From Bradyrhizobium liaoningense (GTDB taxonomy: Bacteria > Pseudomonadota > Alphaproteobacteria > Rhizobiales > Xanthobacteraceae): 64,000 nt of DNA. The notes beneath the pieces were generated by a model that saw only the letters and a list, made by a program, of their open reading frames with translations, was not told the origin of the DNA and did not search any database. The position numbers and the translations under genes are program-made. The stretch lies in NCBI RefSeq assembly GCF_018130955.1, contig NZ_JAFCJM010000002.1, forward strand, positions 1 to 64,000, written 5' to 3'. Positions 1-64,000 of this stretch are shown piece after piece; within the stretch, counting starts at the first letter, position 1; each line of letters opens with the position of its first letter.

Positions 1-1191
1 TTCCGCTTCGTCCGCGACGATGTCTTGAAGAATACCGGCAACAAGCAGGAGCCCTATGTCTACGGCTCGCTCGGCGGCGATGATGTCGCGCTGATTCCTG
101 CGAAGCCTGTTGTGACGGCGCCGCAAGGGCCGCAAGCCAACCCTCAGGACGGGATCCGCCGGGACTATGAGCTGGCCCTGCAGACAGGAAACCGGGACGG
201 ATGGGAAGCATTCCTCCAGGCTTATCCCGACGGGTTCTATGCAGGCCTGGCTCGTGCGCAGCTGAAGAACGTTGCAGCCGAAGAGGCCCGCGCGAGCGCA
301 GCCGAGAAGGCGCGCCAGGCCGAGGAGGCCAAGGCGCGGCTCGCATCAGAGCGCGCCACCAAGGCCGAGCAGGACAAGGCAGCCGCCGCCGCCAAGGCCG
401 CCGAAGATGCTCGCATTGCCGCCGAGAAGGCCAAGCAGGTTGAGGAAGCCAAGGCGCTAGCGGCCGAGCATCGCCGCAAGGATGCCGAGGTTGCCGTGGC
501 CAAGGCGCTGGCCGACAAGCAGGCCGCCGAGAAGGCGCTCGCCGACAAGGCCGCGAACGACAAGGCGGCTTCCGAGCTGGCCGCAAAGCAGGCGACTGAG
601 AAGGCCCAGCGCGACAGCGAGCAGAAGGTCGCCGCAGTCGCTCCAACTCAGACGGCACCCAGCCTATCGCCGCAGGAGACCGCCAAGCTGGTGCAGTCAG
701 AGCTCCGTCGTGTGGGATGCCTGACGAGTGCATCGGACGGAGAATGGAACGCCGCCGCCCAGCGCTCGCTAACGCTGTTCAACAAACATGCCGGGATGAA
801 GCTCGACACCAAACTGGCGAGCTTCGACGCTCTCGACGCGATCAAGAGCAAGCAGGGACGCGTCTGCCCGCTGGTCTGCGACCGCGGCTTCAGGGCTGAT
901 GGCGATAGCTGCGTGAAGATCACCTGCCGCGCAGGCTATCGCGTCAACGATGATAACGAGTGCGAGAAGGTGCAGGACAAGAAACCCGTCGCGACCCGCG
1001 AGGATGCCAAGCCGCGCGACGACGAGAGGAAGAAGGTTGAAGCTGCGCCCTCGAAGCCGCAGGCGACGGGCCAAATATTCTGCAACGGCGCCATCTGTCG
1101 TCCGGTGGGGAAGGGCTGTCGTCTTGAGAGCGCTCGAGGCGGAGTCGGCGCCACCGCGGCGGCGGGTAGACAAGAGGAAGTCTGCAACTGA
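1..1191 (+). CDS. Caspase family protein, C-terminal part (5' end outside window)
   Basis: This is the third-most upstream member of a tandem caspase-like set, cut by the window edge so that only the part after the catalytic domain is visible. The open frame runs from base 1 to TGA at 1189-1191. It opens with the FRFVRDDVLKNTG segment that ends the p20-like domain in the two downstream copies. A long Ala/Lys/Glu-rich coiled coil (about 270-640) follows, then a conserved helical domain (QSELRRVGCL) and a Cys-rich tail with CPLVC and NECEKV. At DNA level it is nearly identical to the next gene over long stretches, but the last ~40 residues (ending EEVCN) differ. A protease or scaffold role in the periplasm is inferred from the paralogs. 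Confidence 0.85.
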   Translation, partial: FRFVRDDVLKNTGNKQEPYVYGSLGGDDVALIPAKPVVTAPQGPQANPQDGIRRDYELALQTGNRDGWEAFLQAYPDGFYAGLARAQLKNVAAEEARASAAEKARQAEEAKARLASERATKAEQDKAAAAAKAAEDARIAAEKAKQVEEAKALAAEHRRKDAEVAVAKALADKQAAEKALADKAANDKAASELAAKQATEKAQRDSEQKVAAVAPTQTAPSLSPQETAKLVQSELRRVGCLTSASDGEWNAAAQRSLTLFNKHAGMKLDTKLASFDALDAIKSKQGRVCPLVCDRGFRADGDSCVKITCRAGYRVNDDNECEKVQDKKPVATREDAKPRDDERKKVEAAPSKPQATGQIFCNGAICRPVGKGCRLESARGGVGATAAAGRQEEVCN

Positions 1192-1250
1192 GGAGAGATT
1201 GGGTAGGCTGTATGTTGATTACAACGATCACTTTATGACTTGGGACTGAT

Positions 1251-3104
1251 ATGGGCGCGCTTCGCTTTCTTTTGATTATTTTTGCCGTCTGGCTCGGATG
1301 CGGACCGGCAATGGCCGAACGGCGCGTCGCGCTGGTGATCGGCAATTCGGCCTACAAGAGCGTGGCCCGGCTCACCAACCCGGCGAACGATGCCACCCTG
1401 GTCGGCGGCATGTTCAAGAAGGCCGGGTTCGATGCGGTCGACATCAAGCTCGACCTCAATGCCGCGGAGATGCGACGAGCACTGCGTGACTTCAGCGACA
1501 AGACCAGGGATGCCGGGGTCGCCGTGATCTATTACGCCGGGCACGGCATCGAACTCGATGGCACCAACTATCTGATCCCCACGGACGCAACGCTGGAGAG
1601 GGATAGCGACGTTCTGGACGAGACGATTGCTCTGGACCGCGCGCTGTTTGCGGTCGAACCCGCAAAACAGCTCCGCCTGATCATTCTCGATGCCTGCCGC
1701 GACAATCCCTTTGCCAAGACGATGAAGCGGACGATCGCCTCGCGCGCCATCGGACGCGGCCTCGCCAAGATCGAGCCGACCAGCCCGAACACCATGATTG
1801 CGTTCGCAGCGAAGGCGGGTTCGACGGCCTCGGATGGCGACTCCAGAAACAGTCCGTTCGCGGCGGCCTTGGTCGAGCGCCTCCCGACGCCGGGACTCGA
1901 CCTGGGCAAGGCTTTCCGCTTCGTCCGCGACGATGTCTTGAAGAATACCGGCAACAAGCAGGAGCCCTATGTCTACGGCTCGCTCGGCGGCGACGACGTG
2001 GCGCTGGTTGCGGCGAAGCCTGTTGTGACGGCGCCGCAAGGGCCGCAAGCCAACCCTCAGGACGGCATCCGCCGGGACTATGAGCTGGCCCTGCAGACAG
2101 GAAACCGGGACGGATGGGAAGCATTCCTCCAGGCTTATCCCGACGGATTTTATGCAGGTCTCGCCCGCGCGCAGTTGAAGAACGTTGCAGCCGAAGAGGC
2201 ACGCGCAGCTGCCGCGGCCAAGGCGCGCCAGGCTGAAGACGAAAAGGCGCGGCTCGCGGCTGAGCGCGCCAACAAGGCCGAGCAGGACAAGGCGGCAGCC
2301 GCCGCCAAGGCCGCAGAGAGCGCCCGGCTCGCGGCCGAGAAGGCCCAGCAGATCGAGGAGGCCAAGGCTGCGGCCGCAGAGCTGCGCAGGAAGGATGCGG
2401 AGGCCGCCGTCGCCAAGGCGCAGGCCGACAAGCAGGCCGCCGAGAAAGCGCTCGCCGACAAGATCGCGAACGACAAGGCGGCTGCCGAACTGGCCGCAAA
2501 GCAGGCGGCCGAGAAGGCGCAGCGCGAGGGCGAGCAGAAGGTCGCGGCCGTTACCCCAACTCAGACGCCGCCCAGCCTCTCGCCGCAGGAGACCGCCAAG
2601 CTGGTGCAGTCGGAGCTCCGTCGCGTCGGATGTCTGACCGGCGCAGCAGACAGCGACTGGAACGCCGCCGCGCAGCGCTCGCTGACGCTGTTCAACAAAC
2701 ATGCCGGGATGAAGCTCGACACCAAGCTGGCGAGCTTCGACGCTCTTGACGCGATCAAGAGCAAGCAGGGCCGTGTCTGCCCGCTGGTCTGCGACCATGG
2801 CTTCAGGGCTGATGGCGATGCATGCGTGAAGATCGCCTGCCGCGCCGGCTATCGCGTCAACGACGATAACGAGTGCGAGAAGGTCCAGGACAAGAAGCCG
2901 GTCGCGACCCGCGAGGACGCCAAGCCGCGAGACGACCAGAGGAAGAAGGTCGAGGGCACGCCTCCGAAGCCGCAGGCGACGGGTCAGTTGATCTGCAATA
3001 GCGCGGGCTGTCGGCCGGTGAAACCCGGATGCCGCGTGGTGCCCTATCAACAGTTCAAACACGGGGTGGTGAGCACTGGTCAGCCCCAGGAGGAGTGCAA
3101 CTGA
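1251..3104 (+). CDS. Exported caspase-like (peptidase C14) protein with coiled coil and Cys-rich tail
   Basis: This is a 617 aa protein. Residues 1-22 form a signal peptide (hydrophobic core, then PAMA before ERRVALVIGN). The caspase p20-like fold follows with the catalytic dyad visible: His98 in YYAGHG and Cys149 in LDACRDNPF. A region with FLQAYPDGFYAG at about 300 leads into an Ala/Lys/Glu coiled coil (about 310-440), a helical domain with LSPQETAKLVQSELR, and a Cys-rich EGF-like tail ending EECN. Both dyad residues are intact, so peptidase activity is plausible; the substrate is unknown. It lies 59 bp downstream of its first paralog and 5 bp upstream of the next, suggesting one transcription unit. 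The long antisense ORF opposite it is a shadow of its codon bias. Confidence 0.92.
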   Translation: MGALRFLLIIFAVWLGCGPAMAERRVALVIGNSAYKSVARLTNPANDATLVGGMFKKAGFDAVDIKLDLNAAEMRRALRDFSDKTRDAGVAVIYYAGHGIELDGTNYLIPTDATLERDSDVLDETIALDRALFAVEPAKQLRLIILDACRDNPFAKTMKRTIASRAIGRGLAKIEPTSPNTMIAFAAKAGSTASDGDSRNSPFAAALVERLPTPGLDLGKAFRFVRDDVLKNTGNKQEPYVYGSLGGDDVALVAAKPVVTAPQGPQANPQDGIRRDYELALQTGNRDGWEAFLQAYPDGFYAGLARAQLKNVAAEEARAAAAAKARQAEDEKARLAAERANKAEQDKAAAAAKAAESARLAAEKAQQIEEAKAAAAELRRKDAEAAVAKAQADKQAAEKALADKIANDKAAAELAAKQAAEKAQREGEQKVAAVTPTQTPPSLSPQETAKLVQSELRRVGCLTGAADSDWNAAAQRSLTLFNKHAGMKLDTKLASFDALDAIKSKQGRVCPLVCDHGFRADGDACVKIACRAGYRVNDDNECEKVQDKKPVATREDAKPRDDQRKKVEGTPPKPQATGQLICNSAGCRPVKPGCRVVPYQQFKHGVVSTGQPQEECN

Positions 3105-3109
3105 GAACT

Positions 3110-4957
3110 ATGGCTGTAATGGGCGCGCTTCTCTCGATCATTTTCGCCGTCTGGCTCGGATGCGGACCGGCAATGGCCGAACGGCGCGTGGCGCTGGTGA
3201 TCGGCAATTCGGCCTACAAGAGCGTGCCGAAACTCTCCAATCCAGTGAACGACGCCGCGCTGGTGGGCGGCATGTTCCGGAAGGCTGGATTCGACACTGT
3301 CGATGTCAAGCTCGACCTTAGCGTCGTCGACATGCGCAAGGCGCTGCGCGAATTTGGCGGCAAGGCGCGCGAGGCCGACGTCGCCGTCATCTACTACGCC
3401 GGTCACGGCATCGAGCTGGACGGCAGCAATTACCTGATCCCCACCGATGCCGCCCTGGAGACCGACACCGACGTCTTCGACGAGGCTTTTCCGCTCGATC
3501 GCGTGCTGTTTGCCATCGAGCCGGCCAAGCAACTGCGCCTCGTCATTCTCGACGCCTGTCGCGACAATCCGTTCGCCAAGACCATGAAGCGGACCGTGGC
3601 GTCGCGTGCGATCGGGCGCGGGCTTGCCAAGGTCGAGCCGACCAGCCCCAACACCATGATTGCGTTCGCCGCCAAGGCGGGATCGACCGCGTCGGATGGT
3701 GACGCGAAGAACAGTCCGTTCGCAACGGCTCTCGTCGGTCGTCTTCCCACGCCGGGGCTCGATCTGCGCAAGGCCTTCGGCTTCGTGCGCGACGATGTCT
3801 TGAAGACCACCGGCTACAAGCAGGAGCCCTATGTCTACGGTTCGCTCGGCGGCGATGACGTGCCGCTGGTCGGGGCCAAGCCAGTCGCCACAGGACCGCC
3901 GGCGAACCCGCAGGATGCAGTTCGCCGGGATTACGAGTTGGCGATGCAGGCGGGCGAGAGGGATGCGTGGGACGCCTTTTTGCGTGCTTATCCCGACGGC
4001 TTCTATGCCGATCTGGCGAAGGTCCAGTTGAAGAAGATCGTCGCCGAAGAAACGCGCGCCGCCGCCGCAGACAAGGCTCGGCAGGCTGAGGACGAGAAGG
4101 CGCGGCTCGCGACTGACAAGGCCAGGAAGGTCGAGCAGGACAAGGCCGCAGCCGCCGCCAAGGCGGCCGAGGATGCCCGGCTCGCCGCCGAAAAGGCCAA
4201 GCAGATCGAAGAGGCCAAGGCGGCCGCAGCCGAGCAGCGCAGAAAAGATGCCGAGGCTGCCGTGGCCAAGGCGCTGGCCGACAAGCAGGCCGCCGAGAAG
4301 GCGCTCGCCGACAAGCTCGCCAACGACAAGGCGGCTGCCGAGCTTGCCGCAAAGCAGGCGGCTGAGAAGGCTCAGCGTGACGGCGAGCAGAAGGTCGCGG
4401 CAGTTGCCCCAACGCAATCGGCGCCGAGTCTCTCGCCGCAGGAGACCGCCAAGCTGGTGCAGTCGGAGCTCCGTCGCGTCGGATGTCTGACCGGCGCAGC
4501 AGACAGCGACTGGAACGCCGCCGCGCAGCGGTCGCTGACGCTGTTCAACAAACATGCCGGGATGAAGCTCGACACCAAGCTGGCGAGCTTCGATGCGCTC
4601 GACGCGATCAAGAGCAAGCAGGGCCGTGTCTGCCCGCTGGTCTGCGACCATGGGTTCAGGGCTGATGGTGATAGTTGCGTGAAGATCGCCTGCCGCGCCG
4701 GCTATCGCGTCAACGACGATAACGAGTGCGAGAAGGTACAGGACAAGAAGCCAGTCGCGACCCGCGAGAACTCCAAGCCGAGGGACGACGAGCGGAAGAA
4801 GGTCGAGGCCGCCCCCTCAAAGCCGCAGGCCTCGGGCCAGATGTTCTGCGGCTCAGCAGGATGTCGTCCTGTCAGGAGTGGATGCAGACTGCAAGAGGAT
4901 CCCCGTGCCAGCAACGGAGGAGGAATGTCCGGCCGCCAAGTAGAAGTGTGCAATTGA
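3110..4957 (+). CDS. Exported caspase-like (peptidase C14) protein, third tandem copy
   Basis: This 615 aa protein begins at ATG 3110 (an alternative ATG at 3119 matches the start of the upstream paralog). A longer frame starting at 3029 overlaps the previous gene and is unlikely. The architecture matches the preceding copy: signal peptide ending PAMA, His99 in YYAGHG, Cys150 in LDACRDNPF, coiled coil, helical domain and Cys-rich tail ending EVCN. The N-terminal half has diverged more from copy 2 than copies 1 and 2 have from each other. The 3' third is almost identical in all three, a pattern expected from gene conversion or recent duplication. An AGGAGG at about 3088, inside the previous gene, lies some 16 nt upstream of the start. 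Confidence 0.9.
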   Translation: MAVMGALLSIIFAVWLGCGPAMAERRVALVIGNSAYKSVPKLSNPVNDAALVGGMFRKAGFDTVDVKLDLSVVDMRKALREFGGKAREADVAVIYYAGHGIELDGSNYLIPTDAALETDTDVFDEAFPLDRVLFAIEPAKQLRLVILDACRDNPFAKTMKRTVASRAIGRGLAKVEPTSPNTMIAFAAKAGSTASDGDAKNSPFATALVGRLPTPGLDLRKAFGFVRDDVLKTTGYKQEPYVYGSLGGDDVPLVGAKPVATGPPANPQDAVRRDYELAMQAGERDAWDAFLRAYPDGFYADLAKVQLKKIVAEETRAAAADKARQAEDEKARLATDKARKVEQDKAAAAAKAAEDARLAAEKAKQIEEAKAAAAEQRRKDAEAAVAKALADKQAAEKALADKLANDKAAAELAAKQAAEKAQRDGEQKVAAVAPTQSAPSLSPQETAKLVQSELRRVGCLTGAADSDWNAAAQRSLTLFNKHAGMKLDTKLASFDALDAIKSKQGRVCPLVCDHGFRADGDSCVKIACRAGYRVNDDNECEKVQDKKPVATRENSKPRDDERKKVEAAPSKPQASGQMFCGSAGCRPVRSGCRLQEDPRASNGGGMSGRQVEVCN

Positions 4958-5070
4958 TCGCGGCATTGATTTTGCTGAATCGGGGACGCTTCCCTCGCGT
5001 GCAGAAACATCTTCGTCCCGACCTGCCGATCCTCACGACACTGCGCGCAGCGACGGGATTACGGTGACAG

Positions 5071-5203
5071 GTGCGCCGGGAGACTGGCGAGGAGTAGGTG
5101 GTGCAAGTCCACGACGATGAAGGAGTAGCGACCCGCATCGGCCCCGAGCCGCGCGCTGTTGGCCGCGAGGCCGGGAGCGAAGCGTCGGCAGGGGAGCATA
5201 TAG
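5071..5203 (+). mobile_element. Group II intron remnant (5' domain I only)
   Basis: The stretch starts with GTGCGCCGGG, consistent with a group II intron 5' end (GUGYG). It continues with landmarks I recognise from bacterial group II introns: GGTGCAAGTCCAC, GAAGGAGTAGCGACCCG and GCGAAGCGTCGGCAGGGG. It stops abruptly at the inverted repeat beginning at 5202. No reverse transcriptase ORF, domain V or 3' end follows, so it is a dead fragment. The assignment is from sequence pattern only; a structure or Rfam search was not possible. Confidence 0.6.
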
Positions 5204-5363
5204 CTCGTAGGATGGGTTGAGCTCTTGAGAAACCCATTGTCGGCAATTCGGTCAGTCACTCCGCGGCTTCCTATAGATTGCACCGACAATCGGTCCGGGA
5301 TCGCAGTAACGCTGCACGCAAGAAGTGATGGGTTTCGCAAGAGCTCAACCCATCCTACGAGCT
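5202..5363. repeat. Inverted-repeat element, copy 1 (36-nt arms)
   Basis: The left arm at 5202-5237 (AGCTCGTAGGATGGGTTGAG...) and the right arm at 5328-5363 are inverted copies of each other with one mismatch in 36 nt. The 90-bp interior carries CAATTCGGTCA and GGGATCGCAG, which also occur in copy 2 at 5723-5925. It is a non-coding dispersed repeat of the palindromic kind common in Bradyrhizobium. Confidence 0.8.
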
Positions 5364-5404
5364 GGCGGGCCTTACGCTCCGGCAATACGCCGGAGCATCC
5401 ATCG

Positions 5405-5680
5405 TCACTGCCTGCGGCGCGCCCGTGGCTGTTGGATACTCGGCTGCGGTACGGCCTGCTGTTGGAATAGAAGGCGCCGGTTTTCCTTGCAGATCACGTT
5501 CGACCGGCCGGACGCGGACCACAAGCACTGCTCTCTCGTCGAATAAGAGCAGTCGCCGGAAGCGCCGAGTTCCCCGCCATAGATGCACCAGGGGTAGTCA
5601 TACGAAACGGGAGAAGCGGTGCCTGCGATGGCGGCCGTCCCGGCTGCCAGCAAGGCGAATATGACGAGTATCGTGCGCAT
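5405..5680 (-). CDS. DUF3551-like small exported protein
   Basis: This 91 aa protein starts at ATG 5680, with AGGAC about 8 nt upstream; the longer frame from 5767 runs into a repeat and is rejected. Residues 1-23 (MRTILVIFALLAAG...) form a signal peptide. The mature part has YPWCIYGG, a GDCSY element and REQCLWSASG, the Cys-spaced pattern I associate with DUF3551 proteins, which are abundant in Bradyrhizobium and of unknown function. The C-terminus is Gln/Arg/Pro rich. The gene sits alone between two copies of an inverted-repeat element. Confidence 0.8.
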   Translation of the reverse strand: MRTILVIFALLAAGTAAIAGTASPVSYDYPWCIYGGELGASGDCSYSTREQCLWSASGRSNVICKENRRLLFQQQAVPQPSIQQPRARRRQ

Positions 5681-5722
5681 ATCCGGATGTCCTGTCGTAA
5701 GGTTTGGTGAATTCAACTCCTC

Positions 5723-5925
5723 GATGGGTTGAGCTCTTGCGAGACCCATCGTCAGCAATTCGGTCACTCCCCCCAGCTTCTTTAATCATAACAACACCGA
5801 GCAAGAACTGATCAACCGAAGGGCTCCGACAATTTTATCGAGGGCTCCGACGATCCATCGGGGATCGCAGCAGCGGTCGCGCAACAAGTGATGGGTTTCG
5901 CGGGAGCTCAACTCTTGCTACGAGC
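5723..5925. repeat. Inverted-repeat element, copy 2
   Basis: GATGGGTTGAGCTCTTGC at 5723 and its inverted, more degenerate partner GATGGGTTTCGCGGGAGC at 5890 form the arms. The interior shares GTCAGCAATTCGGTCACTCC and GGGATCGCAGCAG with copy 1 but carries an extra ~40 bp. The region contains no gene. The right arm ends just beyond the stop codon of the downstream NAD(P)-binding protein gene. Confidence 0.7.
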
Positions 5926-5932
5926 CGGAGAT

Positions 5933-6595
5933 TTAAGGGCGGGCAAGCAGCGCCGTCATCTCCTTCCAGTGATAGACGCGCACCTTCTCCGTTCCATCCC
6001 GTGCGGCCTTGGCTATGGCGTGCGCGATCTGGTCGCCGGTGAGCCCACGGTAGCGATCAGCCGGCCCCACAAGCAGCGGATTGAGCACGTCCCACACTGC
6101 AACGAAGAGCCGTTCCCGCGGCCGGTCCTCATCGCGCTGGCCGAGGATCATCGACGGGCGGAATATGTGCGTGTGGTCGAAACCGAGCGCGAGGATATCG
6201 CGCTCCACCTCGCCCTTGGTCCGGACATAGAACATGCTGGATTTGGCATTGGCTCCAACGGCCGTGACCAGGAACACCGACCGCGCGCCGTTCGCCTTGG
6301 CGATCTCAGCCGCCAGCACCGGGTAATCGTGATCGACCTTGTAATACTCCGCCTCGTCAGGCGTGTGCTTGCGCGTGGTGCCCAGCGCGATGAAGATCTC
6401 ATCGGCGACCAGTTGCGGTTTCAGCGCGGGCAGCGAAGCGAGATCGCCGATCAGCACCGTCAGCTTCGTGTGGCTGAGCGCCAGCGGCTTGCGAACCACC
6501 GCAATCACCTGCGCGTAGTCGGGGCTGTCCAGGAGGTCGCGCAGCAGATGCGAGCCGATGAAACCGGTCGCGCCGAAGACGATTGCTTTTTTCAT
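5933..6595 (-). CDS. NAD(P)H-binding short-chain oxidoreductase-like protein
   Basis: This is a 220 aa protein with an N-terminal Rossmann fold. GATGFIGSHL at residues 8-17 is the dinucleotide-binding GxxGxxG. Further on are a DL acidic pair after strand 3 (IGDLAS), ALGTTRKHTPDEAEYYKVDHDYP (atypical SDR active region) and FRPSMILGQRDEDRPRER. This layout matches the HTATIP2/CC3-like atypical SDR group, which binds NADPH, and is close to the usual size of about 210-230 aa. The substrate is unknown. It is monocistronic: upstream lies the hairpin at 6743-6778 and downstream the second inverted-repeat element. Confidence 0.88.
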   Translation of the reverse strand: MKKAIVFGATGFIGSHLLRDLLDSPDYAQVIAVVRKPLALSHTKLTVLIGDLASLPALKPQLVADEIFIALGTTRKHTPDEAEYYKVDHDYPVLAAEIAKANGARSVFLVTAVGANAKSSMFYVRTKGEVERDILALGFDHTHIFRPSMILGQRDEDRPRERLFVAVWDVLNPLLVGPADRYRGLTGDQIAHAIAKAARDGTEKVRVYHWKEMTALLARP

Positions 6596-6742
6596 GTTGG
6601 GCTTGCCTTACAGATGCAGGAATATTCAGCGGAGATTTGCCTATAGGACATGCTCAGAGATCGGCCTCATCCCAGTCAAGCGGGACGCCTCGCCATTCAG
6701 GGCATCGGGTTGATCTTGGGCGCCGGAATCGGGCCTAGACGG

Positions 6743-6778
6743 CAAACCCCTGCCGACTTGGAGTACGGCAGGGGTTTG
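6743..6778. terminator. 13-bp perfect hairpin, probable terminator; rest of 6596-7009 empty
   Basis: CAAACCCCTGCCG (6743-6755) pairs perfectly with 6766-6778 across a 10-nt loop. There is no T-run on either side, so it may act as a weak or bidirectional terminator between the minus-strand genes on both sides. I see no convincing gene in the rest of 6596-7009; the ORFs there lack ribosome binding sites and family features. Confidence 0.5.
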
Positions 6779-7009
6779 AGCGGATGGATGGTTCGAGGCT
6801 AGGGGCTCCTAGGTGTCGCGCCAAGGATCCGCAGCACGAGCACAGCTCAATGAAAGGTATCGAGCAAGACGAAAGAGTCGGCAGCGATCGTGTATTGTAT
6901 ACGAGGTGCAACCTCAGCTCATTTTTTTGCTGCGCCGATTTCGGGTTAGGTTCGCCTGCATATCTTGCCGGTGGGCCGGTGCTGCAGTCGGGCAATACCC
7001 GGTACCGGG

Positions 7010-7327
7010 TTAGTTCAAGCAAGCACGGGCTGGCCGCCTGCCGGTCATGGGTGTGGAAGGCTGATCCTGCATCCTCAAGGTCACGGCCCTGGTTCGCCCA
7101 CCGTCGGATGAGACGATCTCGAGCGATGTGGACATGCTGAGGACCAGACCGTCGTCTGTCCGGATATTGACGCTGAGGCTCGGCGCACGCGATGGAGGTT
7201 GATCGCGGATGGCCTCAACCAAAGACCTCAGTGCCGCAAGACGGGCCGCTTCGATGTCTGGCAGGTCGATGCCTCTATCGTCAAATGTGATACCGGTCGC
7301 GTCCTGATAGTCGAAGTAATAGCGCAT
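7010..7327 (-). CDS. Small DUF6894-like protein
   Basis: This 105 aa protein starts at ATG 7327. The frame upstream to 7450 does not look coding. The start MRYYFDYQDATG followed by DDRGIDLPDIEAARLAALRS matches the short 'RYYF..D...D..G..L.D...A...A' pattern of DUF6894-type proteins widespread in Bradyrhizobium; the family assignment is from memory. The C-terminal half (VNIRTDDGLVLSMSTSLEI) could form a beta-sheet. Function is unknown. The Arg/Pro/Thr-rich last 20 residues look unstructured. Confidence 0.7.
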   Translation of the reverse strand: MRYYFDYQDATGITFDDRGIDLPDIEAARLAALRSLVEAIRDQPPSRAPSLSVNIRTDDGLVLSMSTSLEIVSSDGGRTRAVTLRMQDQPSTPMTGRRPARACLN

Positions 7328-7456
7328 TAGGCCCAACGGCAGAGGGCGGGAGGTGTTCCTATTTTTGGCCTGTCCCAAGAGGTCGTGGCCAAGATGGATG
7401 CCGCTTGTGATCCGGGCAATCAATTCAACAAAGCCGAGACCGGGGCTCATCCTGCT

Positions 7457-7615
7457 TCAATTATTGGGCCTCGCCCGCCAGCCGTATTCCTGGTGTGGGA
7501 TCGTAGCGGTGATGTCGACATCCTTGCCGGCCGACATGCGCCAAGCCGCCACCCCGAAGCACAAGGTCAGGGTTAGGGAGACGGCAAGCAGAAGTATCGA
7601 GACGAAATGGCTCAC
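7457..7615 (-). CDS. Small single-pass membrane or exported protein (52 aa)
   Basis: The frame reads from GTG 7615 to TGA at 7457-7459. GGAG lies 9 nt upstream of this GTG; a second in-frame GTG at 7630 has no such signal. One strongly hydrophobic segment (SILLLAVSLTLTLCFGVA) is followed by a polar tail ending YGWRARPNN. No family is recognised. It is the first of several very short minus-strand genes between 7.4 and 8.2 kb. Confidence 0.55.
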   Translation of the reverse strand: MSHFVSILLLAVSLTLTLCFGVAAWRMSAGKDVDITATIPHQEYGWRARPNN

Positions 7616-7738
7616 GCGGGTACGCTCCACAATTTGAAACTACGAGGGGAGAGCGAACACGAGTTGCTGATTCGAAAAATGCAGGCGCGCTGACCTAGAG
7701 GCGGATTTCCCCCATCACACACATGATTGGTCACATGA

Positions 7739-7900
7739 TCAGTCACTTGGGCCGAAAGCGCTGACGAGCCCAATCGTGATGGGCACCAGCCCAACGACAG
7801 TCCATAGGGCGGGCGAGCTGGAGGAAAGGCCTGCGACCAGTATCCAGACACCGAAGCCCACAATGGCTGCCGAGATCGCGTAGGCGATTGCTTCTTGCAT
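7739..7900 (-). CDS. Small two-helix membrane protein (53 aa)
   Basis: ATG 7900 has GTGGAT about 8 nt upstream; the longer TTG start at 7921 is less likely. Two hydrophobic helices are visible (AIAYAISAAIVGFGVWILVAG and ALWTVVGLVPITIGLVSAF, separated by a Ser-rich turn). Function is unknown. The sequence composition and clear transmembrane pattern argue that it is real. Confidence 0.6.
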   Translation of the reverse strand: MQEAIAYAISAAIVGFGVWILVAGLSSSSPALWTVVGLVPITIGLVSAFGPSD

Positions 7901-8005
7901 CGGCCGATCCACGCGCAACAAAGGATCGATTGCGCCTGTAGGACTCGCAGCAGACGAGAAGGTTCCTATTCGGGCAAGATCACCATGTCAGCCTGCTTCT
8001 CGACT

Positions 8006-8176
8006 TCACTCGGGCAGGAGCTCGGAAGCTTTTGTCCCGGCCAGGCTGTGGAAATTGTTGCAGTGACCGATGGCCATGCTGGCGGCATGAAGCTTGGTCG
8101 ACGACGGATAGGACCACAGCAAGGTCGTTGCACCGAGGAAAGTAACGGCCGCGGCTATGGCTAGTATCGTGCGCAT
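8006..8176 (-). CDS. Small exported protein (56 aa)
   Basis: ATG 8176 is preceded by a perfect AGGAGG with 7-nt spacing, the best ribosome binding site in this region. The product starts MRTILAIAAAVTFLG, a signal peptide or membrane anchor very like the start of the DUF3551 protein at 5680. A short mature part with GHCNNFHSLAG follows and ends at TGA 8006. No family is recognised. Confidence 0.65.
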   Translation of the reverse strand: MRTILAIAAAVTFLGATTLLWSYPSSTKLHAASMAIGHCNNFHSLAGTKASELLPE

Positions 8177-8438
8177 GGGAAACCTCCTGGCTTCCCCCCG
8201 ATTGAGGGTTCGTCCGACAGCTCGATCAAAGGTTCAATGAACAACGTTAAAAATCGAACGGCGCCGGCCATGCGAGTTCCGTGCGGGCACGCGCGGTGCG
8301 TGCCTATCTCTCTGCTGGCCACCAGTGGGATGGCGGATTAGTTGGTATCGGTGAAGCTCCGAACACCGGCGGCAGCGCATGTCGCGCGCGAACTCGTGCG
8401 CGAGCGGTTTGGCACCCGAGTGGCGATCTCAGTTCAAA

Positions 8439-8642
8439 TCAGCCAATCTCATCTTCCCAGATGTGTGTCCGGCACCGCTGGCACTGGAGCAGACGAACGT
8501 TCTTGCTCTCGTGTGGATCGAACAGCGACAGCACAGCATGCAGAATCGACGAGCAAGACGGACAAGATGAGCGATCCGACCCGGTCGGTGGATTGCTGGT
8601 CGTGGCTGATGGCAATGCCCCTGCGGGTGTCCGGTGAGTCAT
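8439..8642 (-). CDS. Small zinc-ribbon-like protein (67 aa)
   Basis: Two Cys pairs are visible, CPSC at about residue 28 and CQRC at about 54, flanking a conserved-looking core (HAVLSLFDPHESKNVRLLQC) and a WEDE end. This four-Cys layout with an 'SLFD' core is one I recognise from short zinc-ribbon proteins in Bradyrhizobium genomes. The N-terminal 25 residues are Pro/Thr/Ser rich and may be poorly conserved. The start at ATG 8642 follows a GGGGCGG. It probably binds one zinc; its role is unknown. Confidence 0.65.
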   Translation of the reverse strand: MTHRTPAGALPSATTSNPPTGSDRSSCPSCSSILHAVLSLFDPHESKNVRLLQCQRCRTHIWEDEIG

Positions 8643-8981
8643 GACCGCCCCATCGTTGGATTTGGCGAAAAGCCCAGCGATCCCTAACCCTCCCGAGGAC
8701 CGCCGGGCGCTGCGCCAGTATCAGTAGCTATCGAAACGCTGCAAAGTCTGAGTGGTTGGCGGCGGTACTGTCAGTCAGGTACCCGACATTCAGTCCGCAT
8801 GGGAACGTTGCGAAAATTTTGGCTTGTCGGAACTGAAGCAGGATGACAGCCCACGGCTGCACCGCTCCGTTGATCCAGATCAACGAAGCGCAACAGCCGG
8901 CGGCTCGCGACGCATGCGCGTCGGCTGAGACGGCAAGAAATGAATGCCCGTCGGCTCGGAGGTCAGCGGGCTCTTTTTCGG
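8643..8981. other. Intergenic, no recognisable feature
   Basis: This 340-bp gap lies between the zinc-ribbon gene and the next minus-strand gene. It contains no ORF with a ribosome binding site and no clear hairpin that I can see. Confidence 0.4.
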
Positions 8982-9194
8982 TTAGCTGTCTCGGCAGGAA
9001 ATGCCGAAATTATCGCAGGTGAGCGCAAAGGCTTGTCTCGCCTTGGCGTCCTCGAAGCAAAAGCGCGCGCCGATGTCGGCGCGGTCGATATGCCACTCCA
9101 CTTTATGTTCCTTGGCGATGCGTGAAGCTTCGCCGCGTAGCAGATCCAATTGTCGTCCCGCAGCGAAAACGATTAAGCAATTTTCATTTGGCAT
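8982..9194 (-). CDS. Hypothetical cytoplasmic protein (70 aa)
   Basis: ATG 9194 has GGAGGA 8 nt upstream, a strong start. The 70 aa product has alternating hydrophobic and charged stretches typical of a small alpha/beta protein (CLIVFAAGRQLDLLRGEAS, then WHIDRADIGARFCFEDAKARQAF) and three Cys. No family is recognised. The AT-rich 180 bp between it and the divergent gene at 9377 probably hold both promoters. Confidence 0.65.
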   Translation of the reverse strand: MPNENCLIVFAAGRQLDLLRGEASRIAKEHKVEWHIDRADIGARFCFEDAKARQAFALTCDNFGISCRDS

Positions 9195-9376
9195 TATGCC
9201 CGTCCTCCAATGTCAATCCGGACGCAATAACCTGCCGCTGCTTTGCGGAAAGGCAATATGAATTAAATCACAATTTATTCCGATTCTGTTAATCCTTGCG
9301 GCATCAACAGGCCTTGCGGGTTGGCGCGAATGCGCTATTCTGCAACCTATTTTAGAATAATTAATCGGAGCACCCG

Positions 9377-9604
9377 GTGCCAATTAAATCGATCGTTACC
9401 GCTTATGTGCGTTTGGAGAATCGGCGAGCCCTGGAGAACATGCGTGAGCTTCGGTGCCAGTTGTTGGGAGCACTGGAGTCCACATCCGGGATCGACCCGG
9501 CCCAATCTCGAGATTCTGTACTTGAGGACCTCCGAGTGATCGAGGATGGACTGGAGCGGCTCCGGGCGCCGCCGGCAACGATGGCTGAGAACGAGTGGCG
9601 TTGA
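9377..9604 (+). CDS. Hypothetical helical protein (75 aa)
   Basis: The start is GTG 9377 with CGGAG 6 nt upstream. The product is rich in Leu, Glu and Arg and predicted to be mainly helical (RALENMRELRCQLLGALE, VLEDLRVIEDGLERL). No family is recognised. It is divergent from the gene at 8982 across an AT-rich promoter region. Confidence 0.6.
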   Translation: MPIKSIVTAYVRLENRRALENMRELRCQLLGALESTSGIDPAQSRDSVLEDLRVIEDGLERLRAPPATMAENEWR

Positions 9605-10227
9605 ACTCAGGCAGCCCTAACGTTCTCAGCGCGCAAAGTTGGATCGGAACAATTCAGCCACGAATCGGGCTTAGTCCAACTTTTGGCCAGACCTCACGGG
9701 CCAAGGGGGAATGGTCAGGCCCGACGCGCGTCGTCCGGACACGGTCTCGCGTTGGGCCTTTCCCCGTGGATTGCTTAAACGACCCCGTTTAATCTGGAGC
9801 GACGTCACCCGAGGAGCGCGCTGGCCTTGAGATCATGGCCGGCAACTATCGCGCGGCGCTTCTCGATCATCAGCCCCACAATCGATTTGCCAACACAGTG
9901 CCCACACGCTTGTTCGGGCAGTTGGCTTTTCCGGCTCAAGTCTCAACGGCCGCCGCCTGTCGCCCAATTTCGCGGTCCAGCACCTCGCGGACATGCTGCG
10001 TGAGTTCAAGACCAGCTACTTCGCAGCATGGCACGGCGAGACGCAACAGCGGGGTGCATCATGAGGCGCCGGCGCCGATCGCACAGGAAGCGCAACCGGC
10101 AGCGGCTGGCGGCTCACGCCAGACGGCTGAGGCGGTGGCTTATCCACAAGCTCGGCGGCGCTGGCGTCTTGTTTCGGCGCCGCCAAGGTTCAGGATCAAA
10201 ATCGCGACTCATCAGAGGAGCAAGCAC
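9605..10227. other. Gene-poor stretch with a possible coding remnant ending at 10064
   Basis: No complete gene is supported. One plus-strand frame ending at TGA 10062-10064 reads like protein over its last 45 codons (GFSGSSLNGRRLSP, then HLADMLREFKTSYFAAWHG) but has no start codon, so it is probably the remnant of a decayed gene. A very Arg-rich frame starts at ATG 10061, overlapping that stop; I do not trust it. Confidence 0.4.
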
Positions 10228-10443
10228 ATGCGCAACAGGAAAGCGGCGGAAGCAAATGCTGATGTTGCGGACCGGATTGCTCAAATCGAGCAGATGACGT
10301 TGGACCAGATCGCAACGTTTCAGTGCAGAATGCTGTCCGATATTACTGCCGGCAGAATCGCGCCAAGAGAAGCCAGCGCTATAGATCGCGCTCTCAGAAA
10401 ACGGCTGAAAGCGATTGAGCAGGAACTGCGCGAGGGCGGCTGA
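10228..10443 (+). CDS. Hypothetical helical protein (71 aa)
   Basis: ATG 10228 has GAGGAG 8 nt upstream. The much longer frame from 9835 is not coding-like. The product is charged and helical ([20 protein letters not shown], then [21 protein letters not shown]). No family is recognised. It is followed within 100 bp by a cold-shock gene, and a GC-rich inverted repeat (GCCCGCCGG ... CTGGCGGGCC, about 10445-10470) between them is a likely terminator. Confidence 0.65.
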
Positions 10444-10531
10444 GGCCCGCCGGTTCACGCTGGCGGGCCCTTTGTTTCGCCAGATTTCTAGACCCATCCT
10501 TTCACGTTTCGAATTAATGGGGAGAATCGAC

Positions 10532-10738
10532 GTGGCGACAGGCATTGTGAAGTGGTTTAACTCGACCAAGGGATTTGGTTTCATCCAGCCCGATGACGGC
10601 GGCCAGGATGTTTTCGTACATATCAGCGCAGTCGAGCGAGCCGGTCTCTCGGGCCTGGCGGAGGGACAAAAGATCTCTTATGAGGTCCAGGTCGATCGGA
10701 AGCGCGGCAAGAGCAGCGCGGAAAATCTGCGCGTCTGA
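10532..10738 (+). CDS. cspA: Cold-shock protein (CspA family)
   Basis: This 68 aa protein starts at GTG 10532, with GGGGAGA 7 nt upstream. The single cold-shock domain has both RNA-binding motifs: KGFGFI (RNP1) at about residues 13-18 and DVFVHI (RNP2) at about 28-33. The length is normal for the family (65-70 aa). It binds single-stranded RNA and DNA and acts as an RNA chaperone in the cytoplasm. Many paralogs occur in Bradyrhizobium, so the symbol denotes the family rather than a specific ortholog. Confidence 0.95.
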
Positions 10739-10774
10739 TACGCGCTCCGAAAGAGGCCGCCAACTGAGGCGGCC

Positions 10775-10996
10775 TTACTTCACCCTAAGTTCCTTGATCG
10801 CGAGCGCGGAAAGCTTCGCCGGGTCGCGCACGCCAGTTCGTGCGATCTCGATTATTTTCTTGGCGATCATCTCGGCTAGCGGGTCATTTCGGTCAACAAG
10901 ACCGATGGTGTGCAATGTCTTCTCGTAGGCCGTTGTCAACCGGCTGATCTCGTCCGATCCCATCGGTAGGTTTTGCAATAAGCGATAAATGGGCAT
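10775..10996 (-). CDS. Hypothetical protein (73 aa)
   Basis: ATG 10996 has AGGGAG 8 nt upstream; the longer frame to 11032 is not needed. The sequence MPIYRLLQNLPMGSDEISRLTTAYEKTL followed by DPLAEMIAKKIIEIARTG is a compact helical protein that I recognise as a type seen in rhizobial genomes, without a known function. It converges on the cold-shock gene. Confidence 0.7.
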   Translation of the reverse strand: MPIYRLLQNLPMGSDEISRLTTAYEKTLHTIGLVDRNDPLAEMIAKKIIEIARTGVRDPAKLSALAIKELRVK

Positions 10997-11161
10997 GTGG
11001 TGCTCCCTTTTTATCTGGCGGGAGCCGAGCACTCTCAGTCACCGATAACAGCCACGGTCCAAGCGGTGATGTAGGAAACGGTATTCTTGAAATGTCCTTC
11101 AGGCCAGTCATTTTCAACCTAGGCCACTAGGAGTCGAAACAGGCCAGTGCCAAACGGAGCG

Positions 11162-11224
11162 GGCGGCAAATTATCAATCCCTTGGGCCTCGAGGAGCTTG
11201 CGAGCCACCGCGTGTCGTGGGTGT
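11162..11224 (-). repeat. Coding-like repeat A (paired with 13479-13540); rest of 10997-11563 empty
   Basis: On the minus strand this reads HPRHAVARKLLEAQGIDNLP. About 75% of its bases match 13479-13540, where the same frame reads HPRQAVVRERPEPLGIDNLP. The differences fall mostly at third codon positions, as in related coding sequences. Neither copy lies in a convincing complete gene. The surrounding 10997-11563 interval otherwise holds only ORFs without ribosome binding sites. Confidence 0.45.
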
Positions 11225-11563
11225 AAAAAAGCGCCGAGCGTCCCCCGGGCAAGAGGCGGCAACTGACGAGTGCGTGGGGCTTCGGTCCCGCGCTCATACC
11301 TCGAATGCGACGCAGCTTGGGCCCCGGTCACCGGGTGGTCACCACGGGCGGTGACCTGGCGGACAAGCGAGGTCCAGACCGCCCCACGCTGGCGGGCCTT
11401 TCTCAAAGGAAGACCATCTAAGCATCCTGCAGGACTTCGGCGTATATAGGTTAGTTCCGTACATGCGTTAGTTTATTGTCACAGTGCTTTCCAATTCTCG
11501 CCAATTTTGCGGGTCAGCAAACGAGAGCAAATAAGAACAAGGGGACATCACGGGGGGCACACT

Positions 11564-11761
11564 GTGGCCATCAAGAATATCGTCGTTCCTTTGGAAATCG
11601 AACATGCGTTGCACGAGGTGCAGGCCGCACGGCGTGACCTCACCATAACCGGCTTCTGCGTGCAGCAGGCGGAAGCGCTTCGCAGACTAGATCGAGCCAA
11701 AGTCAGTCTTGTTGATCTGCTACGGGCGCACACCAGCCTTCTCACGTCGGCAACCCGCTGA
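11564..11761 (+). CDS. Hypothetical protein (65 aa)
   Basis: The likely start is GTG 11564, after a GGGGGG run 9 nt upstream; the frame is open back to 11507. The product is amphipathic and helical (VPLEIEHALHEVQAARRDL, then AEALRRLDRAKVSLVDLLRAH). No family is recognised. Confidence 0.5.
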   Translation: MAIKNIVVPLEIEHALHEVQAARRDLTITGFCVQQAEALRRLDRAKVSLVDLLRAHTSLLTSATR

Positions 11762-11888
11762 CTTCGGCAGCGCAGCGATGTACTCACCAGTTCGAGAAAC
11801 CGCGAATTCCGCTATTTATTGGCTGCCTACAGAAAACCAAAAAATTAAATGTGGAAATAAATACTATTAAATAGTAGTATTGGAAATG

Positions 11889-11973
11889 CTTGGCGCCGGA
11901 TGCACGCGTCGAGCTTGATGACGGCCCCGGCACCCGTCCCCAGCCACCCCAACCCTCGGGATGCCGGGGCCGT
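11889..11973 (+). ncRNA. Structured element, copy 1 (candidate small RNA or terminator)
   Basis: An AT-rich stretch (11848-11885) is followed by CTTGGCGCC, a GCGTC block and a 12-bp perfect stem (ACGGCCCCGGCA at 11921-11932 with 11962-11973; 29-nt loop). The same order recurs at 12868-12950 with a different but still paired stem. Conservation of pairing rather than sequence suggests a functional RNA; it may be a small RNA ending in its terminator, or the leader of the 32-aa gene at 11999. Confidence 0.5.
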
Positions 11974-11998
11974 TCCATCGCGAATTGTGAGGCGAATC

Positions 11999-12097
11999 AT
12001 GCGTCTATCAGTGGGCGACGTGTTTCTCGTGTCCGCTATGACAGGGGCTGTTCTCCTGCTTGAGATCGGACTTTTGATCGTTTGGGGTGTGATCTGA
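11999..12097 (+). CDS. Very small membrane protein (32 aa)
   Basis: ATG 11999 has GAGG 7 nt upstream (GTGAGGCGAATC). Almost the whole product after residue 7 is one hydrophobic helix (FLVSAMTGAVLLLEIGLLIV). It begins 25 nt after the hairpin of structured element 1. A one-helix protein this short can be a real regulator or chance; the ribosome binding site and clean helix favour a real gene. Confidence 0.45.
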   Translation: MRLSVGDVFLVSAMTGAVLLLEIGLLIVWGVI

Positions 12098-12181
12098 TTA
12101 GGATTGCCCCCCAAAGGCTCTCAGCACCGAGGCCATCGTCAGCCGCGATAGAGGGACCACGCGGTTGCGGAGGAGAACAAA

Positions 12182-12454
12182 ATGCGCGTTTTCTCGGTGG
12201 CGTTCTTCGCTTTGGCTTTGCTGGCCCAGGCTCATGCACAGGAGAAGACCAAGAACCCTGAGGTGTCGTGCAGTTATACAATAAGCAGCGGGGAGACGTA
12301 CGCAGTTCCCGCCGGTGAAGCTCTTTGCTGGCGCGTGCCGGCGCCTTCTTACAAGTTATACACGCTGCTACAGCGTGACGCGCCATTCTTCCGGGAGCTT
12401 GTCCGGGTGAAGCGAGGCGATCCGCGCTGCAACAAATATGAGGATCGGCAATAG
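12182..12454 (+). CDS. Exported hypothetical protein (90 aa)
   Basis: ATG 12182 has GAGGAG 6 nt upstream. A signal peptide (MRVFSVAFFALALLAQAHA) is followed by a mature domain of about 70 residues with three Cys (VSCSYTISSG, ALCWRVP, DPRCNKY). A periplasmic location is inferred. No family is recognised. Confidence 0.75.
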   Translation: MRVFSVAFFALALLAQAHAQEKTKNPEVSCSYTISSGETYAVPAGEALCWRVPAPSYKLYTLLQRDAPFFRELVRVKRGDPRCNKYEDRQ

Positions 12455-12648
12455 GTCTCGCTGGCGGCGATCTCGACTAGCTTGCGGCCGGCTACCTCGA
12501 TCGGCCTCAAGGCCGCCCCCAGCCCTTGCTCATTTGGCGCGCATAATTTTGGTTTTGTCATCCACTGTGTCGATCGCGGTACAGGGCATCGGCCGGAATC
12601 GCCGTAGGCTTCGGATGCGTCTCTCATGGCGCTTCCTCCCTGCACTTG

Positions 12649-12670
12649 AGCCCGCCGGGAATGGCGGGCT
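12649..12670 (+). terminator. GC-rich hairpin terminator; remainder of 12455-12867 empty
   Basis: AGCCCGCC (12649-12656) pairs with GGCGGGCT (12663-12670) around a 6-nt loop and is followed by TCC. It lies 195 bp after the exported-protein gene. No gene is supported between 12455 and 12867. Confidence 0.5.
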
Positions 12671-12867
12671 TCCTTCGATGCATCGGAGAATGACCCTCGC
12701 TTGTGAGGCGTGGATCCAAACGCGCGCTACCAATCGGCGGGGCCACCACTGCCGTCGAATACGTCGTACACGCATGCCGGGAAGATAGGGATTTCGGCTC
12801 GTTTGCCAAATTAACCAAATTAAATAAATTAAACGGAAGCGGCGTGAAATAATTTATATGCTGAGAA

Positions 12868-12950
12868 GACTTGGCGCCAGAGCCCTAGCGTCAAGCGAAC
12901 CTTGCGGTCTCGGCACCGGTCCACCCACCACTAAGTGCCGAGACCGTTTT
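12868..12950 (+). ncRNA. Structured element, copy 2 (candidate small RNA with terminator)
   Basis: ACTTGGCGCC and AGCGTCAAGC match element 1. The stem CGGTCTCGGCAC (12905-12916) pairs perfectly with 12935-12946 around an 18-nt loop and is followed directly by TTTT, a classic intrinsic terminator. Relative to copy 1 the two C-to-T changes on the 5' arm are matched by G-to-A changes on the 3' arm (compensatory). It is preceded by AT-rich DNA that could hold a promoter. Confidence 0.55.
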
Positions 12951-12975
12951 AGGCATCCGGGTGGTCGCGAGAGTC

Positions 12976-13143
12976 ATGGACCGAGATCGTTTTGAGGCGA
13001 TGTCCTTCGAAGAGTTGTGGGCTCTCCATACGGAGATCGACAAAGCTCTCGCCGCGAGGATTGTTGCCGAAAAAAACGGACTTGAAAGGCGGCTTGAACG
13101 ACTCGACCAGGCGCGGAACGGAGCCGGCCCGCAAAAAAATTGA
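12976..13143 (+). CDS. H-NS-like protein fragment: oligomerisation domain only (55 aa)
   Basis: The start is ATG 12976; an in-frame GTG at 12961 is also possible. The sequence MDRDRFEAMSFEELWALHTEIDKALAARIVAEKNGLERRLERL resembles the N-terminal coiled-coil oligomerisation domain of the short H-NS family proteins of rhizobia. Those normally continue into a DNA-binding domain with a TWAGRG-type motif. Here the frame stops after ARNGAGPQKN and I find no DNA-binding domain downstream in any frame. It is either a truncated gene or a dominant-negative style antagonist. It starts 30 nt after the terminator of structured element 2. Confidence 0.6.
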   Translation: MDRDRFEAMSFEELWALHTEIDKALAARIVAEKNGLERRLERLDQARNGAGPQKN

Positions 13144-13218
13144 GTTGGCGGACTGCCGGCAACTACTGGATTAGGTAACCATTGGCCAGGTAACCCCGCG
13201 AACGTTCGGCGGTGAGCT

Positions 13219-13449
13219 TCATCGATATCCCATCGCCGGGACCACAGGTTGAAGTCGGGCCGCACCTCTGCGTCGCGCTTGCCGCAGGCAGTGCAGACGA
13301 AACGCGGCTCGATGTCGGAGAACCGCACATCGTCCGCCCAAGCGATCGGCGCCGAGCGCCACGCTGTGGCTGCAGCGGTAGTCCGCGCAATAGACCAGCA
13401 CGCCGGCATCGCGCATGTCGCCGAAGGTGATCTTCTGGGGCCGCTGCAT
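13219..13449 (-). pseudogene. Frameshifted small Cys-rich protein
   Basis: From ATG 13449 the frame reads MQRPQKITFGDMRDAG, then YCADYRCSHSVALGADR. An extra T (A on the plus strand at about 13340-13341) then throws it out of frame. In the next frame the expected continuation appears intact: WADDVRFSDIEPRFVC followed by TACGKRDAEVRP. The two halves together match a small zinc-finger-like protein that I recognise as recurrent in Bradyrhizobium (Cys pairs YC..C and C..C). It is either a true pseudogene or a one-base sequence error. Confidence 0.7.
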
Positions 13450-13478
13450 GCTGCATCAAAGCGGCGGCGCCTCCGCTC

Positions 13479-13540
13479 GGCAAATTGTCGATTCCTAGCG
13501 GCTCAGGACGCTCGCGAACTACTGCCTGTCGTGGGTGTGG
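13479..13540 (-). repeat. Coding-like repeat B (paired with 11162-11224)
   Basis: The minus strand reads HPRQAVVRERPEPLGIDNLP. It lies between the 34-aa membrane protein gene and the frameshifted Cys-rich gene. See the copy at 11162 for the comparison. Confidence 0.45.
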
Positions 13541-13544
13541 GGAA

Positions 13545-13649
13545 TTACTCCAACGGCCGTTTGATGATGATCGAGACGATGAGCCAAAGCGCCGGCAGCG
13601 AGAGCGCAAGCAGAATGATCCCGAGGAGGAGCGCGCGAACTCTCGTCAT
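13545..13649 (-). CDS. Very small membrane protein (34 aa)
   Basis: ATG 13649 has GGAG 8 nt upstream and the frame ends at TAA 13545. The product is MTRVRA followed by one long hydrophobic helix (LLLGIILLALSLPALWLIVS) and a basic end KRPLE. The positive-inside pattern is ambiguous. No family is recognised. Confidence 0.55.
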   Translation of the reverse strand: MTRVRALLLGIILLALSLPALWLIVSIIIKRPLE

Positions 13650-13743
13650 GACAGCACTCCGGCAGTGTGCATGCCGCGTGCACAAGCCAAAAAGCATTTA
13701 ACGATTTGTCGTCGAAAATCGGATCTAAGTGCTTGATTTAACT

Positions 13744-13819
13744 TGGTGAGCGCGCTGGGGCTCGAACCCAGGACCCCGTGATTAAAAGTCACGTGCTCTA
13801 CCGGCTGAGCTACGCGCTC
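13744..13819 (-). tRNA. tRNA-Lys (anticodon TTT)
   Basis: It folds as a standard 76-nt tRNA with encoded CCA. The acceptor is GAGCGCG with CGCGCTC, the D-stem GCTC/GAGC, the anticodon stem CGTGA/TCACG with loop CTTTTAA, and the T-arm CTGGG TTCGAGC CCCAG, ending A-CCA. Anticodon TTT decodes Lys. No integrase or displaced attachment site is visible next to it. Confidence 0.97.
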
Positions 13820-14083
13820 CCATGGTCAGGATGGCCTGCGAATAGATCGCCATCGCAACCGGGTTTTTCCAGAGCATGTCTTGCCGCAACGAGTGCGTCG
13901 CGGGGAAAACGGAAAACCTTTTCCGGATCATGCCTTCGGCCCGCGCTGTGTAGGGGCGCAGGCCGCGAAGGTCAATAGTGCAGGGGGCTGCCTGACATTG
14001 CGGCAGCCAAGTGGATTGCCTCGCCCTTCCCGGGGCTTAAGGCGAAATTCTCAAGCACCCAGGCCGCCAGCCATCCACCGCCA

Positions 14084-16759
14084 TCAGTTCGTCGCCTCGC
14101 GGCGCACCTCGCTGGCCACCGGCTGCGAGGAGCCGGCTGATGTCGGCAGTGCGACCGGGCGCAGGCCGATCAGCTCGGCGGTGCGGATCGCGCTGTCGCG
14201 CCAGAACTGGAAGGAGTTGATACGGCTGAGCTCGAGGATCGCGATCGCCACCGCCGCGAGGAACGGCAGGCTCTGCAGCACCAGGACCGCGGCGTAGATG
14301 TAGATCTCGGTGATCTGCTTGTAGCTGTTGGTGGCGATCAGGACTCCGGCGCCGATCAGGAGAAGGGCCGCGATCACGGCCTCCCAGAACGCCTGGAACT
14401 CGATCGACATCCGCGACAGGCCGCCCTTGGAGGTGCGGGCGAAGGCGAGGTGCTCGGTGATCAACCCTTGCGCCACCGCGCGCGACACCGTCCATTGCAC
14501 GCTCATCGCCGCGATCATGGCGCCGAGCATCTGGCCGGGTTTGATCGCGACACGCAGGCGGTACATCGACAGGAAGTGCGCGAGGGAAACGATGAAGGCG
14601 GCGATGATCGGCAGCGTCAGGATCTTGTCGGGGATGGCGATGTCGGCAAAGGCGACGATCGGCACCCAGATCAGGTTGAGCAGCGCCACGACCACGCCGA
14701 GGCTTTCGGCGCCCAGCCAGTTCAGCCAGCCCAGCGAATATTCGCGCCTCTGGTCCGGCGTCAGCCGGCTCGCGCCGGGCAGGAAACGCCGCCAGTGCTT
14801 CTTGACGATCTGGAAGCCGCCATAGGCCCAGCGATGGCGCTGCTTCTTGAAGGCCTCGTAGGTGTCGGGCAACAGGCCCTGGCCGTAGCGGTGGCTGGTG
14901 TAGTGCGTGACCCAGCCGAGCTCCTGGATCGCAAGGCCGAGATCAGAATCCTCGCAGATCGTGTCGGATGACCAGCCGCCGGCCATGTCCATCGCGGCGC
15001 GGCGGATCAGGCACATCGTGCCGTGCACGATGATGCCGTTGAACTCGTTGCGCTGGACCATGCCGATGTCGAAGAACCCTGCATATTCGCCGTTCATGAT
15101 GTAGTGCATGATCGACAAATCGCCGTCGCGGTGCTCCTGCGGCGCCTGCACGAGGCCGACGCGCGGATCGCTGAAGGCCGGCACGAGATCCCTGAGCCAG
15201 TCGGGATCGACGACATAATCGGCGTCGATGATGCCGATTATCTCGGCGTCCGCAGCGGTGCGGTCCATCGCGATGCGGAGCGCGCCGGCCTTGAAACCCT
15301 GCACCTTCTCGGCGTTGATGAACTTGAAGCGTTCCCCCAACGCGCGGCAGTGGTCCTGGATCGGCTGCCAGAAGGCGGGGTCCGGCGTATTGTTGATGAT
15401 GACGACGCATTCGTAGTTCGGGTAGTTGAGCCGCGACAGCGCATCGAGCGTCTGCTTCATCATCTCGACCGGCTCGAAATAAGCGGGGATGTGGATCGAG
15501 ACCTTTGGGAAATAGTTCGGCCCTGCCTCGGTGGTGATCTCGGCGACCTTCGCCTTGGTGAGCAGGCGGCGCGGCGGCCTGCCGAAAGCGACTGCCGCGA
15601 TCTCCTCGATCCGCGCCATCGCGATGAGGACGAGGGGAACAAGGAGGATCATGCCGAGCGTTAGCGCGAAGGCCGAGCCGAACACGAAGTAGTGGGTGTT
15701 CCAGAAGGCGAACACGGTCGCAGCCCACGCGCCGACGCCGTTGGCGGTTGCCGCCAGCAGGAAGGCCTGGCGCGCGGTCGGCTGCGACAGCCGTAGAATG
15801 GGCAGCGACAGCAGGATGCCGACCAGCAGCGCAATGGTCGCGAGCTTCCAGTAATCCGGGTTTACGATGGGGCCGGTCCAGGCGAATTTCGGCTCACGCG
15901 CGGCGGTGTAGATGCCCCAATAGGGACCGACGCCGCCTTCGACGAATTTCCAGGGCTGATCGATGGCTTCGACGATGTTGAATTCCATGCCGATGGAGTC
16001 GGCGCGGCTGACGAAATTGCGCAGCGTCACCGCCTGCCGGAACGGCCCCGGAATCGCGTCCTTCAGATTGTAGCCGGCCGACGGCCAGCCGAACTCGGCG
16101 ATCACGATGCGCTTGCCCGGGAAGGCGTCGCGCAGCTTCTGATAGATGATCATCGCCTGGTCGACGGCCTGCTTGTCGGAAAAGCCTTCCCAGTACGGCA
16201 GGATGTGCGCGGCGATGAAGTCGACGGAGGAAGCGAGCTCGGGATGCTCGAGCCAGATGTTCCAGATCTCGCCGGTGCTCACGGGCACGTTGACCGAGGA
16301 CTTGACCTTCTTGATCAGCTCGATGAGCTCGTCGACCTTCTGATCGCCGCGGTAGATCGTTTCGTTGCCGACGAAGATGCCGTTGACGTTGCTGTTGCGC
16401 TTGGCGAGCTCAATGGCGGCGTCCATTTCGCGCTTGTTGCGGTCGGGATCCTTGTTGATCCAGCCGGCAACCGTGACCTTCATGCCGAACTCGTTGGCGA
16501 TGGCCGGCACCAGCTCGTTGCCTTCGCCGGACGAATAGGCGCGGACGGCGCGCGTCGTCGTCGACAGCGTCTTCAGATCGGCGCGAATCTTCTGCGGATC
16601 GGTGGTGAGGTCGGTGACGTGGTGCGGCTCGAACGGCGTATAGGACAGGCTCGGCAGGATGCCCTTGAAATCGGGGGCGGGGATCTTCTCCTGCAACAAT
16701 CCCCAGATGCCCGCATGCAATGCGGACACGAACAGGACTACGGCGACGACGGCGCGCAT
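14084..16759 (-). CDS. ndvB: Cyclic beta-(1,3)/(1,6)-glucan synthase: GH17-like domain fused to GT2
   Basis: This is an 891 aa membrane protein. An N-terminal anchor (residues 4-21) precedes a GH17-like domain (about 35-290) with both candidate catalytic glutamates, Glu132 in VGNE and Glu222 in AEFGWPS. Membrane helices at about 306-324 and 362-382 lead to a family 2 glycosyltransferase domain with DAD at 512-514, CEDSD at about 602-606 and QRHRW at 640-644. A multi-helix C-terminal block follows. This matches Bradyrhizobium NdvB (about 102 kDa), which makes periplasmic cyclic glucans for osmotic adaptation and nodulation. The gene is transcribed divergently from the ndvC-like gene, with a small exported-protein gene between them on the same strand. 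Confidence 0.9.
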   Translation of the reverse strand: MRAVVAVVLFVSALHAGIWGLLQEKIPAPDFKGILPSLSYTPFEPHHVTDLTTDPQKIRADLKTLSTTTRAVRAYSSGEGNELVPAIANEFGMKVTVAGWINKDPDRNKREMDAAIELAKRNSNVNGIFVGNETIYRGDQKVDELIELIKKVKSSVNVPVSTGEIWNIWLEHPELASSVDFIAAHILPYWEGFSDKQAVDQAMIIYQKLRDAFPGKRIVIAEFGWPSAGYNLKDAIPGPFRQAVTLRNFVSRADSIGMEFNIVEAIDQPWKFVEGGVGPYWGIYTAAREPKFAWTGPIVNPDYWKLATIALLVGILLSLPILRLSQPTARQAFLLAATANGVGAWAATVFAFWNTHYFVFGSAFALTLGMILLVPLVLIAMARIEEIAAVAFGRPPRRLLTKAKVAEITTEAGPNYFPKVSIHIPAYFEPVEMMKQTLDALSRLNYPNYECVVIINNTPDPAFWQPIQDHCRALGERFKFINAEKVQGFKAGALRIAMDRTAADAEIIGIIDADYVVDPDWLRDLVPAFSDPRVGLVQAPQEHRDGDLSIMHYIMNGEYAGFFDIGMVQRNEFNGIIVHGTMCLIRRAAMDMAGGWSSDTICEDSDLGLAIQELGWVTHYTSHRYGQGLLPDTYEAFKKQRHRWAYGGFQIVKKHWRRFLPGASRLTPDQRREYSLGWLNWLGAESLGVVVALLNLIWVPIVAFADIAIPDKILTLPIIAAFIVSLAHFLSMYRLRVAIKPGQMLGAMIAAMSVQWTVSRAVAQGLITEHLAFARTSKGGLSRMSIEFQAFWEAVIAALLLIGAGVLIATNSYKQITEIYIYAAVLVLQSLPFLAAVAIAILELSRINSFQFWRDSAIRTAELIGLRPVALPTSAGSSQPVASEVRREATN

Positions 16760-16879
16760 CGCTGGCTAAACCACTTGGGGCTGAGATGGCAGGGAAACGG
16801 ATCCGACCCCGAGATCCGACCGTGTCCGCGGCAAATGGAGCATAACTCTGCCACGCCTTTTCACAACTGTTATGACGCC

Positions 16880-16945
16880 AAGTCCTTAGAGGGACCAGGT
16901 CCTTTGAGGGACCAAGTCCTTCAAAGGGATGTCCTTTTAAAGGCG
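16880..16945. repeat. 17-bp tandem repeat upstream of the ndvB-like gene
   Basis: About 3.9 units: AAGTCCTTAGAGGGACC, AGGTCCTTTGAGGGACC, AAGTCCTTCAAAGGGAT, then a partial GTCCTTTTAAAGGCG. Each unit is itself partly palindromic (GTCC...GGAC). It lies in the 267-bp gap (16760-17026) between the small exported-protein gene and the ndvB-like gene, where the ndvB promoter would be. Confidence 0.7.
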
Positions 16946-17026
16946 TCGTGGCGTCGTCCCGGGCGCGAGCAGTGCCAACCGCGTCTATGGCCGATCGCTC
17001 CTGAACGGCAAATGAAACGATAGCGG

Positions 17027-17617
17027 CTATTTCGGGGGCGCGGGCGAGGGGCTTGCCGCGGGCGCCGGGCTGGCCGCCGGCTGCGGCGAGGTGCCGGTGG
17101 TAGGCGTGGCCGGCGCCGACGCCGCGGCCGCCTGGACCTGCGCCGCCGGGTTGATCCAGCAGGCATGGACGCGGCTCGTAAGCGTCTCCGGGACCTTGTT
17201 GTCGATCTGCGCCGCGAACCGGGTCAGGCAGCGGAATGTCGCCTGGATATGGCCGCCGGGGCAGCCGAAGCGGTCATAGAGGTCGAGATGGCGGAAGGCG
17301 GTGTCGAGATCGTCCCGCCACAGCAGCACCACCACGCGCCGGCCGATCCAGACGCATTCAGGGTTGCCGGCCGGGCCGTTGATGGCCTGGGCGGCTTCGG
17401 CGAATTCGTCGGTCCTGCGTTGATTCTGGCTGGCTTCCTTCGCAGCGTCGGCCGGCGCCGCTGCGGCCGCCTTGCCCTGGTCCTGCGGTTTCAGGTCGCC
17501 GCTCTGGGCGAACGCGCTCTGGGTGAACGCACTTCCGATGCCGAGCAGGACGACGAGGGAGGGGACGGCCAACTGCCGCAGGACCGCATTACGTAACTCG
17601 AGCACCCGTCGCCGCAT
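17027..17617 (-). CDS. Exported beta-glucan biosynthesis protein, candidate NdvD
   Basis: This is a 196 aa protein. A signal-peptide-like N-terminus (PSLVVLLGIGSAFTQSAFA) is followed by a Gln/Ala linker, then a compact domain (about 70-160) with Cys pairs (PECVWIG, RFGCPGGHI, FRCLTRF, HACWINP) and a Pro/Ala-rich tail. Its place between the ndvB-like and ndvC-like genes, its strand and its export signal fit the third gene of the Bradyrhizobium cyclic glucan locus (NdvD). The published product is of similar but not identical size as I recall it, so no symbol is given. A role as a periplasmic or membrane partner of the synthase is inferred. Confidence 0.7.
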   Translation of the reverse strand: MRRRVLELRNAVLRQLAVPSLVVLLGIGSAFTQSAFAQSGDLKPQDQGKAAAAAPADAAKEASQNQRRTDEFAEAAQAINGPAGNPECVWIGRRVVVLLWRDDLDTAFRHLDLYDRFGCPGGHIQATFRCLTRFAAQIDNKVPETLTSRVHACWINPAAQVQAAAASAPATPTTGTSPQPAASPAPAASPSPAPPK

Positions 17618-17890
17618 AAATTCCCCGTTCTGACTGAAGCCGTCCGCGTGGAGACTGCTCGGACGCGAGGCTTGATGGCGTCCAAATGGGTCCCCAATGC
17701 GGCGGAAAAGACCCGCCGAGTCTGATGACGTGAATCTGGAATTTTGTCCAGCAAAGTCACCATCCTATGCCTCGGTCGAAGGGCCGCAGGTAGATCGGGC
17801 GGGGATGGCGCGTGCAATTACCACTGCGCCCCCTTGGCAGACGGCCCCCAAGCAGGTAATCGACGGACCCCTTTGCGGAGGACGGAACCG

Positions 17891-19507
17891 ATTACTGTTC
17901 GTACGCCACTGGCGCTTCTGCTCATGTCGTTGGGTGCGATTGCTGCCGTGTGGTGGTGGCTGGCCACGCCGATTACGCTTGCGCGCGCGCCTATTGACCC
18001 GAGCGCGAAGCTCCAATGCGTCTCCTACGCGCCGTTCCGCGGCGACCAGACGCCGCTCAACGAATGGACCCATATCGACGCCGAGCAGATCGAGCAGGAT
18101 CTCCGCCAGCTCAAGGACATTTCCGAGTGCGTGCGGACGTACTCGATCGAGAACGGGCTCGACCAGGTGCCGGCGATCGCCGCCAAGGTCGGCGGGCTCA
18201 AGGTGATCCAGGGCATCTGGCTCTCCAGCAACCGCGTCAAGAATTTCGGGCAGGTGGCGACCGTCGTCCGCCTGACCAAGGAATTTCCCGCCGTCATCAG
18301 TTCGGTCGTGGTCGGCAATGAGGTGCTGCTCCGCGGCGAGATGACGACCGCGGACCTCGCCGCCATCATCCGCTCGGTGAAGGCGCAGGTCACGGTTCCC
18401 GTCACCTATGCCGACGTCTGGGAATATTGGCTCAAGAACCGCGAGATCTACGAGGCCGTCGATTTCGTCACGATCCATATCCTCCCCTATTGGGAGGACA
18501 TGCCGATCCGCGCCAAGTTTGCGGCCAGCCACGTCAACTCGATCCGCCAGCAGATGGCGGTGGCGTTTCCCGGCAAGGAGATCCTGATCGGGGAGACAGG
18601 CTGGCCCAGCGAAGGGCGGATGCGGGAAGGCGCGTTGCCGTCGCGCACCAACCAGGCCCGCGTGGTCTCGGAGATCCTCGCGCTGGCGAAAGCGCAGGGC
18701 TTTCGCGTCAACCTGATCGAGGCCTATGACCAGCCGTGGAAGCGGCGGTTAGAGGGCACCGTCGGCGGCTATTGGGGCCTGCTCGATTCCATCCACCGCT
18801 CCCTGAAATATCCGCCGGGCGAGCCGATCAGCAATTTCCCGTTCTGGAAATCCTACATGGGCGCCGGCATGGGCCTGAGCGTGCTGGTGTTCGTCGTCGC
18901 CGGCCTGACGCTGCGCCGGCGGCCCTGGACGCCGCGCTTCTCGGCCTGGCTCGGCGTCGGCATTTCGGCGACTGCGGCCGGCATCCTGCTCGGGGTCGCC
19001 TTCGACAAGATGTACTACGAGAGCTACGGCTGGGGCGGCTGGCTGCAATGGGGCGCCTTGCTCGCGGCCGGCATCCTCTCTCCGATCTTCTGCTCGCAGG
19101 CGCTGGTGTCGGGGCGGGGACTGCCGACCTTCCTTGAGCTTTTGGGCCCGCGCGACGGGCGCAAATGGTCAAAGCTGTCGGTCGCGCTCGGACTGACACT
19201 GGCGGTTACCGCCGTGATCGCCACGCAGACCGCGCTCGGCTTCGTGTTCGATCCGCGCTACCGCGACTTTCCCTTCGCCTCGCTGACGATGGCGGTGGTG
19301 CCGTTCGCGATGCTGCTGGTGAACCGTCCCTCGAGCGGCGTGCGTCCGATCGCCGAGGCGATTTTTGCGGGCCTGTTGGCGCTGTCGGCGATCTACACGC
19401 TGCTCAACGAGGGCCGCGAGAACTGGCAGTCGCTCTGGACCTGCACGATCTATCTGGTGCTGGCGTTCACGCTGTGGCGGGCGCGGGCCGAGCAAATCCC
19501 AGAATAA
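17891..19507 (+). CDS. ndvC: GH17-like membrane protein of the cyclic glucan locus (NdvC-like)
   Basis: The product is 538 aa if it starts at 17891. One hydrophobic anchor is followed by a GH17-like domain with VGNEVLLRGE and GETGWPSEG (candidate catalytic Glu residues) and six or more membrane helices at the C-terminus. This matches Bradyrhizobium NdvC (about 62 kDa), needed for the beta-(1,6) linkages of the glucan. The start is unusual. The open frame from TTG 17744 has no ribosome binding site and does not look coding before residue 50. GGAGG at 17877 lies 9 nt upstream of an in-frame ATT at 17891 that gives xTVRTPLALLLMS; the first ATG is 17924. The 3' end overlaps the convergent gene by 41 bp. 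Confidence 0.85.
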   Translation: MTVRTPLALLLMSLGAIAAVWWWLATPITLARAPIDPSAKLQCVSYAPFRGDQTPLNEWTHIDAEQIEQDLRQLKDISECVRTYSIENGLDQVPAIAAKVGGLKVIQGIWLSSNRVKNFGQVATVVRLTKEFPAVISSVVVGNEVLLRGEMTTADLAAIIRSVKAQVTVPVTYADVWEYWLKNREIYEAVDFVTIHILPYWEDMPIRAKFAASHVNSIRQQMAVAFPGKEILIGETGWPSEGRMREGALPSRTNQARVVSEILALAKAQGFRVNLIEAYDQPWKRRLEGTVGGYWGLLDSIHRSLKYPPGEPISNFPFWKSYMGAGMGLSVLVFVVAGLTLRRRPWTPRFSAWLGVGISATAAGILLGVAFDKMYYESYGWGGWLQWGALLAAGILSPIFCSQALVSGRGLPTFLELLGPRDGRKWSKLSVALGLTLAVTAVIATQTALGFVFDPRYRDFPFASLTMAVVPFAMLLVNRPSSGVRPIAEAIFAGLLALSAIYTLLNEGRENWQSLWTCTIYLVLAFTLWRARAEQIPE

Positions 19508-19847
19508 GCAGCCCGATCGCGATCCCCGACAATACGATGTTGTAGAGGACGATGCCGAGGCCCGCGGCGATCACGCCGAGCGTCAGCAGCACGATCGACG
19601 GCCGCATCAGGTTGAGCGTCGCGATCACGAGCGCGACGATGCCGAACACCGAGTTCTTGAACAGCGAGGTCGCGGTCGCGCGTGCCTTGCAGATCATGGT
19701 CTGAAGGCCGGCGTCGCAGGCGAGCGACACCTGCGAGAACTCGACCGCGAGGTAGCGCACATAGAGCGCATAGCCGACGCTGACGAATCCGACGACGAGC
19801 AGGAACTGGACCTGGTAGGGCGTGAGGCGGAACGGCTTCTTCTTCAT
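19467..19847 (-). CDS. Integral membrane protein of unknown function (126 aa)
   Basis: The N-terminus is basic (MKKKPFRLTPYQVQ), followed by about four hydrophobic helices (FLLVVGFVSVGYALYV, NSVFGIVALVIATLNLM, SIVLLTLGVIAAGLGIVLY, GIAIGLLILGF). Two Cys in a short loop (LACDAGLQTMICK) may form a disulfide. It overlaps the 3' end of the ndvC-like gene convergently. No family is recognised; a link to glucan export is only suggested by position. Confidence 0.8.
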   Translation of the reverse strand: MKKKPFRLTPYQVQFLLVVGFVSVGYALYVRYLAVEFSQVSLACDAGLQTMICKARATATSLFKNSVFGIVALVIATLNLMRPSIVLLTLGVIAAGLGIVLYNIVLSGIAIGLLILGFARPAPATA

Positions 19848-19961
19848 GGGGCCAATATGGTCGGGAAGACGGGCTTGGGCAACCGGTGTGGCACCGGCTT
19901 GTGAATTCGCCTCAGAATGTAGTTATAACTATCTGAGATCGTGAATCTTTTTTGTATCTCC

Positions 19962-21290
19962 CTAGCGCCGACTGAAGAACGAGGACAGCGTCGAGGACGT
20001 CTCCGGCTTGGCGGGCGGGGCCGCCGGCGGCGGCGGCGGTTCCTCGCGCTTGGAGCGCTTTGAGGAATAGCTGCGCCGGTGCGGCTTCTCGGGCTTCGCG
20101 GCGGGCGCCCGCGGTGTCTCGGCTTGCGGGCTCGCGTCCTTCTCTTGCCCCTGCATCGACAGCCGCTGGCCGTCGAACACGGCGGTCTCGCAACCCCGGT
20201 CGTTCTCCGAAAGCGCGGCGCAGATTTTTGCGGCAGCCGCCGCGTTCACCAGCGGGCCCGCGCCGAGCCGAAGCTGCATGCCGAGCCCGGTCTTGCTCTC
20301 CCTGACCATGATGATCGGCCGCAGCTTTGCCAGATCCGGATTCGACTTGGTCAGGCCGCGCCACAACGCGCGCAGGCCGTGCACCGAATTCGCGCTGCCG
20401 AGATCGACTGCGAAGCGGGTCTGCTGAACCGTGATCGCCTGGGGTTCGCCTTCGGTGACGGCTTCAGGCTCCGCAGTGGGCGAGGCTGCGGCCATTTCGG
20501 TCGCCTGCGCCTGATCCTTCGGCCTTGCGGATTTTTCCGGCTGCATCAGTTTTGAGGCGGCAGGGTCCGGCGGCGCCATCATCGACTTCGCTGCAACGAG
20601 CGGAATGGCCGGCAGCTCGGACGCTGCCGGCGTCGATGCGCTTGGGGCTGCGGCTGCGGCCTGCTGCGGCGGGCTGGCCTGCTCCTTCGCAGTTTCCTTA
20701 TTAGCGGTTTCCTTGCTCGCAGCGTCCTTGTTCGGAGCTTCCTTGCTCGCGGCGTCCTTGCTTGCGGCTTCCTTGTTTGCGAATTCCTTGGCCGGCTTGT
20801 CGTTTGCGGGCGTCGAGGCGACGGGCGCAACCGCCGGCGCTGCGGCTTGCGGCGCAGGAGATTGCTCCGGCTTCCCAGCAGTCGGCTGTGCAGGCGCTGC
20901 GCCCTGCTTCGCGATCGCGCCGGTGACGGAATCGAGTCCCTGCTCGAGCACGGTGACGCGTGTGTAGAGGCGGTCGCGATCGGTGTTGAGCGTTTCGATG
21001 GCGGCCGTGAGCCGGCGCGCCTCGTTCTGGCTCTCCCTGGTCAGGACCGCAAGCCGCTCGGCCTGACGCGCGAGGTCGGCGGATGCGACCTGATCGCGCC
21101 GCCAGCCGAGCTGCGCCTGATTGGCCATCACAGCAACGACAATGGCGCCGACGGCAGCCACGCCCCACGAGCCGAGCCGCCACATCATGCGGCGATCGAA
21201 CTCGTTCTCCTCGGCCAGCAATCCGGACAGAATCCCGCCGGATTCCTTGGTCTCGAAGGCGCCGGCCAGTGGGTCGGAATCCTTTGCCAT
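19962..21290 (-). CDS. Membrane-anchored protein with repeat linker, SPOR-like C-terminal part
   Basis: The product is 442 aa from ATG 21290; the frame is open to 21329. A cytoplasmic N-terminus and one membrane helix (WGVAAVGAIVVAVMAN) are followed by a heptad coiled coil (ADLARQAERLAVLTRESQ). A low-complexity linker then repeats (K/N)(K/E)(A/D)AS units with alternating KEAAS, KDAAS and KEAPN, and a globular region follows (FAVDLGSANSVHGLRALWRG, then CAALSENDRGCETAVFDGQRL). That last part has the layout of a SPOR-type peptidoglycan-binding domain, as annotated for similar rhizobial proteins, but I do not see a decisive motif. The end is Pro/Lys rich. It probably acts at the cell envelope. 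Confidence 0.75.
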   Translation of the reverse strand: MAKDSDPLAGAFETKESGGILSGLLAEENEFDRRMMWRLGSWGVAAVGAIVVAVMANQAQLGWRRDQVASADLARQAERLAVLTRESQNEARRLTAAIETLNTDRDRLYTRVTVLEQGLDSVTGAIAKQGAAPAQPTAGKPEQSPAPQAAAPAVAPVASTPANDKPAKEFANKEAASKDAASKEAPNKDAASKETANKETAKEQASPPQQAAAAAPSASTPAASELPAIPLVAAKSMMAPPDPAASKLMQPEKSARPKDQAQATEMAAASPTAEPEAVTEGEPQAITVQQTRFAVDLGSANSVHGLRALWRGLTKSNPDLAKLRPIIMVRESKTGLGMQLRLGAGPLVNAAAAAKICAALSENDRGCETAVFDGQRLSMQGQEKDASPQAETPRAPAAKPEKPHRRSYSSKRSKREEPPPPPAAPPAKPETSSTLSSFFSRR

Positions 21291-21484
21291 TACCGTAAGT
21301 GCCCAGCCTGTCCCGCGTCCCCGAATCAATCAGGGAACATTAACAGGAAAAGCGTGTCGCACTTGAATTCCGGCCCTTTGCGGGGGTAGCAAAACGCCTC
21401 TATGACGGCACCTAGCTGTCACTCGCGACACCAGGGTCGATTCGGCCGACACCAGGGATTGGCAAGAAGCAGGCAAGGACCTTA

Positions 21485-22840
21485 ATGACCGTTCGCTCAA
21501 GCCTCACGATCGTGCTCGCAGCCGGCGAAGGCACGCGCATGCGCTCAAGCCTGCCAAAAGTGCTGCACCCGGTCGCGCAGCAAACCCTGCTCGCGCATGT
21601 GCTCGGCGCCGCGCCGAAGGGAACCGGCACGTCGCTCGCGGTCGTGATCGGACCGGATCACCAGGCGGTGGCCGACGAGGCGAAGCGCATCCGCCAGGAC
21701 GCGCTGACCTTCGTGCAGCGCGAGCGGCTGGGAACGGCACATGCGGTACTCGCGGCGCGCGAAGCGATCGCGCGCGGGGTGGACGACATTTTGATCGCGT
21801 TCGGTGACACGCCGCTGATTACGCCCGAGACTTTTGAGCGGCTGCGCGTGCCGCTGCGCAAGGGCGCAGCACTCGCAGTGCTCGGCTTTCGCGCCGCCGA
21901 TCCGACCGGCTACGGCCGGCTGTTGGTCGAAGGCGACCAACTCGTTGCGATCCGCGAGCATGCCGATGCTTCGCCTGCGGAGCGCAAGATCACGCTGTGC
22001 AATGCCGGCGTGATGGCGCTCGACGGACATCGCGCGCTCGCCATTCTGGACAGAATAGGCAATGCCAATTCCAAGGGCGAATATTATCTGCCGGATGCCG
22101 TCGGCATTGCCCGCGCACAAGGAGGAGAAGCCGTGGTGATCGAGACCAGCGAGGACGAGGTGCGCGGCATCAACACCAAGGCGCAGCTTGCGGAGGCCGA
22201 AAGCGTGATGCAGGCGCGGCTGCGCAAGGCCGCGATGGAGCAGGGCGTCACGCTGATCGCGCCGGAGACGGTCTACCTCGCCGCCGACACCACGTTCGGC
22301 AAGGACGTGACGATCGAGCCGTTCGTGGTGATCGGTCCCGGCGTCTCGATATCAGACGGCACCGTCATCCATTCCTTCTCGCACATCGTGCAGACCGCGC
22401 TCGGCAAGAACGTGTCGATCGGCCCCTATGCGCGCTTGCGGCCCGGCACCTCGCTCGGCGACGGCGCGCGGATCGGCAACTTTGTGGAGACCAAGGCTGC
22501 GACGCTGGAAGCCGGCGTCAAGGTCAACCATCTCTCCTATATCGGAGACGCGACCGTCGGGGCCAATTCCAACATCGGCGCCGGCACGATCACCTGCAAC
22601 TATGACGGCTTCAAGAAGCACAAGACGGTGATCGGGACGGGCGCCTTCGTCGGCACCAATTCGTCGCTGGTGGCGCCGGTCAAGATCGGCAACGGCGCCT
22701 ATATCGGCTCGGGCTCCGTCATCACCAAGGACGTGCCCGACGATGCGATGGCGCTCGAGCGCAATCAGCAGACCATCCGCGAAGGCGGCGCTGCGCGCTA
22801 TCGCGAGATGAAGACGGGCGGGAAGAAGAAGGAAGGTTGA
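21485..22840 (+). CDS. glmU: Bifunctional GlcNAc-1-P uridyltransferase / GlcN-1-P acetyltransferase
   Basis: The 451 aa length is normal for the family. The N-terminal pyrophosphorylase domain has LAAGEGTRM at about residues 10-18 and the conserved PKVLH. The C-terminal left-handed beta-helix shows hexapeptide repeats ([38 protein letters not shown]) and the acetyl-CoA site region with [10 protein letters not shown]. It converts GlcN-1-P to UDP-GlcNAc for peptidoglycan and lipopolysaccharide. glmS lies 450 bp downstream on the same strand, with a small antisense gene between; together they form most of the UDP-GlcNAc route. Confidence 0.98.
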
Positions 22841-22846
22841 GGCGCG

Positions 22847-23068
22847 CTATTCGTCGTCGGAAAATTCCGAGAAGATCGCGCGCGTCAGGCGCCAGCCGCG
22901 CGGCTTGGCGCGCTTCACCGGTTCACCGGCCTGATGCTTGACGAAGACCGGTTTGCTCTCCTTGCCGCGCTGGGGCGGCGGCCAATGCGCCAGATGCGTG
23001 CCAGTGGTTTCGCTGGCATGCACATACATCGACGTAAGACCTTTGCGGTCGGACGAGCCCTTCTTCAT
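22847..23068 (-). CDS. Conserved hypothetical basic protein (73 aa)
   Basis: ATG 23068 has GGAG 9 nt upstream; an upstream ATG at 23083 lacks a site. The product is rich in Lys, Arg and Pro (MKKGSSDRKGLTSMYVHASETTG, then KPVFVKHQAGEPVKRAKPRGW) and ends acidic (FSDDE). It lies antisense between glmU and glmS, which is likely conserved in related genomes. Function is unknown. Confidence 0.7.
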   Translation of the reverse strand: MKKGSSDRKGLTSMYVHASETTGTHLAHWPPPQRGKESKPVFVKHQAGEPVKRAKPRGWRLTRAIFSEFSDDE

Positions 23069-23292
23069 GGCCTTGATCTCCACGCCATGAATCGTTGGGC
23101 AAATCTGTTGACAGGGAGTTAATGTGCAGGGTTAAAGGCCCGCGAATCCTGGTCGCAGGTCTTAGGCATGTCGCCGCGCGATGCTGTCGCAATCCGCAAT
23201 AATTATTGAGTATCTGGTTCCTTAGGAACTTCGCTAAAAACTGCGCGCGTCGTTTTGATGATTTTTCGACGATTTGGGGGATATTGATCCGC

Positions 23293-25119
23293 ATGTGCGG
23301 GATTGTCGGCATTCTCGGGCGCACGCCGGTTGCAGAGCAATTGGTGGATTCGCTCAAACGTCTGGAATATCGCGGCTACGACTCCGCGGGCGTCGCCACG
23401 CTCGAAGGCGATCGTCTCGAGCGCCGCCGCGCCGAGGGCAAGCTGAAGAACCTCGAGAAGCGGCTCGACGCCGAGCCGCTCAAGGGCACCACCGGCATCG
23501 GCCATACCCGCTGGGCCACGCACGGCAAGCCGACCGAGCACAATGCGCATCCGCACGCGACCGAGAACGTCGCGGTCGTGCACAACGGCATCATCGAGAA
23601 TTTCCGCGAGCTGCGCGAGAAGCTGGAAAAGCAGGGCGCGCAGTTTTCCAGCGAGACCGACACCGAGGTCGTGGCGCATCTCGTCAATTCCTATCTGCTC
23701 AAGGGCCAGTCGCCGCAGGAGGCCGTGAAGGCTTCGCTGCCGCAACTGCGCGGCGCCTTTGCGCTCGGCTTCCTGTTCCGCGGCCACGGCGATCTCCTGA
23801 TCGGTGCGCGAAAGGGCTCGCCGCTTGCGATCGGCTATGGCGATGGCGAGATGTATCTCGGCTCCGACGCGATTGCACTCGCGCCGTTCACCGACACCAT
23901 CAGCTATCTCGAGGACGGCGACTGGGTCGTGCTGTCGCACGAGGTCGGGGTGATCCATGACGCCTCCGGCGCCGTGGTCAACCGCGAGGTGCTGAAGTCG
24001 GGCGCGTCGTCCTTCCTGGTCGACAAGGCCAACTATCGCCACTTCATGGCCAAGGAAATCCACGAGCAGCCCGAGGTCGTCGGCCATACGTTGGCGCGTT
24101 ATGTCGACATGGCATCCGAGCGCGTCGCGCTGCCGGTCAAGCTGCCGTTCGACTTCAACGACGTGCAGCGCATCACCATCACCGCCTGCGGCACCGCCAG
24201 TTACGCCGGTTACGTCGCGAAATACTGGTTCGAGCGCTTTGCGCGCGTCCCGGTCGAGGTCGATGTCGCCTCCGAATTCCGCTATCGCGAGGCGCCCTTG
24301 CGCAAGGGCGACCTGGCGGTCTTCATCTCGCAGTCCGGCGAGACCGCCGACACGCTCGCCGCACTTCGCTACGCCAAGGAGCAGGGCGCGCACACCGTTG
24401 CGGTGGTCAACGTGCCGACCTCGACGATCGCGCGCGAGGCCGAGACGGTGCTGCAGACGCTCGCCGGCCCCGAGATCGGCGTGGCCTCGACAAAAGCCTT
24501 CACCTGCCAGTTGATGGTGCTGGCCGCGCTGGCGGTCGCCGCCGGCAAGGCACGCGGCGAACTGTCCGACGCCGACGAGGCCAAGCTCGTCCAGGGCCTG
24601 GTCGAGATCCCGCGCCTGATTGCAGCAGCCCTCGTCACCGAGCCGCAGATCGAAAAGCTCGCCCGCGACATCGCAAAGTCCCGCGACGTGCTCTATCTCG
24701 GCCGCGGCACCAGCTTCCCGATCGCGCTGGAAGGCGCGCTGAAGCTGAAGGAGATCTCCTACATCCACGCCGAGGGCTATGCCGCCGGCGAGCTCAAGCA
24801 CGGCCCGATCGCGTTGATCGACGAGACCATGCCGGTCGTGGTGATCGCGCCCTACGACCGGGTGTTCGAGAAGACCGTCTCCAATATGCAGGAGGTGGCG
24901 GCGCGCGGCGGCAACATCATCCTGGTGACCGACGCCAAGGGGGCGGAGGAGGCGACGGTGGATTCGCTCGTCACCATCGTGCTGCCGGACATGGGCTCGG
25001 CGTTCACGCCGATCGTCTATGCCATCCCCGTGCAATTGCTGGCCTATCATACGGCCGTGGTGATGGGGACCGACGTCGACCAGCCGCGCAACCTCGCCAA
25101 ATCGGTGACCGTCGAATAG
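23293..25119 (+). CDS. glmS: Glutamine--fructose-6-phosphate aminotransferase (isomerizing)
   Basis: The 608 aa length is standard for GlmS. The start is ATG 23293, because the catalytic Cys must follow Met directly (MCGIVGI); the frame open to 23206 is not used. The class II glutamine amidotransferase domain (1-240) has TRWATHG and HNGIIEN. Two SIS domains follow, with TACGTASYAG, SQSGETADT and the C-terminal end DQPRNLAKSVTVE. It makes glucosamine-6-phosphate, the first step to UDP-GlcNAc. Confidence 0.98.
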   Translation: MCGIVGILGRTPVAEQLVDSLKRLEYRGYDSAGVATLEGDRLERRRAEGKLKNLEKRLDAEPLKGTTGIGHTRWATHGKPTEHNAHPHATENVAVVHNGIIENFRELREKLEKQGAQFSSETDTEVVAHLVNSYLLKGQSPQEAVKASLPQLRGAFALGFLFRGHGDLLIGARKGSPLAIGYGDGEMYLGSDAIALAPFTDTISYLEDGDWVVLSHEVGVIHDASGAVVNREVLKSGASSFLVDKANYRHFMAKEIHEQPEVVGHTLARYVDMASERVALPVKLPFDFNDVQRITITACGTASYAGYVAKYWFERFARVPVEVDVASEFRYREAPLRKGDLAVFISQSGETADTLAALRYAKEQGAHTVAVVNVPTSTIAREAETVLQTLAGPEIGVASTKAFTCQLMVLAALAVAAGKARGELSDADEAKLVQGLVEIPRLIAAALVTEPQIEKLARDIAKSRDVLYLGRGTSFPIALEGALKLKEISYIHAEGYAAGELKHGPIALIDETMPVVVIAPYDRVFEKTVSNMQEVAARGGNIILVTDAKGAEEATVDSLVTIVLPDMGSAFTPIVYAIPVQLLAYHTAVVMGTDVDQPRNLAKSVTVE

Positions 25120-25208
25120 GCAGAAGGAGCACTCCGCCGGTCGCATCGCGCCTTCAAAAATCTGCTAGAAGCAACTAGCTAGAGTGAAGCGACCGACTTG
25201 GAACCCGA

Positions 25209-25988
25209 ATGACCGCCCGCGACGACGCGTCCCCGCCTGCGCCCCTGCCAGACTTGCCGCCGGAACCGCATACCGGCCTGATGGGCCGTTTCCGCAACTA
25301 TTTTCTCACCGGCCTCATCGTCACGGGGCCGATTGCGATCACCCTGTATCTGGTCTGGTGGTTCGTCACCTGGGTCGATGGCGTGGTGCGGCCCTTCGTG
25401 CCACTGGCCTACAGGCCGGAGACCTATCTTCCCTATGGCGTTCCCGGCTGGGGACTGATTGTGGCATTCTTCACGCTGACGCTGGTCGGTTTCCTCGCGG
25501 CCAACTTGATCGGCCGTACGCTGGTCGATGTCGGCGAGACCTTCCTCGGCCGAATCCCGGCCGTGCGCGCGATCTACCGTGGCCTGAAGCAGGTGTTCGA
25601 GACGCTGTTCTCCGGCAAGGGCTCGAGCTTCCGAAAAGTGGGGTTGGTCGAGTTTCCTTCGCCCGGCATGTGGTCGATTGTGCTGATCTCGCAATCGCCG
25701 AGCGAGGACATTTCCCGCAGCCTGCCGGGGCAGGAGGAGCACGTCTCGGTGTTCCTGCCGTGCTCGCCGAACCCGACCACCGGCTTCTTCTTCTACGTGC
25801 CCAAGAGCAAGATCATCGAGGTCGAGCTGAGCGCCGAGGATGCCGCGACGCTGATCATGTCGGCCGGCGTGGTGCAGCCGGGCTCGGCGCCCGACCCGAA
25901 GAAGGCGGCCGCTCTTGCCGGCATGGCGAATGCCGCCCGCATCGCCAACGCCTCGACGCTCCAGCCTCAGCCTGCGAAGGTGGAGTAG
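25209..25988 (+). CDS. DUF502 family membrane protein
   Basis: This is a 259 aa protein. A Pro-rich N-terminus leads to RFRNYFLTGLIVTGPIAITLYLVW, the signature first helix of DUF502, and a second helix (GWGLIVAFFTLTLVGFLAANL). Next come IPAVRAIYRGLKQV and the soluble C-terminal domain with PSPGMWSI and VFLPCSPNPTTGFFFYVP. DUF502 proteins occur widely in alphaproteobacteria and have no firm function. It starts 90 bp after glmS on the same strand and could share its transcript. Confidence 0.92.
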   Translation: MTARDDASPPAPLPDLPPEPHTGLMGRFRNYFLTGLIVTGPIAITLYLVWWFVTWVDGVVRPFVPLAYRPETYLPYGVPGWGLIVAFFTLTLVGFLAANLIGRTLVDVGETFLGRIPAVRAIYRGLKQVFETLFSGKGSSFRKVGLVEFPSPGMWSIVLISQSPSEDISRSLPGQEEHVSVFLPCSPNPTTGFFFYVPKSKIIEVELSAEDAATLIMSAGVVQPGSAPDPKKAAALAGMANAARIANASTLQPQPAKVE

Positions 25989-26090
25989 GGCCATTCCTTT
26001 GCGGGATGGCCGCATTCACCTAGGCCTCCGCATCCTCTGCTATTCTTCCAGCCGAACTGAGCACCTCGCTCGGACGTCGAACTGGAGTGC

Positions 26091-26951
26091 ATGATGTCCC
26101 CAACCATTGCGATTTTGGCGCCCGGTGCCATGGGCAGCGCCGTCGCCCGTCGTCTCAGCGAGCACGGCGCGCGCGTGCTGACGTCATTGAAGGGGCGGAG
26201 CGAGGCGACGCTGAAACGGGCGGCGGATGCCGGCATGGTCGGTGCCGAGGACGACGCCGTCGCGAGCGCCGACATCATCCTGTCGATCGTGCCGCCAGGG
26301 GAGGCCGTTGCGCTCGCGGAGGGGTTGGCCGCACTGATCGTCAGGCGCGAGAAGAAGCCGGTCGTGGTCGACTGCAATGCCGTCAATGTCGACACCGTGC
26401 GCAGGATCGAGGAGATCATTGGCTCGGCGCAGGCGCCGTTCGTCGACGCCGGCATCATCGGCTTTCCCCCGCAGCCGGGCGGCAAGAGCCCGGCGTTCTA
26501 CATGTCGGGCGAGCATGCCAAGGACGTCGCCGTGCTGAAAGACCTCGGCCTCGACGTGCGCATCGTCGAAGGACCGGTCGGCGCGGCATCCGCGCTAAAG
26601 ATGTCCTATGCCGGCATCAACAAGGGACTGGCCGGCATCGGCTCGGCTATGGTGGTCGCGGCGACCAAGGCGGGTGCCGCTGACGCACTGCGCGACGAGC
26701 TCGCGCTGAGCCAGCCGGCCATCCTGGCACGACTTGAAACCGCGCTGCCGGACATGATCCCGAAAGCCTATCGCTGGGTCGCCGAGATGCGGGAGATTGC
26801 GGGTTTTCTCGGGCCGGATCATCCGGCGAGCCAGATCTACGAGGGGTTTGCGCGCTGGTTCGAGCATCTTGCCGAAGATGCGAACGGCGAGGGTGCGGAT
26901 GCGGCACTCTTGAGGGCGTTTGCGGCAAGGGTCGCGCGGAAGAAAGCCTAG
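26091..26951 (+). CDS. NAD(P)-dependent oxidoreductase (6PGDH-like NAD-binding plus DUF1932)
   Basis: This is a 286 aa protein; ATG 26094 is an alternative start. The N-terminal Rossmann domain has ILAPGAMGSAVARRL (GxGxMG-type site) and VVDCNAVNVDTVRRI. A middle segment, FVDAGIIGFPPQPGGKSPAFYMSG, holds the DxGIxG-like catalytic loop. A helical C-terminal domain contains KMSYAGINKGLAGIG, with the Lys usual for 3-hydroxyisobutyrate dehydrogenase-like enzymes. The substrate is unknown; hydroxy-acid oxidation is inferred from the fold. Confidence 0.88.
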   Translation: MMSPTIAILAPGAMGSAVARRLSEHGARVLTSLKGRSEATLKRAADAGMVGAEDDAVASADIILSIVPPGEAVALAEGLAALIVRREKKPVVVDCNAVNVDTVRRIEEIIGSAQAPFVDAGIIGFPPQPGGKSPAFYMSGEHAKDVAVLKDLGLDVRIVEGPVGAASALKMSYAGINKGLAGIGSAMVVAATKAGAADALRDELALSQPAILARLETALPDMIPKAYRWVAEMREIAGFLGPDHPASQIYEGFARWFEHLAEDANGEGADAALLRAFAARVARKKA

Positions 26952-26972
26952 GGCAGAGACACCGCCGGGACT

Positions 26973-27145
26973 TCACCTCGCCCCGCTTGCGGGGAGAGGT
27001 CGGATTGCATCGAAGATGCAATCCGGGTGAGGGGGAGGCTCCGCAAGTCCGTCTCTTACAGTGATCGCGGAAGTGCCCCTCACCCCAGCCCTCTCAGAGC
27101 GAGCGAAGCTCGTCTCGGCCCCGTAAGAACGGGACGAGGGAGCGC
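26973..27145. repeat. Pair of inverted dispersed repeats with internal hairpins
   Basis: CTCGCCCCGCTTGCGGGGAG at 26979, the hairpin TTGCATCGAAGATGCAA and GGGTGAGGGGGA (to 27036) form one copy. CCCCTCACCCCAGCCCTCTC at 27076 with CCCCGTAAGAACGGG (to about 27145) is the inverted partner. This hairpin-rich repeat is widespread between genes in Bradyrhizobium and relatives. It fills most of the 378-bp gap 26952-27329. Confidence 0.75.
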
Positions 27146-27329
27146 ACCAGCGCGATCGCCTCGTGCCGCTCAATGGAAAAAAGCCGCCAGCGCTACACAC
27201 GCGACCTCGTTGATCTATGTCATCACTTTCCTCTGAGACGGGAGGGTCATCACCGGAGCTGAAAGCAACGATGCGTGGCGCGGCGGCCTTGCGGCGCGGG
27301 CCACGTGGCACCCGAAGCGGAGGATATCG

Positions 27330-27593
27330 ATGTGGGTCCTGATGTACGTCTTCTCCTACTCGGTCAGCCCGGCCGCGACGAGCGACAAGGCGGAATGGAG
27401 GCTGCTCCCGACTGTCGTGTTTCAGGAGTTCTCGAATGAGGAGCGGTGCAGGGCGGCCAAGTCGGCACTTGAAAGCAGCCTGAAGGATGCCGGAACGAGG
27501 CTGAAAAGCGGGCTGGAGGACTTGAAGAGCATCGGCAAGGCCGATCCGGCGCAGGTCATCATTGCCTATAACGTCGAATGCCTTCCGAAATAG
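27330..27593 (+). CDS. Hypothetical protein (87 aa)
   Basis: ATG 27330 has GGAGG 7 nt upstream. The first 17 residues (MWVLMYVFSYSVSPAAT) are hydrophobic and may be a signal. The rest is a helical domain with two Cys (EERCRAAKSALESSLKDAG, VECLPK). Overall it resembles small exported proteins that sense or bind unknown ligands. No family is assigned. Confidence 0.7.
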   Translation: MWVLMYVFSYSVSPAATSDKAEWRLLPTVVFQEFSNEERCRAAKSALESSLKDAGTRLKSGLEDLKSIGKADPAQVIIAYNVECLPK

Positions 27594-27685
27594 CGGCCGC
27601 GCGCACGACCGTTGATCTAGATCAACGGCTGTCCGATCTGCGCGGGAGGCAATCGGCCCCGGCAACGAACTTGTTGGGGGCAATC

Positions 27686-27856
27686 GTGATCAGGGGAATC
27701 CTTGCAGCTGCGATCTGCGTGGCGGTGCTTTACATGGCCGACCAGGAATTTGCCGACGGACACTACACCAGTTACGCCACGAAGGTCGTGACAAAGGTGA
27801 AGCAAGCGATCGGGATCCAGGAGAAGGGCTCTGTGCGCGGCGCAGAAAAGATCTAG
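27686..27856 (+). CDS. Small membrane-anchored protein (56 aa)
   Basis: The likely start is GTG 27686, with GGGGG 6 nt upstream; the frame is open from 27578, overlapping the previous gene. One hydrophobic anchor (GILAAAICVAVLYMA) is followed by a polar part (DGHYTSYATKVVTKVKQAIG). The stop codon (27854-27856) overlaps the recG stop (27853-27855) on the other strand. Confidence 0.6.
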   Translation: MIRGILAAAICVAVLYMADQEFADGHYTSYATKVVTKVKQAIGIQEKGSVRGAEKI

Positions 27857-29961
27857 CCCGCCCCGATCAGCGGGATCGCCTCGTCCCGCTCGTAGAGATA
27901 CAACAGGCATCGCAACGCTTCGCCGCGCTCGCCCGTCAGCTTGGGATTGTCCTTCATGATCCGCAGCGCCTCGTCGCGCGCTTGCGTGATCAATTGGCCG
28001 TGGACCTCCGAGCGCGCGATGCGATAGCCGGGCAGGCCGCTTTGGCGCACGCCCAGCACGTCGCCTTCGCCGCGCAGCTTCAGATCTTCCTCCGCGATCC
28101 GAAAGCCGTCTGACGTCTCGCGGATGACCTTGAGACGCGCCTTCGACATCTCGCCGAGCGGTTCTGAGTAGAGCAGAAGGCAGGTCGAGGCTTCCGAGCC
28201 ACGGCCGATGCGGCCGCGCAACTGGTGGAGCTGCGCGAGCCCAAAACGTTCGGCGTTCTCGATCACCATGATGGTCGCGGCCGGCACGTCGACGCCGACT
28301 TCGACCACGGTGGTCGCGACCAGGAGCCCGATCTCGTGGGCGGCAAATTGCGCCATCACGCGGTCCTTCTCGGTGCCCTTCATCTGGCCATGGACCAGCC
28401 CGACGCGGTCGCCAAAGCGCTTTTGCAGGCTCTCGAAGCGTTTTGTCGCGTTGGTGAGATGTTCGGTACCTTCGGCCTCGGACTCCTCGACCAGCGGGCA
28501 GATCCAGTAGACCAGCTTGCCCGACTGCAGCGCGCGGCCCACCCCGTCCATGACCTCCTCGATGCGGCTCATCGGCACGGCGCGCGTGTCGATCGGCTGG
28601 CGTCCCGCCGGCTTCTCGCGCAACTCGCTGACATCCATGTCGCCGAAATAGGTCAGCACCAGCGTGCGCGGGATCGGCGTGGCGCTCAGCACCAGCACGT
28701 CGACGGCTTCGCCCTTCGAGGTCAGCGCCAGCCGCTCGCGCACGCCAAAGCGATGCTGCTCGTCGACGACGGCGAGCGCCAGCGCCTTGAAGATCACGTC
28801 GTCCTGGATCAGCGCATGGGTGCCGACCAGGAGATCGATCTCGCCTTCGGCGAGGCGGGCGAGGATGTCGCGGCGCTCCTTGCCCTTTTCGCGGCCGGTG
28901 AGAATCGCGACCCGCACGCCGGCGCGCTCGGCAAGCGGCGCGATGGTCTTGATGTGCTGGCGCGCCAGGATTTCGGTCGGCGCCATCAGCGCTGCCTGCT
29001 TGCCGACCTCGGCCACGGCCGCGGCCGCAAGTAGTGCCACCACGGTCTTGCCGGAGCCGACGTCGCCCTGCAGCAGCCGCAGCATCCGCACGGGTTGTTT
29101 CAGATCATCGGCGATGGCGGCGGCGGCGGTGCGCTGGGACGGCGTCAGCGCATAGGGCAGGGCGTCGATGATTTTGTTGCGCAGGTTTCCGTCGCCGGCG
29201 TTGCGCACGCCGGCAGGCCTGCGCAGTTGTGCGCGGATCAGGGCGAGGGCGAGTTGTCCTGCCAAGAGCTCGTCGAAGGCGAGGCGTGACCAGAACGGCT
29301 GGTCCGGCAGGATGTCCGTCAGCTCGACCGGCTGGTGCACGCGGTGCAGCGCCTCGGCGATTGGCGGGAAGTGGCAGCGGCGCAGCACCTCAGGGCTGAT
29401 CCATTCCGGAAGCGCGGGCAGCTTCTGCAGCGCCTGTGCGATCGCCCGGCGGAGCGAGCCGAGTGCGAGCCCTTCGGTGAGCGGGTAGACCGGATCGATG
29501 CCGGAGAGCTTTGCGATCGCCTCTTCGTCGAGCACGCGGTCGGGATGCACGATCTGCGGGATGCCGTCATACATCTGCAGCGTGCCGGAGACGTAGCGCT
29601 TCTCGCCCATCGGCAAGAGCTTCTCGACATAGCCGGGTTTTGCACGGAAGAAGGTCAGGACGACATCGCCCGTGTCGTCGCTGGCATAGACGAGATAGGG
29701 CGCGCGCGAGTTGCGCGGCGGAGGCGGGCGGTGGCGGTCGACGGTGACTTCCAGCGTCACCACGGTGCCGGGGACGGCGTCGCGAATTTTTGGCCGTGCC
29801 CGGCGGTCGATGACCTGGCTCGGCAGATGCAGCAACAGATCGACCAGCCGCGGCGTCTCATCGCGGCTGAGCAGATAGCGCAGCAGCTTGTCCTGCTTCG
29901 GACCGACGCCGGGCAGGCTAGTCACGGCAGCAAACAGCGGATTGAGCAGGCTCGGGCGCAT
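27853..29961 (-). CDS. recG: ATP-dependent DNA helicase RecG
   Basis: The product is 702 aa from ATG 29961 (MRPSLLNPLF); the frame is open to 30069 but the extra residues are not typical. The N-terminal wedge domain has an OB fold (VTLEVTVDRHRPPPP). The helicase has QGDVGSGKT (Walker A), VVDEQHRFGVRERL (DEQH box), SATPIPRTL and the C-terminal motif region LVHGQMKGTEKDRVM, plus the RecG end with LKLRGEGDVLG. It remodels stalled forks and branched DNA. It stands alone on this strand. Confidence 0.97.
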   Translation of the reverse strand: MRPSLLNPLFAAVTSLPGVGPKQDKLLRYLLSRDETPRLVDLLLHLPSQVIDRRARPKIRDAVPGTVVTLEVTVDRHRPPPPRNSRAPYLVYASDDTGDVVLTFFRAKPGYVEKLLPMGEKRYVSGTLQMYDGIPQIVHPDRVLDEEAIAKLSGIDPVYPLTEGLALGSLRRAIAQALQKLPALPEWISPEVLRRCHFPPIAEALHRVHQPVELTDILPDQPFWSRLAFDELLAGQLALALIRAQLRRPAGVRNAGDGNLRNKIIDALPYALTPSQRTAAAAIADDLKQPVRMLRLLQGDVGSGKTVVALLAAAAVAEVGKQAALMAPTEILARQHIKTIAPLAERAGVRVAILTGREKGKERRDILARLAEGEIDLLVGTHALIQDDVIFKALALAVVDEQHRFGVRERLALTSKGEAVDVLVLSATPIPRTLVLTYFGDMDVSELREKPAGRQPIDTRAVPMSRIEEVMDGVGRALQSGKLVYWICPLVEESEAEGTEHLTNATKRFESLQKRFGDRVGLVHGQMKGTEKDRVMAQFAAHEIGLLVATTVVEVGVDVPAATIMVIENAERFGLAQLHQLRGRIGRGSEASTCLLLYSEPLGEMSKARLKVIRETSDGFRIAEEDLKLRGEGDVLGVRQSGLPGYRIARSEVHGQLITQARDEALRIMKDNPKLTGERGEALRCLLYLYERDEAIPLIGAG

Positions 29962-30085
29962 TCGTGCAACATTCGTCATGCGCGGGCTTGCCGTCTTCGC
30001 TGAAGCTTCGTCGGCCTTGGATCGAAAGCCCGGCGAAGCCTTTGGCGGAGCAGGGACCCGCGAATCCATCTTTCAATGACTGGGG

Positions 30086-30108
30086 ATTGCCGGGTCAAGC
30101 CCGGCAAT
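30086..30108. repeat. Short palindromic repeat
   Basis: ATTGCCGGG, a 5-nt loop and CCCGGCAAT form a perfect 9-bp stem, extended outward by the near-complementary GGGGA and TCCCC. This 'attgccgggtcaagcccggcaat' kind of palindrome is common between genes in Bradyrhizobium. It lies in the recG-sdhE intergenic gap. Confidence 0.65.
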
Positions 30109-30219
30109 GACGGTCCCCAAACAATTGCAATAACAAAGGGCTGACATCGGCCGTTCAAGTGGCTATATCACCCCCGCCCGGCACGTCCGGGCTTTTGGCG
30201 TTGGACGGATTTTGCGAAA

Positions 30220-30510
30220 ATGACGGGAACGACACGATCGAGCGGCGGCCTGGATGATCGCCGCAAGCGGCTTTTGTTCCGCTGCTGGCACCGCGGCACG
30301 CGCGAGATGGACCTTATCCTCGGCCGTTTTGCGGATGCGGAGATCGGCAGCCTGTCCGATGCCGAAATGACCGAGCTGGAGCGCCTGATCGAGGTGCCCG
30401 ATCCCGATCTCTATGCCGCAATCACCGGCGACAAGGAGCTGCCGGCGGATGTGCCGGGCGAGCTGTTCGCGCGCATCAAGGCGTTTCCGGCGGCGGGCGA
30501 CAATTCATGA
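30220..30510 (+). CDS. sdhE: Succinate dehydrogenase assembly factor 2 family protein (SdhE)
   Basis: The 96 aa length is normal. It has the family signature RGTRE (RGxxE) within WHRGTREMDLILGRF at about residues 24-38, followed by the conserved acidic helix (MTELERLIEVPDPDLY). SdhE promotes covalent FAD attachment to the flavoprotein subunit of succinate dehydrogenase. Its TGA overlaps the mfd start by four bases (ATGA), so the two are translationally coupled. Confidence 0.93.
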   Translation: MTGTTRSSGGLDDRRKRLLFRCWHRGTREMDLILGRFADAEIGSLSDAEMTELERLIEVPDPDLYAAITGDKELPADVPGELFARIKAFPAAGDNS

Positions 30511-33500
30511 AACCGGCCTCGAAATCGCCGACCGAGCTGCTTGCACCGGGCCGCGCGCTGACGCTTGCCAATGTCGCCGAGGGTGCCGAAGGCCTCGTCG
30601 TCTCCGATCTCGCGCGAGCCATCGCGGCGCGGCCGAAGAAGCCGGCGGTCAGCCTCGCCGTCGTCTGCCGCGACGGTCCGCGCATGCAGCAATTGGAACG
30701 CGCGCTCCAGTTCTTCGCGCCCGACCTGCCGGTGCTGCTGTTCCCTGCCTGGGACTGCCAGCCCTATGACCGCGTCTCGCCGCATGGCGGCATCTTGGCG
30801 CAACGCCTGACCACGCTGGCGCGGCTCGCTTCGCTCACGGGCAGCGACAAGCCGCTGATCGTGCTGACCACGGTCAACGCGGTTGTTCAGCGCGTGCCCT
30901 CGCGCGATCTCGTGGCGGCCCAGGCGCTCTCGCTGGCGCCCGGCAACGTCGTGCCGATGGACACGATCGTCTCCTGGCTCGAGCACAATGGCTACGCCAG
31001 ATCCTCGACCGTGCGCGAGGCGGGCGAATATGCCGTGCGCGGCGGCATCCTCGATCTCTTCCCGGCAGGCCTCGACCAGCCCGTCCGCTTCGATTTCTTC
31101 GGCGACAGTCTGGAGTCGATCCGCTCGTTCGACGCGGAGACGCAACGCACGCTCCTGGACATGCGTTCGCTCGATCTGGTGCCGATCTCGGAATTCCAGC
31201 TCGTCACCGACACCATCCGCCGCTTCCGCATGGGCTATGTCGCCGAGTTCGGCGCGCCCGAGCGCGACGACGCGCTGTATGAAGCCGTCAGCGAAGGCCG
31301 CCGCCATCCCGGCATGGAGCACTGGTTGCCGCTGTTCCAGGAGCGGATGGATACGCTGTTCGATTATCTCGACGGCGCGCCGATCGCGATCGAGCCGCAG
31401 GCCGAGGACGCCGTCCGCGAACGCTTCAAGCAGATACTCGACTACTACCAGGCCCGCCGCGACGCGCTGGAGCATCCGACCGGCGGCGCCATCTACAAGC
31501 CGCTGCCGCCGGACCGGCTCTATTTGACGGAAGAGGAGTGGGGCCAACGCATCGCCGGCGTCGCGCTGGCGCGGCTGACGCAATTCTCGGTGCCGGCCGA
31601 CGGTGTCTCGATCGTCGATGCCGGCGCGCGCAAGGGGCGGGACTTTGCGCCGGAGCGCAACGATACCACCGTCAACGTCTTCGAAGCCGTCGTGTCGCAT
31701 GTGCAGGCACTGCATGCCCAGCGCAAGAAGGTCGTGGTTGCCTTGTGGACCGAGGGCTCGCGCGACCGCATGGCCTCGATGCTGCGCGACCACAAGCTGA
31801 CGCAGACGACCAGCGTCAATAGCTGGCGGACGGTGCAGGCGACGCCCCGCAACGAGACCATGCTCGCCGTACTCGGCCTCGAAAGCGGGTTCGAGACCGA
31901 CGCCATCGCAATCATCAGCGAGCAGGACATCCTTGGCGACCGCCTGGTGCGGCCGCGCAAGGCGAGCCGCAAGCTCGACAATTTCATCTCGGAGGTGACG
32001 AGCCTTGCGGCCGGCGACATCGTGGTCCACGTCGATCACGGCATCGGCCGCTTCATCGGCTTGCAAACGCTCGACGTCGCCGGCGCGCCGCATGATTGTC
32101 TCGAGCTGCATTATGCCGCCGAGACGAAGCTGTTCCTCCCGGTCGAGAACATCGAGCTGCTGTCGCGATATGGCTCCGACCAGACCACGGTCGAGCTCGA
32201 CCGCCTCGGCGGCTCCGGCTGGCAGACGCGCAAGGCAAAGCTGAAGAACCGCATCCGCGAGATCGCGGGCGAGCTCATCAAGATCGCCGCCGAGCGCATG
32301 CTGAACGAGGCGCCGAAGCTGCCGGTGCAGCAGGGCGTCTATGACGAATTCTGCGCGCGCTTCCCTTATGACGAGACCGAGGACCAGCTTGGCGCCATCG
32401 AATCCACGCTGAAAGACCTGGAGCGCGGCCGGCCCATGGACCGGCTGATCTGCGGCGATGTCGGTTTCGGCAAGACGGAAGTGGCGCTGCGGGCGGCCTT
32501 TGCGGTTGCGCTAGAGGGCAAGCAGGTCGCTGTCGTTGTGCCGACCACGCTGCTGGCGCGCCAGCATTTTAGGACTTTTACCGAGCGCTTCCGCGGCTTT
32601 CCCGTGAACGTCGCGCAGGCCTCGCGCCTCGTCCCGACCAAGGAGCTGAACCAGGTCAAGAAGGGGCTGACCGATGGTTCCGTCGACGTCGTCGTCGGCA
32701 CCCATGCGCTGCTCGGCAAGGCGATCAAGTTCCGCGACCTCGGCCTGCTCATCGTCGACGAGGAGCAGCACTTTGGCGTCAGCCACAAGGAGCGGCTGAA
32801 GGCACTCCGCTCCGAGGTCCATGTGCTGACGCTGTCGGCGACGCCGATCCCGCGCACGCTGCAATTGGCGCTCACTGGAGTCCGCGAACTCTCGATCATC
32901 GCCTCGCCCCCGGTGGATCGCCTTGCGGTCCGCACCTTCGTCGCCCCGCATGATCCCCTGATGATCCGCGAGGCGCTGCTGCGCGAGCGCTATCGCGGCG
33001 GCCAGGCGTTCTACGTCGTGCCGCGCATCGACGATCTCGCCGAGGTCAAGGACTTCCTCGACAAGAACGTGCCGGAGATGAAGGTCGCGGTCGCGCACGG
33101 GCAGATGCCGCCCGCCGTGATCGAGGACATCATGACGGCGTTCTACGACGGCAAGTTCGACATCCTCCTGTCGACCACGATCGTGGAATCCGGCCTCGAT
33201 ATCCCCAACGCCAACACGCTGATCGTGCACCGCGCCGACATGTTCGGCCTTGCGCAGCTCTACCAGCTCCGCGGTCGCGTCGGCCGTTCCAAGCTGCGCG
33301 CCTATGCGCTGTTCACGCTGCCGGCGCAGCAGAAGATCACGGCGCAGGCCGAACGGCGCCTCACGGTGCTGCAATCGCTGGAGACGCTGGGCGCCGGCTT
33401 CCAGCTCGCCTCGCACGATCTCGACATCCGTGGCGCCGGCAATCTCTTGGGCGAAGAGCAGTCCGGTCATATCAAGGAGGTCGGCTTCGAGCTCTATCAG

Positions 33501-34025
33501 TCGATGCTGGAGGAGGCGATCGTCAACCTCAAGGCCGGCGTTTCCGAGCCCGCGGCCGACCGCTGGTCGCCGCAGATCACCATCGGCATGCCCGTGCTTA
33601 TTCCGGAAGACTATGTCGGCGATCTCTCGGTGCGGCTGTCGCTCTACCGGCGGCTCGCCGATCTCGACACCGAGGAGGCGATCGAGAATTTTGGCGCGGA
33701 GATGCGCGACCGTTTTGGCGTGCTGCCGGACGAGGTGCGCTATCTCTTCAAGGTCGCCGCGATCAAGGCGTTCTGCCGCAGCGCCAATGTCGAGAAGGTC
33801 GATGCCGGGCCGAAGGGCGCGGTCATCAGCTTCCGCGACAACTCATTCGCCTATCCCGATCGCCTCGTGACCTTCATCCGCAGCCACGGCCAGGCCGCCA
33901 AGGTGCGGCCCGACATGAAGGTGGTGTTCTTCCAGGATTGGGAGACGCCGGAGGAGCGGCTCGCCGGCACGACCGAGATCCTGCGCCAGCTCGCGGGTCT
34001 CGCAGCGAGCAAGAAGGCGGCGTGA
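30507..34025 (+). CDS. mfd: Transcription-repair coupling factor Mfd
   Basis: The 1172 aa length is normal. UvrB-like N-terminal modules (FPAWDCQPYDRVSPHG) and an RNA polymerase interaction domain (GDIVVHVDHGIGRFIGLQTL) precede a RecG-like translocase with CGDVGFGKTEVALRAAF (Walker A), DEEQHFGVSHKERLK (DEEQ box), SATPIPRTLQLALTG and LRGRVGRSKLRAYA. The TRCF C-terminal domain has FGVLPDEVRYLFKVAAIK. It removes RNA polymerase stalled at lesions and recruits UvrA. It is coupled to the upstream sdhE gene. Confidence 0.98.
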   Translation: MKPASKSPTELLAPGRALTLANVAEGAEGLVVSDLARAIAARPKKPAVSLAVVCRDGPRMQQLERALQFFAPDLPVLLFPAWDCQPYDRVSPHGGILAQRLTTLARLASLTGSDKPLIVLTTVNAVVQRVPSRDLVAAQALSLAPGNVVPMDTIVSWLEHNGYARSSTVREAGEYAVRGGILDLFPAGLDQPVRFDFFGDSLESIRSFDAETQRTLLDMRSLDLVPISEFQLVTDTIRRFRMGYVAEFGAPERDDALYEAVSEGRRHPGMEHWLPLFQERMDTLFDYLDGAPIAIEPQAEDAVRERFKQILDYYQARRDALEHPTGGAIYKPLPPDRLYLTEEEWGQRIAGVALARLTQFSVPADGVSIVDAGARKGRDFAPERNDTTVNVFEAVVSHVQALHAQRKKVVVALWTEGSRDRMASMLRDHKLTQTTSVNSWRTVQATPRNETMLAVLGLESGFETDAIAIISEQDILGDRLVRPRKASRKLDNFISEVTSLAAGDIVVHVDHGIGRFIGLQTLDVAGAPHDCLELHYAAETKLFLPVENIELLSRYGSDQTTVELDRLGGSGWQTRKAKLKNRIREIAGELIKIAAERMLNEAPKLPVQQGVYDEFCARFPYDETEDQLGAIESTLKDLERGRPMDRLICGDVGFGKTEVALRAAFAVALEGKQVAVVVPTTLLARQHFRTFTERFRGFPVNVAQASRLVPTKELNQVKKGLTDGSVDVVVGTHALLGKAIKFRDLGLLIVDEEQHFGVSHKERLKALRSEVHVLTLSATPIPRTLQLALTGVRELSIIASPPVDRLAVRTFVAPHDPLMIREALLRERYRGGQAFYVVPRIDDLAEVKDFLDKNVPEMKVAVAHGQMPPAVIEDIMTAFYDGKFDILLSTTIVESGLDIPNANTLIVHRADMFGLAQLYQLRGRVGRSKLRAYALFTLPAQQKITAQAERRLTVLQSLETLGAGFQLASHDLDIRGAGNLLGEEQSGHIKEVGFELYQSMLEEAIVNLKAGVSEPAADRWSPQITIGMPVLIPEDYVGDLSVRLSLYRRLADLDTEEAIENFGAEMRDRFGVLPDEVRYLFKVAAIKAFCRSANVEKVDAGPKGAVISFRDNSFAYPDRLVTFIRSHGQAAKVRPDMKVVFFQDWETPEERLAGTTEILRQLAGLAASKKAA

Positions 34026-34122
34026 TTCCGACCGGGGCGTGCACTCGTAAGGCCGAGGCACGTCCGTTCTTCTCTTTGAAAGCGGTCGTTGGTGAGGCAC
34101 GAGCAAAAAGCGACGTCAGCTG

Positions 34123-35139
34123 TCACTCGATGACCTCATCGGCGCGCGTCAATAGCGGCGTCGGAAGTTGCCTGCCAAGAAGCTTGGCCGTACCGAGATT
34201 GACCGCCAACCAAAAGTTGCTTGGAAATTCGATCGGAAGATCACCGGGGCGCGTGCCCTTCAGTATCTTGTCGGCGAAATAGGCGGCGCGCCGATAGCAC
34301 CAGCGCAGATCAACGCCATAGCTGACTAAGCCACCCATCGCGACATGTTCGCGGTATCCAAAAACGGTCGGTAGCCGTTCCTCCCGCGCGAAAGCAGCAA
34401 TCCGCTCGCTGGAAAAAAGCAAGAAGCTGGTCTGGAGCACGACGACCACATCGACCTGTTTGCGTGCAAGAGTACCAAGGGCGGCGGAAATGTCGTCGGG
34501 ACTACTGGCGTCCGCCTCGACCACGGTTAGTCCGAGTGTTCGGCAAGCCCCTCTCAAGTCCACCATTTGAGGGGGGCCCTTTGGATCAGCCAAGTTTGTG
34601 AGCAAGCCGATACGGCTCGCGTTGGGGGCGATTTCCCGCGCAAGTTCGATCTGTTTGGTTGGCAGGCCCGCAACGTATGGCTCAATCCCTGTAACGTTGC
34701 CCCCGGGGCGAGCTTCGCTGGCTATCAGCCCCAAGTGGACGGCATCAGCGAGTGCAGGGCAAACGATCGGTATGCTCGACGTCGCTTTGCGCACAGCGAC
34801 CGCTTCCAATGTCGAAGGCGCGAGGACGATGTCGGGCGAGAGTTTGAGGATCATCTCCTCGATGCTCGCCATGCGGTCGGGAAGCACTTCGGCCCGCCGG
34901 ACCACGTTGATATTGCGTCCTTGAACATAACCGGCGTCAGACAAACCGAGCATGAAGCTGTTAAAGAACTCGACCATGAATGGTGGAAGGCTCCTGCCCG
35001 GGGGCGGTGCACCAGCCCAGGCGATTAACGGACGTTTGAATTCGGACTGTGCCGTTGAGGTTCGGCAAGGCAGTAGGGCGGCCCCTGCAGTGGCGGCGCC
35101 CCACAAGCTGAAATCCCGAATGAACTCACGCCGTCTCAT
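34123..35139 (-). CDS. ABC transporter substrate-binding protein (ABC_sub_bind type), copy 1
   Basis: This 338 aa protein begins with a twin-arginine signal (RRREFIRDFSLWGAA). It has the ABC_sub_bind pattern: YVQGRNINV, LAPSTLEAVAVRKATSSIPIVCPALADAVHLGLI, ARPGGNVTGI and the C-terminal LLTRADEVIE. Members of this family are periplasmic lipoprotein-like binding proteins, often orphan in Bradyrhizobium with no permease or ATPase nearby, as here. The ligand is unknown. A remnant of the family's common flank (CAAAATGGGTCAAGAGCAG, about 35255) lies upstream. Confidence 0.9.
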   Translation of the reverse strand: MRRREFIRDFSLWGAATAGAALLPCRTSTAQSEFKRPLIAWAGAPPPGRSLPPFMVEFFNSFMLGLSDAGYVQGRNINVVRRAEVLPDRMASIEEMILKLSPDIVLAPSTLEAVAVRKATSSIPIVCPALADAVHLGLIASEARPGGNVTGIEPYVAGLPTKQIELAREIAPNASRIGLLTNLADPKGPPQMVDLRGACRTLGLTVVEADASSPDDISAALGTLARKQVDVVVVLQTSFLLFSSERIAAFAREERLPTVFGYREHVAMGGLVSYGVDLRWCYRRAAYFADKILKGTRPGDLPIEFPSNFWLAVNLGTAKLLGRQLPTPLLTRADEVIE

Positions 35140-35339
35140 TCAAATCACCTCGTCGGCGACTGGGTCGGTGTCGGTGGGTACCATCGAGCCCCCCTGCGCC
35201 GCGTACAATTATTGAAGCGGACACACGAACCGAAGACAAGGGCCGCTATCTTTCAAAATGGGTCAAGAGCAGAAGTCCCAGCCCGCCAATGGCAAGGCTG
35301 GCCCGCTCCCGAAAGCAGACGTCAAGCGTCTATGAATAG

Positions 35340-36569
35340 CTAGGAAGCCGCGCGCGGCGCGTCGGCGTAGATGCGGGAGAGCAGCGTCTTCGCGGTGTCC
35401 GAGGGGGACAGCGAATCCACGCTGACGACGGGCTCGCTGCGCGGCTCGCGTTTGCCGTTGGAGGTGTGCCGCATCACGGCGGACAGGCGGCGCGCGATCA
35501 TATGGGCGGTGCGGAAATCGGTTTCCGCAAACACCACGATCACGGAGCCGTCCTTTTGCGCGGCGCCAAAGTCCATCTGGCGCATCAGCCGGCTCAGGAT
35601 TCGCGCGGCGTCGAGCTGGGCGCGGGGATTGCGCGGGTCGAAGGCGAAGCGCGCGACCGAGAGGCCGCCGCCACGCGACAGCGTCTGCTCAACGGCCTTG
35701 GTGAAGTCGCGACCAAAGGCTTCCGGCGTCAACAGGCCGCTGCGCGGATCGAGCCAGCCGCCGGCGTCGATCGAGCGCAGCGTGCGGCTCAGTTGCGCCT
35801 CGAAGGCATGCTGGCGGATCAGCGGCAGCGCGGCAGCGGCGATCCTGGCAGGATCGCCGGCGATCAGCTCGAGATTGGGCAGATCGTGCTGGATCGAGAG
35901 CTGCTGCGCCGTGACGATCACGGGCAAATTGCGGAAGCGGGTGTCCTCGGCGAGCACCGTGACAAATGCGTCAGCCACCCGCGCGGAAAACCCTTCTGCG
36001 AGCACGACGCCGTCGATGTCGCGGGTGTTGAGATGTTTGGCGGCAGCCTCGATCGAGAGCGCGCCGACCACGCCGGTGCGCTCGCCGAGCGCGACTGACA
36101 GCGCCGGGTAGGCGGAGCCGCGGCCGATCAGCAGCACGGTCGCATCGCGCGCCGGATCGGTGTCCGGCAGCGAGATCGGCGTCGTCACTTCCGGCAGCCG
36201 GCGCAGCACGGTCGCATGCAGCGTGCGCACGCGCATGGCGGCGCGCAGCCGTGCGACCAGCCGCTCGGAATTGGCGCCGCGTAAGGAGAACGGCAGCGCG
36301 GTGTGCGGAAGGGCGCCTTGCGTATCCACCGCGACAAAGGGGAGGTAGAGCTGCTGGTCGGCGATCGCCTTGGCGACACCGGCAAGATGCGCCTCATGTC
36401 CGCCCGAGAGCGAGGCGAGGACGGCGGCGGGCTGCACCTGCGCAACGGCGCTTGCCGCGTTTGTCCAATCGCTGTCGATGACGGGAAAGAGTCGGGCCTC
36501 GTCCAGCCCCGAGACATAGGCTGGCCGAGGGGTATTGGAGACGAAGAGGATCGGGCCCGCCTGGGACAT
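35340..36569 (-). CDS. Degenerate GGDEF-type protein with receiver-like regions
   Basis: This is a 409 aa protein. Two regions (about 1-120 and 140-260) have the alternating beta-alpha pattern of receiver domains. The last third begins WLDPRSGLLTPEAFGRDF, the D.LTGL..R..F entry of a diguanylate cyclase domain. Where the GGDEF signature should be, the sequence reads FGAAQKDGSVIVVFAETD, so catalysis is unlikely. It could bind c-di-GMP or act through protein contacts. It is the last core gene before the mobile element. Confidence 0.75.
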   Translation of the reverse strand: MSQAGPILFVSNTPRPAYVSGLDEARLFPVIDSDWTNAASAVAQVQPAAVLASLSGGHEAHLAGVAKAIADQQLYLPFVAVDTQGALPHTALPFSLRGANSERLVARLRAAMRVRTLHATVLRRLPEVTTPISLPDTDPARDATVLLIGRGSAYPALSVALGERTGVVGALSIEAAAKHLNTRDIDGVVLAEGFSARVADAFVTVLAEDTRFRNLPVIVTAQQLSIQHDLPNLELIAGDPARIAAAALPLIRQHAFEAQLSRTLRSIDAGGWLDPRSGLLTPEAFGRDFTKAVEQTLSRGGGLSVARFAFDPRNPRAQLDAARILSRLMRQMDFGAAQKDGSVIVVFAETDFRTAHMIARRLSAVMRHTSNGKREPRSEPVVSVDSLSPSDTAKTLLSRIYADAPRAAS

Positions 36570-36809
36570 CGCTTACTCGGATGAAGCAATTAAACGAGCG
36601 GAAATCTAGTTCGGCCGCCTTAATGCCCGGTCAACGGGATGGGCAAAAGTGCGGTCAGGCCGGTCCGCTGCGGTCGCGAAAGGCCTCAACCATCAGAGGG
36701 TTGATGTTTGATGAAAAAACCGTTGTAAGTCAAAGGTATTGCGGGAGCCGTCGGCCTCACGTTGAAATGGCGGAAGCTCAAGAAGTGCGGAAAATACGAA
36801 TCTTGCGCT

Positions 36810-36824
36810 GTGTACGGCGTATAA
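36810..36824. promoter_or_regulatory. GTGTAC-N3-GTATAA motif (element operator, site 1)
   Basis: The 15-bp motif GTGTACGGCGTATAA lies 145 bp upstream of the excisionase-like gene. Related motifs occur at 46380, 54187 (opposite orientation) and 58879, each upstream of a transcription unit of the same element. The 400-bp gap 36570-36968 otherwise holds only short unsupported ORFs. Confidence 0.45.
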
Positions 36825-36968
36825 GCGGGAACGCTGCGGGACTTGACGGGAACCCTCGCTTTGCCTAGTTGTCCATGTATCGCAACGCCCGCGCTTTGCG
36901 GTTTGAAGTATGAAGTGATGGAAGTGGTCGAAGTTTTCCGGCGCGGATAACCCCGGAACACCACCACT

Positions 36969-37250
36969 ATGACGCCCCCACAATCGACCGCTACAGCGCC
37001 AGCGCGCAAGCTGAGCCGCCGCGAAGCCGCGGACTACGTCACGGCGCGCCACTTCAAAATCACGCCCAAGACCTTCGCGAACCTCGCCGTCAAGGGCAAC
37101 GGGCCCGCATTTCATAAGACCGGTGCCGGCCGCACTGCTCGCGTGATGTACGACTCCGCGACGCTGGATGCGTGGGCGGTCGCGAAGCTTGGCGCAGAGA
37201 TCGCCAGCACGTCCGCGAATCGAGCAGCGGAGGGGCGGCATCATGCGTAA
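36969..37250 (+). CDS. Excisionase/AlpA-like DNA-binding protein
   Basis: The 93 aa sequence KLSRREAADYVTARHFKITPKTF is a winged helix-turn-helix of the MerR/excisionase kind. It is followed by the typical wing and C-terminal elements NGPAFHKTGAGRTARVMY and LDAWAVAKL. Such proteins control excision or early transcription of integrated elements. It is the first gene of the element as seen here, and its last 8 bases overlap the start of the next gene. No partner integrase is in the window. Confidence 0.75.
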   Translation: MTPPQSTATAPARKLSRREAADYVTARHFKITPKTFANLAVKGNGPAFHKTGAGRTARVMYDSATLDAWAVAKLGAEIASTSANRAAEGRHHA

Positions 37251-37680
37251 CCACAGGCTCGACGCAGCCGCCGGGCTCAATGCGTTGGTCAATGACATCC
37301 TGACGCCAAGGCCCGCGCTCGCGACCGATGACGATACGTTCTTCGGTCTCCTGACCGCCGCGCGTGCCGCCGGTCTTCACGTCATCAAAGACGACGGCAG
37401 CCTAGACCTGACAGGCGTCAAGCTCACTCGCCGGCCGGAAAAGTCGCAACTCGGTCGCTCGTGGCGCGTCGTGCTTGGATTGCCCGGCGGGGTCACCAAA
37501 GCCGATATCGAGAAGGCAGCTGATCGCGAGGCGGGCAAGGCGCTGACGTCGGCACAGGCGGCCGTTGTCAACGTCGCTCGTCTTCAAGCACTGGCGGAGA
37601 TCGGCGGACCGAGCACGGCAAGCTACCCGACCGCGGAGCCGCGCAAACCGAAGCGTCGCAGTTACCGGCGGATGCGCTGA
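37243..37680 (+). CDS. Element protein of unknown function (145 aa)
   Basis: ATG 37243 has GGAGGGG 8 nt upstream and overlaps the upstream stop (translational coupling). The product has an acidic start (TDDDTFFGLLTAARAAGLHVIKD), a central part with a phosphate-loop-free alpha/beta look, and a very basic C-terminus (RKPKRRSYRRMR) suited to nucleic-acid binding. No family is recognised. Confidence 0.65.
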   Translation: MRNHRLDAAAGLNALVNDILTPRPALATDDDTFFGLLTAARAAGLHVIKDDGSLDLTGVKLTRRPEKSQLGRSWRVVLGLPGGVTKADIEKAADREAGKALTSAQAAVVNVARLQALAEIGGPSTASYPTAEPRKPKRRSYRRMR

Positions 37681-37786
37681 CGGCGGAAGGCAACGCCACC
37701 GATTTATCGCGGAAAGGTGGTGCGCCCTGCGTGATCGCGAACACATTCCGCATCCACAAAAGCCACGTCGCGGCGGGAGCGCAATC

Positions 37787-38014
37787 TTGGACGAACGCCA
37801 GCGCGCGGCATTGCGCGAGGTTGCTGCAGCCGGAGAGGGTAAGCCCTACGTTGAGGCCGCACGCCGCAGCTTGCCGAGCTGGAACGTGAGCACGATAACG
37901 GCGGCCCTTCGTCAGGAAGGCCATCTAGAAGCGGCCAAGCAGATTACGTCCGTTGTCTTCGCAACGCGGATGGAACACATGCCATGGCAGTTCATCGGGC
38001 GCGGAGGGCGCTAG
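37787..38014 (+). CDS. Element protein of unknown function (75 aa)
   Basis: The coding pattern begins at TTG 37787, with GGGAG 8 nt upstream; no ATG or GTG precedes it in frame with a site. It reads LDERQRAALREVAAAGEGKPYVEAARRSLPSW..., possibly a small helix-turn-helix-like domain. No family is recognised. Confidence 0.55.
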   Translation: MDERQRAALREVAAAGEGKPYVEAARRSLPSWNVSTITAALRQEGHLEAAKQITSVVFATRMEHMPWQFIGRGGR

Positions 38015-38017
38015 CAC

Positions 38018-38194
38018 GTGCATCGAATGCGAGACGCGGGCCGCAGAAGTCCGCGCGTTCGCCGACAGGCAGCTTGCGGACCGTGCGAGCCCGCCAACGG
38101 CTCACTAGCGGGGATACGTATCAACCTATTGCCGCAATGTCGCTGTTGCCGCGACGTGGTCAACGAAAGACGCCGGCATGACCGACTTGATTGA
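38018..38194 (+). CDS. Possible small Cys-rich protein (58 aa)
   Basis: GTG 38018 lies 9 nt after GGAGGG. The product has CGPC and CRCC pairs about 20 residues apart (a possible zinc site) and a very basic N-terminus. A competing frame in the same stretch also looks coding over 25 residues (CIECETRAAEVRAFADRQLADR). Only one can be right, so confidence is low. Confidence 0.3.
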   Translation: MHRMRDAGRRSPRVRRQAACGPCEPANGSLAGIRINLLPQCRCCRDVVNERRRHDRLD

Positions 38195-38262
38195 ACACAG
38201 CTACAGGCCGAAAGCTCCGCTATCGGTCAAGCATTGAAACCACAATTGCGAAAGGAACGACC

Positions 38263-38580
38263 ATGACCGAACAGCCCATCAACCTCGCCGCCGCACGTGA
38301 CAAGCGCGACATTCGCAAGGTCGCTGCCGAACTTGCTGAGTTCTACACGAGCCAACCTGTCGCAGTTGCGGAAGCCGTCGTCGGCGCAATTCAGGACGGG
38401 CACCCGTTCATGACTGCATATCTTGTCGGCAAGCAGGTTCGCGATGCCATATCCGCGGCGCCGGGTGTTGCCGCAATGTCAGACGCGGACGTGCTCGCTA
38501 TAGTCATGGACCGGGTTTTGAGCCGTGATGACGTTAACGAGCGTCACACCGAACCGGGCATTGCGGTAACCCATTCATAA
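38263..38580 (+). CDS. Element protein of unknown function (105 aa)
   Basis: ATG 38263 has AAAGGA 8 nt upstream. The product is helical and acidic (NLAAARDKRDIRKVAAELAEFY, then AVVGAIQDGHPFMTAYLVGKQVRDAI). No family is recognised. It is the last backbone gene before the chromosomal-type insertion at about 38.6-46.4 kb. Confidence 0.65.
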   Translation: MTEQPINLAAARDKRDIRKVAAELAEFYTSQPVAVAEAVVGAIQDGHPFMTAYLVGKQVRDAISAAPGVAAMSDADVLAIVMDRVLSRDDVNERHTEPGIAVTHS

Positions 38581-38993
38581 TCGGCGAGTTCGTAGCCAAG
38601 ATTCGAGCCCCCAGTTTGGGAGTCTGAATCATGGGGGGCTGACCGAAAGCAATACTCGAGGCTTGGTCCTGGTACGGCGCTTACGGGCGGAAGCGGACAT
38701 CAACCAATCCACAATCCTCGCCGAAACCGTCGAAAATGACGCCGAGCCGACATAGGCGGGGTTAGCAGCGCAGCAGGCTCCTGCCATGTCGAGTATGCTA
38801 TCCTGTCCGCTGGAAGTGGTAGAGGCGCCCGACAGCGCCCCGACTCGACCCATAACGTGCGGCCTGCCGACGAAGTGAACGAGTGAGGCGACGCCAATTC
38901 TATCGCAGGCAAGATCGCCCATTTGGCGGTTAGGCGACCAGCCGCAAAGTGCTAGTCTCTAGATCCCATAGCGTGGTCCTTACAGGGGGACGC
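38581..38993. other. Junction between element backbone and inserted chromosomal-type DNA
   Basis: No gene is supported in this 413-bp stretch; the minus-strand ORF here has no ribosome binding site or family features. It marks the change from element genes to the ABC_sub_bind cluster. I see no clear terminal repeat. Confidence 0.4.
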
Positions 38994-39983
38994 ATGCAAC
39001 GGCGGGAGTTCATCAGTCTTCTTGGCGGCGTGGCGGCTTGGCCGCTCGCGGCGCGCGCGCAGCAGAACGACCGCGTAAAGCGGATCGGAGTCCTGGTGGC
39101 AGCGACCACCGAGCATGATCCGGAGTCGGAAGCCCGCGTTGCGGCTTTTCGCCGTGGGCTCGAGGAGCTTGGTTGGGTCGATGGGCGCAACATACGCATC
39201 GATTATCGGTTTGCCGGCGGCGATGCCGACCGTATCCGGACTTACGTGGCGGAATTGGTGAAGTCGGCTCCGGATCTGATCGTCGCCAACAGTTCCCTTG
39301 TTGTCGCTGAGTTGAAGCGAAACACGGGCACGATTCCGATCGTCTTTGCCATCGTCACCGATCCGGTGAATCAGGGCTTCGTCACGAACCTCGCCCGTCC
39401 GGGGGGCAATATCACGGGCTTCACCCTCATCGAGTTCGAGATCATCGGAAAATGGCTCGGGCTGCTGAAGGAGATGGCGCCACGCGTCAACCGGGCGAAG
39501 CTCTTGTTCAATCCCGTTACTGCACCCTTCTTCGCGGTTTGGATGCGAGACCTCGGGACGCTCTCGGGTGCCTCTATCGAACTTGAGGCGGCGCCGGTGC
39601 ACGACCGGGCCGGGATTGAAGCAACCATTTCCATGCTCGCGCGCGAGCCGACCGCGGGGCTGATCACCGCGGCGGATGTGTTCACGGTCGCCAATCGCAG
39701 CTTGATCATAGGCTTGGCGGAGCGTTACCGGCTTCCGGCGATGTATCAATTCCGGCAGTTCGCCGCGGAAGGCGGCCTGATGTCCTACGGGCCCGACACG
39801 GCCGATATCTTCCGGCGGGCGGCGTCCTATGTCGACCGCATTCTCAAGGGCGCCAATCCGGCCGAACTGCCGGTGCAGCAGCCGACGAAATTCCAGCTGG
39901 TCCTCAATCTGAAAACAGCGAACGCGCTCGGGCTGACCGTGCCGCCTTCGTTGCTCGCAGTCGCCGATGAGGTGATTGAGTAA
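38994..39983 (+). CDS. ABC transporter substrate-binding protein (ABC_sub_bind type), copy 2
   Basis: The product is 329 aa from ATG 38994, with AGGGGGA 4 nt upstream. It has a Tat-type signal QRREFISLLGGVAAWPLAARAQ (residues 2-23). Family features are DGRNIRIDYRFAGGDADRI, VANSSLVVAELKRNTGTIPIVFAIVTDPVNQGFV, ARPGGNITGF, a YVDRILKGANPAELPVQQP segment and the end LAVADEVIE. It is a periplasmic binding protein without a neighbouring permease. Its 3' flank is shared with copy 3. Confidence 0.92.
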   Translation: MQRREFISLLGGVAAWPLAARAQQNDRVKRIGVLVAATTEHDPESEARVAAFRRGLEELGWVDGRNIRIDYRFAGGDADRIRTYVAELVKSAPDLIVANSSLVVAELKRNTGTIPIVFAIVTDPVNQGFVTNLARPGGNITGFTLIEFEIIGKWLGLLKEMAPRVNRAKLLFNPVTAPFFAVWMRDLGTLSGASIELEAAPVHDRAGIEATISMLAREPTAGLITAADVFTVANRSLIIGLAERYRLPAMYQFRQFAAEGGLMSYGPDTADIFRRAASYVDRILKGANPAELPVQQPTKFQLVLNLKTANALGLTVPPSLLAVADEVIE

Positions 39984-40018
39984 ATGATTACAGCCGTGTG
40001 TGTATTTGCTGCGCTGCA

Positions 40019-40135
40019 TGAGTCCGGAAGTGGCCCTGAGGCGAAGTGGCGAACCGTCTCATTAAGGTCCGCTTCATGGGTGGCAGCGGACTAGTTTTGC
40101 TCAGGCCGAGTTCTTCGCATTTTGACCCAAATGTA
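40019..40135 (+). repeat. Conserved 3' flank of ABC_sub_bind gene (copy a; copy b at 42793-42907)
   Basis: Starting CATGAGTCCGGAAGTGGCCC, this stretch shares GCGAAGTGGCGA, AGGTCCGCTT, GACTAG.TTTGCTCA and GAGTTCTTCGCATT.TGACCCA with 42793-42907 at the same distance from the homologous upstream gene. Shorter versions follow copy 4 (45899) and the remnant at 51396. It is non-coding, and suggests duplication of gene plus flank. The rest of 39984-40573 holds the left side of the IS110 element. Confidence 0.7.
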
Positions 40136-40573
40136 TGGTCCGGCCGCGCGTTGCAAGAGGTTTCGTCAACCTGGGTAGTTGCGGTCTTGCATCAATGTAT
40201 CCGGCCTCTGTTTGGAGCGTGTTGCGCTCCGGGCCATCATGGATATCAGCGCGCATGCGATCTAGTTAGCGGACAGGCCTCGAACGGGCCATTTGGGTCA
40301 CCAGTGTTCGCATGCGCCGGGAAGACCGATCCTCCATCGTCGTCTCATCCTCTCGCAGACCTCGGTGGGTTAAGGGGTGTTGGTTACGTCATCGATAGCT
40401 TCTCGCTTCGCGCTGTTCCTTCGTTTGTGCCTAGCGGTCGTTCCTTCGCCCCGGCCTGCGCGCGCAGACGCGCCGCGCGCCCGGGCCGTCAAGGCCGGCC
40501 GTCGTGCTGTCCCGAACGTCTTGCTCCACCGCTGCCAGGCCGCGTCTTGACGGCCCCGAGCACGGCGCGAGGA

Positions 40574-41638
40574 TCAAGCAGGTCGGGGCGCCGTCTCCTC
40601 GGTGTTGACGCACGCGAAGGCGCGTCCCTTGTTGAGCACCGCCCAGGCGATCCGGGCGAGCTTGTTGGCGAGCGCAATCGCCAGCACGTTGTGGTGCAAT
40701 CGTTTCTTGGCGGCTTCGATCCAAGATTTGAGGCCATAGCGCTCCCAGCACTTAACCTTGACCAGCACGACCCATGCGGCTTGCACGAACAGCGTGCGTA
40801 GGTAGCGATTGCCGCGCCGTGATATCTTGCCGAGGATCGTGCGGTCGCCGGTCGAGATCTGCTTTGGCACCAGTCCAAGCCAGGCGCCGAAGTCGCGGCC
40901 TTTCGAGAACACCTCTCCAGTGCCGATCGCGGCCACCATTGCGCTCGAGATAAGCGGGCCAATGCCGGGCACCGTCATCAGTCGCTCGCAGGCCTTGTCT
41001 TGACGGGCCAGCGTTTCGATCTCGCCAGATAGCCCCTCGATCCGCGCATCCAGCCGGCGCCAGTCGCCCGCCAGATCCTCGATGATGCGCAACATGCGAG
41101 GCAAGAGCACATCGGTGCGCGTCGCGAGGATACTTGGCAACTCGGACCGCAGGGAATGCAGGCCTTGCCGCACGGCGATGCCCCGCTCCAGCAGGAACGC
41201 ACGGATCTGATTGATGACTCCGGTACGCTGACCGACCAACCGATCGCGGACGCGGTGCAGCGCCTGAAGGTCGAGCTGATCGGCGGTCTTGGTCGCGACG
41301 AATTTCATGGTCGGGCGTTGGACCGCCTCGGCGATGGCTTCCGCATCTCGGAAGTCATTCTTCTGTCCCTTCGAATAGGGCCGCACGTATTTCGCCGGCA
41401 TCAGGCGGGCGTCGTGGCCAAGCATTTGGAGCCTGCGACTGAGATGATGCGCGCCGACGCAGGCCTCCATACCGATCAGGCACGGCGGCTGGTTGGCGAG
41501 CCGCGTTTCCACCTGGCCGCGTGACCACTTCTGCCGCAGCACGATGGCGCCGCGGTGATCATGACCCACGATATGGAACGAGTTCTTGCCGATATCGATG
41601 CCGATCACGGCGATCGCTGCGTTGAGTTTCTGAGACAT
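40574..41638 (-). CDS. IS110-family transposase
   Basis: The product is 354 aa from ATG 41638 (MSQKLNAA); the frame is open to 41698. The N-terminal DEDD (RuvC-like) domain has GIDIGKNSFHIVG (Asp), the Glu in GMEACVGAHHLSRRL and DFRDAEAIAEA. The C-terminal transposase_20 domain has MTVPGIGPLISSAMVAAIGTGE and a catalytic-Ser region near ISRRGNRYLRTLFVQAAW. It is full length and probably active. IS110 elements lack ordinary terminal inverted repeats, so the ends are not resolved; they lie roughly between 40430 and 41750. Confidence 0.93.
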   Translation of the reverse strand: MSQKLNAAIAVIGIDIGKNSFHIVGHDHRGAIVLRQKWSRGQVETRLANQPPCLIGMEACVGAHHLSRRLQMLGHDARLMPAKYVRPYSKGQKNDFRDAEAIAEAVQRPTMKFVATKTADQLDLQALHRVRDRLVGQRTGVINQIRAFLLERGIAVRQGLHSLRSELPSILATRTDVLLPRMLRIIEDLAGDWRRLDARIEGLSGEIETLARQDKACERLMTVPGIGPLISSAMVAAIGTGEVFSKGRDFGAWLGLVPKQISTGDRTILGKISRRGNRYLRTLFVQAAWVVLVKVKCWERYGLKSWIEAAKKRLHHNVLAIALANKLARIAWAVLNKGRAFACVNTEETAPRPA

Positions 41639-41792
41639 GGCGTGCTCCTTGTCTTGAGCGCCCCTTGCCAGCTTCTCGTGCTGGCAGGGCCGGAGCACGG
41701 CCGGACCATCCCATTACCGGACGATCGTCGCCAACGCCGTGGCTGAAAGCTGCTATAAGTTGGTCCCTTGGCAGTCTGGATAGGTGGGCCAA

Positions 41793-42773
41793 ATGAGGCG
41801 ATTTACCCGCGCGTCGCCGGTCCTCACGGTTCTACTGTTCGTCTTTGCTTCGATAACAGCCACCCATGCCGCACAGAAGGTAGCTCGCATCGGAGTGCTG
41901 TGCGTTACTACGTGCACCACGGCCAGCATGAATGCGTTTTGGAAAGAGCTTGAGAAGCTCGGTTGGGTGGAAGGTGCCAACATCGTCATCGACCGCAAGG
42001 AAGCATTTGCACGCCTCGACCAACTATCGGCGTTGGCCTCGGAACTTGCGCAATCGAAGCCCGATCTTATTGTAGCTGTTGCTCCGCAGGCGGCGCGCGC
42101 CGCCGCGAATGCGACTTCGGAGATACCGATCGTGTTCGCGGCGGTAGCCGATCCCGTCGGCATGGGGCTTGCGTCGAACCTTGCTCATCCGGATCGAAAC
42201 ATAACGGGTGCCGCGTCATTCGCTCCGGGCGATTTCAACGGCAAGACATTCGGAATTGTTCGCGAGGTGTTGCCACAGGCGAAGCGGCTGGCGGCGTTCG
42301 TCAATTCAACGAATGAAACGCATCGGTTGCTGTTTATGAAGGACGCGCCGTCTGCAGCCGACAAGCTAGGCTTTCAGCTCGACATTTCCGATCTGCACAG
42401 TCCCGAGGAATTGCCCGGAGCGGTCGCTGTCGCCAAGGCCCGAGGTGCCGACGTATTGTACGTTGTGCCTGATGCCATCTTCACTGGTAACCGCATCCCC
42501 GATCTTGCTGCAATGGCAGGTTTGCCGTTGATGTCGATTGACCCTCGCTTTGCGCCATTGGGTGGTTTGATCTCCTACGGACCGGACTACCTAGCGGTTT
42601 CCCGGCTTGGAGCCCATTATGTCGATCGAATTTTGAAAGGTGCGAAACCGACCGACCTTCCCATCGAGCAATCCGACAAGTATACGCTCATTATCAATCT
42701 CAAGACCGCAAGATCGCTCGGCGTGGAAATCCCAGCGTCCCTTCTCGCGCGCGCGGACGAGGTGATCGAATAG
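41793..42773 (+). CDS. ABC transporter substrate-binding protein (ABC_sub_bind type), copy 3
   Basis: The product is 326 aa from ATG 41793, with AGGTGGG 8 nt upstream; an in-frame GTG at 41784 is possible. It carries a Sec-type signal (LTVLLFVFASITATHA) instead of the Tat signal of the other copies. Family features are GWVEGANIVID, VAVAPQAARAAANATSEIPIVFAAVADPVGMGLA, a DRNITGA loop, VDRILKGAKPTDLPIEQ and the end LLARADEVIE. It is an orphan periplasmic binding protein whose upstream side abuts the IS110 element. Confidence 0.9.
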   Translation: MRRFTRASPVLTVLLFVFASITATHAAQKVARIGVLCVTTCTTASMNAFWKELEKLGWVEGANIVIDRKEAFARLDQLSALASELAQSKPDLIVAVAPQAARAAANATSEIPIVFAAVADPVGMGLASNLAHPDRNITGAASFAPGDFNGKTFGIVREVLPQAKRLAAFVNSTNETHRLLFMKDAPSAADKLGFQLDISDLHSPEELPGAVAVAKARGADVLYVVPDAIFTGNRIPDLAAMAGLPLMSIDPRFAPLGGLISYGPDYLAVSRLGAHYVDRILKGAKPTDLPIEQSDKYTLIINLKTARSLGVEIPASLLARADEVIE

Positions 42774-42970
42774 GCTCTCCCTTGTTGCGGCGCATGAGTC
42801 CGAAAATGGCCCATCAGCGAAGTGGCGATATGCCTCAGGAGGTCCGCTTAGTAGGGCATGGCCGACTAGATTTGCTCATGCTGAGTTCTTCGCATTGTGA
42901 CCCATCTCAGACATCGCATTGCAAGCACCAAGGCCTCCATACTAGGCTAGATGGAGCGGTGGAGGTCGGG

Positions 42971-43360
42971 ATGAGGTGCCTGAATATATATGCCACTCCT
43001 GATGGAGAATCCCATTTTGGGGAGGTGGACATCGCGATGACGATGACTCCACTATTCCCCAACGAAGTGCCTGTTGAGCTTTCTACTTACTACCCAGCGT
43101 CACGCGTCCGTTTCGTTCACATCCCCGCCGGGGTGCGCGAAGCCGGTTTTCACACGCCACCGAGTAGACTCCTCGCCGTATGGCTGGATGGCCACGTGGA
43201 ATTCGAGACGAGCGACGGAGAGGTGAGACGCGTTACTGCAGGAAAGGTGGTCCTCGTCGAGGATACGCACGGGAAGGGACATATCTCGCGCCATCCACCA
43301 GAAGGGCAGAACCTTATTTTGGTTATGCTGCCAAACGGACTTGACTTGCCATCTAACTAG
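42971..43360 (+). CDS. Small cupin-domain protein (129 aa)
   Basis: ATG 42971 has GGAGG 5 nt upstream; the frame is open to 42782 through the repeat flank. It is a single-domain beta-barrel-like sequence (VRFVHIPAGVREAGFHTPPSRLLAVWLDGHVEFETSDGEVRRVTAGKVVLVEDTHGKGHISRH, whose parts fit the two cupin motifs with the metal-site His in the GKGHISRH end). Its function is unknown. It is monocistronic within the inserted chromosomal-type block. Confidence 0.75.
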   Translation: MRCLNIYATPDGESHFGEVDIAMTMTPLFPNEVPVELSTYYPASRVRFVHIPAGVREAGFHTPPSRLLAVWLDGHVEFETSDGEVRRVTAGKVVLVEDTHGKGHISRHPPEGQNLILVMLPNGLDLPSN

Positions 43361-43539
43361 TCAGCTTGTGGACCCGAAGCCGGCATGGTCGCTTGTGCAA
43401 CCGTGAGACCGTGGCTGACGCCGTGAAAATACGGGAACTGCCGTAGCTAAGCCTGGTCGTAAAGGCTATTATCTTGTGCGACTTCCAAGCAGTGGGACGA
43501 CGGCTATTCCCTGCCACCGGCACCCACGAGGACGGCGCT

Positions 43540-44493
43540 GTGGAACAGGTGTCTCAGTGCATATCGATCCGGCCTTTGGACGAAGGCGACTTGCCCGAAG
43601 CAGGTGCAATCTTGCGTCTTGCGTTCGCGACACAGTTCGGGATGCCGCCGGATACATTTTGGATGGATCGCGACTTCGTCACTGGTCGTTGGGTGACAGA
43701 CCCCTCGCTGGCTTTTGGCGCGTGGATTGAAGACCGGCTCGTTGGATCCAGCCTGGGTACTAGTTGGGGAAGCTTGGGAGTATTCGGACCAATCTCAACA
43801 CACCCGGACACGTGGAATCGCGGGATCGCGAGGCTCCTTATTCCTCCAGTGCTCGAGCGGTTGAATGCATTGGGAGCTCGGCACCTCGCCTTCTTCACAA
43901 TTGCCGAAAGCACGAAACACATTGCCTTGTATCAGAGATTTGGCTTCTGGCCGCGTTTCCTGACCGCGATCATGACCCGCCCAGTCGATCCCAATGAGAC
44001 AGTGGGAGAATCGGTTCGCTACTCGGCCATTGCCGACGCAGATCAAGTAAATTGGCTTAACGCGTGCCGAGTTCTAACAACTGAGGTACGCGACGGATTG
44101 GATCTCACAACAGAAATATGCTCCGCTCACACTCATGGACACGGCGACAGCGTCTTTCTTACGGATGGTTCACGGGTGGAGGCAGTGGCTCTCTGCGAAT
44201 ACGGCCCCAAGAGCCCCGCAGGAGCCGGTTCGTGCCTAATTAGGTTCGCAGCGGCACACCCTGGCTCGGATACTGAAAGGCCTTTTGATCGATTGCTCAC
44301 TGCCTGCGAAACGCTGGCAGCAGACCAAGGGCTTAAACAAATCGTGGCATGTGTAAATGCCAGTCGCCCCAAGGCTTATCGACATCTTCTGGCCTTGGGC
44401 TTTCGCGCCCAGCGTAATGGCGTGACCATGCATCGCCCGAATGAAGACGCGTATAATCAGACAGCCGCTTTTGTTCTCGATGATTTACGATAG
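43540..44493 (+). CDS. GNAT N-acetyltransferase with two acetyltransferase-like halves
   Basis: The product is 317 aa from GTG 43540, with GAGG 8 nt upstream; the frame is open to 43474. The N-terminal half is a GNAT fold (ISIRPLDEGDLPEAGAILRLAF, a WNRGIARLL acetyl-CoA loop variant, then AFFTIAESTKHIALYQRFGFW). The second half repeats the pattern in weaker form and ends with the GNAT-like NASRPKAYRHLLALGFRAQRNGV. The target is unknown. Confidence 0.85.
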   Translation: MEQVSQCISIRPLDEGDLPEAGAILRLAFATQFGMPPDTFWMDRDFVTGRWVTDPSLAFGAWIEDRLVGSSLGTSWGSLGVFGPISTHPDTWNRGIARLLIPPVLERLNALGARHLAFFTIAESTKHIALYQRFGFWPRFLTAIMTRPVDPNETVGESVRYSAIADADQVNWLNACRVLTTEVRDGLDLTTEICSAHTHGHGDSVFLTDGSRVEAVALCEYGPKSPAGAGSCLIRFAAAHPGSDTERPFDRLLTACETLAADQGLKQIVACVNASRPKAYRHLLALGFRAQRNGVTMHRPNEDAYNQTAAFVLDDLR

Positions 44494-44529
44494 CAAGCAC
44501 ATCTTTTCTCGTCCGGCGGGAAGGCAAAT

Positions 44530-44651
44530 CTGAAGGTCAGGGCGCGCTTGTTGGGACGACCGTTCAGGAATATGGCGCTCACGATGTCGTGCCCGGCGTT
44601 GGCGGCGAGCCGCGCGGCTATCTTGAATTCACGGAGCTATTGTACGATTGA
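44530..44651 (+). pseudogene. Fragment of an unidentified protein (C-terminal end)
   Basis: One frame ending at TGA 44649-44651 reads like a genuine protein end: GQGALVGTTVQEYGAHDVVP, then GVGGEPRGYLEFTELLYD. It has no start and merges with non-coding sequence upstream, so it looks like the remnant of a gene cut by rearrangement. I cannot name the family. The remaining 44494-44897 interval holds nothing else that I recognise. Confidence 0.4.
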
Positions 44652-44897
44652 TCGCACAGGTTGCCTATCCAGGCTGATGTCGGCTGTTGGCCCTTCGCGA
44701 CATATTGCACCGCCGCGCGATCTCGGTCGCTAACAAAGCATAGCGGAAGTTGACGGGCAGCCGTCCATTGCAAAAGACGACGCTCTTGACCCATCTGAGA
44801 CACTGGCCGACAAATTTGCTGTGATGCACAACCGGCGTCGCCCCCTGAATGTGATAGCCTCAACTCGCCTGGAGTCTGTGCAGGAAGGGAAGTCTCC

Positions 44898-45881
44898 ATG
44901 AGGCGGCGGAAATTTGTCGCACTTCTCGGCGGCGGGGTGGCCGCATGGTCGTTCGCGGCGCGCGCGCAGCATGGGGAAAAGATTCCGCGAGTGGGCTTCA
45001 TGGGCAACTCCACGGCTGCTCTGGAGGCCAATCTCATCGGACCGTTCCGCGAAGGCCTGCGCGAGCACGGCTACGAGGAGGGCCGCAACGTCGACATCGT
45101 GTTTCGCTGGGCGGAAGGAAGATACGAGCGGTTTCCTGCCCTCATTGCCGAACTCATCGCCGCCAACGTGGATGTAATCGTGACCGCCGGCACACCCGCC
45201 ACGCTCGCGGTCAAGAAGGCGACGTCGACGGTGCCTGTGGTCATGGCCGCGGTCGGCGATCCGGTCGGCACCGGCATCGTGCCGAACCTCGCGCGGCCCG
45301 GCGGCAACATCACTGGGCTGAGCGCGATCGCACCGGACCTTGAAGGCAAACGGCTGGAGCTGCTGCGGGAGATCGTGCCCCACCTCGCCCACGTCGCTTT
45401 TTTCCTCAATCCCGCGAATGAATTTCATACGGCGTCGATGCGCCAGGCGCTCGCCGCGGCACAGGCTCTGAATATCAAGCTGCAGCCATGTGAGGTGCGC
45501 AAATCGGAAGACCTCGACGCCGTGTTTGCCTCGATCGTCAAGGAGAAGCCGGACGGCCTTCTCATCCTCGCCGACCGGATATTCCTGCATAACCGCCAAC
45601 GCATGATGGGTTTCGCCACCGAACATCGCCTACCCAGTGTGAACGCCTATCGCGAACTGGTCGAGGCCGGCGGCTTGACGTCGTACGGGCCGAGCTACGA
45701 GGAGATGCACAGGCGCGCCGCCGATTACGTGGATCGGATCCTCAAGGGAGCGCGACCCGGCGATCTGCCGATCGAACAGCCGACCAGGTTCACGCTCATC
45801 GTCAACCTCAAGGCCGCACGGGCCCTCGGCCTCGAGGTGCCGCCGATGCTCGTCGCCCGCGCCGACGAGGTGATCGAATGA
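44898..45881 (+). CDS. ABC transporter substrate-binding protein (ABC_sub_bind type), copy 4
   Basis: The product is 327 aa from ATG 44898, with GGAAGG 7 nt upstream. It has a Tat-type signal RRRKFVALLGGGVAAWSFAARAQ. Family features are EGRNVDIVFRWAEGRYERFPALIAELIAANVDVIVTAGTPATLAVKKATSTVPVVMAAVGDPVGTGIV, ARPGGNITGLSAI, VDRILKGARPGDLPIEQPT and the end LVARADEVIE. It is an orphan binding protein. The beginning of its 3' flank (CTGCATGAGTCCGGAATTGG) matches those of copies 2 and 3. Confidence 0.92.
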   Translation: MRRRKFVALLGGGVAAWSFAARAQHGEKIPRVGFMGNSTAALEANLIGPFREGLREHGYEEGRNVDIVFRWAEGRYERFPALIAELIAANVDVIVTAGTPATLAVKKATSTVPVVMAAVGDPVGTGIVPNLARPGGNITGLSAIAPDLEGKRLELLREIVPHLAHVAFFLNPANEFHTASMRQALAAAQALNIKLQPCEVRKSEDLDAVFASIVKEKPDGLLILADRIFLHNRQRMMGFATEHRLPSVNAYRELVEAGGLTSYGPSYEEMHRRAADYVDRILKGARPGDLPIEQPTRFTLIVNLKAARALGLEVPPMLVARADEVIE

Positions 45882-46128
45882 TCATGCAATTTACTGCACT
45901 GCATGAGTCCGGAATTGGCCCTTCGCGACATATTGCGCTGCCGCACGAACTTGACCGCTATGGGGGCAAAGCGGACGTTGCCTTTGTCGCATCACGCCGC
46001 TCGGTTTATGGGTACACGGCCTTGTCTTCGAAGTCGGGCGCGCTCGGTTCTTCAAGGCGCCGCCACCGTCTCCGCCGCCGCCAATTGCCTGTTCTCCTTC
46101 TCTCGTGTTTGCCTGTTTGGAATTGATG

Positions 46129-46164
46129 GGACCGGGGGCGCCCCCAACACAAACGCCCCGGTCC
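46129..46164. terminator. GC-rich hairpin; rest of 45882-46527 has no gene
   Basis: GGACCGGGGGCG (46129-46140) pairs with CGCCCCGGTCC (46154-46164) apart from one bulged G. It probably terminates transcription from the left. The interval 45882-46527 also holds the end of the ABC_sub_bind flank, a GTATGC-N3-GTATAC site at 46380 and TTGACG at 46434, but no supported gene. Confidence 0.45.
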
Positions 46165-46379
46165 TTCTCACGCGGCAGGCTGCCCACTGTCGCCGCCGAT
46201 TGTCATGGCTCTTTCGACGTCCCCTTAACGCAAACGAACTTCGCCGCAACTGTGAGGGACCTCGCGGATTGTATGAAGATGACAAGACGACTGCCAACAC
46301 GGAGCGGACTGACAACGCGCTTCGGGGAAAACTGACACTCCTGGAAAATCGATAGCCGCGTCAACGACGTGCGTTCAAC

Positions 46380-46394
46380 GTATGCGCGGTATAC
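46380..46394. promoter_or_regulatory. GTATGC-N3-GTATAC motif (element operator, site 2)
   Basis: GTATGCGCGGTATAC lies 134 bp upstream of the operon starting at 46528. TTGACG at 46434 could be a -35 element just downstream of it. See site 3 at 58879, which differs only in the spacer. Confidence 0.5.
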
Positions 46395-46527
46395 ACCTAA
46401 AAGTAGAATGAATCACAAAAACATCCTTGACGTAATTGCTGGTTTTCCGTAGTTCGTCTAGTCAGGCGACCGTCACTCAGATGACTTTGTCAGATATCGG
46501 TCGTGCGGGTAGTGAGGCAGTCAGGTC

Positions 46528-47343
46528 TTGGCAGTGAGGCGGGGCAAAAAAGCACGGTTCGGGGATGCACGGCGCCAAGCGCTCGCTGCGGCCTTGCTCA
46601 ATCGTGGTGGCGCGACCGTTGAGGAGGTCGCGGTTCTCTTCAGCGTGTCCACGCGCACGGCCTATCGCGTGGCGAAGGAAGTCAACGCCGCACCATACGC
46701 CGCTGCCGATCGCGACATATCTGCTCTATTCGGCATGACGCCCGTTTCCGAACAGGGCACAGGCCTTCGCGAGCGCATCGCAGAGCTACGCGGCCGCAAG
46801 GGGCCGTCGGTGGAAGCCGTAATAGAGGCAGAGCGCGTCACCGTCACCCGCCGCGCCAAAGACGCACTGGACGCCGCGCATAGCCGGCTGGCGGACAGTT
46901 GGCGCAAGCTGCACGAAGATCAGGACGCGGGCCGGCGCGACCTGGCGGAATGTAGGGCAGCCGACGCCGCAGCGGTCGCAGCCGAGCGCAAGGCCGTTGC
47001 TGACGAACTGGCGGCCGGTCGTGGGGCGGTCGCCGCGGAGCGCCGCGAGATCGCAGCACAGCAGGCCTTCCTCGCCGACCTTATGAATCGGGTGCGCGTC
47101 CGCGTTGCGAAGACCGATGGGCCGTGGCTGCCCGCGTCGTTCTCCATGGCGGGGCACTCGATGCGCTATTCCGCACTCGTGACCTTCGGAGCGAGATCCG
47201 CACCCCAGCCGGCACCGGCCGCGCTGCCAGTGACGGTTCCGTGGGAGACAGCGGCAGAGCCCGGAACGGGACCGCCGGTCGATGCGTCGCCACCGCCGGA
47301 GCCACTGCCGGCCCTACTCCCCGATTTCGAATTCAACTTCTGA
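46528..47343 (+). CDS. Helix-turn-helix plus coiled-coil protein (271 aa)
   Basis: The start is TTG 46528 or GTG 46534 (the latter 7 nt after a CAGGTC stretch). An N-terminal HTH (ATVEEVAVLFSVSTRTAYRVAKE, about residues 29-51) resembles small-terminase or helix-turn-helix regulators. A long Ala/Arg/Glu coiled coil follows (about 90-190), and then a Pro-rich tail ending in FEFNF. The HTH-plus-coiled-coil layout would suit a DNA-packaging recognition subunit or a repressor; neither is demonstrated. It heads a compact plus-strand operon running to 50.1 kb or beyond. Confidence 0.65.
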   Translation: MAVRRGKKARFGDARRQALAAALLNRGGATVEEVAVLFSVSTRTAYRVAKEVNAAPYAAADRDISALFGMTPVSEQGTGLRERIAELRGRKGPSVEAVIEAERVTVTRRAKDALDAAHSRLADSWRKLHEDQDAGRRDLAECRAADAAAVAAERKAVADELAAGRGAVAAERREIAAQQAFLADLMNRVRVRVAKTDGPWLPASFSMAGHSMRYSALVTFGARSAPQPAPAALPVTVPWETAAEPGTGPPVDASPPPEPLPALLPDFEFNF

Positions 47344-47356
47344 AGGACAGGACCAT

Positions 47357-48043
47357 ATGACCACCAACGCCAACAGCGCCATGGCACAGTACCGCCAACA
47401 GCAAATGCAAGCACTGAACACGCAACTCGACACCGCCGTGACGTATGGCGACACCGCGGAGGCGCGGAAGATCAGCGGCCAAATCGCCCAACTCGCGGGT
47501 ACACCACTGCCGAAGTTTGCCGCCGCCGACGTACGCGCTGCGATTCTCAAGATCGCCCCCGAAGCCGCCACCAGCTTGAGGCTGATCACAGCACTGAACG
47601 CGGTCAGCCAGTCGGTTGCCAACAACCCGGACTTGATCAACGCACACGACACCGCCGAAAGCCTCGCGCTTGAGATGCTGGAGTCCGCCGGCTGGGAAGG
47701 CGCCGACGATGACGCGGGCGACGATGCCGACGCGGGTTCGAACCCGAACGACGACAATGGGTCCCAGCGGCGGTCCCGCAAACCCGCACGCCAGCACCGC
47801 GAGGAACCGCAACTTGGCGCCGGCCGTCCGACCGGTGGCAAGCGCCACAGCAACGCGTACGCGGACCTGCCGTCCGCATCGCGGGCCACGTTCGAACGGC
47901 TTGAGCGCGGTCCGATGCAAGGCGTGGCCAAGGCTGCGGCTGCCGGCGACAAACAGGCCAAAGCCTACATGGAGAAGGCCAAGACCGACTTCGCGACAAC
48001 CGAACACGCGCGCTTGCGCCAACTGCGTCAGATTCGCCGGTAA
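47357..48043 (+). CDS. Element protein of unknown function with acidic linker (228 aa)
   Basis: ATG 47357 has AAGGACAGGA upstream, 13 nt after the previous gene. The N-terminal 115 residues are helical (MAQYRQQQMQALNTQLDTAV, then ADVRAAILKIAPEAATSLRL). An Asp/Asn/Gly-rich linker (ADDDAGDDADAGSNPNDD) follows, and then a basic C-terminal region (KPARQHREEPQ, RLRQLRQIRR). A structural or scaffold role is possible but not shown. Confidence 0.65.
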   Translation: MTTNANSAMAQYRQQQMQALNTQLDTAVTYGDTAEARKISGQIAQLAGTPLPKFAAADVRAAILKIAPEAATSLRLITALNAVSQSVANNPDLINAHDTAESLALEMLESAGWEGADDDAGDDADAGSNPNDDNGSQRRSRKPARQHREEPQLGAGRPTGGKRHSNAYADLPSASRATFERLERGPMQGVAKAAAAGDKQAKAYMEKAKTDFATTEHARLRQLRQIRR

Positions 48044-48086
48044 GCGGGGCCACACTCAGCAAAACCCGAAATCGAAAGGAAATCAC

Positions 48087-48659
48087 ATGACGACGCAGCA
48101 ACTCAAAGACCCTTTTTCGGGCTTGGCTCCGAACCTCATTCCGACCCCGCCCGCGAGCATGCCGGAGCCTCCGGGCGTTGGCGACGCAATGCAGGCGCTA
48201 TCGCCGTTCTCGAAAGTGCAGGATATCGACAGCATCATTTCCGGCCTGACGTTGAACCGTGAACTGAAGCTGTTCATTCCGCAGGACATCAAAGAGCGGT
48301 TCAGTCAATACGAGTTCAGGGTCATCAACGACACTCCGACCGAAATTGCCCACGCCAAGCGTCAGTACTTCGAAGTTGTGGACGACCCGGAGGCGGTCGC
48401 GCTGTTCTCCGGCCTTGTGTCCGGCAGCACGAAGGACGGCCGCATTACGAAGCCGGTTCTCGTGGCCCGTGACAAGCGCGTCGGTAAGAAGCTGGCCAAC
48501 CTTAAGCGGCAGGCTTTGCAGCAACAGTACGCCGCGATGGATCCGAAGAACCGCAGTTTCAACAGCGCGCATGCCGAAACGCAATCGGTCGTAAACGCAG
48601 GCGTGACTTCGGGAAAATTTAGCGGCGACTTCTGGCGGATAAAGCTCGCGCCGGAATAG
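48087..48659 (+). CDS. Element protein of unknown function (190 aa)
   Basis: ATG 48087 has AAAGGA 7 nt upstream. A Pro-rich N-terminus (LIPTPPASMPEPPGVGDAM) is followed by a mixed alpha/beta domain (FIPQDIKERFSQYEFRVINDTPTEIAHAKRQYFEVVDD, VLVARDKRVGKKLANLKRQALQ) and the end FWRIKLAPE. It has the look of a phage structural or accessory protein but no family is recognised. Confidence 0.65.
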   Translation: MTTQQLKDPFSGLAPNLIPTPPASMPEPPGVGDAMQALSPFSKVQDIDSIISGLTLNRELKLFIPQDIKERFSQYEFRVINDTPTEIAHAKRQYFEVVDDPEAVALFSGLVSGSTKDGRITKPVLVARDKRVGKKLANLKRQALQQQYAAMDPKNRSFNSAHAETQSVVNAGVTSGKFSGDFWRIKLAPE

Positions 48660-48732
48660 GCACCAGCGCGAACGCGGTACCGCGCATCGGAGGAGCGACT
48701 TTGCGCGGTACCGTACACTGAAGGGGGACGAC

Positions 48733-49011
48733 ATGAGCGACATCGATCTACGCGGCAAGAGCCTGACCGAATTGCTCGCGCCGGGCATTTGGTGCGACGG
48801 CTTCACGACGGCGGAGCTATGCGAGCTGACAGGGTCCAGCATGCGCGCGATGACGGATCAAATTCGCCAGCACGCTTGCGACGGCACGGTTTACGTGGAG
48901 GTGCCTTCGGGCCGCGTCTTGAAGCGCGGAGCAGGCGCCGGCATCGTTGCGACCGCTGGCGAGCGCTCCGGCCCCATGGTCGACGCGCTGGACCTTGCGA
49001 GGCTGCGGTAG
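48733..49011 (+). CDS. Element protein of unknown function (92 aa)
   Basis: ATG 48733 has GGGGG 7 nt upstream. The product contains FTTAELCELTGSSMRAMTDQIRQH, a likely helix-turn-helix, then a beta-rich end. It may be a small transcriptional regulator. It is followed after 4 bp by the frameshifted acetyltransferase. Confidence 0.6.
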   Translation: MSDIDLRGKSLTELLAPGIWCDGFTTAELCELTGSSMRAMTDQIRQHACDGTVYVEVPSGRVLKRGAGAGIVATAGERSGPMVDALDLARLR

Positions 49012-49015
49012 TGCC

Positions 49016-49596
49016 ATGGCTTCGCTGTTCGATTTGCGCACCGAGCGCCTTTTCATACGCCGCCTCATGCCAAGCGACGCTCCGCAGTTGTTCGCGAGCT
49101 ACGCGGGTGACCCCTACATTACGCGGTACCTCTCATTCAAGCGGCACGAGACGCAAGAGCAGACTGCCGCGTATATCGACGAAATGAGTGCTTTGAGCGC
49201 GGGCAATAACCACGTGTTTGCGGTGTGCCCGGTTGGCGAGCCGTGGCGCCCTGTCGGCGTTCTCGGCATCGGCGTTCACGGTGGCGACACGCACAACAGC
49301 GTCAGCGTCGGCTTCGGCATGTGAAGGACCGGCAGGCGAAAGCGGGAGCTAAGGGATTGCTGCGGGCCTTGCGCGACTACCTGTTCTCACTGCCTACCGT
49401 GCATCGCGTGTGGGGTCACACTGACACCGCCAACGTCGGCGTGCTGAAGCTCAATCAAAACCTAGGTTTCAAGGTCGAGGGCGTTTTGAGATCGTACGAG
49501 ACGCACCCGAACGTGAGCGACGGACCGAGGGATTGCTACATCTACGCGATGACGCGCGCAGACTGGCTAGAACTGAAGCAAAGAGGCGAGAAGTAG
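49016..49596 (+). pseudogene. RimJ/RimL-type GNAT acetyltransferase, frameshifted
   Basis: The first half reads from ATG 49016: TERLFIRRLMPSDAPQLFASYAGDPYITRYLSFKRHETQE..., then VGVLGIGVHG and the stop after VGFGM at 49322-49324. The second half continues in the -1 frame from 49321 (DRQAKAGAKGLLRALRDYLF, HRVWGHTDTANVGVLKLNQNLGFKVEGVLRSY) to TAG 49594. Together they make a complete 193-codon RimL-like enzyme. Loss of one base near GTGAAGG would explain it. A programmed shift is less likely because no slippery run is present. Confidence 0.75.
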
Positions 49597-49600
49597 CACC

Positions 49601-49876
49601 ATGAACCTGACCTACAGCGACAAAAAGGCGTTCGGCGAGATCGCAAACGTGATGCGCGAGCGCGGCGGTGAACGCAGCTACTTCCTGCCGTCGATGCTAA
49701 TCAGCGCCAATAGCCTCTTGCGCTACCAATTCCCCGGCGGTCTGAAGGAATTCGACGCATGGCTCATCGAGCAATGCGGCGCCGGCACCGTTGAGCGGAC
49801 GATGAACCTTGCGACCGGACGTGCGGTCTACTCGCTCAACCGGTCGCCGATTAACGCGCTGCAGCTGGCGCCGTGA
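49601..49876 (+). CDS. Element protein of unknown function (91 aa)
   Basis: ATG 49601 lies 4 nt after the acetyltransferase stop, with GAGG upstream. The product is alpha/beta with one Cys (WLIEQCGAGTVERTM). No family is recognised. Its stop overlaps the next start (GTGA). Confidence 0.6.
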   Translation: MNLTYSDKKAFGEIANVMRERGGERSYFLPSMLISANSLLRYQFPGGLKEFDAWLIEQCGAGTVERTMNLATGRAVYSLNRSPINALQLAP

Positions 49877-50094
49877 GTTGGAAGCGCAAGCCGAACCGGT
49901 TGGCCACCACTATCCCCGCTCGCGTGTCGGACGCGCTGCTGGCCCGGCTCGATTGGCTCGTGATCCACGACGGCGAAGTCGTGTCGCGCTCGCAGGCGGC
50001 TCGCGACGGTCTTCGTGGCTATGTCGAATGGCGCGAGGATACTTGCCGGCGGAACGGCCTCGCACCACCGACGCCGCGGGATTTAGAGGACTGA
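49873..50094 (+). CDS. Ribbon-helix-helix-like small protein (73 aa)
   Basis: GTG 49873 overlaps the upstream stop as GTGA, indicating coupling. The sequence ATTIPARVSDALLARLDWLVIHDGEVVSRSQAARDGLRGYVEW fits a short beta strand followed by two helices, as in ribbon-helix-helix DNA-binding proteins. It may regulate the operon or act as an antitoxin-like factor. Confidence 0.6.
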   Translation: MSWKRKPNRLATTIPARVSDALLARLDWLVIHDGEVVSRSQAARDGLRGYVEWREDTCRRNGLAPPTPRDLED

Positions 50095-50098
50095 GACA

Positions 50099-50707
50099 AT
50101 GCGCTACTCGATAACGACTGTTGACGGTACCACGCACACCGACACGCTGCCGGCGGACTTGTCGCGCGTGCTGACCGTCGTCGACACGGTCAACGAAACA
50201 CGTGTTGCGCTTTGGCCGCCCGTTCCGGAGGTGCACGAGAAACCCGCCGCTGCGCCGGTCGTCACGGAAGCCGACATCGCCGCCGCGATGAAGCGGCTGA
50301 AGCTTTTTGTCAAAGAGACCCGCACAGGGAAGTTTAGCGTGTACGTCGGCATTCAGCCTCGCGGTAGCTTCGATACGCGCGACGCCGCGGAGGCATTGGT
50401 GCGGCGGTACGCGCTCAGTGCGTTGCGCACGGAGACCCGCAGCATGAAGACACTAAGCAGAATTGCGCAGCTTGACCAACGGACTGCCCTCCCGGACCAA
50501 TGTCTGCACTCGGCGGAAGCGGACGTGCGACCCCCAAGGAGGAAGTCCGGGTTTGTCCCAAAGCCGTCATCTGACGTGGTCAAGAATTGTCGGACCAGAC
50601 GACGCTTAGGATCTTGGCTCACGCTTTTTTCAGATAACGCTCCGCTAGATCTCTCGCCGTTAGGAAGTGATCATCCAAATGTAAGCCCATCTTCTCAACA
50701 AACTTAA
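50099..50707 (+). CDS. Element protein, probably truncated or fused at its 3' end
   Basis: From ATG 50099 the first ~115 residues look genuine (SRVLTVVDTVNETRVALWPP, then AMKRLKLFVKETRTGKFSVYVGIQPRGSFDTRDAAEALVRRYAL). After about 50450 the frame becomes low quality (Ser/Arg/Pro rich) and coincides with the flank-type sequence GCGGACGTGCGACCCCC seen near inserted chromosomal DNA. The natural end of the gene was probably replaced by the insertion at about 50.45 kb. Confidence 0.5.
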   Translation: MRYSITTVDGTTHTDTLPADLSRVLTVVDTVNETRVALWPPVPEVHEKPAAAPVVTEADIAAAMKRLKLFVKETRTGKFSVYVGIQPRGSFDTRDAAEALVRRYALSALRTETRSMKTLSRIAQLDQRTALPDQCLHSAEADVRPPRRKSGFVPKPSSDVVKNCRTRRRLGSWLTLFSDNAPLDLSPLGSDHPNVSPSSQQT

Positions 50708-51128
50708 GCACCCTGAGCAACGGGTCACTTATCTGTTTCGCTAGATCTTCCAACTGAGCGTCCAGTCGGCCGATGTCCTTTCCGCTTGCGGTAGACCTTT
50801 CCTTGAAGGCAGCGTCCCATTGTCGTTCATAGTTCTCCATTGCTTGCGATAGGGTCTCAACATGTCGCAGGTCACGTTCATTGAGCCTATCGCGCAATTG
50901 CTCATAAGTAACGGTTTGCACTGCTTTACCTGTACTTCGCGACTTAGCAACGAAAGCCTTCCGATCAGGTTGATCGGCATAAGCGAAGTCCGGTGGAGGG
51001 ACCTCTGGCGCAGTCACCTTACCTGTGTTCTTCACCACATCGGCATAACCACGAAAAATCTTATCAAAGGAGTTGACTGTATCAGAAACCAATTTTGCTA
51101 TGACCGCAGCCGTGGCGAGTTCGATCAT
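50619..51128 (-). CDS. Low-GC orphan protein of unknown function (169 aa)
   Basis: This minus-strand gene has visibly lower GC than its surroundings. The start is ATG 51128 (rc of CAT at 51126-51128). A hydrophobic N-terminal helix (MIELATAAVIAKLVSDTV) precedes a helical, charged body (TYEQLRDRLNERDLRHVETLSQAM, DAQLEDLAKQISDPLLRVL). No family is recognised. Its isolation, strand and composition mark it as acquired cargo. Confidence 0.7.
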   Translation of the reverse strand: MIELATAAVIAKLVSDTVNSFDKIFRGYADVVKNTGKVTAPEVPPPDFAYADQPDRKAFVAKSRSTGKAVQTVTYEQLRDRLNERDLRHVETLSQAMENYERQWDAAFKERSTASGKDIGRLDAQLEDLAKQISDPLLRVLKFVEKMGLHLDDHFLTARDLAERYLKKA

Positions 51129-51318
51129 GTTCCGCTCCCGCTTGTTTTAGCCATTGGAGGTAGAAGGCAGTAAATGCATCAACTCTATTCCTCGAAGAGC
51201 ATTGCTAGCAACTGGCTATACCGGCTCTTCTGTCACCTCTGCCGAAAGCGCTACTCTCGTGCCGCGCGCAAAGGGTGACTTCAGTAACGAAATACCCTTC
51301 ACGCATTCGCATTTAAAA

Positions 51319-51396
51319 GGGCTTGAGTTGTTTCGCGTCTCTGTGGCCGACAACTTGCTCGCCCGCGCCAACGAGGTCATCGAATGGCGATGCTGA
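51319..51396 (+). pseudogene. 3' remnant of an ABC_sub_bind gene
   Basis: The last 25 codons read GLELFRVSVADNLLARANEVIE and match the C-terminal end (LLARADEVIE) of the four intact ABC_sub_bind genes; nothing upstream matches. The following bases (GAGCCCGGTAGTGGCCC) resemble the common flank. It is therefore a fragment of a fifth copy left next to the IS5-family element. Confidence 0.7.
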
Positions 51397-51621
51397 GCCC
51401 GGTAGTGGCCCATATCGGACCCCCTCAGGCGACGAGGGCAACGTCGGTTGTTCCCATAGCTGCCCACGACGTGTGCGACAGCACGTCCGCAGTTGGCGAA
51501 AGCCGACACCGCATTCCAGGCGCTTCCGTTGGTCAACCGACTGAACCTTGCTTAGACGACGGTCTAGAGTCTGTTGGGATTCAGGATTCTCATCCGGGCA
51601 TGATTGTGATTCAAGCTTTGG

Positions 51622-51990
51622 ATGGAGCGATTCGTTTTGACTGACGCCCAATGGGCGAAGATGGAGCCGCATTGTCTGGGTAAGCCGGGCGATCCTGGGC
51701 GGAGCGGCAAGAACAACCGACTTTTTGTCGAAGCGGTCTTGTGGATTGCGCGCACCGGCAGCCCCTGGCGCGATCTGCCGGCCGCGTTCGGCCATTGGAA
51801 CAGCATATTCACGCGCTTCCGCGACTGGGCGAAGGCGGATGTCTGGAAGCGGCTGTTCGAGGCCGTCTCCGACGATCCCGACATGGAATACGCCATGGTC
51901 GATGCCACCATCGTCAAGGTCCACCGCCACGGTCAGGGCGCAAAAGGGGGACTCAAAGCCAGGCCATCGGCCGCTCGAAAGGCGGCATGA
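51622..51990 (+). CDS. IS5-family transposase, ORF A
   Basis: This 122 aa product contains the N-terminal DUF4096-type region (LTDAQWAKMEPHCLGKPGDPGRSGKNNRLFVEAVLWIARTGSPWRDLP) and the first catalytic Asp in MVDATIVKVHRHGQGAKGG. The run AAAAGGGGG at 51942-51950 is a plausible -1 frameshift site into ORF B, as usual for this group. The stop codon overlaps an ATG of ORF B (ATGA at 51987). Confidence 0.9.
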   Translation: MERFVLTDAQWAKMEPHCLGKPGDPGRSGKNNRLFVEAVLWIARTGSPWRDLPAAFGHWNSIFTRFRDWAKADVWKRLFEAVSDDPDMEYAMVDATIVKVHRHGQGAKGGLKARPSAARKAA

Positions 51991-52373
51991 CCACCAAAAT
52001 TCTGGCACTCACCGATGCACTCGGCAATCTCGTGCGCTTCGTGCTCATGCCGGGACAACGCTTCGACACGGTGGGCGTGCCGCCGCTCATCGAGGGATTG
52101 GCTTTCGACGCCTTGATCGCTGACAAGGCATTCGACAGCAACGCCATCATCGCCGAGCTCGATGCGCGCGGCGCCAAGGTCGTTATCTCCCAGCATCCGC
52201 GCCGCGCAAAGCCTCTCGCCATCGACGAGGAGATGTACAAATGGCGGCACCTGATCGAGAACTTCTTCGGCAAGCTCAAGGAGTTCAAACGCATCGCTAT
52301 GCGCGCCGACAAGACCGATCAAAGCTTCGCCTCCATGATCCATCTGGCCGCCGCCGTGATAAACTCCCGATGA
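51987..52373 (+). CDS. IS5-family transposase, ORF B
   Basis: The frame is read by -1 frameshift from ORF A (upstream frame: GTQSQAIGRSKGGM) or by restart at ATG 51987. It encodes the rest of the DDE domain: ALIADKAFDSNAIIAEL (second Asp) and YKWRHLIENFFGKLKEFKRIAMRADKT (Glu in the YxxRxxIEnFFGkLK signature). It ends within 15 bp of the right inverted repeat. Confidence 0.9.
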   Translation: MTTKILALTDALGNLVRFVLMPGQRFDTVGVPPLIEGLAFDALIADKAFDSNAIIAELDARGAKVVISQHPRRAKPLAIDEEMYKWRHLIENFFGKLKEFKRIAMRADKTDQSFASMIHLAAAVINSR

Positions 52374-52462
52374 ATCCCAACAGGCCCTAGAGCGAGGTGC
52401 GTCGCCTCAAAGCGCTGCGGGGACGCTAGGCTTAACATAGGGTGCCGGGTAAGATCGCAACT

Positions 52463-53077
52463 ATGACAGTCGACTTCGCCAAGCTGATCAACAACGGCCC
52501 CGACTTCGCCGCGCTCGCGCAACCCGCGACGCCGCCGGATGACAACGGATACCCGTTCGGTAACCCGGTCTCCGGTGCGCGCGTGCTCGCGTACCTCGCG
52601 CAAGATATGCCGGCCGCGTCGGCGCCATCCATGGGCGGCATTCTTGCGTCGTTCAACACTGACGGGCAGCCGAAGTCGCGACGCCAAGCGTTCCTGAAGG
52701 CCTTGGAAGACGGCTCCGCACTCGACGGTGCCGCGGGCGTGGTGGGCCTTGAAGTCGCAGAGCTGGACGCCGCGCTTGCCGTGGACATGGGGCTTGCTCG
52801 TGCGGTCCGCATTGCGCAAGCGGTCGGTAAGAAAACGACCGTTGACGCCGGCAGCGCAGCACAGCGTTTCCGCCTCGCGACGACCGGGGGTATCGATAAG
52901 CCGGATAAGATCGGCGACCCGGGCACAGAGTACAACGACATGAAAGCGAAGCTGGCGTCGCTGATTGAGGCAACCGGGGAGGGGTTGACGGGCGGGGAGT
53001 ACCTGCACGGCGTCCGGATTGACGACGCGCCGGCCGGGAGCATTGACGGCCTTCTGAGGCCCGCGAATGTCACCTGA
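52463..53077 (+). CDS. Element protein of unknown function (204 aa)
   Basis: ATG 52463 is chosen over GTG 52442. The product is acidic and Ala/Gly rich (DFAKLINNGPDFAALAQPATPPDDNGYPFG, SGARVLAYLAQDMPAASAPSMGG). No family is recognised. Its last 11 bases overlap the next gene. It resumes the element backbone just after the IS5 insertion. Confidence 0.6.
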   Translation: MTVDFAKLINNGPDFAALAQPATPPDDNGYPFGNPVSGARVLAYLAQDMPAASAPSMGGILASFNTDGQPKSRRQAFLKALEDGSALDGAAGVVGLEVAELDAALAVDMGLARAVRIAQAVGKKTTVDAGSAAQRFRLATTGGIDKPDKIGDPGTEYNDMKAKLASLIEATGEGLTGGEYLHGVRIDDAPAGSIDGLLRPANVT

Positions 53078-53609
53078 CCAACTGCCCGCCGTTGTTGAGC
53101 CGCGGCCACTCGCCAAGAACCAAATCCGCGCGCTCGAAACGTGCATGACCTATCCCGTAGCGCCCTTGCGCGGAGCAACCGACTTAATCGCCAGCGACGG
53201 CCGGCAGAAGGCGCTTTCCGAGATGGGCGCCGATCTTCAACCCGTGACCGTGGACGCACTTACGGCCTGCGGCATGCCCGACGATTGGGCCTCTGCGGTG
53301 TCCGGTGCGTGTGATGCCGTGTTCGCGGCGATGCTGGACTATGAAAGCGGGCTCGCGAAGATCGCCGCAGCCGAGCGCGCGGCCAAAAAAGGCGAGGGCG
53401 GTAAGTCCGACCTGATCCGGGGCAGGCTCGCAACCGGTGCAGCCAACGCCGTCGTGCTCGCGCTGACCAATGGCGACGTTGCCCGGCTTCTCGTGATGGC
53501 TGCGCACGCGTGCCCTATCCAGTTCGCCAGCCTCGCCGCCGTGAGCCCCGACCTTGACTTGGTCGGGAAGGTTCGGGCCGCAACCGCTCGCCTCAACCGT
53601 CGCGACTGA
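53067..53609 (+). CDS. Element protein of unknown function (180 aa)
   Basis: ATG 53067 overlaps the upstream gene by 11 bp. The product is mainly helical (ALTACGMPDDWASAVSGACDAVFAAML, AAERAAKKGEGGKSDLIRG, NAVVLALTNGDVARLLVMAAHACPIQF). No family is recognised. It is the last gene before the iteron-like region. Confidence 0.6.
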   Translation: MSPDQLPAVVEPRPLAKNQIRALETCMTYPVAPLRGATDLIASDGRQKALSEMGADLQPVTVDALTACGMPDDWASAVSGACDAVFAAMLDYESGLAKIAAAERAAKKGEGGKSDLIRGRLATGAANAVVLALTNGDVARLLVMAAHACPIQFASLAAVSPDLDLVGKVRAATARLNRRD

Positions 53610-53736
53610 ACACCCGGGACCGGTGGGCCTCTGCCAGCTTGCGCGTCAGCGGCTCCGATACAACCGCTTCTCCGCGCTCCTGCCTGTCTGGACCGGTGAG
53701 GCTGAAAGTGTCCGCTCTTTTAGGATGTCGGGATTT

Positions 53737-54000
53737 TGTCTGTTTGTCTGTTTCAATCCATAACCGATTGATTGATTGAATGTTTTAGAAACAGACAAAC
53801 GTACAGACAGAGGGGCGTCAGTTGTCTGTTGTCTGTTTCTGTCTGCTCCACCCACCGGTCCCATACCCCCACGAAACAGACAAACAGACAAACTTTCCGG
53901 GTCCTAAAACAGCGGCATCCTCACCCCGGGCTAACCAATTGATTGCATTTATGTTCTGCAAGCAGACACGGACACTTCGAGCCCCCTTGTCTGTAACAGT
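53737..54000. repeat. Iteron-like TGTCTGTTT repeat array, candidate replication origin
   Basis: TGTCTGTTT occurs twice in tandem at 53737-53754. Inverted copies follow (GAAACAGACAAAC at 53788-53800, CAGACAG to 53810), then direct copies (GTTGTCTGTTGTCTGTTTCTGTCTG, 53821-53845), inverted tandem copies (53873-53893) and single copies near 53961 and 53988. AT-rich DNA (ATTGATTGATTGAATG) lies between the first pair, and further short direct repeats of CGAAGT lie at 54283-54325. The 919-bp gene-free interval 53610-54528 precedes the primase-helicase gene, as expected of a plasmid-type origin. Function is inferred. Confidence 0.65.
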
Positions 54001-54186
54001 TGCCTGTAAATCCCGGGTGCCGGTAACTTCCGCCCACCCGTCTCGCATTCTGAGGTTGTTCGATTGGTGTTCGCGCAACCGCGACCGCTCCGCCAGCCGC
54101 CGGGACCGGGGCCACCTTTTGTGGTTGAGTGCGCGGCCCGGAGCCCCAGCTTAACTATGCATCTGAGCATACCAGCTATTCTTGGT

Positions 54187-54201
54187 GCATACGCAGAATA
54201 C
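54187..54201. promoter_or_regulatory. GCATAC-N3-GAATAC motif (element operator, site 4, reverse orientation)
   Basis: GCATACGCAGAATAC matches the reverse complement of the GTATRC-N3-GTATAC motif at 10 of 12 defined positions. It lies about 330 bp upstream of the primase-helicase gene. It is the weakest of the four sites. Confidence 0.35.
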
Positions 54202-54528
54202 GGTTGCTTTTTAGGTTGCGTTATTAAAAGCGACGTGCGAACCGTGTTCCCGGCCGGCGCGCAGAATACCGCGTGCCCCTAGTCACGAAGTATCGAAGTC
54301 ACGAAATCCCGAAGTCTCAGGCCATACGAGCCTAAACGCAAGAAAGCCCCCAGCCGCAAACTGGAGGCCCTTGCGATCAAGCCGGGAAGGCGTGACCAAA
54401 TGCGATAGCAGAACAGCTTCGCACTTATCACGTCAGCCCTGAGATTTCAACACCCGCGCGTGCCGCACGGCATGCCGGGCAAAGTCCAAAGGGCAACCGC
54501 CCAGCGGACGGGAAGACGTGACGCGACT

Positions 54529-57507
54529 ATGACGGCCAACAATTCGAACGGCCCGACTACCTCCGTAGACCGCAGCGACGCAGTTGCGCTTGCCCGTGCT
54601 GTCCATGCGTTCGGCATCATGCCCGTTGCGGTGGGCGAGGGCGCCAAGGGCGACTTCAAGCGGCCGTTCGCTGGCGTTGACCAGTGGCAGCTACAGACGT
54701 TCGAACAGCGCCTAGCCTACATTCAAAGCGTGGTAGCGTCGGGCACGCTGAAGGGTATCGGCCTGCAACTCGGTCCCATCAGCGAAACAGTTGAAGCGCG
54801 TTGCGTCGACAACGACATTCCGGCAGGCCCGCAGCGCGACGCGTTCAACAAAGGCTTTACCGAGTACCTTGAACAACACGCCCCGGGCGCCGCGGCTGCC
54901 CTTCGTCTACGCTGGGGTCGCGGACCTTCATTCATCGTCCTGACCGACCGGGACGTGATCCGGTTCGAAAAGTTCGGCGACGTGAACGACAAGGCCGCAA
55001 TCCAACTGTTGGGCGCCGGCAAGTTCTCCGCATGGTGGGGCCTCTACCGCAACGAAAAGCCGCTCGATACCGACCCGGCGAACTACAGCCACCCGAACGG
55101 CGATCTTCTCGACTGCCCGCCGCCCTGCGTTCCCGCACCCATCCTGTCCGCCGCGATCTACGCAGGCCTTGACGCTGCCGGCATCGCGCGCACCGCCAGC
55201 GGGGGCTATGACAACAAGGGTCGCACGTTCAGTGCCGACGATCTTAAGTACATCACGCCCGAATATGTCGCGGCGGCAAAAGCCGAGCTGGTTGCGACGC
55301 GCGACAGCGTGCACAGCAAAGCGTCGGGGACCGGGCAGAGCGACGTTGTGGGGCGCGTGGGCTTTAAGTACGGCGACCTTGTCAAGCTGTCCGACGCGGC
55401 GCCTACGCTCATGCAGTGCGCCTATGAGTGGACGAACGACGAAGGCAACATGAAGCGTGTTGTCATCGAACCCGCGCCGGCCGACCACCCGATGATGCCG
55501 GCGCTCCGTGATTTTGGCAAGCTTGCGCAACAGTTCTTCGACGAGCTGGACGGCGACCGCAGCCAAGGACGCAAACGCAGCTTCGCCCGTGCCGTCGGTG
55601 CTTCTGACGGACTGAGGCAAGTCGCTGTCGCGGACGAAGCCCGCCGCGTGGAGGAAGGGCGCAAGCATCACGCCCACATGATGCAGACACTACCGGCCGC
55701 GATGGTGCAGGCCCGCGCGTCCAGCAATGTCAAGTGTGGCACGATCGCACCCGACAACGCCAAGTCACCGCTTGCGTTGGGCGTCACGCAAAACCGTAAG
55801 GGCCTGTTCGAAGATGCGAACGGCGATCTTGTGCCGCGCGTCGCGTTCGAATTTCCCGACGCCGACACCGCGACGACCGCCGGCTTCAAGGTTCTGACCG
55901 CGCCGGAGGAGATCGCCAAGGCGGAGGCCGCATGGTTGGACGGTCGCGCCGTCGTCGGCTTCGCGGGCGGAGCCGTGTATTTCTTCATGCCGGCATCCAA
56001 GCCCTACGTCATTGACACGCTCAACATCGCCGCGAGCGCGAACCGCAAGACGCGCAAGCCAGAACGCATGCGGAAGGCACTTAAGCGCCCGGCCGCTCCG
56101 ATGGTGGAGCTTGTCAAAGGCATGGTCCCGGAGCGCAGCGCCATGTTGATTGTTGCGGACCCGAAGGCCGGCAAGTCCTACCTTACGCAGGATCTGACGA
56201 TATCGATTGCGGATGGTGCCGAGTACGCAGGGATGCAATGCCAACAACGCGGCGTGCTCTATCTCGCTTACGAAGAAACTCACGCACAGGTCATGGACCG
56301 CGTGCGCAAGCTCCGCCCGAGCGGGCTTTCTGAGACGGCGCAAGACCTTCTGTTTCAGCAATACTACGATGACGGCGTGCCGCAGTTGGGCGCCGACTTC
56401 AAAGGCGGACTGCTGGAACATCTGGACGACGTGCTTGAAGAAAACCCCGAACTGCATGGCGGCGTTGTCGTGATGGACACGATGAACGAAGCGCTTGGCG
56501 ACATCGAGGCCGGTCAGCGCGGAAAGACCGACTACAAAATCGAGAAGAAAGCGCTTCAGGTGCTCACTGCCTACGCAAAGTCGCGCGGCATCACCATCAT
56601 CATTCTGCACCACACGAACAAAGACGACAGCGGCAGCCTCACGCGCAAGATTTCAGGTTCACAAGGCATCTTGGGCGGAACTGACGGCTACGTAATTTTG
56701 GAAATCGAGCCGGAGAACCCGTACCAAATGAAGGTACGCGGAACGGCTCGCGGCATCGGACATATCAGGATGGATTGGGAACGCGATCAAAACGAAACTG
56801 CTTGGACGCCAGTAGGTACGGAAGGCGAGGGCTGCAAACAAACACAGATCGAGCGTGTGTTCGGTATCTTGGTCGCTATGAACTGCGAGATGCAGGCAGC
56901 CGACATCGCAGCGCAGACGGGACTTGACGCGAGTAGTGTCGTGACGAAGTACCTAAATCGCCTGCACGATAAGAAGCGCATTCAGGGCAAGCACCGTGGC
57001 GTCTACGGCATCGCCAACGCCAAGACGCGCTTGGAAGGCATGATGGAATGCATCGTTGCCAGCGGCATCTTGCGGGAAGCTACGGGGGCCTTGGGCGAGC
57101 GTAACGACATGTTCACAGGACCGGTCCGCATGCGCCTTGAAGCGACCGGCAGCCGCGCGCCGACGCGGTTTGCATTCGAGCGCGACGTTATCGAGGCCAT
57201 CGGAAGGAAGTTCGCCAACGCTGCCGACGCGCTGAAGCAATTCTGCGAAAAGGGCCATGCGATCAAGGACGGTCACGGAGGCGTGTTCTTCATCGGTGTG
57301 GCGTGGGTAACCCCGATCGCGTCAACCGGGTTCGAACAGCCCGCCAGCTTCAAGGCTCCGGCTCAGTCACCCACCTTCACCCCGCCGGCCGTGGGCACCA
57401 CGACGCCCGCCGCAGAGGCGAACGTAGCGGCTGGGCGCCTGCCGTGGGACGACGGAAAACTTGTACCCCGTCCCGTCGCTCTTGCTTCGTGGGTGGTCGT
57501 CCAGTGA
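54529..57507 (+). CDS. Primase-polymerase / RepA-type AAA ATPase replication protein
   Basis: The product is 992 aa from ATG 54529; GTG 54460 is possible. The N-terminal part (about 20-260) looks like a bifunctional primase-polymerase domain: GIGLQLGPISETVEARCVDNDIP with Asp94 and Asp96 as metal ligands, and AAIQLLGAGKFSAWWGLYR. The C-terminal ATPase is of the AAA_25/RepA hexameric helicase kind, with Walker A ADPKAGKS (Lys549), Walker B VVVMDTMNEA (Asp650), IIILHHTNKDDSGSLTRKISGSQG and GGTDGYVILEIEP. A winged-helix-like region follows (MQAADIAAQTGLDASSVVTKYL). It probably initiates and unwinds replication of the excised element from the iteron region just upstream. Confidence 0.8.
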   Translation: MTANNSNGPTTSVDRSDAVALARAVHAFGIMPVAVGEGAKGDFKRPFAGVDQWQLQTFEQRLAYIQSVVASGTLKGIGLQLGPISETVEARCVDNDIPAGPQRDAFNKGFTEYLEQHAPGAAAALRLRWGRGPSFIVLTDRDVIRFEKFGDVNDKAAIQLLGAGKFSAWWGLYRNEKPLDTDPANYSHPNGDLLDCPPPCVPAPILSAAIYAGLDAAGIARTASGGYDNKGRTFSADDLKYITPEYVAAAKAELVATRDSVHSKASGTGQSDVVGRVGFKYGDLVKLSDAAPTLMQCAYEWTNDEGNMKRVVIEPAPADHPMMPALRDFGKLAQQFFDELDGDRSQGRKRSFARAVGASDGLRQVAVADEARRVEEGRKHHAHMMQTLPAAMVQARASSNVKCGTIAPDNAKSPLALGVTQNRKGLFEDANGDLVPRVAFEFPDADTATTAGFKVLTAPEEIAKAEAAWLDGRAVVGFAGGAVYFFMPASKPYVIDTLNIAASANRKTRKPERMRKALKRPAAPMVELVKGMVPERSAMLIVADPKAGKSYLTQDLTISIADGAEYAGMQCQQRGVLYLAYEETHAQVMDRVRKLRPSGLSETAQDLLFQQYYDDGVPQLGADFKGGLLEHLDDVLEENPELHGGVVVMDTMNEALGDIEAGQRGKTDYKIEKKALQVLTAYAKSRGITIIILHHTNKDDSGSLTRKISGSQGILGGTDGYVILEIEPENPYQMKVRGTARGIGHIRMDWERDQNETAWTPVGTEGEGCKQTQIERVFGILVAMNCEMQAADIAAQTGLDASSVVTKYLNRLHDKKRIQGKHRGVYGIANAKTRLEGMMECIVASGILREATGALGERNDMFTGPVRMRLEATGSRAPTRFAFERDVIEAIGRKFANAADALKQFCEKGHAIKDGHGGVFFIGVAWVTPIASTGFEQPASFKAPAQSPTFTPPAVGTTTPAAEANVAAGRLPWDDGKLVPRPVALASWVVVQ

Positions 57508-57857
57508 GCACCGACATGAAAAGCATTGTCCTGCCTTGGGAAGCTCCGCCCGCAAACGAGATCGCCCAACTGCACGCCGAATTGCAAGTCAACAACGTGT
57601 TGGCGCTCGCCGGCATCGCGCAAATCCGCTACGCCAAAAAGGGACGCGTCGCCTTCCGCAATCGTGAGGGCCGCGAGTGGATCGTGAGCGACAGGTACGA
57701 AGCGGTGCAGACGCGTTTTGACCTTGCGATTGAGAAGTACCGCCAAGTGCTGGACCGCGACGCAATCGCCCGCGTGGTTGACCGCGGTATCGCAGCTACT
57801 CCGGGTGTGAAGCTCGGCGCCAAGCGCGGGCCGTACAAAAAAGAACCGAAGGCCTGA
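57504..57857 (+). CDS. Element protein of unknown function (117 aa)
   Basis: GTG 57504 overlaps the stop of the replication protein (GTGA), so it is translationally coupled; ATG 57516 is an alternative. The product contains a beta-rich segment (VLALAGIAQIRYAKKGRVAFRNREGREWIVSDRY) and a basic end (GAKRGPYKKEPKA), suggesting a nucleic-acid or ATPase partner. No family is recognised. Confidence 0.65.
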   Translation: MSTDMKSIVLPWEAPPANEIAQLHAELQVNNVLALAGIAQIRYAKKGRVAFRNREGREWIVSDRYEAVQTRFDLAIEKYRQVLDRDAIARVVDRGIAATPGVKLGAKRGPYKKEPKA

Positions 57858-57860
57858 GAA

Positions 57861-58694
57861 GTGAAGATGTTGCAAACCGACGCTATCGACTTCGCGGGTC
57901 TAGCGACCAACACGGCAAGATCAGCCACGACCAAGGCGCTTCGTCTCGCGATGGACGCCGCGAAAGCGCTGCCGGCCAACGACCCCTTGCGGACCGGTAT
58001 CGCTGCGCTGCTACTAGCCAACGCCGCGGCATCGCAGGCTCCCGCACCGAAGATCATCGTGCCGCGGGACCTGTCACCGGAGGAGCGGGTTGCGCTGTTC
58101 TTCGCCGGCAGCGGGGCTGACGTCGGCAGCCCGTTCGCGGCGGAGGCCCTCAACGCAGCGCTCGCTACCAGGCTCGTTACGTCGGCGGACGTCTTCGCTC
58201 GCTACGGTCTGCGGGTAGATCACTTCAATACGCCAATGACGCACCAACTGAACTTCGCAAATGCGTGGTTTGCCGCCGCGACATCCGGAGCCTCCGCGGA
58301 TTTTGCTTGGAAGTTCGGCGTTGCCGCGATGACCGATCCAGCTCGCTTTATGGAGCCGCCGCCCGACATGGTGCTGGCGTTGATCCAAAGCGCGGGCGTG
58401 GTCTGCAAGCCGGTTCGCAACGCTCGCAAGGGGGCTGTGGATCAGGTCCGCTGCGTCGTCGCGCCGCGTGCCCGCAAGCTCGGTTTCGTCGAGAATATGA
58501 GCCTGAAGGATTTCGTCAGCGTCACCCAGCGGCTTTGCGGGGGCGAGCATTCGCAGGCAAAAATCAAAGCCTCGCTGATTTCTCAGGAGGCCTTGACGTA
58601 CGGTCTGGCGGACATCACGCCGGCACTCGACTTGGACGCGTTGAGGGCACGCGTGCCGGATTGGATCAACTCAATCTGCAGCGTCTTCCTCTGA
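57861..58694 (+). CDS. Element protein of unknown function (277 aa)
   Basis: The start is GTG 57861 or ATG 57867, 4 to 10 nt after the previous gene. The product is Ala rich and helical in its first 70 residues, then mixed (DLSPEERVALFFAGSGADVGSPFAAEALNAALATRLVT, MTHQLNFANAWFAAATSGASADFAWKFG) with several Cys. The last 24 bp overlap a small convergent gene. No family is recognised. Confidence 0.65.
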   Translation: MKMLQTDAIDFAGLATNTARSATTKALRLAMDAAKALPANDPLRTGIAALLLANAAASQAPAPKIIVPRDLSPEERVALFFAGSGADVGSPFAAEALNAALATRLVTSADVFARYGLRVDHFNTPMTHQLNFANAWFAAATSGASADFAWKFGVAAMTDPARFMEPPPDMVLALIQSAGVVCKPVRNARKGAVDQVRCVVAPRARKLGFVENMSLKDFVSVTQRLCGGEHSQAKIKASLISQEALTYGLADITPALDLDALRARVPDWINSICSVFL

Positions 58695-58814
58695 AGCGTC
58701 TGCCGCATCTCCGGCATTGGTCCAGAGATCAACGACCGCGCAGCCGGGCGGCAGGCGATCGACGGAAGACAGCATGACTTCGCGTCCGCTCGGCAAGGTG
58801 ACAAGAAACCTCAT
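58671..58814 (-). CDS. Very small acidic protein (47 aa), antisense to a gene end
   Basis: ATG 58814 has AGGAG 8 nt upstream, and the frame ends at TGA 58671. The product reads MRFLVTLPSGREVMLSSVDR, then an acidic end (GDAADASEEDAAD). It overlaps the 3' end of the plus-strand gene by 24 bp. Acidic small proteins of this size in mobile elements can be DNA mimics or inhibitors; here that is only a thought. Confidence 0.5.
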   Translation of the reverse strand: MRFLVTLPSGREVMLSSVDRLPPGCAVVDLWTNAGDAADASEEDAAD

Positions 58815-58878
58815 GAACGCTGCTCCTGTGGTGGTTCGGGGGACGGCCACCGTATGTCCGGAACCACGAGCCCGTCAA

Positions 58879-58893
58879 GTATGCACCGTATAC
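58879..58893. promoter_or_regulatory. GTATGC-N3-GTATAC motif (element operator, site 3)
   Basis: GTATGCACCGTATAC lies 117 bp upstream of the gene at 59010 and 65 bp upstream of the divergent small gene at 58814. TATAAAA at 58911 may be a -10 region. It has the same half-sites and spacing as site 2. Confidence 0.5.
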
Positions 58894-59009
58894 AAAGAGC
58901 GCGCAGACCCTATAAAACAAGGCTTTTCGCGTGGTACCGCGCAAAGCAGAGATGTTGATTTAACAAGCGGGCCGGGAGAAATTGGGGCGTCGTGATTTGA
59001 AGGAAGCCC

Positions 59010-59948
59010 ATGACCGCGCTCGCCGAAACTGCCGCCAAGTTCAGCCAGTATCGTCGCGAGCGCGCCGCCGATCGGGCACCACTCCCGCCACGCCGGCCGC
59101 TGACGTCGGCACAGTTCAACCACGCTGCCGACCGCTCGGACGCCGACTTGGTGGACCTTCAGCGCCGCGAGGGCGCGGCGGCGGAGCGTGAGCGGATGTT
59201 GGATCAACGCAAAAGGGCGGTTGCGGAAGACCGCGCGCACGATCGCAACGCCCTCGCGTTACTGCAATCGCAGGGCAGCGACACCGCCGGGCCGAAGCCG
59301 CTACCACCGGTCCCGGAATTCGTGCTTGAAGTCTTCGCGTGCATGCCTGCGTGGGAACATGAGCCGACATTTTGTCACGCGCGCTACGTTCGCAGCATCC
59401 GCGCGCTCGCGGGCTCTAGCGAGGATGCGCAGACGCTTCAGTTGCTAGCCGCCGATGCGCTGACGGAGGCGCTAGGGCCCGTGGCGGGCATGCATTCGGA
59501 ATGGCGCATGATGCACACGGCAGCCCGCCGGCTTGTCGTGCGATTGGAAAGCCCGTTCGGCGACGGCGAGGACGACATCGGCTCGTTGCAACGGCTTCAT
59601 GCGAAGCTGTCCCGGATTTCCGCAATGCTGATCACTGCGGAGTTTGTTGAGCGGCGCGGCCTTTTCGCTTCGAGCTACGCGCCCGCGCTGGTTTCGTTGC
59701 CAGCGCCGAAGCCCGCGTCGCCCGCACAATGTCACGCCGACGCGCTGCGGGCTGCCGTTGAGCGTGGCGACGTGCGATGGACCGGGGACGGGCCTCCGGC
59801 TGTGGTGGTGGAGCGGCAGCGCGAGCTTGCACCGGCAGCACCAAGACCTCTAAGCCCGCGAGCCGCGCAGATGACCATTGAGCGCTTGATCGAGGCGGGC
59901 GTTCCCATCCCGCTGGAGTTGGCTGCCATGGCACGGGCGGAGCGTTGA
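59010..59948 (+). CDS. Element protein of unknown function (312 aa)
   Basis: ATG 59010 has GAAGGA 8 nt upstream. An Arg/Glu-rich N-terminal coiled coil (SDADLVDLQRREGAAAERERMLDQRKRAVAEDRAHDRN) is followed by a helical core (YVRSIRALAGSSEDAQTLQLLAADALTEAL, DDIGSLQRLHAKLSRISAML) and a C-terminal helix (RAAQMTIERLIEAGVPIPLELAAMARAER). No family is recognised. A diverged copy of its last 60 bp recurs at 62143. Confidence 0.65.
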   Translation: MTALAETAAKFSQYRRERAADRAPLPPRRPLTSAQFNHAADRSDADLVDLQRREGAAAERERMLDQRKRAVAEDRAHDRNALALLQSQGSDTAGPKPLPPVPEFVLEVFACMPAWEHEPTFCHARYVRSIRALAGSSEDAQTLQLLAADALTEALGPVAGMHSEWRMMHTAARRLVVRLESPFGDGEDDIGSLQRLHAKLSRISAMLITAEFVERRGLFASSYAPALVSLPAPKPASPAQCHADALRAAVERGDVRWTGDGPPAVVVERQRELAPAAPRPLSPRAAQMTIERLIEAGVPIPLELAAMARAER

Positions 59949-59965
59949 AGTGAGAAGGGCCGCGA

Positions 59966-59997
59966 CACACGAATTCGCGTCACTTCGGCTAGGAGCC
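59966..59997 (+). repeat. 32-bp repeat with palindrome and ribosome-binding-site-like core (second copy 63061-63092)
   Basis: CACACGAATTCGCGTCACTT followed by CGGCTAGGAGCC is identical to 63061-63092 except for one base. The second copy carries the perfect palindrome ACACGAATTCGTGT, and its AGGAG serves the gene at 63097. Here no gene follows, so this copy looks like an orphan leader. Confidence 0.75.
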
Positions 59998-60042
59998 AGT
60001 GGAGCTGTTCTTCTGGGCATTGTGCCGTAGCGTGAAAAGCAA

Positions 60043-60071
60043 AAGGCGAGGCCCCATGGCCCCGCCCTTTG
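60043..60071. terminator. GC-rich hairpin terminator
   Basis: AAGGCGAGGCCCC and GGCCCCGCCCTTT form an imperfect stem around ATG-type loop bases, followed by TTTGTAG. It would stop plus-strand transcription from 59010-59948 and perhaps minus-strand transcription from the genes to the right. Confidence 0.5.
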
Positions 60072-60117
60072 TAGTCTTGGTGTTGATGGTGTTAGCCGGA
60101 GGCTCAACCCGTTCGGG

Positions 60118-60576
60118 TCAGATATACCTTCCCGCTTCTTTTCGAATGGAAAGATAAAGTTGATCGAACCTCCGCTTCGCGAACAGAGAAGACCCAGCAG
60201 CTATTGCTTTAATCTTGGTCTGCTGTTCTGCACTGTATCGACCGAACACGTCTGGATCGGAGAGGATAGCTAACATTCCTTGCTTTACTGCGTTTCCGCC
60301 CTGACCAAATCGGCTAGAGTAGTCGTCCAAAATCTCCATCAATTCTGCAAATGTTTCCAGAATTATCGCCCGTTTGAGGGGGGCAAGATTAGCTGATGTG
60401 CCCTTCACCAGCATATCGTCCGTCATGCCGAAAATAGAATTGTCTAAACTATTGCGAGCGATCAAAGCCGCTTGCCCTTCACTCTTTGAGCCCCGGCCAT
60501 AAAGATTTTGCTTGATCAGAGCCGTCAACTCGTGACGCGTGTCCACGAGGCGGGAAACGGGAACTCCTTCAAACAT
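60118..60576 (-). CDS. Low-GC cargo protein B (152 aa), unknown function
   Basis: ATG 60576 has GAGGGG 8 nt upstream. The product is helical and hydrophilic (RHELTALIKQNLYGRGSKSEGQ, LKRAIILETFAELMEILDDYSSRFGQGG, RRFDQLYLSIRKEAGRYI). It overlaps the upstream gene at 60569 by 8 bp, so the two form an operon. GC content is clearly below that of the backbone genes. No family is recognised. Confidence 0.7.
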   Translation of the reverse strand: MFEGVPVSRLVDTRHELTALIKQNLYGRGSKSEGQAALIARNSLDNSIFGMTDDMLVKGTSANLAPLKRAIILETFAELMEILDDYSSRFGQGGNAVKQGMLAILSDPDVFGRYSAEQQTKIKAIAAGSSLFAKRRFDQLYLSIRKEAGRYI

Positions 60577-61072
60577 TTTTACCCCTCATCACGCTAATCT
60601 TCCATGTGATCTTGAATTGATCGTTAGGCTGCTCGTGCAGTTCAAAGGCGGCGTGCATGTTTGCGTGGCCGACCAAATCTCCATAGGTACAGCCGTCGTC
60701 GAGTGGGTTTGTGAACACCCTCCACAGCATAGCCATAGTCTGGATGTTGGACCCATGGTCGTCCGATGACATGCCATCATCGTGAATGCTGGCGATAACG
60801 GTGTCGGCGAAGCCCCCCAGCTCTAAGCCTGGCATCATCCTGTCCCGGATACCGGGGAACAGCTGTAAGACACCATCCCGTTGAGTAGGTGTCCCGTGCC
60901 AGTTAAGCACCAGTTTGTTGCCCACTGTGGCCGTGACGTTCCCGGTGTTAGTGACACCCGCCACGAATGTCTCACTCCACATCTTTACTTTGCGTTTCAG
61001 TCCGAACATGAGACCCACTTCTCCTTCAGTGTTTGCCAGCATTTTCAGCGGCGAACGCTGTGATGTTTTCAT
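60569..61072 (-). CDS. Low-GC cargo protein A (167 aa), unknown function
   Basis: The start is ATG 61072; ATG 61042 or 61009 are alternatives and no strong ribosome binding site is seen. A basic N-terminus precedes a beta-rich domain (TFVAGVTNTGNVTATVGNKLVLNWHGTPTQRDGVLQLFPG, then SNIQTMAMLWRVFTNPLDDG) that ends FKITWKISVMRGKNV. The region HDDGMSSDDHGSN is His/Asp rich and could bind metal. It is the first gene of a two-gene operon with 60118-60576. No family is recognised. Confidence 0.65.
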   Translation of the reverse strand: MKTSQRSPLKMLANTEGEVGLMFGLKRKVKMWSETFVAGVTNTGNVTATVGNKLVLNWHGTPTQRDGVLQLFPGIRDRMMPGLELGGFADTVIASIHDDGMSSDDHGSNIQTMAMLWRVFTNPLDDGCTYGDLVGHANMHAAFELHEQPNDQFKITWKISVMRGKNV

Positions 61073-61326
61073 TAGGCTGGGAGCCTCGCATCAAACCCCG
61101 GTAGTAGCAGCACTTAGCGGCTGTGTCCCTCGCCAGTGCCAAGTAGGCTGACAATCTACACAACTAGTTACGGAAGGACGGTGAAAGCAGATCGATGGGG
61201 ATCAGACTTAGCATTCGCCTTCTCTTTCATCTCTTCGAAGTCCTTCAACGTGTCAGCGGTCATGTGATTGGTGACCCACGACGACGACGAAGACAGCGGA
61301 TGTGCAACGGTTGGCCGCCAAACCAT

Positions 61327-62169
61327 TCAAGCGGTTGTTCGGTCGGGCGAGACAAGCGCCGCTAGTTCGGCTTGCTTCTGCTTGACCGCGTTTAGCTGGG
61401 AACTGAACCACGCGATATCGACCGTGCCGTTCGCGACGTCATCCTCTAGCTGCGCGAGCAGTGTGTACTGCTCTCGGATCAGCGGAGCCAGATGATCGTC
61501 TTTGAATGCCGCTATCAGGTGCGCGTCGTCATCCCTGTACTCGTCGACAGCGACGTGCATCGCTTCCATCACGCCAACGTCGAGGGATTTGACCTCCTTG
61601 TGCAACGCGTAGTGCAGTTCCAGTTCGGTATCTTTCGCTTTGTCCAGACCGTAGGACTTCATGCCGACAGCAATCAGGCAACCGTCGGAGAGAACCGCCA
61701 TTAGCCAACGCTGCGTTAGCAGCAACTGCAAATTCTTCTCGTTCGCGTCCTTCGCCCAATCTGCGTCTTTGCACATGAAAGACCATGATGCGACGTGCTT
61801 AGCGCCCTGCGAGACGACGTACGCAGCGCGCCATGTACGTTCCATCATGATGAGCTTCAGGAGGCGTGACTTTTGCATTTGCCACGTTGCTTCATCTGCG
61901 AGCATCTTAAGCTGCGATTTGCAGTAGTCCCGCCAATAATCGAGCAAGCTGGTCCCGTTCCTGCCGACCAAACCCGCCGCAAGGCGCTTCCAATCGGCGG
62001 GCAGCGGCGGCGATGTAATTATGTTGTCGGCGTTTTTTAGCAGCTCATTGTACGTCAGGGGTCGGTGGAAAAGTGCTTTGAAGAATGCCATCTCTTGCGC
62101 CTTAATATCGCTTGCGCGGCGAATGGGTTCAGGGCCGTCCGCGTTTCCATCCGCCGGAGTTGATGCCAT
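61327..62169 (-). CDS. Low-GC cargo protein C (280 aa), unknown function
   Basis: The frame starts at ATG 62169, but that start has no ribosome binding site and its first 25 codons lie antisense to a duplicated gene end; ATG 62091, with AAGG 9 nt upstream, gives a better 254 aa product. It is mainly helical with many Trp and Met (TSLLDYWRDYCKSQLKMLADEATWQMQ, TWRAAYVVSQGAKHVASWSF, LHKEVKSLDVGVMEAMHVAVDEYRDD). No family is recognised. A gene-free 254-bp gap separates it from cargo gene A. Confidence 0.65.
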   Translation of the reverse strand: MASTPADGNADGPEPIRRASDIKAQEMAFFKALFHRPLTYNELLKNADNIITSPPLPADWKRLAAGLVGRNGTSLLDYWRDYCKSQLKMLADEATWQMQKSRLLKLIMMERTWRAAYVVSQGAKHVASWSFMCKDADWAKDANEKNLQLLLTQRWLMAVLSDGCLIAVGMKSYGLDKAKDTELELHYALHKEVKSLDVGVMEAMHVAVDEYRDDDAHLIAAFKDDHLAPLIREQYTLLAQLEDDVANGTVDIAWFSSQLNAVKQKQAELAALVSPDRTTA

Positions 62170-62201
62170 GGCGCGGGGAGAGCTGAAGTGAAAAGGCCGC
62201 G
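62143..62201 (+). repeat. Diverged copy of the end of gene 59010-59948
   Basis: GTTTCCATCC, GGAGTTGATGCCATGGCGCGG and GCTGAAGTGAAAAGGCCGCG line up with 59901-59964 (GTTCCCATCC, GGAGTTGGCTGCCATGGCACGG, GTTGAAGTGAGAAGGGCCGCG) with small gaps. The three cargo genes therefore sit between direct repeats derived from this gene end. A hairpin (AAAGGCCGCGC ... GCGTGGCCTTT, to about 62233) follows and may be a terminator. Confidence 0.65.
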
Positions 62202-62367
62202 CATCCGTTCGTCCGGGATTGCGTGGCCTTTGTAGCCCGTAGTTGCGCGAAGCACTTGCGGGCGGAGAACCCTATCGAGGTTTCGGGATTTTCGCAAGGT
62301 TGCAGCGGCGGGGCGGGCGGCTGATACGTCAAGCCGCGTAACGCGGCGGCTATACGCCGAAGCGGGG

Positions 62368-62568
62368 CTATTCGTCGTCAGCCTCTTTGCGCGGGCGGCC
62401 CATCGTCGGGGGCGCGTCGCCGGTCCCCATCTTCTCGATAACGATTGCCGCGATTTCCGCTGCCGCAGCCCGACCATGCTTCGCCGCGCGCCTCTCCACG
62501 GCTGCCGCCGTCTTCGTTGGCAGCGTCACGGCGTACCGCGGACCGCGGCGCTTCCTGTCATCAACCAT
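62368..62568 (-). CDS. Ribbon-helix-helix-like repressor candidate (66 aa)
   Basis: ATG 62568 has AGGAG 9 nt upstream. After a basic start (MVDDRKRRGPRY) come AVTLPTKTAAAVERRAAKHGRAAAAEIAAIVIEKMG, a short beta strand and two helices like the ribbon-helix-helix fold of CopG/Arc-type repressors, and a basic-acidic end (GRPRKEADDE). Four palindromes lie directly upstream in the divergent promoter region, so it probably represses both itself and the unit starting at 62746. Confidence 0.7.
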   Translation of the reverse strand: MVDDRKRRGPRYAVTLPTKTAAAVERRAAKHGRAAAAEIAAIVIEKMGTGDAPPTMGRPRKEADDE

Positions 62569-62582
62569 TATAAACGTCTCCT

Positions 62583-62718
62583 AGTGGCGCCACTAGCACA
62601 CCCGGACACAACCGTAAATCCCGGGGTAGTGGTGCCACTTCTGCATAGCTGTCCTGCATAACAAGTGGCGCCACTATCTTGACGTCCGTTCCGGCCCGAG
62701 CCTAAAAGTGGCGCCACT
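62583..62718. promoter_or_regulatory. Four-copy operator array AGTGGCGCCACT
   Basis: Perfect 12-bp palindromes occur at 62583-62594, 62664-62675 and 62707-62718, and a one-mismatch copy (AGTGGTGCCACT) at 62628-62639. The first extends to a 16-bp palindrome (CTAGTGGCGCCACTAG). They fill the 177-bp gap between the divergent genes at 62568 and 62746; TTGACG at 62679 could be part of a plus-strand promoter. The probable ligand is the ribbon-helix-helix protein encoded next to it. Confidence 0.85.
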
Positions 62719-62745
62719 AAACGTCGCCAGCACGGAGCCGCCGAC

Positions 62746-63087
62746 ATGACCACCGCAGAGCGCACCACTGCCGCCGACATCGCCGCCATGCAGCGCCTTG
62801 GCTACCGGTACGCCGCCGCCGCGGTGGAGCTGTCGGACGGAACGTTCAGCTTCTCCGGCCTCCGTCGCGATGCCGTGCAGGCGATGGACGCCATGATTGT
62901 GGAGCGAAGCGAAGGTGACCGCCGGTACGTCATCATTCTCAGCAAGCGCGCCCGTTTCGAAACGAACAAGGACGGTGCCGGCGCGAAGTGGGCGGCGCTC
63001 TGCGACCGCGCCCAAGAGCTTCGCCACGGCGTCCGTGACCGTGTTGTCACTCACACCGATCACACGAATTCGTGTCACTTCGGCTAG
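62746..63087 (+). CDS. Element protein of unknown function (113 aa)
   Basis: ATG 62746 has CGGAG 7 nt upstream. The product is alpha/beta (AAMQRLGYRYAAAAVELSDGTFSFSGLRRDAVQAMDAMIVERSEGDRRYVIILSKRARFETN has helix, strand and turn signals). The C-terminal 16 residues come from the repeat at 63061 and may be incidental. It is the first gene of a unit controlled by the operator array. Confidence 0.6.
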   Translation: MTTAERTTAADIAAMQRLGYRYAAAAVELSDGTFSFSGLRRDAVQAMDAMIVERSEGDRRYVIILSKRARFETNKDGAGAKWAALCDRAQELRHGVRDRVVTHTDHTNSCHFG

Positions 63088-63096
63088 GAGCCGCGC

Positions 63097-63351
63097 ATGT
63101 TCCCGAAAGACCCCAGCAACGAACCCGCCCCGACACCGCGCAAGGAATGCCGCGAGCGCGTCCAAGCGCAGCACCTTCGGCAAGGCGACTTCCTGCCGGC
63201 AACGCGTGACACCGTCGTGGGCGTGAGCCGCGGCGTTCGGACACCGTCCGGCAAGGTGGAAGTGACCTTGAGCAAGCCCGACCGCGGGATGCGTACGGCC
63301 GTGTGGGGGGCCCGAACCGAAATCAGCATCATTCGCGAAACCGCAGCCTGA
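63097..63351 (+). CDS. Element protein of unknown function (84 aa)
   Basis: ATG 63097 has AGGAG 8 nt upstream, provided by the 32-bp repeat. The product carries a beta-rich C-terminal half (GVRTPSGKVEVTLSKPDRGMRTAVWGARTEISII) that looks like a small barrel. No family is recognised. Confidence 0.6.
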   Translation: MFPKDPSNEPAPTPRKECRERVQAQHLRQGDFLPATRDTVVGVSRGVRTPSGKVEVTLSKPDRGMRTAVWGARTEISIIRETAA

Positions 63352-63364
63352 AGGGTACCCGGCA

Positions 63365-63544
63365 ATGCAAAAGCTCCTGATGACCGCAGCCATGTTTTGC
63401 TTCAACGCCGTGGCCGTGTGCTCAATCGCCAAAGCGGGCCATCCCGGCACCGCGGTCACACTCGCCCCCGTCGTGGTCTTCATCGCGATTATGGACGCGG
63501 TCCACACCGTCAAGTTTCGCGGCGGCTCCCAGCACGGTCGCTGA
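63365..63544 (+). CDS. Small membrane protein (59 aa)
   Basis: ATG 63365 has GAAGGG 9 nt upstream and the frame ends at TGA 63542. Two hydrophobic segments are visible (MTAAMFCFNAVAVCSIA and AVTLAPVVVFIAIMDAV), followed by a basic end. It fits the small-membrane-protein genes common in phage-like elements. Confidence 0.55.
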   Translation: MQKLLMTAAMFCFNAVAVCSIAKAGHPGTAVTLAPVVVFIAIMDAVHTVKFRGGSQHGR

Positions 63545-63622
63545 CGAAGGGGCGCGGCTTCGGGTGGACCGGCAAACTTCTCCGGAGCCGCGCCTTTCAA
63601 TTCAATCATAGATTTTATCAGG

Positions 63623-63877
63623 ATGGAAATGCGCGTGAGCGACCTTTCGACCCTATCGACAATGTCGACCTTCGAACTGCGCAAACTTCAAGGCGCGGTA
63701 GTGGAGGAACTGAGCTTCCGCAACGGCAACGCTCGAATGCGACGCGCGTTCGCCAGCGCCGCAATCGATTTGAACCGTCGTCCGGAAATTGACCTGTCGG
63801 ACCGTTGGCGGGTGGCGTCCGTCGCGCTGTTGTCGGTCGTCACCGTGGCCGTGCTCGTGTGGGGTACCATGCAATGA
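63623..63877 (+). CDS. Membrane-anchored element protein (84 aa)
   Basis: The start is ATG 63623, with CAGG upstream; an internal GTG at 63635 is an alternative. The N-terminal 55 residues are helical and charged (MSTFELRKLQGAVVEELSFRNGNARMRRAF). A C-terminal anchor (VASVALLSVVTVAVLVWG) follows. Its stop overlaps the next start (ATGA). Confidence 0.6.
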   Translation: MEMRVSDLSTLSTMSTFELRKLQGAVVEELSFRNGNARMRRAFASAAIDLNRRPEIDLSDRWRVASVALLSVVTVAVLVWGTMQ

Positions 63878-64000
63878 GCAAGCAACCCGACCCGCATCTG
63901 ATGGCAGCCAGTGACGAACAGATTAAGCAGTGGCTTGCGCTGGCGGTCCACAGGAAAGAACACAAGCGAGTAAGCGCGATTAAGTTTGCGATGGTGCGCC
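63874..64000 (+). CDS. Element protein, N-terminal part (3' end outside window)
   Basis: ATG 63874 overlaps the upstream stop by four bases. The visible 42 residues (MSKQPDPHLMAASDEQIKQW, then LALAVHRKEHKRVSAIKFAMVR) are helical and basic; the gene continues past the edge. No family can be assigned. Confidence 0.6.
   Translation, partial: MSKQPDPHLMAASDEQIKQWLALAVHRKEHKRVSAIKFAMVR

Follow-up and report, generated by a model that had tools for sequence, protein, structure and literature searches.

A 34.4-kb site-specific integrated replicon in Bradyrhizobium liaoningense, probably a phage satellite or stripped-down prophage

The window analysed here, a 64,000-nucleotide stretch of a Bradyrhizobium liaoningense contig, contains the left part of a 34,447-bp integrated element at 36703-71149 (contig numbering continuing that of the window). 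The element is real integrated mobile DNA with placeable ends, and its own integrase, its probable replication origin and the lack of recognisable virus-shell genes make a phage satellite or stripped-down prophage the probable identity. For the narrower reading of a helper-dependent, satellite-like phage derivative, we put the chances at about even.

Boundaries and attachment site

Two exact copies of a 17-bp core, TCAACCATCAGAGGGTT, flank the element; the target is an acyl-CoA synthetase-type gene, at its 3' end.

36686-36702, unstranded: attL core, 17 bp, exact repeat
36703-64000, unstranded: window part of the element, which continues to 71149 and takes in the integrase
69529-70953 (contig numbering; 5.5-7 kb past the window), minus strand: tyrosine integrase gene
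71133-71149 (7.1 kb past the window end), unstranded: attR core, exact repeat and twin of attL

An initial annotation had described a block of compact plus-strand genes from about 36.8 kb, read it as an integrated replicon that encodes a primase and has its own sites, and placed its right end beyond the window. This reading is borne out: the block is compact and mostly plus-strand, the left core and a first gene starting at 36969 agree with its beginning, and extension of the sequence to the right found both the integrase and the second core. None of the four relatives that were read carries an insertion at this site; each has a single core between the same two flanking genes. The integrase, the att repeats and the empty site together are those of a tyrosine-recombinase element. 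Close integrase relatives occur in 2 of 252 genomes and the gene g12 in 2 of 257 genus genomes; with the empty sites, this shows that these are not the conserved chromosomal genes that the initial annotation had named as an alternative. The integrase would recombine attP with the synthetase gene at its 3' end, supplying a substitute gene end.

A sister element in Bradyrhizobium manausense

The same gene order, which had been recommended as something to seek in other genomes, is found much alike, at the same core, in B. manausense BR 3351 (G409), where a diverged 35.5-kb element lies at 305379-340894 of NZ_LJYG01000108.1. The two elements have in common the 17-bp core, the target gene, the integrase (44%) and the order of g01, g03, g10-g13, GNAT, g17, g20, g21, g26, g32, g34 and g35. 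The B. manausense element differs in having its integrase at the opposite end, in carrying portal, connector and ejection genes as well as a Prim-Pol/VapE primase and helicase with a different iteron, and in lacking ABC_sub_bind cargo in the corresponding slot. Occupied att sites number two among the matches listed, one of them with portal and ejection genes. That only two elements are known was counted against the satellite reading.

In 14 of 14 element genes dN is lower than dS, with dS of 0.72-1.82 in element genes compared to 0.51 and 0.65 in the two flanking genes. As judged from these substitution rates, the backbone common to the two diverged elements is under constraint.

Gene content and cargo

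The 41 open reading frames listed for the element include three ABC_sub_bind cargo genes and two transposase genes (IS110 and IS5-type), and few belong to named families.

36969-37250, plus strand: g01, small protein in the excisionase position, 49% identity to the integrase-adjacent protein of the B. manausense element
38581-46527, unstranded: cargo segment, in the slot of the virion-like genes of the B. manausense element
38949-39983, 41784-42773 and 44898-45881: three ABC_sub_bind genes in the cargo segment
40574-41698, minus strand: IS110 transposase gene, cargo segment
42782-43360: further gene, cargo segment
43474-44493: GNAT gene, cargo segment
46528-47343, plus strand: g10, helix-turn-helix protein (HTH_23 E 1e-4, just under the cut-off), 40% to B. 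manausense
49034-49596, plus strand: second GNAT gene, split by a frameshift, a single ORF in the B. manausense element
51564-52391, plus strand: IS5-type insertion sequence with a DDE transposase domain
52442-53609, plus strand: g20 and g21, 39-40% to B. manausense
57507-59948, plus strand: g23, g24 and g26, the last 60% identical to the B. manausense copy
60118-62169, minus strand: g27-g29, cargo genes with relatives elsewhere in the genus
62746-64000, plus strand: g31-g34
63097-63351, plus strand: g32, 77% to B. manausense
63874-64146, plus strand: g34, 66% to B. manausense

A single architecture and strand for all genes, as had been proposed, does not hold in view of the cargo, the two transposase genes and seven further minus-strand genes (g18, g27-g30, g36 and int). 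Similarly, the ribbon-helix-helix protein assigned to 49873-50094 has no Pfam match, and g01, called excisionase-like, has no Pfam match and weak PHROG matches (E 0.05), so that its assignment rests on position and on the sister homologue; it may aid excision. The statement that the remaining genes match nothing was nearly right for named families, the exceptions being the cargo, transposase, GNAT, peptidase M78 and integrase genes.

No counterpart of g23 or g24 was found in the B. manausense element, and g26 has no relative in viral contigs. A role of g27-g29 in defence was considered and set aside, as no PADLOC match was obtained. The IS5-type DNA is repeated across many genomes of the genus, and the insertion sequences, like the substrate-binding genes, would be cargo. 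The split GNAT gene and the two IS copies point to decay and were counted against the satellite reading.

Replication module and regulatory sites

Upstream of the primase-type gene g22 lies an iteron-like array that is probably the replication origin, and a second set of repeats accompanies the divergent genes g30 and g31.

53712-53997, unstranded: probable origin, an AT-rich stretch flanked by TTGTCTGTTT iterons of both orientations
54460-57507, plus strand: g22, 1015-aa replication protein with an AAA_25 (RepA-like) ATPase, E 1e-19
62368-62568, minus strand: g30, ribbon-helix-helix-like protein, weak FitA/Arc-type matches below the cut-off
62583-62718, unstranded: probable operators, four copies of the palindrome AGTGGYGCCACT in the promoter region between divergent g30 and g31

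The expectation that the element has its own regulatory sites is borne out by both repeats. With at most one mismatch, TTGTCTGTTT has 9 matches in 64 kb, where chance predicts 1.44; of the 9, 7 fall within 53736-53891. The AT-rich stretch (53751-53790) has 27.5% GC. The four AGTGGYGCCACT sites give 7 matches on both strands, compared to 0.06 expected, all within 62583-62718; at up to two mismatches the count (4, compared to 3.70 expected) shows no excess, all four lying inside 136 bp. The ribbon-helix-helix-like protein may act on these four palindromes.

Of the primase-polymerase/RepA helicase proposed for g22, the ATPase is confirmed, and the primase-polymerase half is plausible, not proven, from a pairwise match to a phage Prim-Pol/AAA_25 protein. 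Full-length g22 was found in its own genome alone among 146 genus genomes (another has the ATPase domain only, at 30% identity) and likewise among 248 family genomes, and searches of viral contigs with peptide patterns returned none. Phage and plasmid collections gave, among the matches listed, ATPase-domain matches only, below 30% identity. In the proposed scheme g22 would bind the iterons, open the AT-rich stretch and replicate the excised circle. Furthermore, both the iteron and the primase are different in the corresponding slot of B. manausense, so that origin and initiator seem to have been swapped as one cassette.

An iteron-like origin with a RepA-type ATPase gene, together with weak matches to the ATPase domain in 6 plasmid records, would also fit an integrative plasmid or mobilisable element that moved by conjugation or transformation and acquired phage genes secondarily. 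This is improbable, however, as g12 has no plasmid match and sits in a phage head region elsewhere, and as no relaxase, type IV secretion or conjugation Pfam family exceeded the cut-off in the 37 of 41 ORFs scanned (all except g14a, g36, g39 and g40), the one MobD-like match, in g18, being below it.

Relationship to phages

Two neighbouring genes connect the element to phage head regions.

47357-48043, plus strand: g11, head-region gene by neighbourhood, 52% to B. manausense
48087-48659, plus strand: g12, head-region gene, 78% to B. manausense

The g12 protein is 46% identical to IMG/VR phage-contig proteins adjoining portal and major capsid protein (MCP) genes, and g11 has a short, weak match (35 aa, E 8e-4) to the phage gene between the GroES-like and g12 genes, which the B. 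manausense copy of g11 matches over 57 aa (E 3e-5). Since these homologues, weak in the case of g11, adjoin portal and capsid genes, a phage origin of the lineage is probable. The contigs concerned, 3300005563_000008 and 3300025949_000055, gave identical matches and may be one phage; they also share a GNAT protein and a Prim-Pol/AAA_25 replication protein, and unlike the element they carry MCP, TerL and portal genes, while g26 was not found there. Elsewhere, g12 was seen in its own genome alone among 279 genomes of the order and had no match in phage or plasmid collections; a contig scan with two short peptide patterns, which miss diverged relatives, returned B. manausense alone. Its predicted structure has a pLDDT of 43.

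The portal proteins of Alcaligenes phage vB_Af_QDWS535 and Podoviridae sp. ct2G2228 are distantly like that of the B. manausense element (23-25%), in genomes ordered TerL, portal, GroES, three unnamed genes and MCP. The genes at the g11/g12 position there have no significant similarity to either gene: g11 resembles none of them, g12 does not match the 189-197-aa protein directly upstream of MCP, and we make no claim from its weak likeness to a 137-aa neighbour (pairwise E 0.15; hhalign E 0.02, probability 2%). A terminase small subunit identity is not supported for g20, which was counted against the satellite reading; its poor model (mean pLDDT 46) gave no fold match at E 0.001; the best were TetR-type regulators at E 0.6 and worse, with one phage TerS at E 9.3, and the low-confidence model predicts a helix-turn-helix and a long helix. 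No usable match to solved structures came from sequence searches with g12, g20 or the N-terminus of g22.

The initial annotation saw no virion genes, which stands in that 22 phage proteins from two phages, including TerL, MCP, portal and GroES, had no match at E <= 1 when the element was searched in six frames, a search that very divergent TerL, portal or MCP could escape; it does not stand for g12 and, weakly, g11, which come from a head-gene neighbourhood. The element is not a complete tailed prophage, the other alternative that this annotation had raised: none of the TerL, portal and major capsid genes came up in the same search. A terminase large subunit or major capsid gene was found in neither element. 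Portal relatives occur in 3 of 252 genus genomes (B. manausense and, more weakly, G047 and G080) and not in the element's own genome. G047 looks like a separate prophage because a capsid match (35% identity to an IMG/VR phage capsid) is also present there. A search of the whole own genome with one TerL family gave no match, and no helper prophage was found there, which was counted against the satellite reading.

These data bear on the main rival explanation, in which the element is a cryptic prophage in decay, from a new temperate group and no longer mobile, that lost capsid and terminase first and portal and ejection genes next, with insertion sequences and host genes filling the gap. We hold this explanation, including the stepwise loss, to be possible, in a tentative sense. 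Under it g12 and, weakly, g11 would be left over from the head-gene region, consistent with the portal, gp4-like and ejection genes retained in B. manausense, with the IS copies and cargo in the virion-gene slot and with the split GNAT gene. However, the integrase, g22 and the common backbone ORFs are intact except for the GNAT gene, 14 of 14 genes have dN below dS, and the same two functions, TerL and MCP, are undetected in both diverged elements.

Comparison with known satellites

Phage-inducible chromosomal islands (PICIs), in the account given in PMC6092414, are typically about 15 kb, lack phage structural and lytic genes and carry int, xis, a fused or paired primase/rep and an ori; their att sites are described there as never occupied by prophages, some have a terS homologue, and a helper phage both induces them and suffers their interference. 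Against that account, the element resembles Gram-negative PICIs in its own integrase, its replicon of primase type, in which iteron sets surround AT-rich DNA, and the lack of both TerL and capsid genes; from the replicon set, the integrase, an ATPase-type replication gene and an iteron array were found, with the xis candidate identified by position only. It differs in size (34.4 kb compared to about 15 kb) and in having phage head-region genes (g12, weakly g11). The element cannot be classified as a PICI, since it is too large and a terminase small subunit, interference and a helper have not been demonstrated. Its size also exceeds that of the classical satellites in this account, which was counted against the satellite reading.

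The helper-dependent satellite remains our preferred reading. On this view a temperate phage lineage with short-tailed relatives would have given rise to the element, a site-specific integrated replicon that has kept integration, regulation and replication functions. As no shell, portal or packaging motor is recognisable, it would most likely spread as a helper-dependent phage satellite, with capsid and terminase coming from the helper. A bolder proposal, which we consider unlikely, is that the two elements are the first of a new family of large satellites, in which the backbone is fixed and iterons and initiator are exchanged together in a plug-in slot. Some members, with their own portal, connector and ejection genes and without capsid or terminase, would then refit the unique vertex of the helper capsid and not borrow whole particles.

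Significance

The analysis fixes the exact ends, names an attachment site and offers a candidate origin open to testing, in a rare family of elements most of whose backbone genes lack named relatives. Iteron set and primase seem to have been exchanged as a pair at a single locus, which offers a direct handle on replication-module swaps between satellites and phages. Furthermore, a testable question comes from the B. manausense element, where portal and ejection genes are present and a capsid gene was not detected. If helper-dependent, the element would be a large satellite of phage-lineage origin in root-nodule bacteria.

Boundaries of the element

The initial annotation had placed the right end of the element beyond the window, and both that end and an integrase gene are found there, on the same contig (C71, 291,349 bp long in a genome of 8.29 Mb; the window is its bases 1-64000, and its coordinates continue the window numbering). 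A Pfam search of the whole genome returned 13 integrase matches, one of them at C71:69631-70107, and an exact 17-bp repeat marks the two ends.

Features that delimit the element
36686-36702: left core copy
C71:69529-70953, minus strand: integrase gene, 474 aa, with arm-binding and catalytic domains
C71:71133-71149: right core copy

The right core copy falls within an AMP-binding gene of acyl-CoA synthetase type (C71:71105-72601), at its 3' end. Since the DNA outside the left copy resembles the end of this gene in relatives, the insertion can be read as having pushed the original end of the gene aside and brought in a replacement. The site is empty in all four relatives compared (G060, G013, G134 and G002), with the same two flanking genes adjacent and a single core between them. 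The core pattern (up to one mismatch) is present in 248 of 252 genus genomes; among the matches listed, two same-strand cores about 35 kb apart occur only in our genome and in Bradyrhizobium manausense BR 3351 (G409), which are also the only two of the 252 with close integrase relatives (E ≤ 1e-90). There is good support for reading the element as a phage-related replicon that is integrated and carries its own integrase. Outside the element, window positions 5104-5233 match a group II intron (RF02005, 79 bits).

A sister element in the same genus

The G409 element, in a genome of the same genus, is about 35.5 kb long and is bounded by the same exact cores. Collinear with it, at 37-78% protein identity (tblastn), are g01, g03, g10-g13, the GNAT gene, g17, g20, g21, g26, g32, g34 and g35. 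A second g01-like gene occupies the place of window g16 in G409, and the G409 integrase, 44% identical to ours, lies at the opposite end of the element. Because dN is below dS in all 14 element genes compared, and dS (0.72-1.82, the higher values near saturation) exceeds that of the two flanking genes (0.51 and 0.65), the element genes seem to be under constraint and the two elements seem to have arrived separately.

Phage relationship and virion genes

The head-region gene g12 (48087-48659, plus strand) is rare. It was found in 2 of 257 genus genomes and in one of 279 order genomes (our own), and a pattern scan of the genome collection picked out a single contig. Neither the phage nor the plasmid collection gave a match to it; a 46%-identical relative is present in two contigs of IMG/VR, which may be copies of a single phage. 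In these, g12 comes after genes for a portal and a GroES-like protein and a gene whose match to g11 is short and weak (35 aa, E 8e-4), and a major capsid gene is found beyond the portal, on its far side from g12; the capsid protein matches Phage_capsid_4 and the terminase large subunit (TerL) matches PHROG 2. The portal protein of G409 shares 38% identity with that of the IMG/VR phage and has a distant resemblance (23-25%) to the portals of Alcaligenes phage QDWS535 and Podoviridae sp. ct2G2228. In both of these phages, TerL is followed by portal, GroES, three unnamed genes and major capsid. Podovirus-like phages have been reported from soybean bradyrhizobia (PMC11599138).

Both elements were compared in six-frame translation with 22 proteins of two phages (E ≤ 1). 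None of these proteins matched the window element; the G409 element had matches to the portal, gp4-like, ejection and large ejection-type proteins, but none to TerL, major capsid or GroES. At about 324.5-337.1 kb of its contig C108, G409 encodes portal, gp4-like, ejection and 1727-aa proteins, with no detectable capsid or terminase gene in that element. Searching both whole genomes with a single TerL family gave no match in ours; G409 has one, which lies roughly 240 kb away from its element. What was not found suggests that the element depends on a helper, and a decayed prophage explains much of the same evidence. The element is not claimed as a PICI, the phage satellite class of PMC6092414, because its size was compared with that of the class and did not fit. 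Among the titles and abstract openings listed in literature searches, none describes it.

Cargo and insertion sequences

The slot of the G409 virion-like genes is filled in our element by three ABC_sub_bind genes and an IS110 element (40085-41723; 15 matches in G002, all at 91-92% identity). An IS5-type element follows g17. The GNAT gene, split in our element, is intact in G409. Two stretches of about 100 bp (50453-50561 and 51453-51557) flank a minus-strand gene, and the same pair is found again in G052, G407 and G422 at spacings of about 2.5, 1.8 and 1.1 kb, as if bounding an exchangeable unit. Genes g27-g29 (60118-62169) have relatives elsewhere in the genus, with g27 and g28 together in G082 and singly in other genomes, and g29 relatives in G084 and G135 (66-90%). 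The product of C71:66035-67174 belongs to peptidase M78 (IrrE-like) and is similar to RmrA/spr1629-type antitoxins; its gene overlaps a small unassigned gene at 67137-67595, and the two may form a toxin-antitoxin pair.

Regulatory sites and replication module

Four AGTGGYGCCACT sites are found at 62583-62718, in the interval that separates the ribbon-helix-helix-like gene from divergent g31.

An exact match to AGTGGYGCCACT occurred in only 2 of 82 loci compared, both copies of the window stretch, and the four sites may be an operator array for the ribbon-helix-helix-like protein.

For g22 (54460-57507, plus strand), initially annotated as a primase-polymerase/RepA helicase, the ATPase part holds (AAA_25, E 1e-19). 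The primase-polymerase part is plausible but not proven, because the N-terminal 330 residues have no Pfam match and their alignment to a phage Prim-Pol and AAA_25 protein (26% over 172 columns, pairwise E 0.001) covers the end of the Prim-Pol domain and the region beyond. Full-length g22 occurs in our genome alone among 146 genus and 248 family genomes.

The 850-bp gap upstream of g22 carries TTGTCTGTTT in both orientations. With up to one mismatch allowed, there are nine matches in 64 kb where 1.44 are expected, and seven of the nine fall inside 156 bp. The 40-mer with the lowest GC content in this gap (27.5%, among the element's lowest 0.03%) is located between the first iteron sets. E. coli PICIs are described as having an AT-rich region flanked by two iteron sets (PMC6092414), and the array before g22 is a candidate origin. 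An origin-like stretch without convincing genes, with three forward and three inverted repeat copies around a centre, also lies near the primase gene of an IMG/VR phage contig (3300005563_000008, 20633-22468). The equivalent slot in G409 holds a different iteron, AGGGTTCACA, around a 27.5%-GC stretch (10 matches in 20 kb against 0.68 expected, all inside 443 bp), upstream of a Prim-Pol/VapE primase gene and a Dda-like helicase gene. Since AGGGTTCACA within one mismatch is absent from the window (1.68 expected), exact TTGTCTGT is absent from the G409 element and the primases differ, iterons and initiator differ together between the two elements.
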